DNA from: Liolophura sinensis
Taxonomy: Eukaryota > Mollusca > Polyplacophora > Chitonida > Chitonidae
Direction of reading: 5' to 3'
DNA length: 64,000 nt
Assembly (NCBI RefSeq): GCF_032854445.1
Contig: NC_088300.1
Span: forward strand, 77,181,966 to 77,245,965
Below are positions 1 through 64,000 of this stretch, in pieces. The position numbers and the translations under genes are program-made. Position 1 is the first letter of the stretch, and each line of letters starts with the position of its first letter. Under the pieces are notes generated by a model, which made no database searches, was not told the origin of the DNA, and saw only the letters and a program-made list of their open reading frames with translations.

Positions 1-2812
1 ATTTTCAGGCCATATCTTCTATCTTGTCATTTTAAATGACTGTTCACACATATCTACAATGCCTTTATTCTTGGGATAGGGATTTTTAAAAGCAATGTCA
101 GATAAAAATTGCCTGCATGCGTAACAGCACAGACACATAAATGATAGCGTCCCCTCACTTGTTCTTCCCCTCTCATGTGTGCATGTAGTTGTCTTGACAG
201 TGTTCACAATGAATCCATACACCACTTGCCAAGCTCATTATGTAACTGTAGGGATTAATGCTGAGAGCTGACGAACACATTTATTGTAACTTTACACCTT
301 TTGACATTGGTTAACACCTTTTCTTTGTGCCACGCCCAATCCTAGCTACATGTAGATCTTAAAAAATAGCATGAATGTTCCTAAAATCCACATACCTGTA
401 AACGTAAAGCTATATCATTCTTTTTTGCGTGACCATAGACCAATTCATTAGTGATAAACAAAGCATAGCCATATATCTTTCATCGGGAAGGTCCATACAG
501 TCAATTTAAATGTATGCAACAAAAATAATATTTTGTGACATTCATTTGCCTCTATAAAAGCACTTTTGTGGGCGAAATTTTAGGTCATATAGTGTATGTA
601 TTCTTTATGTACATGAATAAATGAATCAATGAATGAAGAAAAGAAAAAAAAAAGAGTTGTAATTCAAACCTAGCACTGTTGGTTTGGCTTTAATGATAAA
701 AGATTGGTCACTTTCAGAAAACAGCAGAAGGGTTGTGTATCCACAATGACATCCCTGTACACCTATTCGCTTTAATATACATTTAAGAAAAATATTTTTT
801 ATTCCACTGTGGCATTAAACCTCAATCACGTTCAAATAAATGATATAAATAATCAAACATGATTGTGTGTTCTAAAGCATATGGCAGCTAACTTTAATAC
901 AAACCTACAGCCTGGTGTAATTGTGCCATCCCACTATGAGTAAAACTTCAGTCTCTGTGGTACAATGTTCTAAGAGGAACCATAAGCATGTCAAGCACTG
1001 ATCCTTGACTGAAAGTGACTGAAGAGTAATGGTGCCAGGATGTTGCTGTACACAGTCAGTGAAGTGGATTTTAATGGAAAAAACTAACAGGATTATATTA
1101 TTTTACAGGGTATAGTCTTTTGCAAAGTTGACCAAATCCCGAGCTTACAGATACACGAACGCAAGCCACGCAACAATATCGTACTTAGTGTAAAACATGA
1201 TCAAATTTTTGTTCAGAACACGTGCCTACAAGGTTTATACTGTCTTTATATCTTACCGTACAGCCACACGAACTCCAGTCGTGTCTTCTTCTTTCTTTCT
1301 AGCATTTTCTGACATTTTGGACAACCTGTCTGTGACACTTCACCTGCGGTCAGCACCGTGTGATTCTGTCAAGCTTTGCAAATATCCCTTGACTTCCCCG
1401 TTTACGCTGAACGCAGGGATGCCCGGCATGATGCCATCTCACAGTCAGAGAAGCCGTCCATTCAGATCGTTTTGCATCATGTTTCTGGGATGAAAATAAA
1501 TCCCCAGGCACTGCTTCTTTTCTTTTTAAATGTTGTCCGCACTGGCGGAACGACTGTAATGACACAAAAATAATACCGGCTGTGATTGGTCAAAAAGGCG
1601 GCAATAGAAACAGTGTCATCTATCGCTCACCTGAAATTCCCATGTCATCAGGGGCAGGTAACTGCGACTGGACAAAAAACGGTCACATTTCTCTACATTC
1701 AACTTACAAGTGAGCCTATGAAATGTAGGATCTGGTGTGGCCATGCAAATCACCTTTGCTTGATTTCGGTCAACAGTGACTAGATATGCTTTTGACTGTG
1801 TTATAATACATTCAGTAATAATGACTTATGTTCATAAATAAATAATAATTAAGTTATAAACTGGTACCTTACAAGGTGGGTAAAATTAGGGCCTTTGTTT
1901 AAATAAGATTGACTGGAAACTGAATTTGCAACAAAATTTTCCATTGAAGATGACAGATTTTGATATGCACAAAAGTTGCACAAGGTCTTATTTACCTTAT
2001 TAAAAGCTTGACCAGTAACCAACATTGTAATTTCACTGGAATGTTATTACTATATAGTGACCTCTATGGCTGAGAGGGTGAGCACTATGAGTTCAACTCC
2101 AGCTCATGCTGGCTTCCTGTTAGCCTGTAAATGGGAAGGTCTGCCAGGAACCTGGGGATAGTCGTGGGATTCCCCCGGGCTCTGTCCATTTTCCTCAGAT
2201 CCTAATGCTAGCCACCTTTGTATTCGTGAAACATTCTCGACTATAGCATAAAACACCAATCAAATAAATAAATAAATGTATAATAATTAACAGTGAGAGC
2301 ATGTCATCATGATAATCAGAATTATCGTAGTATTGCAGAGGTATGCCAAAGGTATTGACTAAAGGCATAATATAATGCATCTGATCATATTTTTACATGG
2401 AAACGTTTACTTTCATTCCACATAAGGTGAGATTCTGTTTAAGGAGTAAAAGAAATAAAACTGAATTTAAAAGACTGAGTCACATAAAACAATTTTACGC
2501 CAGATTTTCCTCTCATAAAGCTTTCCAATAAATTAAATAACAAATACAACCTGTTTCTTTTCTTCTTACTTTTCTTTTTTCCTTTGAACTTAATAATATA
2601 TTGGGTTTTTTTCAGACTGGAAAAATTTTGGTTAGCTTCCATAGTCCAAAGCCGCTTTCTTTCGACTAGGTTTGGGTCTTGCATAAACCCTAAGCTTTAT
2701 AACCTTCATACCAGGAGAGTTCTCTAAAGGACATGTGAATGTGAACTGACAGATTTGACGATTGAAAAAAGAACTGTCTGTTTTCCTTGAGAAACCCTTT
2801 TTTTCGTAAAGA
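1..2812. other. Upstream flank of SAMM50, no gene recognised
   Basis: I see only short, unsupported ORFs on both strands here. A slightly GC-richer patch near 1330-1560 has no splice signals that join into a convincing protein. One SINE copy (2050-2279) and simple A/T-rich tracts are present. The last few hundred bases before 2813 must hold the SAMM50 promoter and 5' UTR, but I see no clear core promoter element. Confidence 0.5.
2050..2279 (+). mobile_element. tRNA-derived SINE, family A
   Basis: A copy in head-to-tail orientation: a degraded tRNA-like head with a B-box-like GAGTTCAACTCC, then the body with the family's GCTCATGCTGGCTTCC and GGGAAGGTCTG blocks, then the tail CATAAAACACCAATC followed by AAATAAATAAATAAATG. 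About 17 copies of this family lie in the window. Better copies have a head reading TGGCCGAGGTGGTTAGC, which looks like the A box of a class II (Ser/Leu-type) tRNA. Confidence 0.75.
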
Positions 2813-5800
2813 ATGGGGACGGTGCACGCAAAGGTCAAAGTTGTTTATGCTTTAATTTTGGCGGATTGTGCAAAGTGCAGTGTGTTAATAAGTAGAAGTT
2901 TAGCACTGAATGTTGTTGTTGTCAAACCTAAACAAATCAAAACCAGATCAACACTTTTAGACATTATCATGATTATGGAAGCAGGAACAACCAGTCAGTC
3001 CTGCAACTCGGCTGTACCTTTGTACTTTGAATGAAACTTTCGTTGTCCACGCAGCCTTTCATGATCAACGCATTATACTGCGCTTCAGAGCGCTTGCACG
3101 AGCCAGATTTTCCAAGATCTGCCTTGTAAAGGATCCCATCATGCTCACTTACTTTCCAACGAGTAAAAATGCATTACTAGCTATTTACTAAGCAAATTAT
3201 GCGCACAATAAAGATGTAGTAAGGTCATATTTGTGCGCCTGAGTTGGCATTTTAATTACATCAATAAAACTGTTGCATGATAAGATATAGTCTGTTTAGT
3301 ACGGCAATATTTATTCAGGTGTAGGGAAGATTTTCTGTGTGTGTGTGTGTTTTTTTTTTGTTTTTTTTTTCTACTACTTTCCAGCCTGTATAGTAGAATA
3401 AACTTATGTTTTCCAGTTAGTGTTAGTTTGTGCCATTTATCTGATGCTGACAGGTTCATGGCCCCAGAGGTCTTCTTTTTTTTTTTTTCAATGATGTTTG
3501 GAAATTGAGAAAATTGCTCGCTTGAAATTCACGGACGTTTATCAAAAATATCCAAAATTGGTCATGTTCGAGTTTTTTAAAATCACATTTCCACACAACT
3601 AACAATGTACTGTTTGCAATAATCAAATTGGGGATATAAATAAGTGAATGTGCATGTGTGGCAATTAAGAGCCCCTTAAGCAGTTTCTAAACAAGTTTAC
3701 ATTTTTTTTGACCACTACATTGCTCTATTTCTCAAAAAGCATAGCTGCTCAACATAGGTGTGCATGCATAGTTCCGACTCATTATGGAATTAACACCTTA
3801 ACAAGGATTACCTGCTGAGTATACACAGGCCTCTGTGAGCAGGTTATGTGCAACTGGCTGCTGAGTACCTTACATCCCACTAGTATAAAGCTGCTAGTCT
3901 CAGTGGCAGAGTGTCCTCTCCGGCCGTACGTGGGAAGGTCTGGCAGCAATGTGCGGATGGTTGTGGGCTTCAGAGCCCAGTTTTGTCTCACCTTAATGCT
4001 GGCTGTCATCGAATAAGTGAAATATTCTTGAGTACGACGTAAAACACCAATCAAGTAAATAAATTAATAAATCATTGGCAGTTGGGCAGTAAATGGATAA
4101 ATCCCTCACTCCAGATAAAGGGAAAATACTCTGTGTTTGTCATTTGTCATAATGGTTAAGGAATCATTGAAAAAAATGCTCTGGATACCGATCCTGATCA
4201 CCTCTAAAATAAAACACATTCACATCTCAGACAGCAGACATTTTTTCAACAAAATGTCTTGCCATCCACTCAAACTGGGTTCTGACTCTCAGTGGCCTAT
4301 GACTTTACCAAGTAGCAGCATGTTTACTTAATTAATATTCATTTCATTGAATATCTACATTTCAAATCATTTTCCCATTTGCAATAATTTGCAGGAAATA
4401 AAATGAAGAAATTGAAAGTACCATGTAGAAAGTGTTACTTTGAAATGTTGCTGTCTTATGAGCAGTAGTAAACATCTTCAGCATCAAAGTTGAAAGGACA
4501 CTCTCTGCGAGTGGGTGCTAATTTGACCACAGCTTCTCTGCTGTGGGGAAAGTAGTACTTCAACGTGTAGCCTGAAGTGTAAATGTGGTTTTATGGATTG
4601 CTGCTTGTATGAAAGTTTTAGCAAAAAACCATTTGATAAATTGCTGACTGACATTTATAATGGTTGGGAATCATTTACCAGAAACTGGGACTGAATCAAC
4701 ACCCATAAAGCATATAGTGATCTGAATGAATCCTTAACGTAATTAAATTTTCATCATGCAGAAGATAAATGGAAAGGCCACCCATTATTGTATCTCTTGG
4801 TTCCCTGCACTGCCATATTTGTTCTCTGTGGTGGTAGCATGTTTTGAGGTGACCTGCAGAAAGGGTGCGATCACTGTCTGCCAGTAACATGGTGTGCATA
4901 TCTGTAAATTACACATTGGCAAGAACATCTGTAATTTGTCAGGGATATTACCACTGGATATCCTTTTTTTTTAACTCAAAAGCCTGGCTGTCATCACAAA
5001 AGGGATAAAATATTGAGTAAGGGATTAAAACACGAACATTAAAAGTAAATGTATAAATTCAAAAATTAACTGTGTGATACTCTTGTTTGACCTATTTGTT
5101 GTAGGAATTGGAGATGGGCGACCCAGGAATGGAGCCTGAGGTGCTTGATTTTAGAAAGCTGTCTGTGAGTAACTACTATTTAAATGAAGCATGTGCATAA
5201 ATTACATACATGTAGCTTTAACCATGACAAAACCATATATGAAAACTATAATGTCAGCTACTGGCTTTTCCCCACACATATTGTTTGCATAAGATGTACA
5301 CATATTCATATGCAGAGCCCTGTTGAATACCAGTACTAAATGCTAGCGCAGAGAGAGTACTGTGTGAGAAATGCTGTATTCATGTAATATTACTCCACAC
5401 GACATGACCAGAAAGCCATCACTGAAATGAAATGTTCATGGTACATAGCTGTGATCTGTGTTTTTGTGCATGTATCTTGACTTCAGTGGTGGTTTTGTGA
5501 GCTTGAAAAGTATTACCTTGTGGATGGATGACATACTAAAAGTGACTCCAAAATATTTATCTGATTGATACCCTTGTTTGTGCATGTATAGTAATTTTGG
5601 AAAGTGTGAAAACTGAGCTCTGAACTCTCTTATATATATAGAAAACATCTCATAGTAAAGTAAAAGTCTGGTCCATCACAAATTAGTTTTCCAAACACTC
5701 CTGTTTCACCATTGATAGAGTATTGTCTCTGATAACATTTGATCAGCACAGTTAGCATTTTCAAATGTTCATTCATTCTTACAAACTGAGACTGTACACT

Positions 5801-8800
5801 ATATTTACACAGTACACTAACATGTGTATGTCGTTAAAATGTCGTTCAAAGTTCTTTGAACATGGCGTATGCTTTATTTTCAACAAACTGAAATGTAGTG
5901 TATTGATGAATTGAGTGAAATATTTTAAATACTTGTGACCATGTTGTTTTTGCAAATAATTTCCATAAGGCAAAGGTGGAACGTGTCATTATCGATGGCC
6001 TTGGGAGAACGAAGGATGACCTTATTGTCAAACAGGTCAAGGACATCTTTCAGGCTGACAACTTTCAAGAGGTGAGTCTTTTTGTATCAAATATGAAAGA
6101 TTTCTTGTTTAACAGCATTTGTTAATTAATAGGGCCGTGTTGAATGATCTCCCTTGATATCACTTTCTTAAATGGTACGTTTCAGGATTAAGCTGTGGTA
6201 ATATAGGACTGCTGAAAATGACCAATGGCGAGTTTCAAAGTTGAATCGGACCTGCCTTCAAGATAGATTCTAATTCAGATTGCCTTATGAAAAGTCATGT
6301 GTTGTATTGTACAAGTGATGTACAGCTTCAGTGAACTCTGCCAAATATGCGTATCTTACCTAAGCTAAAATTTGGGACTCTAAATGGCTAATTTCATGTT
6401 TTTGTGCAGTTTGTTTCTCAAAATCTAATCTCACGGTACATCATAGCGGCTGTCGTGTGACAAGGACGGTGATTCATTAAAGAGAGTTTTGTTTTTATTA
6501 TCCTTCTTCAGCATTACAGCCATTGGGAGATGTGTTTAAATATTGGTAAAAATAAAAAAATGAATGCTGATGCTATTTTGTGATTTTTTGTTCTTTCCGC
6601 CCAGATGATAAGGAGGACTCATGAAGTTAAATTGCGTCTGGAGCGATTGGGGATATTCAAACATGTTGCCATATTTGTGGACACGAGTAAAGGTACTGTT
6701 GACTACTTTTAAAGTAAATCATTTCATTTTTGTTTTGTTTTGATTTGTTTTTGTTGTTTTTTTTGAAGATGACAAAAGGATACATCGAAACTTGAGAATG
6801 ATTTATTTATTTTTTGGATTGATATTTTATGCCATACCCCAGAATATTTCACTTATACAACATCAGCCAGCATTATGATGGGAGGAAACCTACTTAAGCC
6901 CGGAGGAAACCCGCCACCATCGACAGGTTGCTGACAGACTCTCTAGAATGAAGAATATCATTTGAAGGAAAATGTTAAGTTGGTCTGTCAACCACCTTTT
7001 TCTCATTTTGTCTCAATGAGAGATGCAGGAAAAATATTAGTGGAATTAAGTCCCCTTTGAAAATATCATACTTATACACTCACGGTATATTTTTCATTTT
7101 ACCCATGCGTATATTTTGTGAAAGGGGTTATGTTACTATGGACATGCCTCAGATAAATATCTTATGTTTGGCGTAGAGGTTTATTATAAGGTGAACTAGG
7201 CCTCTTTTTCACACAAGGGTTAGAAATTTGCTATATAGGTTTACATCTAGGTGAGCTGCTTTCTTATTAAACCGGGGCAGATCCAGTAAAATTTCAGATT
7301 TCCGTGGCAACCAACTGGAAATAGTTCATTTATGTGAACATAACCATGGTAATAGTCGTCTTGTTTAACACAGGGAGTCAAATTTTCTGATATAGCTCAG
7401 TATGGAGGTGAAGTACTCTCCAATTTAAACTGGAGCTAACTTGTGGTTTCTTAGCAACCAAATAATGGTTTCTTAGCAACCAAATAATGGATGTTGAAAT
7501 GGATTGTTTTGCAGTTTACAGCTCGTTAGTTCTGTACATACAAAGCTGTTGTTGTTTTATAACATATGGGTGATTTTTTGCAGGCCCTGATGCAAAGCCT
7601 AATGGGTATGAGGTGATCTTTGAGGTGCAAGAGCTCAGACGTGTGGCAGGAGGTATCAGCACACTGATAGGTCACAATGATGCTAGTGTGGTGAGTTGAG
7701 AGGGATCAAAACACTGATAGGTCTCAGTGATGATAGTGTTGTGAGTCAGGAGGGATCAGCACACTAATAGGACACAGTGATGATAGTGTGGTGAGTCAGG
7801 AGGATCAGCACACTGATAGATCACAGTGATGATAGTGTGGCGAGTCGGGAGGGATCAGCACACTGATAGATCACAGTGATGATAGTGTGGTTAGTCGGGA
7901 GGGATCATCACACTGATAGATCACAGTGATGATAGTGTGGTGAGTCAGGAGGGATCAGCACACTGATAGATCACAGTGATGATAGTGTGGTGAGTCAGGA
8001 GGGATCAGCACACTAATAGGACACAGTGATGATAGTGTGGTGAGTTGAGAGGGATCAGCACACTGATAGATCACAGTGATGATAGTGTGGTGAGTCAGGA
8101 GGGATCAGCACACTGATAGATCACAGTGATGATAGTGTGGTGAGTCAGGAGGGATCAGCACACTAAAAGGACACAGTGATGATAGTGTGGTGAGTCAGGA
8201 GGATCAGCACACTGATAGATCACAGTGATGATAGTGTTGTGAGTCAGGAGGGATCAGCACACTAATAGGACACAGTGATGATAGTGTGGTGAGTCAGGAG
8301 GATCAGCACACTGATAGATCACAGTGATGATAGTGTTGTGAGTCAGGAGGGATCAGCACACTAATAGGACACAGTGATGATAGTTTGGTGAGTCGGGAGG
8401 GATCAGCACACTGATAGATCACAGTGATGATAGTGTGGTTAGTCGGGAGGGATCAGCACACTGATAGATCACAGTGATGATAGTGTGGTGAGTCAGGAGG
8501 GATCAGCACACTGATAGATCACAGTGATGATAGTGTGGTGAGTCAGGAGGGATCAGCACACTAATAGGACACAGTGATGATAGTGTGGTGAGTCAGGAGG
8601 ATCAGCACACTGATAGATCACAGTGATGATAGTGTTGTGAGTCAGGAGGGATCAGCACACTAATAGGACACAGTGATGATAGTGTGGTGAGTTGAGAGGG
8701 ATCAAAACACTGATAGGTCTCAGTGATGATAGTGTTGTGAGTCGAGAGGGATCAGCACACTAATAGGACACAGTGATGATAGTGTGGTTAGTCGGGAGGG

Positions 8801-11800
8801 ATCAGCACACTGATAGATCACAGTGATGATAGTGTGGTGAGTCGAGAGGGATCAGCACACTAATAGGACACAGTGATGATAGTGTGGTGAGTCGGGAGGG
8901 ATCAGCACACTGATAGATCACAGTGATGATAGTGTGGTGAGTCGAGAGGGATCAGCACACTAATAGGACACAGTGATGATAGTGTGGTGAGTCGGGAGGG
9001 ATCAGCACACTGATAGATCACAGTGATGATAGTTTGGTGAGTCGGGAGGGATCAGCACACTGATAGATCACAGTGATGATAGTGTGGTGAGTTGAGAGGG
9101 ATCAAAACACTGATAGGTCTCAGTGATGATAGTGTTGTGAGTCAGGAGGGATCAGCACACTAATAGGACACAGTGATGATAGTGTGGTGAGTTGAGAGGG
9201 ATCAAAACACTGATAGGTCTCAGTGATGATAGTGTTGTGAGTCAGGAGGGATCAGCACACTAATAGGACACAGTGATGATAGTGTGGTTAGTCGGGAGGG
9301 ATCAGCACACTGATAGATCACAGTGATGATAGTGTGGTGAGTCGGGAGGGATCAGCACACTGATAGATCACAGTGATGATAATGTGGTGAGTCAGGAGGG
9401 ATCAGCACACTGATAGGTCACAGTGATGCTTCATTTTGAACTGAACATCTGAGATAAGATATATTGAATAGTAATTCATATATCAGTTTTGCAACCTATG
9501 TTCGGATTATTTGTTCCTGTTTGTTAATATTGCTGTATAGTGAAGCATTGCAATCATTGTGAGCTTATGCTGAATCCTCAATAGCCTTACTGTTAATTAT
9601 TCTGTGTGTTACAAAAATAGCTCTTGAAATTCTTGTGAATATAATGTAGTATCAGCATTTCCCTGATGAGTTTTTTCTTCCTCAGTATAATCCAGCTCAT
9701 GCTGGCCTCCATTGTACATATAGTGAAATATTCTTGAATACCGTGTAAAACTCCTATCAAAGAAATTAATGCCTTTCTTTGTCTCAGCTTTTTAACCTAA
9801 GACTTCCTAATGTGTTTGGTCGAGCTGAGAAAGTTCAGATGGAGTACACACATGGTACGAAGCAAAATCGTGGCTACAATCTCTTTGTCAGCAAGCCATT
9901 AGGAGGAAACCCAGATATCGTGTGAGTTTTCATTTTTTTTTTAATTATTGAAAGTGATGAACTCATTGAAAAACTTATATCTATACCAGTGCAAAGCTTT
10001 AAATTTGAGAAATAAATTCATATATTAATTAAAATAGACAGTTATTGAGATCTTATGGATTCAGCCTTAGTTTCATATATTTATGCTTATGCACACACTT
10101 TGCTTTACAATTGTTCAGATTAAGTTCAGGGGTGTACCAGGGTCATGGGGAATACCCATGGAGTGGTTATAAGGAGACAGACCGAGGAGTTTCTGTGGAT
10201 CTCACAGTAAGTTCCACTGAGGGAAGGATAAATCATTCGGAGACTGACGGATCTGGTTTGGTGTCTGAAATAGAAATACTGTATTATTGTGCCCAAATTG
10301 CATATAAACCGTCCTTTCGACAACAAAAACTTTAAACATTTCTTGTCTGGATATAAAGAAACTATGACATTTCTAGTGGTGGTGGTGAGATAAGAAGACT
10401 CATTTTTATGTCTGGATTAGTGTTCTTACATGTACTGATGATAGTGCATGTTCTGAAACATTGCCATTGAGACTGTAGCTGTGTGAAATGGATGTGTCCT
10501 TATACATGAATTTGATAGCTTGGTTGTTGCTCAGATCATACTCTGTCTTCTGATCGTATTATACAAAGCATAAGGCTATATCTGTAGGATAGGTGTCCTA
10601 ACTTAATAACCCTTCCTCCAAATATTCAGGTCTTCCTCTGACCTATGCTATAGATAGTGGAAGCTTTTTGTATTCATTTCATATTTAGAAAATATTCATT
10701 AAACGGTCATCCTGTTTTACATGGGTGAATAGCTGTTGTAAAAATAAAATTTGAATTACACATCAACACCACCAAAATTCCTTTATTAAGCTTGTGACCT
10801 AAATTTGATTATATACGTATCTATTCTGGGTGTTTCTAATTGTGAAAATGAAATGAAAAATGCTTGCATGATATGGCATTTAAAGCTGTAGCACTATAAC
10901 GCCTGGATAACTGAATACACAAACAGAAGAATTAGATGTTTTACTCAAACCTGTGTGTGGGGCTGAAAAATTTTCCATTCAAAAGTATGTATCAGAGAAT
11001 TAAGAGAATTTGAGTGTTAAGTAGATATCTTGTTTGGTGTGTTCAATAGTTTCCATCGTTTCTTGGTGCGCACTGTGTGAAGTGGGAGGGTATGTGGAGA
11101 GACTTGCGAGCTCTCTCTCCAACCACTTCGTTTGCTGTCAGGGAACAATCAGGTCATTCTGTCAAGTCATCTTTTAAGGTAACTTTTCATAAATACACAT
11201 GTTTTCTCTATTAGCCTTTCTTCATTGGTTTCTCCCACCATAATGCTGGCCACTGTTGTGTAAATGAAATATGAAACCAACCTTTGCTTCTCCCAACCTT
11301 GAATATATATTTCCCCCACCCTTCATATTAAAGTTGGCTTTGGTGGCAGAATGTGATGACAGTGGTCACAAGGCTTGAGGTCACAAGGTTTGTTGGCCTT
11401 CCTATAGTATGACAGGCACACTTAGGTCAGCCTGCACTTAGGAACCTGAAGCATTTGAGGAAACGTTTGTCAGTTACATCTATGTGTACGTGAATATGCC
11501 AAAGGCTAGTGGTTTACTCCAGGCATTCTGGTTTACAGTTAATGACTGGTTTACTCCAGTCATTCTGGTTTCATATGTAAAACTGATCATTGCTGACAGG
11601 TTAAATATTTAACAATACATTTTAGTCTCTAGATGTGGGCCAGTTGATGTTGGCCAGAATAAAGTAAATAAATAAATTTATTACTTATCCCAAACAAACT
11701 AACCAAAATACAAAATTCAATAGTGTCAGTGTCTTTAATTTCACAGAAGAGAAATCTGAAAAGTCAATTGGTATCAATAGTAATAAGATGGATTTGATTT

Positions 11801-14800
11801 GGGTTTTTTTTTGTAGGGAAAATGAAAATAAACCTGTTAATTTCTCTCTCATTTCAGCACATCTTAGTGCGTGACAAAAGAGATGATCCAGTTCTACCCA
11901 GCAGGGGGACACTACTCCGTCTGGTTCAGGTGGAATATCTAGCGGACAGATCTCCACTCATCACACGTTGCACTTTAGACTTCAGATTTGTATCTTAATG
12001 TTAAACTGACATTTGATTCGAAGCATTTTGTTTCTAACAACAGAGTTAAAGTCCATCTGATAGCTCAAATATGTAATATTTGCGAGGTCGTACACTTTAA
12101 GCTTTTTCCAGCACTTACACATCACAGGGAGAACAGAGTGTGCATTCTTACTTCACAAATGAACTTGAAGGAGAAGTCAGGTCACACCCTGTGTCTAAAT
12201 CAATCAGTTTCTGTATCTGTACTACCTGTTTTCAATACTTTGTACCACATGACTTTGTAGTGCACTTTATTATGTCTCAGTGATGCATATTTACATGACA
12301 AGCTGTTTATCTGACAATGATCCGCACTGTATGTTGTTGTTGTACACTAATGAGTGATCTTGTTGTTCCTAGGAGTATGCGGGTGTGGGTGGAAATGTGG
12401 AGTTTGTCAAACACGACCTGGAGTTTCAGATTAACCAATCTTTGATATGGGATACAGTGAGTATAGGCGACAGTTACTAATTAGAGTTGTCCAGCATGGC
12501 GTAATGATGGGTTTTTTTGTCATGGCTGAATTAAAGTTTTATGTACTGTGCCTTCACAAGTTCTGTGTGAAGACAAGAAAAGTAAAGGAAGAAGACTTTG
12601 GTTTGTCTTAAGCCAGTGAAGTCAGATGTTGAGATTCTTCCCTTCAGTTTAGTTTGTGACTGGTCCGCCTGTGCTAAGGCTGTCGAATTGCTCTAACCTT
12701 TAGGCTTACCCTGTGACTTATCAAAGAAAGGTATTGTAGTGAAAGTATCATATTCCACCCTCTCATTCCATTTTGTCGTTTGCCTTTGTCGCAGGTAGTA
12801 CAATTGTCCCTGGCAGGAGGCATTATGAAGTCTCTTGACCCGACCAAGGACCTGAGGGTCAATGACCGGTTTATGCTGGGTGGACCCCTTACCCTGCGGG
12901 GTTTCAACCTCAAGGGTGTGGGCCCTCACAGCGATGGTAAGACACAACATGGTGGAACAGACATGGATTCAAACTTATGTACATTTTACAGTATAGCAAC
13001 AGAAACAGCAGAGTGGTGGACCAGGAAATTTTTCATTCTGACACTTACACCACAACTTTTTTCGGAGTAAGCGGTTTGATTCAGACAAAAATGGAGACAC
13101 TATATTTAAAGACTTCTCTGTCATACCCTGTTTTCATTAATATATCTGTCCCAATTCTGCAAGCTTTCTTTTTTTCTAAACAAAGACATGTTGAGATGCT
13201 TCTGTTAGTAATTTTATTGTGGAGACAAAACTACACATACATTAGCTGGATTGCCATTAGAGGCAACAGAGCTTCACAGATGACTTTGCTTCTGTTAGTG
13301 TCAACGGAAATAACAGTGACATCAAAACAGGATTACCAGTACATACATATTTAGCAAATTTCCAAAAAAGTTGAAGAATTACCATAAGCCTTTTCTTTTC
13401 ATGAATGATACTGTAAATCTCAACCTTCTTGATCTCTAAAGCACTTTTTTCAGTGGAATTTATGCATACAAATTATTATCTAATTGATGCTAAAGTGATT
13501 TGTTTTTGTCACAAACATGCAGTCTTTAATATAACTTTGCAAATTAGTTAACCATCCCATAGTTCTCTCAGAATGTTTTAAAATAATTGAATGCAGAGGC
13601 AGTTTAAATACTGCCGATCTCTGCTTTTAAATAACTGAGAAAATTGATTGCCTCTCTCAGTATATATGCCAAAAGTGATATGCTAAGCTGATTGTCTTGT
13701 CTGGATATGAAGGGACTGCGACTGTGAAAAATGCTTTTTGTTTTCCAGGAAATGCCCTAGGAGCTGACACCTACTGGCTGTGTGCTTTTCATATGTACAC
13801 ACCTTTACCATTCAGGCCTGGCAAAGGTGGATTCGGAGAACTCTTCCGTAGTCATTTCTTCATCAATGCTGGGAACCTAGGCAATTTAAACTTTGGTAGG
13901 TTATACTGCATAATACATGTCAAACAACAATGTGGACAATATTTTGGGGTCAAATGTCATTTGCTTGTGAATTTAAAAAGAAACAAGGAAAGGGAAGGAG
14001 GATTTAATATTCAGTTGACTTCATCATAATGGAGAGGATGTCAACTTAGTTCACGTGTCAACAGGTAAAATTTGCTTGTGATAGGTTATAAATCAGGGAT
14101 AACACATTGTATACCATGAGATTAGCATATTAGTCAGATGTTAAAATAATGTGAGAATTAACATTGCTGCAATCTAGACATGTATCAGCATCTTCTCAGC
14201 TAGGTGCTCATGAAGGCAGTCTTCAGGGGGAATAACTGATGTATTTTCCTAACAGTACCACAGGAAAAGTTTGTCCATTTATCAATACAAGACATTTTCT
14301 TTAAGAAATATTCTAAAGTTTCTCCCTTGTCAGTACCTTAAGATATTGTCGTTGGGTTTATGGCATAGCCTAGCATCTGTACACAAAACATTTGTTTTGT
14401 GACAGTGTTGTAGATTTAGTTTAGTGGAAAAAAAAAAACAAAATTTTCTTATTTCCGTCTTAATTCATGTGTGACTGTCTGTGTTGTGGTACAGATGGGA
14501 GCCTGAAGGAGAAGGTACTAGAGCTGGGTGAGGCTTTGAGGTGGTCATACGGAGGAGGGGTGGTACTAAGGATGGGCAGAGTGGCCAGGCTGGAACTCAA
14601 CTATGTCATACCTATGCAAGTACAGAGAGGTGATAGGTAAGTGTGGTCAGATGGTCAGCTGCAATACCGTACTTTACCCATACCTTAAGTTTGCTATGTA
14701 ACAAGCACACCAAGGCCTTAAAATGCCAATTTTAAATAACACTTAAAGATGGATAAAACAAAGCTCAGATGCAAGAGTTTTGAAAAGTTAGTTATAAATA

Positions 14801-15434
14801 TGGTCTTAAATTTTTTTTTTTTTTTTGATTTTTCTTTAATGAGAAAGAGATATTTAATGAGGGATATATTGTCTTATGCGTAATAATCTTCTGAGGACAT
14901 CATGCATTTGTTACAAAAATATGAGTGCTAGAATTTGGTCTTACCAGCTAACAAATGTGCTTAACCTGAACTTTAATCATACTTATATTTTTAATATATT
15001 CATAAATATTATCACAATTAAGATTAAAAGTATGTGTTCATCATCAAATTACGCTCTAATGAAGCAGTATAATTTTAAAAAGTTTTGGTCATTTTCTCTA
15101 ATTCGCTTTTTGAGACAGTAATGTGGTAGAATACTTTTCTTCTAGTTTGTTTTTCAACATAATGCAGTGAAATTGCCACACATGTGGATGAATATTTAAG
15201 CTAAAAAAATTGTCCCACACATTTTTCATATCTTTTCTAGGTTTAAAGATATTAGTAAAAGAATATGAAAGTTTCCAAAACTCTCTCCAATATGAAATTA
15301 AAACTATTGGAAGACGTAATTTAGAACAATATTAGTAATGTGTGACTGTCTGAAGTGTAACATTGCACATATTTGTTTTATTTTGCAGCCTCAACCCTGG
15401 AGTGCAGTTTGGGATAGGCCTGAGCTTCTTGTGA
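2813..15434 (+). CDS. SAMM50: SAMM50, sorting and assembly machinery component 50
   Basis: Core Omp85-type beta-barrel of the mitochondrial outer-membrane SAM complex, which inserts beta-barrel proteins and helps keep MICOS/cristae contacts. Exons (all GT-AG, phases consistent): 2813-2833, 5105-5164, 5970-6071, 6605-6692, 7584-7690, 9788-9921, 10119-10206, 11050-11178, 11858-11929, 12373-12456, 12795-12936, 13749-13895, 14495-14636, 15389-15434. These sum to 453 aa (human 469). The start encodes MGTVHAK, matching the conserved vertebrate N-terminus, in a good Kozak context. A POTRA domain (about residues 28-110) carries the conserved GLGRTKDD. The barrel follows, with ETDRG, FAVRE.SGHS and the Omp85 loop-6 motif LRGF (RGF at 330-332). 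The protein ends [11 protein letters not shown], a typical C-terminal beta strand. The exon 1 donor (GTCAAA) is weak and the exact exon 1 end is less certain. Neither end looks truncated. Confidence 0.95.
3829..4072 (+). mobile_element. SINE family A in SAMM50 intron 1
   Basis: The body carries GGCCGTACGTGGGAAGGTC and GGTTGTGGGCTT. The tail GTACGACGTAAAACACC is followed by AATCAAGTAAATAAATTAATAAAT. The tRNA-like head is degraded. It is in the same orientation as the gene, within intron 1. Confidence 0.75.
4968..5040 (+). mobile_element. SINE tail fragment (family C-like)
   Basis: A short fragment reading AAAAGCCTGGCTGTCATC, then ATATTGAGTAAGGGATTAAAACACG. It matches the end of the element at 27640-27835 rather than family A. 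It lies about 65 bp before SAMM50 exon 2. Confidence 0.5.
6799..6944 (-). mobile_element. SINE family A fragment, reverse orientation
   Basis: A reverse-strand 3' half of family A in a SAMM50 intron. It runs from an A/T tail (TTTATTTATTTTTTGGATTG) through CAGAATATTTCACTTATAC and CAGCATTATGATGGGAGG to the ACAGGTTGCTGACAGAC block. The tRNA head is missing. Confidence 0.7.
7444..7490 (+). repeat. 22-bp direct duplication
   Basis: The unit TGGTTTCTTAGCAACCAAATAA occurs twice back to back with no mismatch. It lies in the SAMM50 intron about 95 bp before exon 5 (7584-7690). No function is evident. Confidence 0.7.
7649..9438 (+). repeat. 50-bp minisatellite made of SAMM50 exon end plus splice donor
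   Basis: About 35 tandem copies of a unit of roughly 50 bp fill most of the intron after exon 5. The unit contains the last part of that exon (ATCAGCACACTGATAG...AGTGTG) and its 5' splice site (GTGAGT). The first unit is the real exon end (donor at 7691). At least three subtypes alternate: CTGATAGATCAC, CTAATAGGACAC and AAAACACTGATAGGTCTC. The last copy (about 9399-9430) again ends like the exon (GATGCT), not like the array (GATGAT). Nearly every copy retains a GTGAGT or GTTAGT donor-like hexamer. Confidence 0.95.
9687..9770 (+). mobile_element. SINE family A fragment
   Basis: A short internally deleted copy: CCAGCTCATGCTGGCCTCC joined directly to the tail GTGAAATATTCTTGAATAC and TAAAACTCC. 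It ends just before SAMM50 exon 6 (9788), so it contributes DNA close to the splice acceptor. Confidence 0.6.
11231..11275 (+). mobile_element. SINE family A fragment
   Basis: A short fragment reading CTCCCACCATAATGCTGGCC then GTAAATGAAATAT, the late body of family A, in a SAMM50 intron. Confidence 0.4.
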
Positions 15435-16375
15435 TAGGGGGTTTCCAGTAGGAATTCCGTGTACTGTAGAGTGTGAGCTGTGGTAGAGAGCCGACATTAT
15501 CAGATGATCACATGTGAATGGACAAATCGTGGCAGACCATCAGTATCAGTACTGATTAAGCAGTGAAACAGTGCTATATCTTCTGGTGTTGTAAATAATG
15601 GACTGATCTGACTATGTGAAGCAGAAAGATACTGAAATAATTATGTAATTGTAAACACAAGAAATTATATTGGACACGCCAGGGAATATTGTAAAGGATT
15701 TAAAAAAAATCAATTATAAGTTATAGATTTTCTATCGCAATTTTGACATCTTTGAATCAGTTAATTTTCTGTTCAGGCATGGGAAGGTCTGGCAGCAACC
15801 TGCAGATGGTTGTGGGTTTCCCTTAACACCCACCAAAGATGCTGTTCTGATATTCACCAATATAACTTCTTTCCTTTTGAATGTGACAAAGTTCATGTTC
15901 ATGTAATTCTTTTTTGCAAGTGAAACATTTTGGGAGCATTGTACTCGTTGTAGACTTGACATAAGAAATGTGTAAAGCTCACAACCCCCCACTTTGAATC
16001 CAGCCCTTGTTGGATAACGTATAGATTTCAAGGTATGGACAGCAAATTTCAGCAAAAATAACCAAAAGAAACATACCAAATATAATAACTGAAATTATGA
16101 ATGAAGTCTGTTAGAGATTGCTTCATCATACCGAGTCTTGGTCCGTTACAGCGCAGTGTGAAAATCAGCTCAATAAGTCTTAGTGTGTTGTTCGAGACAC
16201 GCTTTTGCATAACTGTCTTATTCATTTGACTGTGTTAGTTAGCTACATTAAGTTGGCTTACCAAAAACGGTTGAAAACACATCATGGTCTTTTGATTAAG
16301 CCTTCCACTACGAATTATTCTGAAGTTTATTCCCTGACATTTTTGCATAAAGACAATTTATCATGTATAACATTA
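15435..16375 (+). other. SAMM50 3' UTR and downstream flank
   Basis: Non-coding sequence after the SAMM50 stop. I see no AATAAA in the first 300 bp, so the polyadenylation site is unclear. A 60-bp SINE family A fragment (GGGAAGGTCTGGCAGCAACC) lies near 15780-15832. A 115-codon ORF on the minus strand here has no recognisable domain and overlaps that fragment, so I do not call it a gene. Confidence 0.45.
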
Positions 16376-16636
16376 GGCGTGGCCTACTGGTTAGCATGCT
16401 AATGGCAGCACAATGACCCAGGAGCCTCTCACCAATACAGTCGCTGCCAGTTCAAGCCCAGTTCATCCTGGCTTCCTCTCTGGCCGTACTTGGGAAGGTC
16501 TTGCAGCAGCCAGCAGATAGTTGTTGGTTTCCCCAATCCAGTTTCCACGAACCATAATGCTGGCTGCCGTTGTATGAGTGAAGTATTCTTCAGTACTGGT
16601 ACAACGTAAAACACCAATGAAATAAGTAAATGAATA
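16376..16636 (+). mobile_element. SINE family A, near full length
   Basis: One of the most complete + strand copies. The head reads GTGGCCTACTGGTTAGCATG (A box) and GCCAGTTCAAGCCC (B box). The body has ACCCAGGAGCCTCTCACC and GGCCGTACTTGGGAAGGTC. The tail ends AACGTAAAACACCAATGAAATAAG. Confidence 0.85.
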
Positions 16637-17775
16637 TACATTAGCTTTGAATACAATTTATTCAGTGTAATAAACTTCACTGACTACTGAAAATATTATT
16701 AGTGGTGTCGGAAGCAGCACTATTCATCAAAAGAAATAAATGAATAAATCAAAAGTAATGTCAAACCAATTTAATTGCGACCATGCATACATATGTGCAC
16801 TGTAGACTGTTAAGCACATAAAATTACAGTGGATCTGTGTGCTGGGATAGTCAACAGATGGCCGTACTACTTTCAAACTGCTTATGACCCACAAGTATAA
16901 TGGAAAATAGACTTAACAAAGTATACCTTCACAATCCAAGGTATACCCTATGATCTTGGTTTCCAGACCAATGTTTTCACAAGCTGCTCTCCATCCTAGA
17001 TCTGCAAAATTAGCAAATAATAAAATTTCTGGAAGATTCTCCATGGTTAACAGGCTGAATCTTCTTTATGACCATGACCAGCAGGTTATGTCATTTGCAT
17101 GCAGAGACATGCAAAGACTGACAATCTAGATGTAAGTATACGTTATCTTTGGAAGTCAACTACATGTACATTAGTAGTTGTCATTTTAGCTCAGCTAGTT
17201 TTGATAACTGAAGTAGTGTCCTTAGGTTAAATACCTTGCCAGCTATACATTGTGCTATACAGTTGAGAGGTCAGCTTTAGCCTTGTTTGCACAAGTGATA
17301 TCCTTGCAACAGTAAGAAATGTGGGTAGGACCTGACTAGATCTGGGTATGACTTTGCAATGTCACCTTATGTACAACTTCCCTATAATGATGTTTACCTT
17401 GCTTGTTAATCCTGACCTGCTTGCACGACTTTCTAATCAGAATGATTAATTAGGTGTAATGGTTCCCTCCACTGTCCATTTTGTTCGCTTGCCACCAAAA
17501 ACCTGCATGATCATCACTTTTTGACGTTGGATTTGTTGGGGCTTAATTATTGCTGATATCTGTGTACTGATGACTGTGAGTGGTCATGGTGCTTGTCTTC
17601 CAATGATGAGGACACAGGAGGTGCACGTGCAAAGATGGCCTTGAACAGAGAATGTATAGATTTCCCTGCTCTCCCTGTTTGTAAGGTCTTCGTGACAAAA
17701 GTCTTGTTGACGCCTGTGTGGAAGCTTGTGCAGACTTAACTTCATTTGAATGCGCAATCTGTACAAATGTAGGCC

Positions 17776-18034
17776 TACATTTATTTATTTATTCGATTTT
17801 TGTCTTACATCTTACTCAAGAATATTTCACTTATATGACGGTGGACAACATGATGGTGGGGGGAAACCAGGCAGAGCCCAGGAGAAACCCACGATTACCC
17901 ACAGGTTGCCAACAGACCTTCCCACCTACGGCCTGAGAGGAAGCCAGCATCAACTCATAGCGACCGCATTGGTGAGAGGCTCCTGGATCCTTGCGCCACA
18001 CTGGCGTGCTAACCACCTTGGCCACGGAGGCCCC
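17776..18034 (-). mobile_element. SINE family A, near full length, reverse
   Basis: A complete reverse copy, from TTTATTTATTTATTCG through AATATTTCACTTATATGACG and GAGGAAGCCAGCATCAACTC to the tRNA-like head ACCACCTTGGCCACGGAGG at its right end. GTAGGCCTACAT repeats on both sides (17771-17782 and 18033-18044), a possible target-site duplication of about 12 bp. Confidence 0.85.
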
Positions 18035-18860
18035 TGTAGGCCTACATCACACATAAGAGTTTGTCAGTAAACTGCCCAAGGTCAGCCATTTACCTACCCA
18101 ACCAACCTCCACCCACGAAACTCACTCTGACTGCCATCACATGTGAAAAGTTCTGGAGCATGGTGTTCAACAACAATCAAATACAATTATTATGATTTTA
18201 ATATTTCGTAATGATTTTGAATCATTCAAAATATTTTCAAAGCCTGAAAATGATAGGATATTGTATAACAAATATGAATTAAGCCCTTACACTAAAATTC
18301 ATTTTTAAATACTTATATCAGGTGTAAAGCTTTCGAAATCATTTTTAAAGCTTTGAAGAAATACGTGTCTGTTTTAACATGTAATTAAAACCAACAGTAG
18401 GGTATCCACTGCAATACGTCGGTAAGCCGGCAGTGAAAGACCACAAATTCCTATTTACCTGTACTTGCTGTAGCCTACTTTTTTATATAATTTTAAGTGA
18501 ACTCATTTATGGATAAATTACATTACCAAATGAAATAAATATATCCGCCACACGGTGTCGCATTGAGTGAAAATGAAATTAATAACGCCTGTAAAAAAAC
18601 GTGTTTCACTTTCGAAGTCAGTACACATAAATTCCGAGAACACATAAAAGTTTTCCGAGTCCATTTAATGAAACGCGTAGGAATTCTAAAGGGCACGGGT
18701 ATCAAACATAGGGAAGTCCACGGTGCCCTAAATATTATTTATACTAATCTCTTGGATATGAAACAGAACATGACAGTTTCTAGAGGGCTTCGATGCTATC
18801 CTCATGCCCAGGAATTATTGGTGGTAAGTTTTGATGTTTCTCGTATCTTTTTTGAAAATG

Positions 18861-18930
18861 TGATGCAATATATTGAGAGTGTCCTTGACCTCACAAGGTC
18901 AACGAGGCGCATGGGCTATTTTTATAAAAT
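18861..18930 (+). promoter_or_regulatory. Candidate stress promoter of PPP1R15: CARE plus TATA box
   Basis: TGATGCAAT at 18861-18869 is an exact C/EBP-ATF response element core; its complement ATTGCATCA is the core of the CHOP amino-acid response element bound by ATF4. A TATA box (TATAAAAT) lies at 18923-18930, which predicts transcription start near 18955. That places the PPP1R15 coding start after a 5' UTR of about 560 nt. Vertebrate PPP1R15A is an ATF4 target, so the arrangement fits the gene. A 9-mer alone can occur by chance about once in two windows this size; it is the combination with TATA and uORFs that supports the call. Confidence 0.55.
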
Positions 18931-18977
18931 CTTTGGAAAAGTCTGATCTAACATTCACTGTGAAAGTTCCCCTTAAA

Positions 18978-19022
18978 ATGCTTTGTCTACATATATATGT
19001 ATTTGTGGTTGGACTTATTTGA
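18978..19022 (+). promoter_or_regulatory. uORF1 of PPP1R15
   Basis: The first ATG after the predicted start site opens a 14-codon ORF ending TGA at 19020-19022. The ATG has A at -3. Short uORFs are a known feature of PPP1R15A/B mRNAs, where they repress translation until eIF2alpha is phosphorylated. It depends on the inferred transcription start. Confidence 0.45.
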
Positions 19023-19039
19023 AGGAATTGTTCCTGCTT

Positions 19040-19492
19040 ATGATGATACTGAATATAACTATATTTTCTATCGGATGTATTTTCTGGAAAAACCTAGCTC
19101 AATCGAAAGCATGCGCGTTTAACGAACTTCCGGAACTTGCAGATGAAATTTTACAACCGAAGAGAAAACATATTGTGAATCTAATGAGAAGAAAAATGTA
19201 TTCCAGTGGATTATCGTGGATCAGTGAATCAAGTGAATATTGTTTTAACAACACATCAACGGACGCCATCAAAAACAACGCAGGAGGTTTCATTTGTTGT
19301 GCTTTTTGTGCCGAATATCAGCAAAAATTGCTGACTACTAGTCGTGAACTTCCTAGAGCGAACAAGACTTCGGGACAATTTCAGATAGACATTGTGAACG
19401 TTCAGTTCCATTCTGTGGATATTTCTAATAATTCTTCCCAAGCAGAGAAATTAGATTTAATGAATCCGTTATCAGCATGGCCTAAGTTGTGA
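19040..19492 (+). promoter_or_regulatory. uORF2 or N-terminal extension upstream of PPP1R15
   Basis: A 150-codon ORF from ATG at 19040 (weak context, C at -3) to TGA at 19490-19492, only 21 nt before the main ATG and in the same frame. The open frame starts even earlier, at 18977. It opens with a hydrophobic stretch (FLLMMILNITIFSIGC when read from 19028) and includes Cys-rich FICCAFCAEY. It is either a long uORF or a once-coding N-terminal extension cut off by one UGA. The sequence after the stop (GAATTC) does not match the CUAG readthrough context. Confidence 0.45.
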
Positions 19493-19513
19493 GAATTCCT
19501 GTGTTATTCGATT

Positions 19514-22356
19514 ATGGACATCGTGAGTTCAGCAAAAGCTGCTTTCTACGGAAGCATATGGCCATCCCATGGAGTACAAAGGGCGCGTAACTCTCGTGTG
19601 ACACATCACGTAGGCCACAGTCGCAATATAAACAGCCATAATCCCACACTATTGCGACTCAACAAACTTGGCGAAGTTTCATCAGATGGAAAATCAGCAA
19701 ATCGAGCACCAAGTAAAAACAAGATGACTCCTAAGCTGGCTTTAACAGATACCAGTAATGGGAAATCTAAAATTCTAGATAGTATTAGCCCTTGGATTTC
19801 ATTTGGGACCAGATTAATCAGTTCTGGAAGTGTGCCTAGCAAAATGGGACTTTCTGACAATAGAACTGCTGGAGGGTATTTTAAAGTGTTGGAAGAAATG
19901 TTTGGTGGACATACTAGTGGGAACGCTAAGGGTGCCATAAATAACGCCTTGATACCTGCATCGTTCAAGATGTTTCCATTTAGTGAAACAGAAAATAACA
20001 AATTACCCAGTTGGATGGATTATTCATGTCAGCAAAACATGACTATGGGCAGTTTTAGTAAGACTCATGTGAAGAACCTCGAGGGAGATTTGGATTCCCC
20101 GTGGAATAAATTTTACTCGCAGTGGAAAAGGTGGAACACTGCTTCAAGTAAACCATTCTCCGATTGTAACACTTGTGAAAATACAACAGAAAAAAAAGGT
20201 CAGAAGAGATTATTTGAGGAGGCTACCAACTGTTCCACTGGTAAACTAACCAGCTGTTTTCAGGACCTCAGTCTTCATAATAACATTCAACAACAGACTT
20301 TATTACCTGATGCAAGCCAAACAATGGCAATTCAGAATGTTAAAAACCAGAAGGGTGCTTCTAACAATTGTCAAATTCCAACTACAAACGGAGAGAGTAA
20401 ATCTGGTCATCAGAATGTGGATTATGTGCAAAAGTTATATACTTGTACTGCACCAAGTACTGGTCCGTCAGAGGACATAATTGTGAAGGCTAGTCCTGCA
20501 GACTTCCACCAGCCATCTGATGCCTTTAAATGCAATATGAAGGGTGACATTTGCCAAAATAAATGCCCCACTTTTTCTGTTTCTTGTGGTACATCTGGCC
20601 AAGATACTCCCAGCACATTGAACAGAATCAGAATCGGCCAGGAAAAAGGAAGTGGACTGACTTCGGGTTGCACCAAAACATCAGATAACAATTTTATGCC
20701 ATCAAAACACCAATGCAGAAAAGCAAAACGTGGCCGTCCATCAGCTAAAAAGCGAAGACGAAGGAAAGCCAGGCAAAATGGTTCATGTACCTTTAACCCA
20801 GTGTATGCGTCTGATGAAGCAGGCAGTCACAACCAGCAGGTTCAAAAGAAATGCCGATTTGAAAAGGAGGCTTCCACGGCAGGCAAAATAAGTAATGATG
20901 AAAAAGACTGCGCCAGTGCAAAAGTCACAAAATCAGCAATGTTTCCAGTGTCATTTATTTTAGGTGTTAATGAGCTGGACGAGGGAGAATGTGCATCTGA
21001 CAGAGCATATAAAGTTTCTATGGTAATGGATGGGGAAGAGTCTGCATTCTCTGAGGAGGACACGGATTATGACTGTGATAACTTTGACATCTATAGATGT
21101 GACTTTCTGCCATATGATGGTGATCTCTTCAACCCCGTTCACTTCACAATGTCCATTTCTGTCAGTCCATCCACCCCAGATTCCATACCTCAGTCTCCTC
21201 CGTATCTTGACATCATTAATGCTACCTGGGGAGTATCCTGTGATAACTCTACACTTCAATCAAAATCTCCCAAGAAGGTTAGTTGTTTGGATTATAATTT
21301 TGTCCTCTATCGTATGATTGATGGAAATCACAGACCTGTCCCCATGATAATATTCATAAGATTTGTGAAGTACTTGCCAAGGTTGATTTCCTCCACCCAT
21401 TAGCATACCTTGAAGCTATAAAGAGATATGACCTTGATGGTCATACAAATGCAATACTATTTCAATTTTCATCATATGAAATTCTTTATTCTGGTATTTC
21501 CCTTCATTTGAGGTCTGTTCTGGCTTCCTCTCTGGTCATGGTTTCCCTCTGTGCTCTGCTGGCTGCAGTTGTATAAGTTAAATATTCTTGAGTACAGCGT
21601 AAAACACCAATCAAATAAATAATTGAGCAATCATTTAAGATCTGAGCTCAAATGATAAATTCCCATTGGATTATTGTCCCTGTATTCAAGCAAGGCTACT
21701 ATACCAAATGGAAGGCTTAGCCTGTTTCAGGGAATTTCATCATGTGGTCATCTCACATGACCTGGCTAATGACATCATCCAGGTCTGTTGGACTTGTGCT
21801 TGTATGAATATGAATATGTATAAGTCTTTGAAGGTCAGGTGAAATAGCCCAGATTAGGTTTAACCTAACAGTTGACTGTCATAGAAAGACTGATCTACAT
21901 GTAGCTTAAATTACAAGTTTTAAACATTGTAATTTGACATTGTCTTGTTACAAAAAAACATCATGATTTTAATTTTAATGTGTGTGTGTATATATATATA
22001 TATGTACATCAAAAAGTTTCTGCATGTAGTAAGCGAAGTCAACACATTTGAGTTTGTCATGTTTATCTCCTAGTTTATAATATATATGTGCATTTGTTAA
22101 CATGCTGTACAGCTTAGTTCTTGACTGTTTTGTTTTTAAGGTGAGCTTTGCAGCTGAAGATAAATTAACTACGGTACATCCTATGATAGCCTGGAGCCAT
22201 GCTTACCAATCTGCACGCAAAGGACCCTGGGAGCAGTATGCACGAGACCGTCAGCGCTTCCAGCGGAGAGTACAGGAGGCAGAATCCTATCTTTCGCCAA
22301 TCCTGGATTCTAAGCATAGACAAATGATTTATGAGAGAATTGGAAATAACTCTTGA
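19514..22356 (+). CDS. PPP1R15: PPP1R15, protein phosphatase 1 regulatory subunit 15 (GADD34/CReP family)
   Basis: Scaffold that brings PP1 to phosphorylated eIF2alpha and ends the integrated stress response. Exons 19514-21277 and 22141-22356 give 659 aa. The start is the ATG at 19514 (A at -3, G at +4). The splice falls inside the PP1-binding RVxF motif: KVSF at residues 588-591. The downstream conserved block ARKGPWEQYARDRQRF (613-628) matches the family's C-terminal signature, including the Trp (W618) of the eIF2alpha/actin-contacting region. An acidic stretch (about 485-530) precedes a motif like FCxxDPYNPxNF of vertebrate PPP1R15B (here DLFNPVHF). The long N-terminal part is low complexity. 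An AT-hook-like RGRP (406-409) lies in a strongly basic stretch. The intron before the KVSF exon agrees with my recollection of vertebrate PPP1R15 genes. Confidence 0.93.
21511..21622 (+). mobile_element. SINE family A fragment in PPP1R15 intron
   Basis: Partial copy: CTGGCTTCCTCTCTGGTCATG, then GTATAAGTTAAATATTCTTG and GTAAAACACCAATCAAATAA. The head is missing. Confidence 0.7.
21980..22002 (+). repeat. (GT)n(AT)n microsatellite
   Basis: A short run of GT followed by TA dinucleotides in the PPP1R15 intron. Confidence 0.8.
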
Positions 22357-24124
22357 TACATTACGGTAACTGGGTGTTCGACCGTCCATTCCATTTGAGG
22401 GCTTTAATGTTGATATTCAGAGTGTTTGTTCAAGCAGTTGCCAGACTTCAGGGAGGATTCAGATACTCCAATTAGAAAGCATAACTGTTCAGCTATGCTT
22501 AATTCATAAAATGTGTCACACCAGATGTTGGATTTGGCCGTTGAACTACACGTAGTAAATATGTCCGTTTGCTTTCCTTCAGTGGAGCTTCTGTTTAGTT
22601 TGTATACCCTGCCATTGTTTCAGTTCATCTGTCACTGATAATGGTCGATTATGATTTTACAAGTTGTAAAGAGATTAGGGCATTGGACCAGCAATGTGTT
22701 GAGATCAGTACAGTATTACTGCACATGCGCAAGCCTTCACGTGCAGACTGCTGCATTAATCTTTTAAGTCTATGAATTCAGCAATGCATTGGCTTCAAAC
22801 AGCTAGTCAAGGGAGTAATAATTTTCCTCTTAGTGATGTTTTATAATTTTTGCACTGATTTCACGTTTTGTATTTACCATTTGGTGAAGGGTTTTATTTT
22901 GCAAGTACATACTTTTTTAACACTAAAAAGTACTATTTTTTGTCTACCACTTCTGCCTTGGTATTTCCAACTTCTTTTAATTTGGCTATCACTGTTGATA
23001 GACAAGATTCAGTGTTCATTTTCTTTGTTCCTACTTTATTCCTCTATTAAATGATATGGGATACTTTCCTTTTTGTCTCTTCAGTCTAACTTTAGGTTAT
23101 TCCAATACATTTGTAGTATATACATATAATGTTAAGTTATCATTTTACATAGATTGGAGTTGCACATATTATAAATACTTGATTATGTTGGCTTTGTTAT
23201 TCTTGTCCCTTCAATTGAGTTATATCTAACGTAGTACTGCAAATATAAGCTGTCTGAGTGCGAGGTCATTGCAAGCATTGCAAAATAAACCTATTTCTGG
23301 CATCACAAACAGTAGACTGGTACTAATACTGTAGAAATGTCCTGTTCTAATGTTACAGATGAAATAAAAATATCTTGTGTAATACATGTTCAGAAGAGTC
23401 ATCCAGTTTCTGCTGTTTTAATATGATTCTTACCTAAATGCATTACACATGCAAGAATGGTATAAATCAGTGAATTATGATTAGCTTCTGCATGTAAGTG
23501 AATAGTGTGCCAATCAGTAACTACACGCCGTAGGAAGTTTCTGTTAGTTACAAGGGTGTGTTTGCCAGAAATTGCAGATGTATTATCTCGCATTTGAATC
23601 TGTTCACCAGGGAAAATTTGGATATCAACAATGTAATTACATTGTGTTGTAAAGTGATCATCGAACTGTGGAAGTTCAAGTTGTCAAAAATATTTACAGA
23701 GATACTCAAGAGCTCTGTCAAGGATGAAATCTGAGTTGACATCTGTCTTGCTAAAGTTGGCAGATATGCTAAAACCCATAACGCTGTAGTTGTGACTGTG
23801 TGAATTGTACAACAATATATACCTGTATATCAGCATCCTGTCTATGCTCAAATCACCATAATATATTCATTGGTCAATTGAATGAAAAAATCTGGTGGGT
23901 GATATTTATTTGAATCAATGTTGACATTGTTAATTTATTGAACTGAAGGCATAAAGAAATTGTCACTGTTTTATTCAACAATTTTATGAATTCAGTAAAT
24001 ATATATTGTAATAGACTGTATTTTGAAATAAGGGTCTGTGTTATTTTCTCCATTGCATGCAATGATTTTTCCTTTCATGCGTTTATGTTGCATATATATT
24101 ATATATCTTGGAAAGAACTTGGCC

Positions 24125-24280
24125 ATTTATTTATTTGATTGATATTTTAAGCCTTACTCAAGAATGTTTCACATATACGACTGCGACCAGCAGTATGGTG
24201 GAAATCAGACAGAGCCAGGAGGACACCCACGACCATCTGCAAGCTCAAGTACGGCCGAAGGGGAAGCCAGCGTGTTAACA
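24125..24280 (-). mobile_element. SINE family A fragment, reverse
   Basis: A 3' half in reverse: TTTATTTATTTGATTG, CTCAAGAATGTTTCACATA, AGCAGTATGGTGG, CGACCATCTGCA, GGGGAAGCCAGC. It abuts the family B SINE that follows in the opposite orientation. Confidence 0.75.
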
Positions 24281-24299
24281 TTGTTTTCAGTGGTTACAT

Positions 24300-24600
24300 A
24301 CAGGCCTCGATAGCACAGTTGGTAGAGCGTCCGCGGCAGGAGCAGTAGATCCAGGCTCAGTGCTTGGTCGTGTCACACCTAAGGCCTTAAAAAAAAGAGG
24401 AAGTTGTAACTTCAACATTCAGCATGAAGGGGATAGTGCAACGACTGGTTGACCCGTATCAGTATTATGTCTCGAGTGTGCGGCTTACTTGCCTCAGTGA
24501 AGCAGCACTGGATAAAAGAGCGCTGGAAATCTGTCCTGCAACAAGGAGGCACATTACACATTGTGTGTCCAGAAACCTCTTGCTCAAAGGGGTGGTATAA
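24300..24600 (+). mobile_element. tRNA-derived SINE, family B
   Basis: A different SINE from family A. The head GATAGCACAGTTGGTAGAGC is a clear tRNA A-box region, followed by a degraded B box near GATCCAGGCTC. The body has GAGGAAGTTGTAACTTC, GGGGATAGTGCAACGACTGG and GTGAAGCAGCACTGGATAA. The sequence of this copy diverges before the tail. The second copy (62645-62985, minus strand) keeps the tail. Confidence 0.8.
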
Positions 24601-25015
24601 GCCTAAGCTGATTGTAAATCACTAAGATCACGGCCGTGTCCCTAGCTTACAATCGAAAACTCTCTTGCACGAACGAATTATAAGCTACCATAGTTAACTT
24701 ACAATCACAAATTGCAAGCGGGTCTTGCCTGCTGTAAATATTTACAATGAATCGCCCAAAAATTAACGATAAGTACAGATACTTGCCTGAAAATTGCTCG
24801 TGCATGAGGGTGTCGACTGAGCAAAGCCACAAAGCTCGTTGAGTGAGATATACACAAAGCGAAAACATTTTTAATAGCATCACGAATGAAATAAAGCAGC
24901 TTTAAGTTCGTTAATTTCTGTGACAGTTGATTGAAACCTCACTGGAAACAGTTTGTCAAGAACAGACAAACATAGAGTGATAGTGAATTGGATTCCCTGT
25001 GCAATCACTCCCCCG

Positions 25016-25036
25016 CCCCCCCCCCCCCCCCCCCCC
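25016..25036. repeat. Poly-C tract
   Basis: Twenty-one consecutive C, preceded by four C and a G. The complement is a G run that could form a quadruplex. Run length in an assembly is often wrong. Confidence 0.8.
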
Positions 25037-25782
25037 ACCACAACAGTCTATCTCTCTCTCTCTTCTTATAAATGTATTAATACCTGAGAATAACTCAGTT
25101 CACTTTTGTTACTTTCAGACTTTCATGCAGTCGGGTATACTAGTGGTTCATTTTAAATAGGGCCTATATACACTAAGAAGAAAAACTCAATAAAGAGAAA
25201 GGCAGTCGTAGAATGACCGATATGTCCTTCCGTTTTGTTTTATGTATTGGCCTATATACTACTTTAATAACATTGATTCTTAATTCTGGAACCGATTCCA
25301 CAAAGCCGTTTCTTGCCTCAGTGTTTGGTTATTTGTCTGGTTATTTGTACATGGCGTTGGAATTTGGACATCTTTGCCTTACTTAGGGTATGTATTTAGT
25401 GTCTAAAGTAGGCTTTAAAATGGTACTTTAGATTTAAGTTAGAAATGGCATTGTTGAATCGCCCCTTGGCCCATATATAGCCTACAAGACAAATATGTGG
25501 CTGCATGCATGCCGTTACCTGTGCGGTGTGCAGCATCTATTGTTATATAGGTAGCTATAGCCCACCTGTGTATCACTCGTCACGTATGTCTCTTGTACCA
25601 GACCATATATGAAATTGTGTGAATGTATGTATATAAACAAAGTGTTCCATGACAGCGATTTCAGTATCTGATTAGTCAGAATGTAGGTAGCCTATATAGG
25701 CGGACGCCTTGCAAGTTTGGCTGACGATGAGGGAGGTGGCGTATTTTCGCTTATTCTAGTTGGGATTCAAACTCATTTTATT

Positions 25783-25923
25783 AGAGGGGCTGAGGTGGTT
25801 ATCGTGTCGGCGCGGCGCAATGACCCAGGAGCCTTTCACCAATGCGGTCCCTGTGAGTTCGTCCAGCCTCATGATGACTGCCTGTCCGGATGTAGGCTAC
25901 GTGGGAAGGTCTGCCAGAAACCT
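25783..25923 (+). mobile_element. SINE family A, head part
   Basis: The tRNA-like head is well kept: GGCTGAGGTGGTTATCGTG (A box), GGCGCAATGACCCAGGAGCC, CCTGTGAGTTCGTCC (B box). The body stops near GGGAAGGTCTGCCAG and the tail is missing. Confidence 0.75.
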
Positions 25924-26149
25924 CTAACGCGAATAAGAAACATGTCCATATAAAATACATAAAAGCCCATCATTTTTTTCTCGTATGTCTCCGATCAGTC
26001 ATTCCCAAGATAGGACATCATCCTGGTTCCCTGGGATATAGCTCTTAGCGGCGTTCTGAGTGATGCGAGGCTCCAGAATCAGCGTGAAGATACGACCTAT
26101 ATGACGTTCGCATAAGACAATCGTGTTTTAATGTCACGTATGTCGTTTG

Positions 26150-26160
26150 TGACATCATAG
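26150..26160 (+). promoter_or_regulatory. CRE-like site upstream of the 26388 gene
   Basis: TGACATCATAG, one base from a full CRE, lies 228 bp upstream of the start codon. The paralogue at 30846-39839 has TGACGTCATAG 173 bp upstream of its own start. A shared promoter element is possible but unproven. Confidence 0.3.
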
Positions 26161-26387
26161 AAAAAGAACTGAAAACGTCGCGGCTACTGACGCTACGTTG
26201 ATCATGCTATTTTCCAACGTTCCTAGATTCAGCTGTTGTTAAGCGAATTTCATGTAATTTGCCACACTGACAACCAGTATTGCAGCATTGGTATAAGTTC
26301 TGATACTTTTCCCTGTGAACCGCAGGTATTTATGAAGTACAGCACTTGATAAGGCCAACAACGACAGCGTTTTTCTGAGGCGCCATT

Positions 26388-29300
26388 ATGGCTGGAAGAC
26401 AGAAGAAACAAACTGGCGGTTCCAGCGTGTCTAGGGAAACATTGCCAATGACACCAGATCGGGTGATCTATGAATGTGTGTCCACCATCAGCGACTTGAT
26501 TCAGCGACAACTAGAGCGATTTCCGTGTCCGACCAAGAGACGGACGTCTCCGAGAACCTCGACTGAGGAGGACAGCATGGTATCGGACATTCCGTGTGAG
26601 GTGAAATCCTCTATCAGATCGCTGTCAGAGGACATACGGGCATTGTTCCAGTCAGTTACGTCCTTAGTACAATGTCAAGACGATGTTCTCGATCAGGAAA
26701 CTCCTAACCGTGTCCAAAACACCACGAACTCGCCAGATACTTATGGTGAGACCACACTCTTAAAGCAAAGCTACATCAAACACTCTCAGGATTTCATTGT
26801 ATATAAGCAGTCAGAAAACTGTAAATCCAGTTTTTTTCATACTGAATTCGTAATGGAGGTGAGTACCATTTTTCAAAAGACTGGGTAATGCTATGTTATA
26901 GGTATTGGTGAAGTGCTGATGTGTATGTTACAGTGGATGATCTAAAACAACAGCTGGGGACACTACAAAGTCGGTTACGGGAGATGGAACAGTCTGCCGA
27001 GAAGAGTTCCCGTGAGGCGGGAAGGGGAAGGATGGGAAAGAAATGGAAAGGGAGTCCTGCAGGCAAGCGTCAAGGCAGTCGGTGTCAAGACAAGATCAAG
27101 GTAACGATTATCATATTCTAACACATATATATGCAGTCCCTATATGTACACGTATATATTAAGTGGAATGAATGGATTTAGCTCACAGTAATGGTATCCA
27201 AACATGCAGCTGGCGTCATTATTTGCACAAAGAGACCGGCCTCCCACGACGCCCAGGCTTTGTTTAGCTGTATAAAAGATCATCTTAAGTTAAATGATGA
27301 AAGTCTCCGCAAAGTGGAGAGGAATAAGTTAAGCCAAATTTATTGCCAAGTGATGGTGTAGCCGTCGTGTCACCCAAGTGTGATTTACCTCGAGTTAAAT
27401 GAGATAGTTATTCATGTATATATTAGGTTCTTTGGCCATCAAATGCTGCATCAGACACTTACGAGTGAATAAGCTGTGATTGCTGGCCCTATACCAGACC
27501 TGTACCTGTATGGTGTAATTAGCAAAATACTTCATCATCATACATGTACATTGGGCCTGTATGTCCATTTAGCTTACTCGCGGCTCTCTGTATAGCTCTT
27601 TCCAATATATATGACAGGGGCATCACTGGCCAAGATGGTGCAAGCATTGGCTCGCTGCGACAATAAGGCCCTTGACTGCTGAGGCCGGATTTAAGTCGTG
27701 AGGTTCGTCCCTCTGTCGAGGGATAGTGCTTTACTCCGGGCACTCCGGTTTCCTCCACCGAAAAGCCTGACCACTGTCATATAAGTGAAAAGTTGTTGAG
27801 CACGGGATTAAAACACCAAACAATCCATCAGTCAGTGCAATATAATTATGTTTGTCAAGGCAAGGCGCCGACAGTCGTGAATAAATATATATCGAAGATA
27901 ACCATAGAGAGAAGTAAAAACTGCATATGGTACACGTATACTGTATCAGTGAGACTAAATCAGACTTGTCAAAGTCATAGCTGGATAAATCATGTGTACA
28001 ATATTGACTGTTTACATTGTTTGCGTCAGCAGACAGATCTACTGAATCAGCAGGTAGAAACAGAGCTTGGGCAAAAAGTGAGCAGCATGTATAGGGCTGC
28101 CCAGGAGCTCGGAACAACTACTGGCAACATTGACTCGCTGAGCAGTTTGGGTAAAGTTCTGTGCGAACTGGACGGCCTCCTGACTTACATGGAAGGTGGT
28201 TATGCAAACTCAGAACAGTAAGTAATGCAAGCAAGGTGTTTGTCCAACGTGCATGGAATTTTACAACAATAACAATATGATATACACTTTGCACAGTAGC
28301 GCAAGTGAGTCAGAATACAAGAGCCATGTGCATGCGAGTGGTCATATTTACAACTCTACATAATGACTAATCTTGCTCAATGATGTCCATGTATTGGGAC
28401 CATCAGTCGCTTAGCTTTGTGTGAATTTGTATGAAAAAGGGGATCTGTCAGAGTGGGAAAGATATCGCAAGTCTGTGTAAAAAATTAAGCCCTCTGCGAC
28501 TTAAAAAAAACACCCCAATTTTTACCATTCTGCTATTCTTTCTTTTGACTTTCCCATATGGACATAATAAATCTTAAAACCTTGTAATCTGTGTGGATAG
28601 CATGTATGCCATATTGCATCAGATCTGAACAATGACGATACTTTGTGTTGCAGAGAAACTAAGGAGGTCGTGCTGAGTGAGAAAAGGGCTGAGCTAGGAC
28701 TGAACAACAGGCCGGATACCAGTGCTGAGAATAAAGGCAAGGAGCTGGTGACCAAGTCTAGCCTAGAGGCAAACGGCAATAGACGGGAAGAGTCTTCAAA
28801 TAGAGAGGCAGCACTAAGGGACAGATGTAACGACACACGCTCAGAGACAATGAAAGAAACGAAGGCGAAGCCCCACCACAGAGGGAAAATCAGCGATAAC
28901 AACACTGGCTCCCAAGCCACAGAAACACATCAAACATCCTTGGGCCAAGAGAAGGCAGGGTGCACCGCTGAAAGTCCCGGTAACCCCACACATACCGAAT
29001 TGGATTTGGGTGCAGGAAACTGGGACACGAATTTTGAGGCTGTGAATTTGGACTCCAAAAATCCCATTACCGCACCAACTGTTTCAACAACTTGCCAATC
29101 TAGTGCTCACTCTAGGATATCCAACAAAGATCTGACAGAAACTGCCTCTGTTAAAGATACAGTAGATTCCAACCAGGACTTGCCCCTCGGGAACAAATCT
29201 AAGAGTGACACGGAAACCAGTTTCGACCAAAAAATGAGACCCAAGGAAGAATCATCTGGTTGCGAAAATTCCCTCGCATTGAACCGTAGGTCGTCGGTGA

Positions 29301-29653
29301 CTGATCTTCAGGCGTACATGCATACGGCAAAACCTCTGGCACTGAGTCCCGCGCAACTCGACATGATGCCAGTCAGCACAACCTCCTGCCCCGACATCAG
29401 CTGGTCACCTACCGCAACAGTCAAGCAGTTGTCCAGCTGCGTGACGTCATCCCGTTTTGTTCAGTTTGAACAACCAAGGCATGTCAAAATGGCTACGGTT
29501 TTAGGCCTTGCTTGGGTTTACGTTGCCGTGATGGCAATATTCAATATGACAACCGACATAAGTTACGCCCCTTTCATGGCGTACGCTGAAACTGTTAATG
29601 GATACATAACGCATTCTTTCAATGCGTGGTATGACAGTGAGCTCTGGTTTTAG
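26388..29653 (+). CDS. Unrecognised C-terminally anchored membrane protein, short paralogue
   Basis: I do not recognise the family. Exons 26388-26745, 26934-27100, 28030-28217 and 28654-29653 (phases 1, 0, 2) give 570 aa. The start ATG has A at -3 and G at +4. Exon 1 holds an amphipathic helix at about 26-45 (VIYECVSTISDLIQRQLERF) and a second conserved block around residues 70-94 (IRSLSEDIRALF). Exons 2 and 3 look like coiled-coil or helical-bundle sequence (VDDLKQQLGTLQSRLREME; YRAAQELGTTTG). Exon 4 is mostly polar and disordered. The protein ends with one membrane segment (about 517-536) and a 34-residue tail ending ELWF. With no signal peptide, a tail-anchored or type II orientation is likely. 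The convergent gene at 30846-39839 is its paralogue. A poly(A) signal lies at 29756-29761. Confidence 0.8.
27640..27835 (+). mobile_element. SINE-like element, family C
   Basis: Lies in intron 2 of the 26388 gene. The body reads GTGCTTTACTCCGGGCACTC and CGGTTTCCTCCACCG. The tail CATATAAGTGAAAAGTTGTT then GGGATTAAAACACC resembles those of families A and B but is distinct. Related fragments lie at 4968-5040 and near 11516. Confidence 0.55.
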
Positions 29654-30845
29654 CCCCTTATTTCCGATATTATATGACCACTATCATTTCAGTAAACATA
29701 TCTGTTTGGACAGATAAATAATTTGTGAATCAGTATTAATATTAACACCGTGAATAATAAAAGCTCAATAATCCGACTTTCCGTTTAATTATTAAACTTT
29801 TTTTGTTGACAGAGTATACATTTCATACCAGGAAACGGGCGGAATTATTAAATCGTCCGCTCCACTTGTAGGGGGAAACCCAAAGAGAGCGAACAACCAA
29901 TTCACAATACACTCGAAATAATTAATTCGTTCTATGGATTGGTGGTGGTGTAGGTTTTACCTTCGCAAAGTGAGATCTCTTTGGCAAGACAGAGACCAGA
30001 ATCGAGTAAGCAAAAAACGCATTGTCTTCTTGCTTAGATTTTTCACGTTGAAATTTAAGAATGTTTCGGTTCTGTTATGTCACCCAAGTGAAATGTCGGC
30101 ATCAACAAGGTCACAACTTATCTGCCTGTTTAACAAGTGTGGCTATCAACCCTATCCTGTATGTTCACGAAGTCTTTCAGAAAGAAACAAATCCAATTAA
30201 CTTCACGAGACAGTACATTTACACATGTGCATGCAAGTGTATTCCACTGCCACATTCTCGCTGCAGCGCATCATGTTACCACCGGTGATTGACGCCGTGT
30301 CGCATCTTTTACGCATGGTTTTTAGTGATTTCCACATTGCACATTTCCACTAGAGCTTTAGGGTCTAGCATTGGAATTACATGTATATCAGTTGCTTCAC
30401 GTATTCTCTACCAAACAGAAAGTACCGGTAATAACAATGTGACCTCGGTGTTTTTGGCAGTTATATCAGCTTTATCACGTTAGAGTATGACGGTTTTATG
30501 TCCCTTCAGCTCAAATATTTAATGGAGTGTCTGTTATATGGGTAAATTAAGAGGGTCTCTTGCATCATCGAGGAAACCTTTGCTTACGAGAGGAATCACT
30601 GTTAAGAAGAAAAGCGACAAAATCCTTCCCGTCTTAAAATCAAAAATTCATATGGCGACTTTCAAGAAAGGGAAATGAATTAGGGTATATTATTTATTTA
30701 ATTATTTGATGAGTGTTTTACACTGCACTCAATAATATTTCAGTTTTATAGCGGGAGGAAACCCAGAGCTAATCAAAAAAGTACAAAATATGTCCAATAA
30801 ATGAACGAACAAGTAAATTTACAAGCAATTATGCCTGGACTTTTA
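29654..30845. other. Convergent intergenic region between the two paralogues
   Basis: About 1.2 kb between the stop codons of the two convergent genes. It contains the poly(A) signal AATAAA at 29756-29761 for the + strand gene and a SINE fragment at 30688-30765. I see no gene here. Confidence 0.5.
30688..30765 (-). mobile_element. SINE family A tail fragment, reverse
   Basis: TATTTATTTAATTATTTGAT, GTGTTTTACACTGCACTC, AATATTTCAGTTTTATAGCG, GGAGGAAACCCAGAG: the 3' tail of family A only. Confidence 0.6.
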
Positions 30846-30847
30846 TT
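30842..30847 (-). terminator. Poly(A) signal overlapping the stop codon of the long paralogue
   Basis: On the minus strand the gene ends TTC TAA TAAA, so the stop codon (30848-30846) lies within AATAAA. If used, the 3' UTR would be only some 10-30 nt. Confidence 0.4.
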
Positions 30848-33800
30848 AGAAACAGGCACCGTTGATATGTTTGTATTCAAGATTTTTGTATATGTCTTCG
30901 AAGAAAATTTCAGAACAATCCGAAAAGCTTAGATTTTTAGTATTAAGTGCTGATCCGAGAATAACGAATGCAGTAAAAAAGAAGCAGAAGTAGGTTAAGA
31001 TAGTGATAAGCAGCCGCCATCCCCCATCGGGTGTATCAGGCCCGGCCATCGTGCTGCTGTATGACCACTTTGTAAGCCTCCTAATTGGTGACATATTTAA
31101 TGAGGGGCAAGATCTGGATGAAGTAGGGAACACGGTCCAAGAAATGTTCTCCACAGATTTACAAGTGGGTGTTAGATACCGCGGGAGGCTGATCCCCGGA
31201 ACTGACATTTTTATGTGAGGGAAGAATTCCGAAGACCTATTCTGTATGTTCCTCTCCTCGCTGTTCTCTTTCGGACACTCAACAATCATTCCGCCATTTT
31301 GTTTTTCTGCTCTCGAACACTCTTGTTCAGACATAGAGTCAGAGGACGAGGATGAGTAAAATCGCCTGTCTGATGTGACAGACGCTTTACTTCCCTCAGA
31401 CGACGAAGTCCTGATGGACTTGTTTCTGGTAGACTTGTTGGAACTGGCGCGAGCTGAATTTCTCAGAGAGTCTGAGGCTGCTCTTGGAGGTGTATTCCCC
31501 TTCACCTGAGAAATGCCCTGATCTTCAGACAGAGATCCACTCGAAGACACGTGGCTTGATTCTGCATCGCTCGTCTGTAATGCTTGGTCCAGAATATCAC
31601 TGAGCGAATCATTTTGGTAATCTGCAGTTTCTTTGTTGTGAATCGATTGCCCACCTTCGTCCGAAAGGTAGATCTCGAGATCTGGATCTATGGAGATGGG
31701 TCTAATTTCAGAGGCGTCTTGGCTGTGTCGACTTTCACTGTTCAAATTTTGCGAGGTATACGATCCAAAAGACATTCCACTAGCTTCACCACAGCTAAAA
31801 CTGTAACATTCTCCCTGGGTCGCGACACTGGCGTCACTAGGAGCAGTACTCACCTCCCTGTCAAGTATGCTCCATGAACTCGTCGAATTGGCAGTGCTCA
31901 TGTGGCTCAAAGCACTATCTGACCCGATGCTTTGACGCGCTGAACACCTTCCACTCTCCATCACTCTGGCACGTAAGTCATCACTATTATGGCTGCTGTT
32001 GTGTCTTTCAGAAGCGTATATCTCTTGATTCTCGGCAGTGCTTTTGTCTCTACGAGTCTTGCCCGTTGAACTTTGTTGACTTACTGCACTACTTACATTG
32101 CCATCAACACTCAGTGGCTGAGCGCTTTGTGGAATAGACCCATAGTTATCAGGCCTGTCACGACTGTATCCATCAATACTGTAATCGTTATATACCCGTT
32201 CGGCGTCAACGCCATCATCACTTTTGGTATTTACCACTTGTTTGCTGCGCCTTACCCCTATGCTTCTTTGACTGGTTGCACTGGTCAGCTCCTCTACACT
32301 AGCGTTTGACGGAATGCTTTGCCACACCATGTTCGGATCACTGTCGATAAGCCCACGGTTTTGATTATCCTTGTAGCAACTGCCCCTTCTCTCAGGACCA
32401 ATTTTGTGGTCACTGTTTCTGTTAAGACTTGTCCTTGACCTTTCGTGGTTCCCATCGCCTTTCAGACTTAAAAACGTGTCTGACGCCATGTCGTGCGCCA
32501 TTGAGTTTTCACCAGTTTTAATATACCCTGGAGTGTCATGGCTATAACCAGTGTGCCCGTTGCTGTCAGCGGTAGACCTCTCTCTTGTTCTTCCGTGTTT
32601 GGAACTTCGCCTGCTGGCATCACGAGTCCTAGTCATAGACGTATCGGACGGATTACGGTCTCTCATCGAGCTATTGTCATTTCTAATAAATCCTTTGGTA
32701 TCATCATTGTTCCCAGTGCGCAATCGTGGAGATACGTGGCTCTTGTCAGTATACACAGATCCTTTTTCACTACCACGCCCTTTCCTTGAACTGCTTGTAC
32801 TTGCAACACTGCTCTTTCGACAAAGAGCACTGTTTGACGGTATGCTCAGTTTCGCAGAGCCTGTTTTGTAACTCAGACTTCCTGTAGAATCCTCACTGTT
32901 GTCAGAATTTATGTCACCATCACGTCCATCCATCGAAATACCCTCAACAAGTCGCCTTTCTGAAGAAAAACAGTGTTCTGCCAAGCTACGCCTGAGGTCC
33001 TCTTTTGCTCCCATGCTATATTCATCATTGCCGGACTTATTCAATTCCTGGAAGAAGCCACGAATGCCACCATTGCCTTTCACACTTGTGTCTAGCCTAT
33101 GCGTATTCCTAGAGCCACCCCCACTGGCGGTGGCGGCACTTGCTGATGGCAAGTCATTCACTCGCAACCCATGGACAAGTTCTTCCGTACTAGACACAGT
33201 GTACGTATGCATAGATTCCTCATCACGGTCATTTGTTGTCCAGCTAATACTCTTACCACACTTAGGACAGCTGCTTTGCTGGCTGGTTGCACTGGACCTT
33301 TGGCTTTGTTCACTTTGGGACGGTACACTTTGGTACATGTATGATGACTTGTTACTGCCAACATTAGACGCCACATGCTCGTCCCTGTCAAGTCTACTCC
33401 ATGAACTTGTAAGACTTTTCTGGTTAACAAAGTTTCTGCTACTCTCAGTATTCAGTTCAAACCTTCGATCCACACTGGAACGATCCTGGTCCTGTATGGC
33501 AAACCGACCATCAACGCTTCGGTTTAAGATGTCTCTGACATTTCCATAGGATGATTGCCGGTTGCAGGGTATTTGTTGATCTAAATCCACATTTCCTGAA
33601 GTGACTTGGTCACACACAGGACACACATCAGCAAGGGTGCTCTTCCGGCTAGATCTGACTGAACTACACTGACTGACACCTCGAGCATTTGGCCAGACCT
33701 GTGCCTTATCATCCTCTGCATTTTGAAAACGATCGTTTTCTGGTGATCCTGCATGCGATTCGTCTACGCCATTTTCAGCCAATATCTTTGTTAAGATGAG

Positions 33801-36800
33801 ATTGTTGAATTTTGCCAATGAAGCGTCCTGCATTTCATCAATACTGCCACTGTTAAACGCTCGTTCATATGCTTCGCCGTTTCGGCTGGTACTCTTGTCC
33901 AACCTTCGTTTACCTCCGGAAGTGACCAGGCCAGTATCATTAGCAGACTGTCCGTCCGGTTCAGTAAGACCAATTTCACGTAACAGACGATCTGGTTTGA
34001 TTTGTCTGTTATGGATGCGGTTTTCTGATTTTGCCTGTGAAAAGGCTTCTTTGCTCTTTGCAGCTGATATCTGATTTCCGTCTATCATTTCAGCCAAGTG
34101 CCTTACAGTTCTGTCATAAGGACTGATAATTTTGGAACCTGGACTTTCGTGGGTAGAAGTAAGGCCACCATTAGTCTTGGCAAGTCCGTTACGTGATATA
34201 CCGTCACTATGTTTGCTTTCTTTACTAACGTTAGAGACTACACAGTACGATGCAGAATTCTCAGTGTTATTATTTGATTTAACGCCCTCCTCGTCGCTGC
34301 TCGAACTGATGCTCCTTGCTGCGGCACTACCGCTGTCAACACAATGGCTCACAGTCATACCTTCCTCGCATCCGCCAACGGGCCTCCTCTGGCTGACTGG
34401 TGTGTTACTGAGCACCGTGGCGCTACTGGGGGGGTTATACTGCCTTGCCGAGTTGCTGGTTATCGCTTCGTCAAATAGACGTTTTTCATCATCCTCCCAA
34501 CTCTGAAAGCTGTCACCTTGACTAATCCACTTTTCGCCAGCTTCTGAGGAATTCACTTTTTTCACTACATTGTCTTTCAGTTGCAAGACAGCGCTCTCGT
34601 ACAGATCTCTTATGCTGAGATTTTCTTGTGTTTCTTGGGAGAGTTGATCCTCGTCATTGTGGTTAGCCTTCTTACCTGCTGGTGTACTTCCAGATTTCCT
34701 CTCAACAATTCCGCTGGCTGTTTGATCGTTCACACTGTCAAATGAATAACTCGGTCTCTGTGATTCCCGACGATCAGGGTCAGATATGTCAGAGCTCTCT
34801 TCTGAAGCCTGCAAGCCTTGCTGGTGTAAGATACAAGTGATTTCCGCATTTGTAGCTTGCATATTTTCATTACTGCATGCTGCAGAAAGTATTTTATTTG
34901 AAATCATTTCATTCAGTTGCCTGATGGTATTTTCAAACAAACTGCCATTACTTGAACTGCTGTGTCGGGGGCTTAGACCGTTATCACTCCGAGCAGAAAT
35001 GGTGTGTTTCGCTGCTTCTCTGGGCGAACTCCTGTGACTGACTTGACTAGATTTATTGACCTCACTGATTTCACTCGATGACTTGTAGTACTGCCTGTCC
35101 GAAAAAGCGGATTTCACCACATCCATTAGATCGCTGAACTGGGCTTCTAGCTCCACTGGTTGATGATTGTCATCACTTTTTCCCGGTGCAACACCATTAT
35201 CTGTCACTGTAACCAGTATGTCCTGAACACTGTTTGCAGCTGATATTATTTTGCCGGCGATCATTTCGTTCAGCTGCCTAATGGTACTTTCAAACAGACT
35301 GCCATTGCTGGAACTTCTGCGCCTGTGTCGCGGACTACGATCAATATAACCATGAGCAGAACTGGCGTCCCTTTCTGCTACATTGTCTGAACTCATGTAG
35401 CTGATTTGTCTAGGTTTACTGGCCTTCTCTCCGATGCTGCTATTGGGCTGATAATAAGGATTGTTCGAATAAATGGGTTCTTCTTGACGTACTACTTCCT
35501 TAAAATTATGGAGCTGGGCTTCTTGCCCTGTAGATTGCTTGTCCTCGTCAGATTTTGTTGTCGAGGATTTTCGTTCAGCAATTAATTCGTTAATTTGCCT
35601 CACAGTACTGTCACAAAAATCTGAAACCCACTGATTCAGCGATTCTTCATCTCCGCTACATCCAGTACTCTGTCGAGTCCAAAAGCTTCCAGCCAGTTTT
35701 AAACTGATGTTACTGGTTTGTCTTTCTGAATTCTCTGACCTATTGCTCAAGTTATTTGGGCTACAGCTCCTTTGTCCTGTTACAGCACAATCTATACTGT
35801 CAGTGGGAAGTTGCAACTCGGAGACTTGGTCCCTGCCATCTGTAGCGCTAAGAAACATCTGTGTTGCTAAGTTGGTATTCTCTTGATTTGTCGCATGCGT
35901 TTTCGTCGATTCTGAAGGCAATCGCGCTTTTGACAAATGCTCAGCTTGATCAGGGTCAGTGGTTACATCAGATGCTGTTATACGAGATATGTGATCACTG
36001 TCTTTATTTTCTGGGGCAAAATCGAAGTGACTGTATAGATCGATAAGGTCCCTTGAGAGAGTCTTATCTAAATGCTCCCAAGATTCGATATCCAACATAC
36101 TCTCTGTATTACTACTCCCAGATTTGTCAGCGGGCACATCCAAACTGGTAGAACTTTCGAGCCAGAAATATTTACCGGAATATGACGTAGATCGTAAGCT
36201 GGGTTGGGGGTTTCGGTCCGTCGTTTGACGATCAAGTGATCCAGAAGTTTCCAGGTGTGTACAACTCGGTTTATCCCGATGTGCTGACGACATTCTTTTG
36301 TCATCTGCTCTACCATGATGTCTGTCATCTTGCTCTTTCTCTTCGACAATACCCGAGTCACACTTTATACGGCTGACAGAATTTTTGCCTTCGTCCATTT
36401 GAGGCTTACGAGTAAAACTGTGGGAATCCAAACATGCATGCCCAAGATGAAAAGGCTGTTCTTTCTGCCTTAACTTCTCCAGAGGAAGGTTTTCATTTTT
36501 TTGGTGCTTGTTGTAGACCTCGCTGGAAAACTGGTTTTTATCTGTATCGGTGGAGCAGAGAGTTCCTTTTCCACTATCTGTAAATGTTAGGCTGGATTTA
36601 GGATCGAAATTTTTATCTAGCGCAATATTATAAGATTTCTCCAAGTTTGTCTCACTCAGGCGTTCCCGGGAACTGTTATTTTGCATCTCCGTATCCATTT
36701 TATCCTGGCTCTTGCTTCTCTCTCGTCTTCCGCTCTCCACAGAGACCGACTCGAACACAGCATTCTGTTCCCACTCCGATCCTTTGTCCTGTCTCGGCGC

Positions 36801-39800
36801 AATGCTCCCCAACAAATGCTGACCACATTTGGGAGCAAGGGCAAGCTCTTCCCGAATCAGCTCTTCGTCATATTCATAACTTCTCTGATCAGCATCTCTG
36901 AAACATTGAGATATAAATACAACCAAATTCGTGTACACCTTTGACTAGTTTTTTTCTTCAATACCAGAATATCCTTTGAAGAGATGGGCATTGCAGGTTT
37001 CCCCTATCACTTGAAGTTCTGACAAAATGTTGAATTAAAAACTTTCTGGCATATCTAACAAATGCTAAAGTGACAGCGTGTATTAGAACAACAAAAATTG
37101 TTCAAACTGCACGATTGAACTGCTGTACTTTTCTGACGTTATTTAAAGCCGGGCATTTTGTTTTATTCGTGGAAACTCCTTATGTCATATACAGAACATG
37201 AGAATTTTTGTGACTGACCAAACGCATTTTATAGAGCGTATAAGCACATAATTATGCATAATAAAAAATAGGTTTCTTAGATAAGGATATGTAGACGATC
37301 TGTTTTTAGCAAAGGAAAGGGATGGCAGCAGATCCGACGAAGGGTAAAACTATATAAAGTGTATATTATAAGTCAGACTAGATCTTGATAACAGTATTGG
37401 GCCAGTAAAAAAGTAATGGGGCTTTAGTCCAGGCCAAAGTTAATTCCCGGAGACGATGGCGTATTACTTATAAGCACACGTTATCACTTACGTGTCGGAG
37501 GTGTACTCGTCATCCAGAGACGTGACCAGACAGTCCAGCTCGGACAAAACCGTGGCCATGTTCTGCAGGGCTTCCTTCTCTCCGGCAAACGTCCCCATTT
37601 CCTTAGCTGCTTCATAAAAGTCGATAAGTCTCCGATTTAGTTTATACGAACTTGCAACGCTTACGTCCGACTGCACAAAAACACAAAAAGACGAACGGAG
37701 AATGTAAACGATATGATATCAATTTGTAAGAACTAAAATACATTCCTGAATAAGCATAACAAGAACAAGGTGGAGTAGTTGAGAGAAGGAAGGCTGGGTG
37801 GGTATTTACGGTCTTGTTTGACAGTCAGGCATAGTCACGGGTGAACAGATATCTTTTGAACTGTTATAACGTGATAATAATTTAAACCACAGTTCACCGA
37901 TATACGAGTGGCGTATGTCTAATTGGCCTATACTTTTATCTATAAGGGGTCACGAAGAATGTGCCCTACTCACTCTTCACCATTATTCCTGAAGCCGAAT
38001 CTGAAACAGAAGATAACGCTAACACTGGAATGTAAATGGATTTCTGCTGTTTCAAAATCTCATATTACTATATCAGCGTTGAATGTTCTGTTACTTTCCC
38101 TTTGGTCTACTGGTAGAATCGAAGCTTAAGGTTTCAAAGGTCGCCCTTTCAAACCCCAACAGCCCTGTCACATTACCTACATGTCTGTGCAATGGAAATG
38201 GTGATGCAGCGATCTAATTGCCGGTACCCATATACAACAACCAAATAAAACGGCTGTCATTTTCCGAGGCAAGTTCGATATAGATAGCAGATAACGCCAT
38301 TTAATAGTGCAAATGCGTTTTAGTTTCACAGAGCAGAGCCAAAAGAACTGAACTGATATGCATAAAAGTCTATGAGCATAATGCAGCATTATGGCGATAA
38401 CATGATATCCTCTTTACTCTCACAACCTATCTGTAACACATTCCTCGCATGAATCCGTCCTAATTTATGTGTTCTAGGTAAAGACATGTGCATGGAAAAA
38501 ACCCTACTCACCCTGGATCTTCCTCTCAGCCTTTCGACCAGACCACTGATCTGTGGTCCCTGAATGTCAATGTCACTCTTCAGCAGAGTTTCCTGGGAGA
38601 CTCGGTCAAACTCGTGCACTCGGCTGACCAGTCTCTCCAGTTGATCCCGTAAGTCGCCCACTACAATGTGGAAATCAAAGTAACAGAGACACATCAGAAT
38701 AGAATTTTCATCAGTAACCGTTTCCCGAACAACGTAATGACGAATAAACCACTGGGCCTGACAGTGCAACAGCTCTAATAAGTCTGCCTTCTACATGCAT
38801 GCATGACATATACACCTACCAATCTCTGCTTTTCATAGTTTGCAATGTTGTTCCAAAAATATTAGATTCGCACGCCCTTCGTGATAATGAAGAAACACCT
38901 TCCATATTTCATGATCAATCCCGAGCGTTTTCGAGACTTTCGACGCTGTCTTTAGTTTGACCACACCGGTACGATAGAGACAGAGATCATTTGCATCTTC
39001 CCAACATCAATGAAAATCGTTGACTGCTTCTCTTTGCATGGGTCTTAATTTAATATTTTATATACATTCATAGGTCTTTGGTGGTTTGTGTTAAACGTTG
39101 TTTTGGGAATAGGCCTTGCGATTATTGACCTGGAGCGTGCAATATGGTCGACGGCTGGTGTAAAATGTCTGTCTTGACGTCTAGATTTAAGTGAGTTCAT
39201 CGTTCGTGTTACATCGTTCGTGTTCGTTCGAGAGTCCATGTCAAAGTGAAGACACGTGCAATATGGCATCGGCAAATGAAATCTATATTTCCTCGTGTTG
39301 CCAGTCTGAAAATAATAAACAATTTTATGTTCGTATAGCCTATCTTGTTCAAGTATCAAAGTAAACATACGCAAAAAATCAAGACTTAAACACCCTGATT
39401 CATGTTAACTTTTAATCTTACCATTCACAGCATGTTGCTGAATTCCTTCCGGTGTGGATTTCTTCGGTGACGGACTTCTGCTGGCCGCACTCCGCTGTCT
39501 GATCAAGCCAGTGAGGGAATGGAAAATGGTCCAAGCATCTTCAGACAAGCTTCTCATGGTGGATTTCACATGGTCGGGGACACTGTGGTAAGATCGGGAT
39601 AAGCTCTCCCTGGAGCTGCTCGCCGACAGGAGCTCCAGCTGACTCGGTAAGCGCTCAATCTGCTGGTTGATCAGTTCTGTTATACTCACAATACATCGGT
39701 ACAGCATCCGCTCTGATATCCTGTGGAACGATTCTAACGACAGATCCGATATACTGCTGGAAAGGCTTTCAGCTCCGTCCGCCTCAACCGCCTTCCTCTC

Positions 39801-39839
39801 TCTCTCCCATTCTTCTAGATTTATCCGTTCGTCACTCAT
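30846..39839 (-). CDS. Unrecognised long Ser-rich C-terminally anchored protein, long paralogue
   Basis: Exons 39839-39422, 38660-38512, 37670-37492 and 36897-30846 (phases 1, 0, 2) give 2265 aa. Exons 1-3 are homologous to those of the 26388 gene: helix MLYRCIVSITELINQQIERL (about 45-64), block MRSLSEDAWTIFHSL (about 93-107), then VGDLRDQLERLVSR and FYEAAKEMGTFAG. The 6-kb last exon is Ser/Asn/Asp-rich and largely disordered. It repeats a helix like LFExTIRQLNEMI at about residues 675, 784, 904, 1014, 1175 and 1273, and has CPVC (about 1341) and CPKC (about 1459). A membrane segment at 2211-2233 is followed by a 32-residue tail ending NGACF. Both paralogues carry an ISW motif before the membrane segment. 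I know no function. Annotation pipelines might call it serine-rich adhesin-like, which composition alone would explain. Confidence 0.82.
33755..35640 (-). repeat. Degenerate repeat of about 110 codons within the long paralogue
   Basis: Six copies of an amphipathic helix (pattern: aromatic or Leu, x, x, Ser/Thr, hydrophobic, Arg, x, Leu/Ile, Asn, Glu, Met/Leu, Ile) are spaced 98 to 161 residues apart, mostly 109 to 120. The best copies are FESTIRQLNEMIAGKIISAA and FENTIRQLNEMISNKILSAA. The two CPxC motifs downstream are 118 residues apart, close to the same period. This suggests growth by duplication of a unit of about 110 codons. The same helix pattern occurs once in exon 1 of both paralogues. 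Confidence 0.7.
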
Positions 39840-40011
39840 TTTCTCACATGGTGACGCTCGAATCTGGTCAATAAAGGTTTAGGTCTAACCGTAACCCGCC
39901 ATCGTGGTACCAACCGGCGAGTTGTGCAACAGCAGTAACCATGTTTAACAATGGCGATTCACGTTGTCACAACAGTTGTTGCTACCAAGAGTCGACGTAA
40001 CAAATTTCGGA

Positions 40012-40036
40012 TGACGTCATAGTTACCAACGCTAAC
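40012..40036 (-). promoter_or_regulatory. CRE and X-box-like pair upstream of the long paralogue
   Basis: ATGACGTCAT (40011-40020) contains a perfect CRE palindrome, 173 bp upstream of the start codon. Immediately beside it, GTTACCAACGCTAAC fits the RFX X-box consensus (GTNRCC, 0-3 bases, RGYAAC) with one mismatch. Together they could indicate ciliary or germline expression. This is speculative. Confidence 0.35.
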
Positions 40037-41057
40037 GTGACGCAGAAGACACTAAACTATAACTTCACAATACGTTTATCATCACCTGAAATACTTTCAT
40101 TTCACTGCACTAAAAGAGAACGGATATGGTTGGCGCCACGGATGTAACTGGGACTAAAAGCCTTTAGAAATTGGATGGCTGTCTTCTTGACGCATGCCAC
40201 GTTTTATCTCGAACTGTTGGAGGTTGTTGGGACTTAATTTGGTCATTCCTGTCGAGGCTATATATAATGGAGTGATGGCATTTTACGCCATTACAGCAAC
40301 TAGTTTTCTTCCATATCCGCTGCAGAATTATTCAATGACTAAGGATTTTATTACGATGTACAACGAATGGGGATAATGAATCAATCTTCGACCATTTCTT
40401 CCCGGACTTTTGCATTCTTTTAACGTTATACCCAAGAATCTTTCGTTTGAACAATAGTGGTTAGTCATGAGTGGAGAAACCTATGTGCATAAGGAAAAAT
40501 GAATACCTTTTGCAAGTTATTGACAAACTTTAGGACGTGGATCACCCCACACTGCTGGAGGGCAAGTGGTCTTACAAAAAACGTAGCCTGTAAGACTTCA
40601 CAGACGGCACCTCGATCGTCGAGAGTAAATCATATGTAGGCTATTGCAAAGACTTCCTCACCACAAGAAGCAAGTTGCTCGAAAGTGGTTTAGAAATTAG
40701 CTCGGTATAAACATTAGTCTTGATTAAAGTTCCATTTGGTTTGTTCACCTCATGACCGGTATTAAGATTTAAGTTTGATTTGTTTTTGATAAATTTTAGT
40801 GAAAATGCTGACAGAGATCGTTACGGATTTTCTGATTTCAATAATATTTGGCAAATTTCTAAAAATAATCATCTGTAATGGGCCTACTTGTAATGTTACG
40901 ATATATATATATTAACCTTACTTCTTCGTTACGCTTCAAGCTGTCATTAAATAAGTCATGTTTCAGCAAAAGTGAAAAGGTGTCCACAACAGATGTTTTA
41001 AATAAGATTCAATTAGATTCATGTTGAAGAGCCCACATTCTTGGCAGGCTACATGTT

Positions 41058-41266
41058 TATTTATTTATTTATTTGATTGGTGTTTTTTACGCCGTACTCA
41101 AGAATATTTCACTTATACGACGGCGGTCAGCATTATGGTGGGTGGAAACCGGGCAGAGCCCGGGGGAAACCCACGACCATCCGAAGGTTGCTGCAGACCT
41201 CCCCACTTACGGCCGGAAAGGAAGCCAGCATGAGCTGGACTTGAACTCACAGCGACCGCAGACTAC
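41058..41266 (-). mobile_element. SINE family A, well preserved, reverse
   Basis: TTTATTTATTTATTTATTTG, GCCGTACTCAAGAATATTTC, ATACGACGGCGGTCAGCAT, GGGCAGAGCCCGGGGGAAAC, AGGAAGCCAGCATGAGCTGG, ending in the B-box part of the head. It is close to the family consensus, so probably a recent insertion. Confidence 0.85.
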
Positions 41267-42260
41267 ATGTTTATATACATGTACGTTGCAATCCACTTCC
41301 TGCTTAACTTAGGGTCCTGAGAAATCTAGGATAAACCAAGCGCTGGTAAATTTGGATTTAACTACAGCTTGAACTTATCATTCACGAGCCTATTCCACAA
41401 AGCCTGTTTGAAGCCACATGCAAATGTTAATCAAATTCGTATTTGCACACCCTATGCAAATTAACTCGAAAACACCTTACAAATATGACCGATCATTAAC
41501 ATGTTGAATTTCTGGTATTATAAATATATTATGAAACGACGTTTTTAATTTTGAAACAAAAATCGTTCTGATGAATCCATGGCAGGTTTGTGGAAAGAAA
41601 GGTACACGACCAGCTTCAGCATATGCGCACTTTTGTCCTTCTACGATGACAAACTTCTTGTTGCTTGTGGCAGTTGTTGAAGTCATGTCTAGTCATTGAA
41701 GGCCTTACGACTTTGGACTGAACAGGTACGCAACGACTGGAGCACAAATCCAGTTGAGTCGCGTTGTTGTTTAGCACGCATGAGGATGTGATCAATTACA
41801 TATCTCGAGACCCTGTTGCATTAACATTGTATTGTTTTCCTACGATTAGGGCCCTTTCAACATCATTTGTTATTCCTTATGTACAACAGGTCAATCCCAA
41901 TGGCTATAATGATGCTACCATATTTACTGTTGTCTCACTGGAATGTCTTTCTAAGTAATCAGCAGACAAATACATGTAGTATCTCATACAGCCACAGTAG
42001 ACACCTGACAAACCTACCTGTCCTATTCCTTTATGGTGTGAAGGCCTGTTAGCAACCTGCGGGTGGTTGTGGGTTACCTCAGAGTTCTATTGATTTTAGA
42101 AAGGTGCTTTGAGGTTTGCTTTAAACATGGAATATATTCTACTGGAAACTTGCAAGTTTTGGCACCAAAAATAATATATTGTGACATTTATTTGCCTCTA
42201 AACATGCACTTTTGTGGAAGATATTTTAGGTGATTAAGAGTAGTTCTGTGAAGTTTAAGT

Positions 42261-42450
42261 GTCTTACTTCTCACCTTATTGAATAGAAAACAGATTGGCT
42301 GTGGCAATGGCCCCTGGTATAGTGTCTTCTTTCTCAGGTTATTCAATAGAAAACAGATTGGCTGTGGCAATGGTCCCTGGTATAGTGTTTTATTTCTCAC
42401 GTTACTGAACAGAAAACAGATTGGCTGTGGCAATGGTCCCTTGTATAGGC
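42261..42450 (-). repeat. 63-bp tandem repeat, three copies
   Basis: Three near-identical 63-bp units, each containing AACAGATTGGCTGTGGCAAT. Since 63 is a multiple of 3, the array is open on both strands, giving a 21-residue repeat (QGPLPQPICFL on the minus strand). One unit contains AATAAGGTGAGAAG, a donor-like sequence. I do not consider it a gene. Confidence 0.8.
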
Positions 42451-43929
42451 TTTGCTTTTTTAAGCTCACTATATGGCTAACCATCAAGTACTTCTCAACA
42501 AAAATGTGCTTTCATTCGTCCATCAGTTACAGGTGTTGGTTATACCTCAAAACAACTGTCAATAGCCAAACTCTAATCTTTCTCCAGCACTATCAGGGAC
42601 CTTAAAGTTATGACAAAACAAAATTCAAATATTTTTAAGGATTTCAGAGGAAATCCTGCAATCAACAGAAAACTCATCAATACCATTTTTTGTTGTTAAG
42701 ACTTTACTGATAATGCTGCACAACAAGGTACAATGGAGGTACAATGGAGGTCAAAGGGCAATGAGAACCGATATCTTCAATTAACATAATACATGTAACA
42801 CATTATGGGGTTATCAATGCTAAGAACTGGCACAGTGAAAAGATTTTGTTTAAAAAAAAAATTTGTATTCAGTTTGTGAAGGACAATCTAAACCTCGGCT
42901 TCTTTAAGAACCTAAAATGACAAATAATCTTTAAAATATGAAGAATTCACTAAAAAAAATGGTGCACAAAATGATGGCATAACAGATGGCCACACATATA
43001 ATTTACTTCACAAAAAAGTCCTTTATAATTCTGCACTTTGTAAAATAACCCTTGGTTCGTGACATAACACAAATTATTTTATCATTCACTTTTCCTTGGT
43101 AACAAACTCATTCACCCAACCAATCCTTTCAGGTAAGGGCTTTGTTAGGACAACTAAAGTATGGGTAACAGTTTCCGCTAAGTTTCTTTCTACTAGTAAG
43201 TGACCTTTCTATACAGCTGAAAACTCTCACAGGTAAATCAATCTGACATAAGAGCTGTTGTGATATGCATAAATTATTAGAAACGACTGTTCTCCACATG
43301 TTCATGAAAAGCTCACTGAAAGTCTACAAGAAACAATGAACTGCGACAATTCTGCAGATGCAAACAAATTCATACAATCTTCCTAGATAAAGACTTGCTA
43401 CGTTTCCTTGTTAATATCTGCTCACAAATGCCAAGGTAGCAGTATGATAATACATAACTAAAGGTCTATTGGTCCGTAAATACATGGATGTAGGAGTGTT
43501 TGTACTCAATGACGGGAATATTTACAACAATATCGAAATATACAGATCAAGCATAAAAAGTTTAAATGAAAAACATGACTTATGACCTAACCAGATGTAA
43601 TTACAAAGCCAAAGTCTTTTCTATCGTGAAAACCAACATATGTTTGAAATATGAATATGACTACATTATATACCTGGGAATGTCATATAAATGTTCTACA
43701 ACTAAATAAATGTATATATGGGGCAGAAATAAACTATATGCAGACATTGCTTATTGTCATATCACGGTCATGTAGCAATGACAAACATATCTTTGTAAAT
43801 GTCCAATCAATCTTCCAAACCACATTCATGTAGCAGTATGATCAGTACAGACAAATACCACACTAATGTAATAGTTTTATCACTCCGCAAAATCACTTTC
43901 AGTCAGTGTATTCAATGCAACTCGAACAG

Positions 43930-46900
43930 CTACATGAACACATGCAGCCTGCCGCTAGAGTTACCTCCCACTACCACAGGTCGTGTAGGATGAAAGGCAT
44001 TCTGGGAACATACTGATCCCAAATATTCCTCATCATCAAATGTGTGCACCAAGTTCCCAGTCAAGTCGATCACCTCAATCTGGAACGTAAATCAACATCC
44101 AGATTAACAATTAAAATTTTCACAGAGAAATATGCACACCTGTAAGTTCTGACCATTTCAGCATAAGTTTAGAATGGTGCAATTTGAAAGCATCATTTCA
44201 CAGACTAAACACCATCCTGTTCAGAAAATATTTAAGAAACCTGTCCAGATCAGGTAACATTCTATTAAGACTAATATGCCAAAATATGCACCATCTGATT
44301 ATGTGCCCCAAAGTTTCCTGTACCAGCTGACAAAGGCTTCTTTTTGACAGTATCCATGCACATGTGTTGAATGTCTTCTGGGTTTCATCTGAAGGGCCTC
44401 ATGAGTGGAGAAATTTGGAAAGTGCAGAATAAACCACAGGCCTTTGGCAAGTCACTGACAATCTTTCCTCTGTGTTGGAATACACGTGTATGTCATATTG
44501 GTCGAAGACTAATCTCAAGCAAACTTCCCTTGAGGCCAAGCAGCACAGTGGACAGCTTGCTGCCACCAAGACCATGGGAACTATGGAAGCAGGTGAATAC
44601 AAACAATTCCCTGTCCAAGTCTGGGATTGAACCTATGACCCAAGTGTCTTAACAGACAAGCATCTAAACCACTAAAACCCTATCCTGTTTGGTGTCCTAC
44701 AGACTCTAAACCACTAAAACCCAATCCTGTTTGGTGTCCACAGACAAGCATCTAAATCACTAAAACCCAATCCTATTTGGTGCCCTAACAGATAAGCATC
44801 TAAACCACTAAAACCCGATCCTATTTGGTGTCCAAACAGACATGCATCTAAACCACTAAGACCTGATCCTATTTGGTGTCCTCACACACAAGCATATAAA
44901 CCACTAAAACCCGATCCTATTTGGTGTCCTAATACACAAGCATCTAAACCACTAAAACCCGATCCTATTTGGTGTCCAAACAGACATGCATCTAAACCCC
45001 TAAAACCCAAACCTTTTTGGTGTCCTAACAGACAAGCATCTAAACCACTAAAACCCAATCTTATTTGGTGTCCAAACAGACAAGCATCTAAACCACTAAA
45101 ACCTGATCCTATTTGGTGTCCACAGACAAGCATCTAAACCACTAAAACCTGATCCTATTTGTTTACTGAATTAAAGTTCGGGACCATATTCAGTTATACA
45201 TTACCTGGCGTTTTCTTGCTGAATGTTAAATTTAATATGTGTATGGGTGGCAGGTGAAGAGTGTGATTGGCATGTAAAATGCAGCAGAGACAGACGAAAT
45301 GCAAGAGTGGCTGACAAGTAATGTAGATAACACAGTTCAGTACTCGGGGTATAAACACAAGTAAACAATAAGTGCACCACACACAAACTAACAAATAAAT
45401 CCCGATTCAATCACACGTGGAATGACATCCTCATGGCTGCACTCTTTCCTCCACCCATTTAGCTGACCCCAGCTGTGTGAGAGAAAAAATCATCACTAAG
45501 GACAAACACAAACAAAAGTAAGCCCTCCTAGAAAGGGAAGATCACTCACTCGTCTTGGTCGCTCCATGCTTCCGACAACGAAGATGTCCTCTCTGGCAGG
45601 ATGCCATACAGCTCGAAACACAGTCAACCAGCGACCAGTGTAATTATTGTGTCTGATAACAAAGGATCAATGTCACTGTATAGTCAAAACTTGAAGATGA
45701 CACACAAGAAAGAGTTCACTGGAGGTATTCATGTTACCTAGTACAGAGTAAAATACAATCATAATTTTATTTAATTTTCTAGTACCGTGGACCCACACAA
45801 CATGGCTGTGTAACAGCTTTAATTTATTTATATATTTGGTACTTCACACCTAACTAACAAATATTTCAGTGAAAGCCTGGGGGGCAACCCACAACCATCC
45901 ACAGGTTGCTGGCGGATGAGAGTGGATGCCGGCATGAGCTGGAGTTAAACTCCCACCAACCACAATGGTGACAGGCTTATACGCCAGTGTGCTGTGCTAG
46001 CAAGATAACCATTCCACAACTGACGCCACCTAAACAATCAATATAACTGTGTCAGTGAGGCAAATTTATTTACAAAGCCTATAATAACATTAGATTAAAA
46101 TCGAGTACATAAAACGACAACTGTAAACACAACACTATGGGCTTACCTTATAGCTTTTTTCAAAGGGATTTTTGTTGTTAGGGAAGAACTGTCAAACACA
46201 CTGAAGTTAGACAGAAAATTAATAAACTATAGTCATATCTAGGAAACTTTGCAATTATTATTATTAAACTTTAAATTCACTTTGGGATCAGTAGTGACAA
46301 AAAGACATTCCTTGGTCGTACTAACATTATATACAAGAGACTTCATTTATCAGGGTCCTTTCTGGTAGGTACCGCGGTATAACTGATAATTTCTACATAT
46401 TGGATCTCGACATGTAATGCTGTACGTCAATCCAGCTCCAAAGACAACAAAAGTACAGGTATAGATAAAGCTTAATACACAAAAAGCACATGTATTATTA
46501 CTTCAAATGTAAGGAAAATCGAACATCAACTGCACGGAATTTCTATACCCCCACCCCCTCCCCTGTTCTGTGTCACAATTTGAATCACAACTTACCTGAG
46601 TTTATCATCCATTGATGTTGTCAGGATGAAATTGCCAGTGATTGGGGAGAAATATGCAGAGTTAACTCCCTTGCCATGGTGAAGGTCAACAATACTGGAA
46701 TTGTTTTTCTTCATACCACTCTTGAGATTTCTGATATCCCACAAAGATACATTCCTGAAACACAACATAAGCTTCAACAACTACTGTTGGCATAATATCT
46801 GATGTGAATAAAAGACTGTCCAAACTCAAACCATAGTTATCCTGTGCAAACACACCAATAACTTTACCACATTGGGCTACCGATGTGTAAGTCAGATATT

Positions 46901-49900
46901 CTTGAGTAGGATGTAAAACATCAATCCAATAAATAAATACTACACTGGAAATATGATGAGACACTACTGTTAGGGCTGTTAAATAAACGTAAGACCACAA
47001 TATCTGTCAGCACCAGGTATGTCCATAAGCTAACAACAGGACAAGAAACTGGAATCATTTTTAGTTCACCAGTTTGTATTTGAACAAAAAGGAAAAAAAC
47101 TTGTACAGCCTGTGGAGCTCTAATGGACAAGAGTCCTGCTTAATGAAACCTGATGCACTAAAGTCAGATGGCTGAACTGTCTGGCGCATCAATATGCATG
47201 TAGGACAAACTAAAACATACCAGCATACCCCATTACTACAACATGGGAGACTTTGAGAACAGCCCAGGATATTTTTCATATTATTCTCCTTGAAAATATC
47301 CTTAAGTCCCAGTAAAGTGTCAGAAAACTTAAAATACATGAAATTTTCTGATTTGCATATGACTGCTGCAGGTTACTAGGGTTTAACATGGATACAAACC
47401 ATGTGGGTTTGTTTGTCCTGCTGAGCAGGAATCTTTACGGTGTCCTCTCAAAACAGTTATCTCCCATATTCAGCAGTTCAAGTGAAAGGCAAAATCATTG
47501 GATATATATTCTTGGAAATAACAAATACAACACAGGACAGTTTACTCTTCTGATGTAGTACTACATAAACTGTTATCAAACCTTAGAAGCCATCATTTGC
47601 ACAAGAATATCATCATACAATATTTGGCCTGATAACAAAACCTTACCCATCCGCACAACAAGTACTGATGAAGTGTTTTTTGTGAACTGGATAACAAAAC
47701 CTTACCCATCCGCACAAGAACTGATGAAGTGGTCTGTGTGAACTGGATAACAAAACCTTACCCATCCACATAACAAAATCTTATCCATCCGAACAAGAGC
47801 TGATGAAGTGGTCTCTGTGAACTGGATAACAAAACCTTACCCATTCGCATAACAAAACCTTATCCATCCGCACAAGAGCTGATGAAGTGGTCTCTGTGAA
47901 CTGGATAACAAAACCTTACCCATCCGCACAAGAACTGATGAAGTGGTCTCTATGAACTGGATAACAAAACCTTACCCATCCGCATAACAAAACCTTATCC
48001 ATCCACACAAGAGCTGATGAAGTGGTCTTTGTGAACTGGATAACAAAACGTTACCCATCCGCACAAGAGCTGATGAAGTGGTCTTTGTGAACTGGATAAC
48101 AAAACCTTATCCATCCGCACAAGAGCTGATGAAGTGGTCTCTGTGAACTGGATAACAAAACCTTACCCAGCCACACAAGAGCTGATGAAGTGGTCTCTGT
48201 GAACTGGATAACAAAACCTTACCCATTCGCACAAGAACTGATGAAGTGGTCTGTGTGAACTGGATAACAAAACCTTACCCATCCGCACAAGAGCTGATGA
48301 AGTGGTCTTTGTGAACTGGATACAAAACGTTACCCATCCGCATAACAAAACGTTACCCATCCGCACAAGAGCTGATGAAGTGGTCTTTGTGAATTGGATA
48401 ACAAAACCTTACCCATCTGCATAACAAAACCTTATCCATCCGCACAAGAGCTGATGAAGTGGTCTTTGTGAATTGGATAACAAAACCTTACCCATCCGCA
48501 TAACAAAACCTTATCCATCCGCACAAGAGCTGATGAAGTGGTCTTTGTGAACTGGATAACAAAACGTTACCCACCCGCATAACAAAACCTTATCCATCTG
48601 CACAAGAGCTGATGAAGTGGTCTTTGTGAACTGGATAACAAAACGTTACCCATCCGCATAACAAAACCTTATCCATCCGCACAAGAGCTGATGAAGTGGT
48701 CTTTGTGAACTGGATAACAAAACGTTACCCATCCGCATAACAAAACCTTATCCATCCGCACAAGAGCTGATGAAGTGGTCTTTGTGAACTGGATAACAAA
48801 ACGTTACCCATCCGCATAACAAAACCTTATTCATCCACACAAGAGCTGATGAAGTGGTCTTTTTGAACTAGATAACAATACCTTACCCATCTGCACAAGA
48901 GCTGATGAAGTGGTCTTTGTGAATTGGATAACAAAATCTTACCCATCTGCACAAGAGGTGATGAAGTAATCTTTTTGAACTGGATGAACACTGACTGTAC
49001 GAAGAGGCTTCCTGTGTAAACTGTACAAACTCTCTGCTTCTGTCCTACAAAATAATCAATAACCAATTCTACAATGGTTTTTGGTTACAACACGAGGGGT
49101 GAGGTTAATGAAAATATTTATTTTTTTGACTGGTGTTTTACGCTGTACTCAAGAATGTTTCACTTATACGACGGCGGTCAGCATTATGGTGGAAAGAAAC
49201 CGGACAGAGCCCAGGGAAAACCACTACCATCCACAGAAGCCAGCATGAGCTGGACTTGAACTCAAAGCGACCGCATTGATGAGTGGCTCCTGGGTCATTG
49301 CGCTGTGCTAACCAACTGAGCAAAGGAGGCCCATGGTATGAAATATGTTGGTGACATACTAAAATATAGGAACAACATGAAATGGGAATGTTTGAAGCTG
49401 AGTAACATTATGTTTGTAGCAGGGTGGTATATAAGCGCTATCTACCTCCGGGTTAGAGGGAATTTCCTTTTAGTTTAGTGGCAGAAGCGTGGACTCCAAA
49501 TGCACAGATCGCAGGTTCAAATCTCCAGCTGGTAAGCCCCGTAACTTATATATGGCAACATCTGGCCACACTCAACATTTATTAAAACTATGCCAGTCAA
49601 TCTAACCTGTTTTTTTTTTTCTTTACTTCATCTGTTCGTATATTACAGTTCCAATATGGTCTTCCCAGTTTCCTACTTTCACAACATCCCAGTCTGAAGA
49701 TATGTTGCTCTCACAGGTTACACATACATTGCAAGGTAAATTTATCCTGCCTTTAATTTCTACCTAACAAGAGAAGATTCTCACTTCTAAGTACAAGGAG
49801 AGAATAGGTGGACCAAACATATCATGTTTGAGAAATATTAGTCATTTCTAGCTAAAGTATAGCTAAAGCCTCTTAACGCTGAACTCTTGGGCAAATATGG

Positions 49901-52900
49901 CACAGGGTCTTTTACCTACCTCAATTGGGTTATAGTCAAATAAGACCAAGACAATTTCTTCTCCAAAACATTCAAGAAGACTTCAGTTCACTATATTGAT
50001 GTACATGTAGTCCACAAGCCAAGGGCTGGTGAATCACTGAGTGGGAACAATCCAAATAAACCCTAACACCTTCTCTCTTACTTTACTGCTTTCCAATAAT
50101 GTTGGCAGTAATACTGTTAGGTACGGTAACCAGTCTGTCCTGTTCCCTCACCCTGGTGTCCTACGGTATACCATAGCCACACTGTTAGATACAGTAGCCA
50201 GTCTGTCCTGTTTGCTCACCCTGGTGTCCTACGGTCTACCATAGCCACACTATTAGATATAGTAGCCAGTCTGCCCTGTTTGCTCACCCTGGTGTCCTAC
50301 GGTCTACCATAGCCACACTGCCGTCAGATTGCCCAACCAACAGGCTATCCACATTCAAACACTCAAAGTTCCTGAGCAGTAAGTACTCATCCACTGGGGC
50401 TGAGTACACCTGGAATATAGGTAAAACATCACCTAACTACATAAATGGTCTGCTTATATATCTCATCTTCCACTGTAATTGGAGGCTTTCAGTCTTTGAC
50501 CACACATTTTTTTTGTATTTATATTCTTACAGAACGATCCTTCAGAACCAAAGAAAACTGAAATGTATTTAATATATTCAACAGTGATAATGAAGACATT
50601 AGGGCATTTGGAATTGGACCTCTTCACTTAACTACAGCAGAAGATATTCTGTATGTGTCCCTCAACTGCAAAGAGGCAATACTCTGCATTTCTATCTCTA
50701 TATGGTGAAGAAACACTTCTAGACCCTCTTTCGATCACCACCAAAAATTAATGGATTAGATCACAAGGTTAAGACCAAGATGTGCACAACATTTCATCCA
50801 GATACCTAGATTAACCTTTTCTGTAATGTTACTGAAAGACAGACTAATAAACCTCGGCAAAAACATAACTTGGGAAGTCATAAAAATGACTTACTACATT
50901 TCAAGTGTGACATAAGGTTAAACTTGTTCTTAGTGACTTATTTTCTAATTCAAAAAAGTCAAAAAAGCAGCCAGGTTTACCTCTTCAAACACCCCTCTGT
51001 CAAAATGAGCACATCTCAAGGACCCATCATAGCTGCATGAGTAGAGTCTATCTTGATGCCATGTGGGGAAGATAAGATGGTTCACAGGTCTGGAATGAGG
51101 TACTAAAGTCACAACTCCCTGCTGGTCATCTTCAATATCATCCTGTGAGCAGGAACAGGTACTTACCAAATAAATCGAGTCAGATTTGGTAAAGGGCACA
51201 TGACTGCTGATCACTGTAACATTACTTAATAAGAAATGTGCATGCACCGGGTGACAAAGTAGTTCAGGACTGAGTGTGTTCAAACTGCCAGCGACAAAAG
51301 TTTCTCCAAATAATGATTATTTATTTTATCGGTGTTTTACGCCATACTCAAGAATATTTACTTATACGACGGCGGCCACACTATGTTGGAAAGAAACTGG
51401 GCTCAGGGAACCACACGACCTTCTGCAGGTTGCTGGGTGAATTCACAGCGGTCACCTTGGTGAGAAGCTTCTTTGTCATTGTGCTGTGCTAGCACGCTAG
51501 CCCCTTCACATAATAAAGTGCAACTCCGGTAAAACATAGCAGCACTATGTGACACTTAGCCTGTCAACAAGCTTGTTTGATTAAGGTGGTAACCATACAC
51601 TGGCTGGCGTACTAAACACTTAAGATATTAAATATTGTTTGTACTGTGCTCAGACATGTACAATTGTCAGCTTACCACATCCCAAAGTCCTACTGCACCC
51701 CACTTCCCACCTCCTGCCACCAAAACCTTGTCACGTGTGGGGTGAATGGCCACAGAAAACACACGGTCAGGAACTACTTTAGCCACTCTGTCTGATGTCA
51801 ATTTGGTTTTTGCCATTGATTTTATATAGCTGGAAATGCAAAAAGATGATTTTAAGGTAAACCCTTGGGCATAACTTGTTACTTTATGCATTCAGTGAAA
51901 GGATACAGTAGAAAATATTTGTTTTATAACCATTTCACCAAATACCAGTAGTAATTACTTCTACACCCTTGTTTCTTTGGGATATCTTCTCAGTGCATTA
52001 CATCACCCCTGAATAAAGCTTACATTTTGCACTAATATTTTCTACCATGCAAAGACATACATGTACACATGTACTTTTAATTATGAAAGTAACAAAAATG
52101 CCAGTGTGCTTTATGGTTTAGTACACCTCTCAGGCTGAATGTTTACCTGTCCAGAGTACTCTTTGCCTGTTGACCACGGATAACCTTTGCTTTAGTGTCA
52201 GAGAAGTGCTCTATCTTCTCCCGTAGTCTGTTACAGTGGCCAATATCTGTGTTGCCATACAAACGGTCAGACATCCCCAGGGGTCCTGCAGGGGGCCGAG
52301 CCTTAACGAGGAAAGGGTCACAACAGATACGTTAGCCACTCTGGATGGATTTAGTGTGCTATTTTAATATTCTGGCATTCATCATCAAAAACATCGTTGA
52401 AACTTCTCCGAACTTCAAGTCGATGGCCACCATTGGCATTTCAAATCACCTCCAAAGGTCTCCTGTGCAGACTCATGATCTACACTGGCTCATTGGAAAT
52501 ATCAGTTTTTCCAGTTTATAAGCAGCCGAAGCATTGATAGTTATCCGTGCCTGTGACAGCCATCTTGAACTGCTGCCTGTATTTTGCTGGTTATTGGTAT
52601 ACTTTGATCTTTCTTACATTTACCTCACTGACAACTGAGAAATTCATGAAAATGGACATAGAACTTATTTTTAAATATTGTTTGCACCATGCACAAACAC
52701 TGCTATATAGGGACAGCATAACTGGAGCCCTTGGATTATTTTGAAAAACTTCACAAACATACCTAAGGATACATGAGGATGGTCTGCTAATTTATAGCTC
52801 CATATTCCACATGGTTGTTGACATACGGCCCTTTAGAAATGCCATGGTCTGTTCAATTTCTTGAAATGCTTATTTGTTCCAGAAGCATTTTTAGCAATTT

Positions 52901-55900
52901 TCTATTCCAGGGGACTAGAGATCTGGAAATCCACCTACTGGGGTTTTCCTACCCAAGCTTTCAGAATATGGCCTCAGAAAAAGAAATATACTGAATAGTT
53001 TTTGAAATAATAGCCCTTAAACATCACACTTTAGATTAAGGCTTTTGTTAAATTTCGTGTTTGCAGGGAGCTGCCCTGCCAGACGTCTGGTGAAATATAC
53101 AGGAGATCTTTGTTACCTTATTAATATTATTTAGGTACATGATCATTTGTACAAGGCCTGACCGCTTCAAAACTTTATCTTTCATGTACTAGGTGTCTGA
53201 ACTATGCTCCAGGACAGATGACCTTTTTCACATTACAAGTTCACCATGATGACAGACAGCTCTTGAATTTTTTCTCACATCAAGATACATCTCTTAGCCA
53301 ACAAAATTCAAGAATTGTTCTCAACTTTTTCTATTAAAATTAGATTCTTGAAGAGCTAAGCACCTGGCCTATGTTGAATGATCATTTGTGTACAGTATAC
53401 ACTGAAAATTTACACATATTTTTTTAAAATTTAACACTTGACAGCAATAATGTTCTATAATGTGAGTCAAATTATGCAACTCAAATTAATTGCAATACTG
53501 AAGTATATTTTTTCACAAAAAATCTAATGAAGCCTATATACTTGTAGCACATCCTATACCCTTAGTTATGGTTTATTTGTAACTCTTTGCTACTGTACAC
53601 AGTAAACCATATGAACGTATATTAGAGCCTTAAAATAATTCAGTCTTAACTATTTCTTCATAGTAGATTTGCACTTACGTCATCACATATTTTTCTGATT
53701 CATAGCTTAGGCTCCCATACCATTTCAGCTGATAGTACACGCAAGATTAAAATGCGGACACTTTAGTAGACAGCATCTTACACTGTTGTTAAGCATACAA
53801 ATAGCTTGAATTTGTGGTGCATTGACTGTGTTGTTGAGTGACCAGGTGGAAACCAGGATGTTTTTGTAGATTTCGAGAAACTGTCGCAGAATCAAACACC
53901 GTCTTGGTCAGACAAGAGGTCACATGTTGCATTCCAATGAAATATGCCATTTCTTGAAAAATACATATATAACAGCATTAAAATGTATACAAAATCTATC
54001 AAAATGTAATTCTTTGCAAAACAGTGAAGTAAACTGTCAAAATTACTCCAACAGACTAGCTGTCTTGCTTTCAGGAAACCAATGAAAGAATTTACTGACA
54101 AAAGCCATTTTTATCATCAAAATTGACAAAACAATTTGTGGTACATGTCTTTAACATGTCACACTTCAGTGCTCTGGTGTTTTTTCTTAAAATGTTATTT
54201 ATCAGACTTTCATTCCTGGACCAAAAAAGAACCTTTCAGTCAATCACCTTTCTGAGATTATTTGAAGACTGGCTTACTACTGTACATATATAGGAACAAA
54301 ATCTGGTAATTTAGCATCCTCTCATAATCATTTTCAGACAGAGAGTAGTGCCTTGCATCGTTACCGGTTACAGTTGGAACACTAATTACAAGATGACAAG
54401 TTTCACTGAAACCAAACATTAATCTTTACTCTTGTCTGGCCAAGACATTGTTTGACACTGAAATGGTTGCATGAGATCAACAAAGACATGTCCATTTTCA
54501 TTTTATCTCTCATAACATAGTTCACATGTACCACTCAGCATCACACATCCAAGCTACATGTATGTATCTTTCAGGCTTATAATCTGCATTACCATTGTCC
54601 AGTGTTTTGCATGGGTACCCATAGAAGCTATACTAAAGATTGTGTCTGTTGAAACTCTCTGCATGTCAATCAGTTCACGGGATGGCAATGTTATGCGTGC
54701 CCAAACAATGAAGTTATGACCCAGTGCAACAAACCTGCGGATGCTCGTGGGTTTCCCCCTGGGCTCTGCCCGATTTTCTCCCACCATAATGCTAGCTAAT
54801 GCCTGCGCATTAGTGAAATATTCTTGAGTACGGCATAAAACACCAGCCAAATAAATACATAAAAAACTAAAGTGCAACATGTGATCAACACTTCTGGGAA
54901 GTATATTTGGAAGATATGGTTCATTTGACTCTTGCTGCTCCTAAAAGAATAACAACTTCTGTGTAAATTTTGTTTGCCTTAACGTGTAGCAAAATGTAAA
55001 CCAACAATAATGAAGGATATAATTATGTGCTGTATGTATACAATCTGTATGACATTTTTCATCAAAAAATATATTTTAATACTGCAAAAATTAAATTAAA
55101 TGACTCACATTATATTACCTTTATTGGTGTCAAATTTTGAATTTCATAACATATATGCTCATTTTCAATGTATAATGTATATAAATGATCATAAAACTGT
55201 ACACGTATGTCAGGTGGTTGGCGTTTGAAAAAATTTAATTTTAATAGGAGTTCAGAACAACTCTTCTATAGCTGGCTAACAGATGTATCTTGATGTGAGA
55301 AAAATTCAAAGTGATGTTTAACTGTCAACATGGTGAACTGTTAAGGTGAAAAAAGGGTAAACTGGACAGCTGTTTGTCCTGGAGCATAGTTCAGACACCT
55401 AGTACATCAAAGATAAAACTTTGAAGTTGTACCTTATAATATTAACCAGGTAACAAAGATCTCCTGTATATTTCACCTGACCTATGACAGCTCCCTGACA
55501 ATATAAAATTTTAAGAAAAACGTTAATCAAAAAGTGATGTTTACAGGGCTATTATCAAAAAGTATGTATATATTTCTTTTCTGAGGCCATATTCTGAAAG
55601 CCTGAGTAGGAAAACCCCTTAGGTGGATTCCTCACCTCTAGTCCTCTTAAACAGAAAATTACTGCCATCTGAAAATGCTTCCAGAACAAATAAGCATTTC
55701 AAAATGGTCGAAATGAACAGTACAGGATGTTTCTAAAGGGCCATATCTCAAAACCCACTTGGAATCGAGCTATAACTTGGCAAACATTCCTCATATATAC
55801 TATGGTGTGTTTGACAATTTTTTAAAATAATCCAAGGGGGTCACTGCCAAAAAAAAAACATTTTTTTGGCTGATTTGACACAGAATGATCCAAACGCAAC

Positions 55901-58271
55901 AAACTGAACAGACATATCTGGTTATAAAGCTGATCAATATAATAGAGAATGCAGTCAAAAGGGATGAGCATATTCCTATATGATCTGTTTTGTTTCAAAT
56001 TATGTCATTACCACAAGGTGTCAAATGTTCAATCTTCAGCAGTATTCAGGGCCTAATCCAGCCCGTCTCAGTGTCCGATTACCAGACGCTGCCGTTTCCT
56101 CGACGTACCCTTTGTGTCCAAAAAAAATAGAAACAGGCCGAATTCATTTTACCACCCAGATTATCTACTTAGTCGCTAGGCTTCAGCCAGCCATTTGCCA
56201 CATTAGTTTTGGCAAATATAATTTCTGTGTGGGGAAAGCAAACTGACGTCCCTTCGCCACAGTGGCTTAAGCAATGGATGCCTTTCAACTTCAGTAGTTT
56301 AGGTTTAAAGTTCGTAAATTTATTTTACTCAAATTTAATGTTGGATCCACAATCAAGAATATTTGACTTTGGTGTGAAAGGACTTGGCATGAAACAACTT
56401 TTAATGATGATCTCGGGTAGTTATGATACTATGTTAAAATCAAATGCACGTGTCATCCAGGATGGCAGAGTTCTCCACAAATCAGTAAGTGCAAGCCATC
56501 CTTAAACTGAATTTTCGGGCCAGGTATGTGTTGTGGTGTGCACGTGGGGTGGAGGTCAACCGTAGGATCCGAGGCCCTTAAAAATGTATGAGAATTGAAA
56601 TATTCAGCAATGAAGGTGCCCTTCACCGGTGGTTCCACCCCCTGCCCTTCTGGGGCCAGGTTAGGCCCTGGTATTGATTAGTTCATTCCTGTTGGCACAA
56701 CTCTGATCAGTCTACGAGAAGAAGAGCCACTTACATGTTCATCTTTAAGCTCCACAGGTTCTGGTTCCACTGGAAGTGGGGTCCCTGAGGGTTCTAATTT
56801 CTTCAGTCTCATACTTGACCGGCGGGGAGGGGGAGGAGATTTTTCCCTGTACAACACATAGGAAAGCCCCACATAACATTATCGTGAGTATCAACTACAG
56901 AATAAACAAGTACCTTATCAGTATATTAATCAGGTAAACAAAGTGAAGACTGAACTGTTATCCCAATAATCTCCAAAGTGAACATTATGCGATCTTTCAG
57001 AAGCAAATATTGAATCAACTTTAGCTGTCCATGAGTATGTTCATAGTGGTTGTCACTGATATGGGAAGTTTGTATGACAAACATTCGATGGGGGTGTATC
57101 AAAATAACACATTTTATCTTAATTCTGTGCATATTATCATAAACCAGTACAGCTCCACAAAATGGTATCCGCCTTCCTATAAACCATCCATATCAAGCTT
57201 TTACCTTTTAATTCCTCTCTGAGATGGCTTAGCTTTTGTTTCGCTGTTGCTTGCTTCAGATTTTCCTTTGCCTGGTGGAGAGAGATAATATATAAATCAA
57301 ACAGAAGTCGAGGCTGAGGTCCTCAAGGATGGCTTGATTTAATAGAATATTTAGTTTTACCCAAGACATATGCAGCTATACAGTTTACCTGAACATCAGG
57401 AATTGACAATAGTGGTTAGTGAATCTGTCTTTGATTAATTTGATTTATGCTCTACTCAAAAATATTACATTGATGCAACAGCGGCAAGGAAACCGGTCAG
57501 AGCTCAGGGTTCACGATCATCTGCAGGTTGCTGCCAAACTTTGCCACATTCAGCTGGGGAGGAAGCCAGCATGAGCTGGACATGAACTCACAGCAACTGC
57601 ATTGGTGAGAGGCTACTGAGTCAATGCACCGCCCTGGCATGCTAACCACCTTGGTCATGAAGTCCTCCATCAGTCTTTGTGATGGTCAGAAATACAACTA
57701 GTAGGGAATCTGAGTGTGCAATCCTCTGCTTCCCAAAAATGTACAAATACCCTTGATCACTACAACAAAGGTATATATTTGTCTTTTCTCTTAATTGTGA
57801 ATAACAGTTTTAAAATTCCCTGTATCTTGATCTGCATTATTATCATTATTTAATGCACTGGCCCTTCAGCAAAGGCCAACAGGTGTACAAAATTTCATCC
57901 AAAGCCATGCATAACTTTTCGGAGGTACAAATGACTGACATGTCAGATGTGAGTCTATAATTTACATTGCTTTAAGAAGACAGATGGTTATGATCTGACA
58001 GTGTCAGGTAGGTCTAAAGTCATGACCTGACTCAAAGTTTACCATGAGGCAAAATTATAGATATTTACTCTTTTTTTTGTATTTATTATTTAATTAGAAA
58101 CAAAATGTCAACTGAACAATTAATAACTATGTTAATCATACAGTGACATTTTCGCTAAAAATAAAAAACCTGACCTCAAAGATGCTCCAATTTTAAGAAG
58201 AAATCCTCATTGTCCTTGAGGTTTTTCTGGCGGAGCTTTTCATATGCAGAAATACTGGAACTTCCATCAAT
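43930..58271 (-). CDS. WDR76: WDR76, WD repeat-containing protein 76 (5' end not resolved)
   Basis: Nuclear WD40 propeller protein, linked in vertebrates to CUL4-DDB1 ubiquitin ligase and DNA-damage response. Exons in transcript order: 58271-58175, 57271-57205, 56846-56735, 52301-52147, 51829-51676, 51142-50981, 50409-50288, 49044-48943, 46754-46596, 46200-46147, 45652-45550, 44079-43930; all phases agree and total 478 codons plus stop. Diagnostic motifs: SAYEKLRQKNLKDN; PPRRSSMRLKKLEP; RPPAGPLGM; KVVPDRVFSVAIHP; GGGKWGAVGLWD; SCSYDGSLRCAHFDRGVFEE; MVDRRTPG; VRTVxVHP-like LRTVSVHP; YFSPITGN; TGRWLTVFRAVWHP; VGSMERPRR; and the C-terminal GGNSSGRLHVFM. The first listed exon ends ...EHL then TGA in frame (58178-58176). 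N-terminal exons upstream of 58271 are not identified. The acceptor at 52301 is chosen over 52285 because it keeps phase. Confidence 0.92.
44590..44700 (-). mobile_element. tRNA-derived SINE head
   Basis: On the minus strand, TTTAGTGGTTTAGATGCTTG is an A-box-like head and CATAGGTTCAATCCCAG contains a near-consensus B box, about 40 bp apart. A body of uncertain length follows towards 44500. It lies in the last WDR76 intron and adjoins the 48-bp array. Confidence 0.6.
44657..45165 (-). repeat. 48-bp tandem array derived from a SINE head
   Basis: About 10 to 11 copies of a 48-bp unit (GACAAGCATCTAAACCACTA... on the + strand). On the minus strand each unit contains TTTTAGTGGTTTAGATGCTT, the first part of the tRNA-like head at 44590-44700, plus about 20 bp of flanking sequence (ACACCAAATAGGATC). 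The unit length is a multiple of three, so a meaningless 16-residue repeat ORF runs through it. Confidence 0.85.
45820..46010 (-). mobile_element. SINE family A, diverged, reverse
   Basis: TTAATTTATTTATATATTTG, AATATTTCAGTGAAAGCC, CAACCATCCACAGGTTGC, GGCATGAGCTGGAGTTAAAC, TGCTGTGCTAGCAAGATAACC. An old copy in a WDR76 intron. Confidence 0.7.
46868..46938 (+). mobile_element. SINE family A tail fragment
   Basis: TTGGGCTACCGATGTGTAAG, then AGATATTCTTGAGTAGGATG, then TAAAACATCAATCCAATAAA. Only the tail is recognisable. Confidence 0.55.
47640..48990 (-). repeat. Minisatellite made of a WDR76 exon end plus splice donor
   Basis: About 20 tandem units, mostly 53-58 bp, some with an extra segment of about 22 bp (CATAACAAAACCTTATCCAT), immediately downstream of WDR76 exon 49044-48943. 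On the minus strand each unit reads CAGTTCACAAAGACCACTTC, then ATCAGCTCTTGTGCGGATGG, then GTAAGGTTTTGTTATC: the end of the exon (VQKDYFITSCADG) and its donor. Nearly all copies retain GTAAGG or GTAACG. Confidence 0.95.
49112..49333 (-). mobile_element. SINE family A, near full length, reverse
   Basis: TGGTGTTTTACGCTGTACTC, CACTTATACGACGGCGGTC, AGCCAGCATGAGCTGGACTT, CGCATTGATGAGTGGCTCC, and head CTAACCAACTGAGCAAAGG. It lacks part of the central body. Confidence 0.85.
49465..49540 (+). mobile_element. tRNA-like SINE head
   Basis: TTTTAGTTTAGTGGCAGAAG resembles an A box and GATCGCAGGTTCAAATCTCC a B box, about 45 bp apart. It resembles the element head at 44590-44700. It lacks the CCA end and folded stems I would want for a true tRNA gene. 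Confidence 0.45.
50131..50330 (-). repeat. 68-bp triplication of a WDR76 exon end plus splice donor
   Basis: Three units of 68 bp, of which the innermost contains the real end of exon 50409-50288. On the minus strand each has GTGTGGCTATGGTAGACC, then GTAGGACACCAGG, then GTGAGC or GTGAGG. The exon part encodes VAMVDRRTPG. Thus two extra donor-like junctions follow the real one. Confidence 0.9.
51309..51508 (-). mobile_element. SINE family A, reverse
   Basis: GGTGTTTTACGCCATACTC, ACGACGGCGGCCACACTATG, GACCTTCTGCAGGTTGCTG, ending GCTAGCACGCTAGCCCC at the head. It has internal deletions. Confidence 0.75.
52700..55850. repeat. Long imperfect inverted repeat in a WDR76 intron
   Basis: Arms of roughly 0.85 kb, about 52700-53600 and 54980-55850, are reverse complements with moderate divergence, separated by about 1.4 kb. 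Anchors: TGAAATATACAGGAGATCTT at 53092 against AAGATCTCCTGTATATTTCA near 55458; GGTGTCTGAACTATGCTCCA near 53191 against TGGAGCATAGTTCAGACACC near 55380; TCTCACATCAAGATACATCT near 53273 against AGATGTATCTTGATGTGAGA near 55282. It is probably an old fold-back type DNA element. No transposase ORF is visible and target-site duplications were not identified. Confidence 0.8.
54715..54866 (+). mobile_element. SINE family A, body and tail
   Basis: ACCTGCGGATGCTCGTGGG, CCCTGGGCTCTGCCCG, CTCCCACCATAATGCTAGC, ATATTCTTGAGTACGGCATA, AAACACCAGCC. It sits in the spacer of the long inverted repeat, so it inserted into that element or its spacer. Confidence 0.8.
57434..57665 (-). mobile_element. SINE family A, diverged full length, reverse
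   Basis: TTAATTTGATTTATGCTCTA, ATCATCTGCAGGTTGCTGCC, GGAAGCCAGCATGAGCTGG, GCATTGGTGAGAGGCTAC, and head GCTAACCACCTTGGTCATG. In a WDR76 intron. Confidence 0.75.
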
Positions 58272-60193
58272 CTGAAATTAAAGAAAGCAATAGGATATAA
58301 AAATACATTCAAATGCTTACGCAGTGGTATGCGTTGAAACAATGATACTGTGACCCAGCAAACAGCCGATGTAATAACCAAATACTTCTGAGTTTACTTT
58401 TAAACACACATTTAACAAGTTTTTAAATTGTCATTTTATTCAAACCTCATCCAGAATATCCTCTCTGTATCATCAGAATAAGGATTTCATCTTTTCTGGG
58501 GCTAGGTGCAAACTGAAAAATAAAAAGTTTACTGTTACCATCCCTGAAAAATATACAATTGTAGTACATCTTCTTGGCATGTGTATATGTGTGTATGGCT
58601 TCAGCAGACCTGATCTAGTTGCATTGTGTGAAGGATTTATAACCAAGTTTTAATACTGTCACCCATTATTAAGAACAAGCGCAGTGGTATTTAAGGGGTC
58701 TCGTGAGATCACGCAGACATCAGCAGGACATGTAAGGGCTATCGCAAACTACTGCAGCTAAAAGACGTAATTTGGCCCTGTCAAGTCGATATTCAATCTA
58801 GCAACTACTGTAAAATAACATCTTTCATTTTGCAGAGCCCCTAATTGTCTTGCCGTTATCTGCGTGAACTCGCAAGACCCTTGAAAAGCCGACTGGGCTT
58901 ACTGTAGTGAGTTCAGATTCCTTGTCATTCACATTCACACAAGAGCAGCATCGGAATGAGATCAGGATGTAAGTTAGCCTGCTATGAGAGCAAGATTTAC
59001 AAAATGGCTGCACAGGTAAACATATTTGGGTGCTCTGGCTAAAAGATGGTTTGATTACACCCATAATTTCAAACCCTAAATAGGATTTTTAACTGACCCG
59101 ATTCTTAGTTGCATGGAAGCTTCCTCTTTAGAAATGCAATCAGATTACCGTTGCAAAAATTGTGTGCAGTGATGGGAAGGGGAAATGTTATGACATGCAT
59201 TCCACCAGTTAGAGGTACAGGGTGAGTATTCATGCTGCAATCTGTTCACCAACAATAATGATGTGGTCACTGGCTAGAGTTGAGCTAGCCTGATTTCGGC
59301 AAATCCAAACAAAGGGATTCGATACAGTGAGGTTACTTACACATATGTACACTTTCTCATCATTATTTCATAGCTGAATACTATGGTTCGGGTGTTACAA
59401 CTCGAAGCGTCATATAAGGACACCATCTAACTTTCTCCTAGCCCCAAAAGACTCCAACTCCTTTTCTTATGCTGGCCTTGCGTTGTTGGAGTCTAGACGC
59501 TCACAATGTTTATTTCATACTCAATGAAGGTTCAGGCTGATTGTCTTTGTTGTCGAACAAGTCTCGGGCACATAAAAAGATACTAACCTAAAGACCTGCT
59601 TTACCCACCAACACCTAATGTTCATGCTTAACTTAGACTAGATTTATTACAGCCATTATATTATTATAGCTTCCACGGTAGGCCTATATGCTCCTCGGTC
59701 ACAGCATGTTGAGCAGCAACAGGCATGTCCTGCTTTATAATGAAGCAGTGTGAAGATGGCGGCATTTACCACGGAGCATATACTGTGGAAGCCTTCAGGG
59801 CTATAATAAATCTATTTTAAATCGAGTTGGGATGTATGGTGGTGGTGGTGGTGGTGGTGGTGGCGCGGTGAATAAGAAAAGCAGGTCTTTAGGTTTATGT
59901 CTTTTATTTGCGCAAAACTTGTTCAATAACAAAATCAATCTGCCGGACCTTCGTTGAGTACCAAATTACCACTGTAAGGCCAGTATGAGAAAAGGAGTTG
60001 AAGTCTTTCGTGGCTTACTTTTTCCATGGAAAATGTCCCATAACATTTAATTCACGTAACAAATAGCATTTCGTCCTGATCTGCTCGCAGTTTAGACAAA
60101 CTGACAAAGTACTGATTTTGACGTAACAATGAAATAATTTATCGACTTTACAACATCTTTCTTTATTTGTCTATCTAATCAGTTGGCCGAACT
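58272..60193. other. Probable WDR76 5' region, exons not resolved
   Basis: The WDR76 N-terminal exons and promoter should lie here on the minus strand. The only candidate I find is a possible 19-nt microexon at 58464-58446 coding EDILDE after one base, with phase 0 into the 58271 exon. The longer reading of that region hits stops. A (GGT)n run lies at 59837-59863. Confidence 0.4.
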
Positions 60194-60418
60194 ATGGTTT
60201 CGTTGATCAAGGCGATCAAACCAGAGAAAAAGAAGACAGAAATGAAACCTAGTTCAAGGGATAAACTCAACGGATGGAGTTACCTTCAATTTTTAACTCC
60301 AAGGCATGATTCGTCTGTAGGGGATTCTTTACTGCGCTTAAACTCTAAGATATTCTTCGTTTGTCTGGTAAGTCTTGGCATTTTAACCACTCCTCTTGCC
60401 GTCTTCAGCTATGGATGA
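60194..60418 (+). CDS. Small single-pass membrane ORF or first exon, unrecognised
   Basis: A 74-codon ORF beginning MVSLIKAIKPEKKKTE, basic and polar, then a hydrophobic segment from about residue 52 (KIFFVCLVSLGILTTPLAVF). A good donor (CTG then GTAAGT at 60368) within the membrane segment suggests that only 60194-60367 may be coding, as a first exon of 58 codons. The shape (short polar N-terminus, then a helix with Pro) loosely recalls the first half of VMA21, but I cannot show homology. No downstream exon was found with confidence. Confidence 0.3.
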   Translation: MVSLIKAIKPEKKKTEMKPSSRDKLNGWSYLQFLTPRHDSSVGDSLLRLNSKIFFVCLVSLGILTTPLAVFSYG

Positions 60419-60419
60419 A

Positions 60420-63400
60420 AAATGTTTCGTAACTGGAGAAATCCCGCCAAGTCGAGTTCATATTGACCTCCAACACGAAAGATCTCCATATCCAAGGCGG
60501 CCTGGGGGAGGACAGTTGAAACCGTGTTTATCTTACCGTGTTTAAAACGATTTGTTTATGGTAATGCTTAGTTTGTTGTTGAGAAATACATACATGACGT
60601 TCTGGTAGCATTAATAATGAGAGACGATTAATGTTGCGTCTGTTGGTGATCTGCGAACATCCTCAAACTGTCAAACTCAAAACTCAAAGCACCCTATAAC
60701 AGACGGACGTATCAGCCGAGAACCGAACGAATGCCTTGTCTTGGAGGATACATAATGCTTTGATTTTATTTCTTAATGTAAAGGTTAGGGTGTGGCCTAA
60801 GATGCAAAAGTACAAAAAATCTTCTCAGTTTGATTCTTAGGGGTGAAAATTATTGATTTGAATAACAGTTTCCTAAAGTCAGCCGGAAAGCCCAAAATCC
60901 CCAAACTGGTCTCGCGCTCTGAGGATGTTCATTGATGGCGTCATTCTCGACTATCATGATTTCCGACAATTGATGGAAGATGGGTATGGAATAGAAATAT
61001 AAAAGTTGCCTCAAAACGAAAAAATATTTGCTCTCGTTTTTCTTTTTTTGGCATATATATTTATTTCCCTTAAAACTATACAATTTGTTAATGGTAACGT
61101 TTCATAAATCCTTTAATGACTAATCATCGTTCTTAAGGCCTTCTTTAGGAATTTTAAGTTTCATAATAGCACACTGAGCTTCCATCTTGATGGACTTTAC
61201 CCTTACCAGATAGGACATCATAAATTGAGCCTCCTGCCCAATGTATAGTAAGGAAACATGATTTGACAAAATTGAATAGGCCATCAAATGTGAAAAATTC
61301 GCGGTTGGTTGCAAATCAAGCCTGTAGGCAGCATGTTGAAGATAACAAAAGTAGCTTTGTAGGGAAATCTCTTTTCTTTTTATTCTGTCCATTGAAAGAA
61401 ATACTGGCACATCTACTCGTAGTGATTTTAAACAAATTAATGTTGTGAGAAAAAAAGGAAAAGAAAATTCCATCAATTAATAGCCCAATAAAAACTTCAG
61501 ACAAGGGCCCTTTTGAAGGTTTAGGCGGGTTACTCCAACAAATATATTTTAAATAATGGCTCATGGTTTAATGTTTCCATCTGCCTATATCAAAGTATGT
61601 CCATGTACAGGACATACCTAGACCTCTTTGTGAAGCCTATATATTTTGTTCTGAAAGCCAAACACCTGTGATCTGATGAGAAACATTTAACTTCTAGACA
61701 AACATAACAGGTAGACAAACATTAACATATGTAGGGCTACTGGTAGAAGAAAAGATCAGTTAGGTGGGATTTTTTTATGTCATGATTAAAGAGCTTACAT
61801 GTTCACAATTAAATCTCCAAACAGATTAATGATGATAGGAAAATTTTGGGGAGTTGGAAAGAATCAGGTTGTGTCTTTATTTGTTCATTATCTGGATATC
61901 AGATATCAGTAAAATGAACATCAATGATTGGCAGAGTAGTCTCCCTTACAACAGCAAATGCTGTTGACATAAATGTACATGTACCGGTACCTTCAGACTT
62001 ACACATTCAGTTTTTCTCCTTTTTGATTTCCATAAGTATGCTTTTTTTGTTTGTCAACACAGGGCCAAGGTTCATTGTAGAAACACACTGGTAGTGAATT
62101 CTGCTAATTTTTCATGTTACAAGCTTATTGTCATTATCAGAATGTTTAATAATAATGATCTTAATTTATCAAAGGTAGCTTGGTCAATTTACAATGAAAG
62201 TGTTCTTCCCAAAGGCCTTCATAAAGAAAACAATATATAGGAAATATGTGGTTCAGCCTCCAGTAATCATAAAAAATACATCAGTATATATAAAACAACA
62301 TACAGGATCATGTATGTGGACATTCATACATACACAAAAAACAATATAGTGTTGTCCATCAGTAGAAAGAGGTACTGGGGTTACTGTGACACCAGCATGT
62401 TTTGCAATGGTCACATCTACAGCAACATGTAAGGTATTTTAAACAACATTGATTCACAGAAATGCTAATCGTTTTAACAAGTGCTTTAAGAACAAAGAGG
62501 CTATTTGTAATATGGGCATAAAACAATTGTCACAAGATTCTACTGGTTGACAAATCAGAAGTGTTATAAAACTCGTAATGCTTTCCATCTATACAGAGGA
62601 TGTGTGAGAAAACCACAGATGAGACAAAAATCAGGTTTTAAATCAAGGAGTGAGTGAGTGCTTGGGGTTTAACGTCGTACTCAACAATTTTTCAGTCATA
62701 TGACGATGAAGGAATCATTAGGGTGCATGTACGTATAATGTGCCTCCTTGCTGCAGGACGGATTTCCACCGCTCTTTTATTTAGTGCTGCTTCACTGAGA
62801 CGACTTACCGAAGGCAAGTAAGCGCCTCGCCCGAACCATTATACTGATACGGGTCAACCAGTCGTTGCACTATCCCCTTCATGCTGAACGCCAAGCGAGG
62901 AAGTTACAACTTCCTCTTTTAAAGTCTTAGGTGTGACTCGATCAAGGATTGATCCTGGATCTACCGGTCCGAAGCGGACCTAAATCAAGGATGTTCTAAA
63001 TTTATCAAATATATCTCTTATAAACAGCTGTGTTATAGGTTCTTTGCAAAACATTATTTTACAATAATTCAAGAAACTTTTCCTCAGAAAGCAACTACGT
63101 TAGTTGATACTGAATTTTTATTGTAGGCCAACTTGCAGAGTTTGATGAGCATGAGGGTAGAGGTAGGTCAGATATTCCTTAGTGTCAGTAACTGTGTGTG
63201 GCCTCCAGTCTGACTGCCTATGGTGCTCTGAATTTTTGTAGCTGTAGTATTGTCCACACATTATCTTTAGATAGCTTCAGACTTTGGATATTTAGAAGAC
63301 TAATGAGCATGCAAAGTGAACTGGTATTGCATTTCACTAAATGTTAGACTTCCAGGAGGAAGAAAAATTTTCATGTATTTTGAAATCTCTATCAGAAGTA

Positions 63401-63607
63401 TGACCAAACTGGTATCAAGTTTGCATATTAGAAGGATTACACAACCTTACCTAGCCCTTTAAGCCTAAAGAGCTAGGAGTGAATGAGAGATTAAAAGTTT
63501 AATCCAGATTGGAAGTACATGTATTTCAACCCTATCATAACCATGGCCATCACTAGGCCTATATCCATACATGCACTACATGAATATGTATGTACTGTGC
63601 CTTGCAG
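60420..63607. other. No gene recognised
   Basis: Apart from the family B SINE (62645-62985) I see only A/T-rich sequence and unsupported ORFs. Internal exons of a + strand gene linking 60194-60367 and 63608-63853 could be hidden here, but I found none. Confidence 0.4.
62645..62985 (-). mobile_element. tRNA-derived SINE, family B, reverse
   Basis: The second family B copy, opposite in orientation to 24300-24600. It starts with the tail (GAGTGAGTGCTTGGGGTTTA, ACGTCGTACTCAACAATTTT) and runs through GCTCTTTTATTTAGTGCTGC and CCAGTCGTTGCACTATCCCC to a degraded tRNA-like end (GATCCTGGATCTACCGG). The tail shows a short GAGT repeat. Confidence 0.85.
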
Positions 63608-63853
63608 CGTTTATACATGTCTTACCTACTGGTTCTGCTAGGGGACGAGGTTTAACTCTCATCAGTCAGTTGGCCATAAATGTTTTGCAGACAGTTTCTC
63701 ATAACAGTATAAGATTGAACCTTGGCACATGGCTTCTTCATGACAAGTTACAGATCAAATTCAAGGTGTGGTGCATTTTGTCCATTTTTGAAATTTTTTT
63801 TCTCTTTTGTTTTTCAGTCTGAGTTTCAGAGTGGTTCATCGTATTGGATTTAA
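63608..63853 (+). CDS. Candidate last two exons of a + strand gene, unrecognised
   Basis: Exon 63608-63765 (acceptor CTTGCAG, donor AAG then GTGTGG) is open in one frame only (beginning FIHVLPTGSARGRG). The next exon, 63818-63853, follows a strong pyrimidine-rich acceptor (TTTTTTTCTCTTTTGTTTTTCAG ends at 63817) and reads SEFQSGSSYWI then stop, in phase. I do not recognise the protein. The phase entering 63608 requires an upstream exon ending in phase 1, which the 60194 ORF does not provide. Confidence 0.3.
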
Positions 63854-64000
63854 GAATGCTTCGCCATGATGAGATCAGGTTTTGTCCATTGTAAACAGAA
63901 AGATTGGCTTGTTTTGTTCTGTTTTGGACAGTTAGCAGTTTTCGGGCCTTCTTTTAAAAACAATCTTTTATTCTGAAACTAGACATTGTACATAGTTTCA

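Follow-up and report, generated by a model that had tools for sequence, protein, structure and literature searches.

Minisatellites spanning 5' splice sites in the mollusc Liolophura sinensis resemble the mirages of amphioxus

The window analysed here is a stretch of 64,000 nucleotides from Liolophura sinensis and holds five sizeable tandem arrays, three of which start in an exon, span the 5' splice site and extend into the intron. Arrays were defined by TRF (period of at least 10, score of at least 100, overlapping rows merged), and donors were placed via gene models with unbroken reading frames. One straddling array lies in SAMM50 on the forward strand and two lie in a WDR76-like WD40 gene on the reverse strand, so that TRF and the exon models confirm the count in the initial annotation: three of five arrays lie on donors, and the two genes concerned are unrelated and on opposite strands. 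These arrays are not a new class; they add a mollusc to the known kind called mirages, minisatellites spanning exon-intron boundaries, which are described from amphioxus (PMC3087553, PMC3902484). The remark in the initial annotation that no such class had been described was therefore mistaken. The arrays are probably mirage-type minisatellites, that is, tolerated tandem duplications in a minisatellite-rich genome, and they look more like tolerated junk than like a new mechanism.

Arrays in SAMM50 and a WDR76-like gene

SAMM50 was modelled with 12 exons in a single open frame and identified by matches to Pfam Omp85 and PDB Sam50; seven open reading frames of the window gave no match in Pfam. 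Array A1 (7649..9428, +) consists of 35.7 copies of a 50-bp unit, 42 bp of it exonic and 8 bp intronic, and straddles the donor at 7691. Its copy 1 comprises the 3' 42 bp of the exon at 7584..7690 (+), and the copy-1 donor (GT at 7691..7692, +; GTG/GTGAGT) preserves the frame with the exon at 9788-9921. GT is found in 34 of the 35 donor contexts of A1 and GC in the remaining one. By eye, a GATGCT variant is confined in the unit alignment to the two edge copies, copy 1 and the tail.

The WDR76-like gene carries the other two. Array A2 (50113..50320, −; 3.1 copies of a 68-bp unit) straddles the donor at 50287, with the 3' part of the exon at 50288..50409 (−) as copy 1 and its donor GT at 50286..50287 (−; AGG/GTGAGC). 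Array A3 (47631..48990, −; a union of overlapping TRF rows) combines a 56-bp unit and an additional 23-bp subunit and has 30 donor-context copies; it straddles the donor at 48942, copy 1 being the 3' part of the exon at 48943..49044 (−) and its donor GT lying at 48941..48942 (−; TGG/GTAAGA). The two remaining arrays, which straddle no junction, serve as controls: one is in an intron of the same gene (44644..45161, −; 48 bp, 11.0 copies) and one is located downstream of its stop codon (42258..42448, −; 63 bp, 3.0 copies).

If every array began as one randomly placed unit, 0.06 straddling arrays are expected in the window with the 17 placed donors (P for at least three, 3e-5) and 0.14 with 23 extra donors at random places (P = 2.4e-4). 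Both P values are post hoc, as donor-straddling arrays are the very feature for which the window had been flagged. Within that limit the three observed are more than chance placement would give. Three of five also speaks for a donor-linked mutational process, in which tandem duplication would be driven at 5' splice sites by U1 binding, R-loops or transcription and arrays would nucleate there preferentially, a reading that is unlikely overall.

With the copy-1 donors of A1, A2 and A3 the frame is maintained through the assembled exons of both genes, and reading on beyond these donors meets a stop within 1-6 nt. None of the unit lengths (50, 56 and 68 bp) is a multiple of 3, and a downstream repeat donor usable without a frame break was accordingly not found in the window arrays. 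The copy-1 donors are not stronger than the intact downstream copies. From the reading frames, we infer that the mRNA uses the copy-1 donor in each case.

The same features bear on a second explanation, failed exon duplication or intron creation, by which the arrays would be intermediates on the way to a gained intron or to the use of alternative donors, a role proposed for amphioxus globin genes and reported for human IFI6. Such models are published (PMC3087553, PMC4974935), and one CCT array elsewhere in the genome (on L031) fits them, its 66-bp unit being a multiple of 3 and its read-through meeting no stop for 432 nt beyond the donor, the longest among the arrays tested, so that downstream donors could yield in-frame variants there. 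Against this stand the unit lengths and early stops of the window arrays, and the unique sequence that their introns hold beyond the array, by which the arrays appear to lengthen the intron and are not all of it. Failed duplication of a whole exon was rejected because only exon ends are copied. Overall this explanation is improbable.

Still less credit is due to telescripting, in which the arrays would be selected as intronic decoys that bind U1 and so prevent premature polyadenylation. Donor-like motifs are indeed retained in many copies, as the GT count of A1 illustrates, but the nine donor columns of A1 are conserved about like the rest of the unit (approximately 95% versus 94%, by arithmetic on alignment column counts), and the unit alignment of A1 gave no sign that the motif is better kept. 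In A3 the GT is gone in 10 of 30 copies and 7 more read GTAACG, so that 17 of 30 have a lost or weakened donor, which contradicts the decoy idea of the initial annotation in this array of the WDR76-like gene. The unit moreover includes tens of bp of exon that are superfluous for a decoy.

Recurrence and background rates in the genome

In conserved exons of chaperonin (CCT), aldehyde-dehydrogenase and myosin genes, a script chose the junctions by means of a donor matrix, and part of them were checked by eye. From the 50 CCT rows 3 were dropped (long open frames without introns), followed by 5 of the remaining 47 that had no donor scoring at least 5; 1 of 14 aldehyde-dehydrogenase rows was dropped (L062, a terminal exon with the stop codon); and the first 20 of 81 myosin rows were used with no donor-score floor, four of them scoring 4.2-4.8. 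One of these low-scoring myosin rows (L081) was still negative when a better donor was tried. The short stretches reach about 130-280 bp past the donor, and longer units could be missed.

A tandem copy was found at 5 of 75 donors and at 1 of 61 acceptors, a difference that is not significant (Fisher P = 0.22). The five cases are CCT L029, CCT L031 (twice), aldehyde dehydrogenase L060 and myosin L082; L060 has merely two copies of about 37 bp each, the second without a GT. The single counted acceptor scored 29 at the script-chosen position and 18 at the hand-placed one (cut 25). One CCT exon on L031, where the array begins about 12 bp past the donor, was excluded from the count. A further donor array was met on a random stretch, L009, in a gene that is nucleolin-like by eye. 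Straddling thus recurs in independent genes, as the initial annotation would have it. Across five CCT gene stretches 3 of 10 arrays straddle donors against 0.26 expected (P = 0.0012), a low expectation because only the 27 donors placed there were used.

Against the 5 of 75 donors stand 17 of 2708 positions tested inside the introns of seven genes, and 1.6-2.0% of 4000 positions drawn at random from the genome. The genome is rich in minisatellites: a sample of 200 kb, taken from C1 and C6 at fixed positions, contained 32 arrays. Compared with the 1.6-2.0% background, 5 of 75 donors gives P = 0.007-0.017. The exon sample therefore suggests an excess at donors, with 0.6-2% expected. Together with the CCT stretches this favours the donor-linked process, and the comparison with the intron interior counts against pure tolerance, which predicts that donors are hit no more often. 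The excess may in part be a detection bias, because selection on the exon keeps copy 1 at a donor recognisable.

Evidence from arrays at large runs against donor-linked nucleation. Of 31 random arrays none contains a donor scoring at least 9, and 5 contain one scoring at least 8, versus 10.8% of segments of the same length. Genome-wide, tandem triples of GGTGAGT relative to its reversed form (3773/2462 = 1.53) compare with single copies at 112675/63364 = 1.78, and for GGTAAGT the ratios are 2229/3041 = 0.73 and 79276/103429 = 0.77. Tandem triples of these two donor heptamers merely track single-copy abundance. An apparent 2.5-fold tandem excess of GGTGAGT was discarded: it would have followed from taking as baseline a 200-kb sample in which this heptamer was the rarer (13 versus 21 reversed), and the genome-wide single count reversed the direction. 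Dispersal of one array by a TE was likewise rejected, the tandem GGTGAGT places being mostly different sequences (by eye, first 100 of 3773).

Other boundaries are also affected. An array abutting an acceptor exists in the CCT stretches, and on L062 an array runs across the stop codon into the 3' flank, its first copy being the one that works; the same first-copy pattern hence occurs where there is no splice site. Of the common process proposed initially, recurrence at donors above background stands; nucleation specific to donors is not established, given the heptamer triples, the non-significant donor-acceptor comparison and the arrays at acceptor and stop codon. It is unlikely that, in expressed genes, minisatellites are born preferentially at 5' splice sites, several-fold over nearby intron, through transcription- or exon-edge-linked duplication. 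If they were, about 1 in 15 conserved donors would carry a mirage, and the genome would offer a natural collection of tandem donors in competition.

Tolerated mirages and known systems

As tolerated minisatellites, the arrays would arise when a short tandem duplication now and then covers an exon end together with the adjoining 5' splice site. The copy farthest upstream would continue coding and splicing, and all later copies would be intronic, where the array would be free to expand, contract and homogenise. Such duplications would persist because they are cost-free, the exon-proximal donor remaining in place, and no function would be necessary for their persistence. Both the duplication mechanism and its neutrality we infer.

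In A1, A2 and A3 alike the unit spans the exon-intron boundary, is of minisatellite size (50, 68 and 56/23 bp, respectively) and is present in several copies (35.7 copies, 3.1 copies and 30 donor contexts). The amphioxus cases include Adh3 (Canestro et al. 2002, via PMC3087553), the globins BflGb6 and BflGb9, and TnC (troponin C) and PGBD5 (PMC3902484), and these mirages reportedly leave regular splicing undisturbed (PMC3087553). They share with the present arrays a tandem unit across the boundary and splice signals in many copies, with unit lengths ranging from 10 to about 160 bp; they differ in affecting both boundaries, whereas the present arrays, known from one assembly, involve mostly 5' splice sites and come from another phylum. 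Eight haemocyanin units also mark the genome as that of a mollusc. Limited searches of the open-licence literature found no molluscan mirage among the matches listed. In human IFI6 (6-16; Turri et al. 1995, via PMC4526556) the tandem unit of a minisatellite likewise places a series of splice donors at the end of an exon, but two downstream units are reported as alternative donors, whereas downstream donors in the window arrays would introduce stops. The Rogers model and ATP2A1 (Hellsten 2011, as cited) also involve sequence duplicated in tandem over a splice boundary or close to one; a new intron is created there, whereas here an existing one is apparently lengthened.

A little-known class of minisatellites, named in amphioxus, is thus extended to a mollusc, with a first rough rate of 5 in 75 conserved donors. 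For gene annotators the arrays are a caution, as they offer false extra donors. They are natural test cases for the choice that the spliceosome makes when nearly identical donors stand in tandem, and possible intermediates in the growth or gain of introns.

Arrays at exon ends

With rows of TRF at a period of at least 10 and a score of at least 100, overlapping rows being merged, the window (G000:C6:77181966-77245965) contains five tandem arrays. The initial annotation placed three of them across donors (5' splice sites) in two genes on opposite strands, and TRF and the exon models bear this out. SAMM50 is located on the forward strand with 12 exons from 5105 to 15438 in a single joined frame; an exon is possibly missing between 11929 and 12795, and the join there is doubtful. 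Its product has matches to Omp85 (E 1e-41) and to Sam50 chains of known structure (best E 1e-45). On the reverse strand, seven exons of a WD40-protein gene were assembled from 51142 to 43930, with upstream exons outside the model; judging by its sequence, this gene is probably WDR76.

Array A1 (7649-9428, forward strand) begins 42 bp upstream of the donor at the SAMM50 exon 7584-7690, and its unit joins 42 bp of exonic to 8 bp of intronic sequence. On the reverse strand, A2 (50320-50113) and A3 (48990-47631) likewise span the donors of two consecutive WD40-gene exons. The repeat copies of all three arrays lie downstream of the donor, splicing from the donor of the first copy gives an unbroken frame into the next exon, and read-through beyond this donor meets a stop within 1-6 nt.

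The class had been thought undescribed, which is incorrect: minisatellites spanning exon-intron boundaries are published from amphioxus as mirages (PMC3087553, PMC3902484). PMC3087553 reports undisturbed regular splicing, length and somatic instability, and a model of intron gain; PMC3902484 adds troponin C and PGBD5 as mirage genes. A minisatellite supplying several splice donors is also reported for human IFI6 (Turri et al. 1995, cited through PMC4526556), and a tandem duplication spanning an intron-exon boundary for potato (PMC4974935). No mirages in molluscs were among the literature matches listed, which comprise open-licence papers.

The window also holds two opposed genes, 26379-29653 (forward) and 30846-39878 (reverse), with N-terminal segments alike by eye (RVIYECVSTISDLIQRQLERFP and RMLYRCIVSITELINQQIERLP); one has an open frame of 2032 aa, and neither has a Pfam match. 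A short tRNA-like element, recognised by eye and probably a SINE (CTCAGTTGGTTAGC... GTAAAACACC), is dispersed through the window, with copies at about 49110-49330, 51340-51560, 45870-46030, 16380-16660 and 17780-18040.

Recurrence in other genes and comparison with background

Conserved exons in the assembly (609,464,459 bp) were chosen by family, without prior inspection for arrays: chaperonin (CCT; 47 of 50 rows used), aldehyde dehydrogenase (all 14 rows, from a search in which 13 of 97 candidates were scored) and myosin head (the first 20 of 81 rows). Of the 75 donors, 5 are spanned by a tandem copy with an alignment score of at least 25 (chaperonin 3/42, aldehyde dehydrogenase 1/13, myosin 1/20); the aldehyde dehydrogenase case consists of no more than two copies, each about 37 bp long, and GT is absent from the second. 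Among 61 acceptors (47 CCT, 14 aldehyde dehydrogenase) one was positive; its array adjoins the acceptor with at most about 5 bp of exon match by eye, and scored 29 at the script-picked site and 18, below the cut of 25, at the hand-placed site. The window genes have tandem copies at 3/17 donors and 0/19 acceptors. A single CCT gene, in stretch L031, carries two arrays that straddle donors, another that begins about 12 bp past a donor, and the acceptor array. A further case, in a gene nucleolin-like by eye, is found at 5922-6306 of the random stretch L009 and is not among the 75. Donor-straddling arrays are not a local peculiarity of the window.

In L031 (G000:C8:53405163-53406162) one donor-straddling unit measures 66 bp, a multiple of 3, and the frame is open for 432 nt past the first donor, so that downstream donors could yield in-frame protein variants. 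At G000:C8:53411173-53412900 a CCT exon has arrays on both sides; the upstream 41-bp array includes the acceptor signal, and the downstream array (27 bp x 42.8) begins about 12 bp beyond the donor. Molluscan haemocyanin is laid out in eight units, and a gene of this layout lies at G000:C8:37880506-37891931: its eight functional units show as consecutive matches to PF14830 (molluscan haemocyanin domain) at a spacing of about 1.4-2.0 kb, every match falling within an open frame of 429-529 aa. The genome is accordingly taken to be that of a mollusc. The random stretch L022 (1-2582, 7590-9972) holds a long repetitive coding-like frame with EYGEPSGDGKTPMIPGQEGI-type repeats.

Minisatellites are dense, with 32 arrays in a 200-kb sample drawn at regular spacing from C1 and C6, and 1.6-2.0% of 4000 random positions in this sample are the first copy of a downstream repeat. 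The 5/75 donors exceed this background (P 0.007-0.017) and that of intron interiors in seven genes (17/2708, 0.63%; P 1e-4). In five CCT gene stretches, 3/10 arrays straddle donors versus 0.26 expected (P 0.0012), the expectation being a low estimate because it was computed from the 27 donors placed there. Donors and acceptors (5/75 versus 1/61) do not differ significantly (Fisher P 0.22; P 0.04 with the window included). In a coarse genome-wide test (two exact words, three intact copies, units of 32-62 bp, overlapping matches, not all words real donors), which by inspection would detect A1 but no other straddling array found here, GGTGAGT gave 3773 tandem triples versus 2462 for the reversed word (1.53) and 112,675 versus 63,364 single words (1.78), and GGTAAGT gave 2229 versus 3041 (0.73) and 79,276 versus 103,429 (0.77); these two donor words in tandem triples thus do not rise above their abundance. 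Random arrays (31, period at least 20) were not clearly donor-rich, with donor scores of at least 9 in 0/31 and at least 8 in 5/31, versus 3.5% and 10.8% of same-length segments. On all these counts together, an excess at donors is suggestive and not established. A donor-linked mutational process, one of the explanations proposed in the initial annotation, is not shown by them and is unlikely.

Donor sequences within the arrays

By a simple donor matrix, the donor of the first copy is no stronger than those of later copies: it scores 9.1 in A1, as in most copies, 7.3 in A3 versus 7.7 in intact copies, and 8.3 in A2 versus 8.3 and 8.7 in the other copies. Selection for intronic U1 decoys had also been proposed. 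GT is kept in 34/35 donor contexts of A1, where donor columns are conserved at about 95% versus about 94% elsewhere in the unit (arithmetic from aligned column counts); in A3, GT is lost in 10/30 contexts and 7 read GTAACG. This decay, together with donor columns hardly above the rest, is evidence against U1 decoys.

Probable origin and tolerance

The anatomy of the arrays, their frame, their recurrence and the decay of their donors are direct observations. In the most likely scenario, a tandem duplication over an exon end is tolerated because the exon end and its donor persist as the first copy, the remaining copies falling in the intron; a duplication inside coding sequence would not be tolerated in this way. 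Probably a donor-spanning duplication is also better tolerated than an acceptor-spanning one. We infer that the first donor is used in vivo and that the extra copies are neutral, as well as the manner of duplication: matches extending past the anchor at the exon edge by 3 (ATC), 2 and 1 bp in A3, A1 and A2, respectively, are compatible with microhomology-based duplication, though not proof of it. Afterwards the array would turn over as an ordinary minisatellite.

The same logic of the first copy appears without a splice site in an aldehyde dehydrogenase gene (stretch L062, G000:C11:29422213-29422725), where an array with three visible copies of about 79 bp runs across the stop codon into the 3' flank. 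This argues for tolerance of a working first copy, rather than U1, as the common thread.
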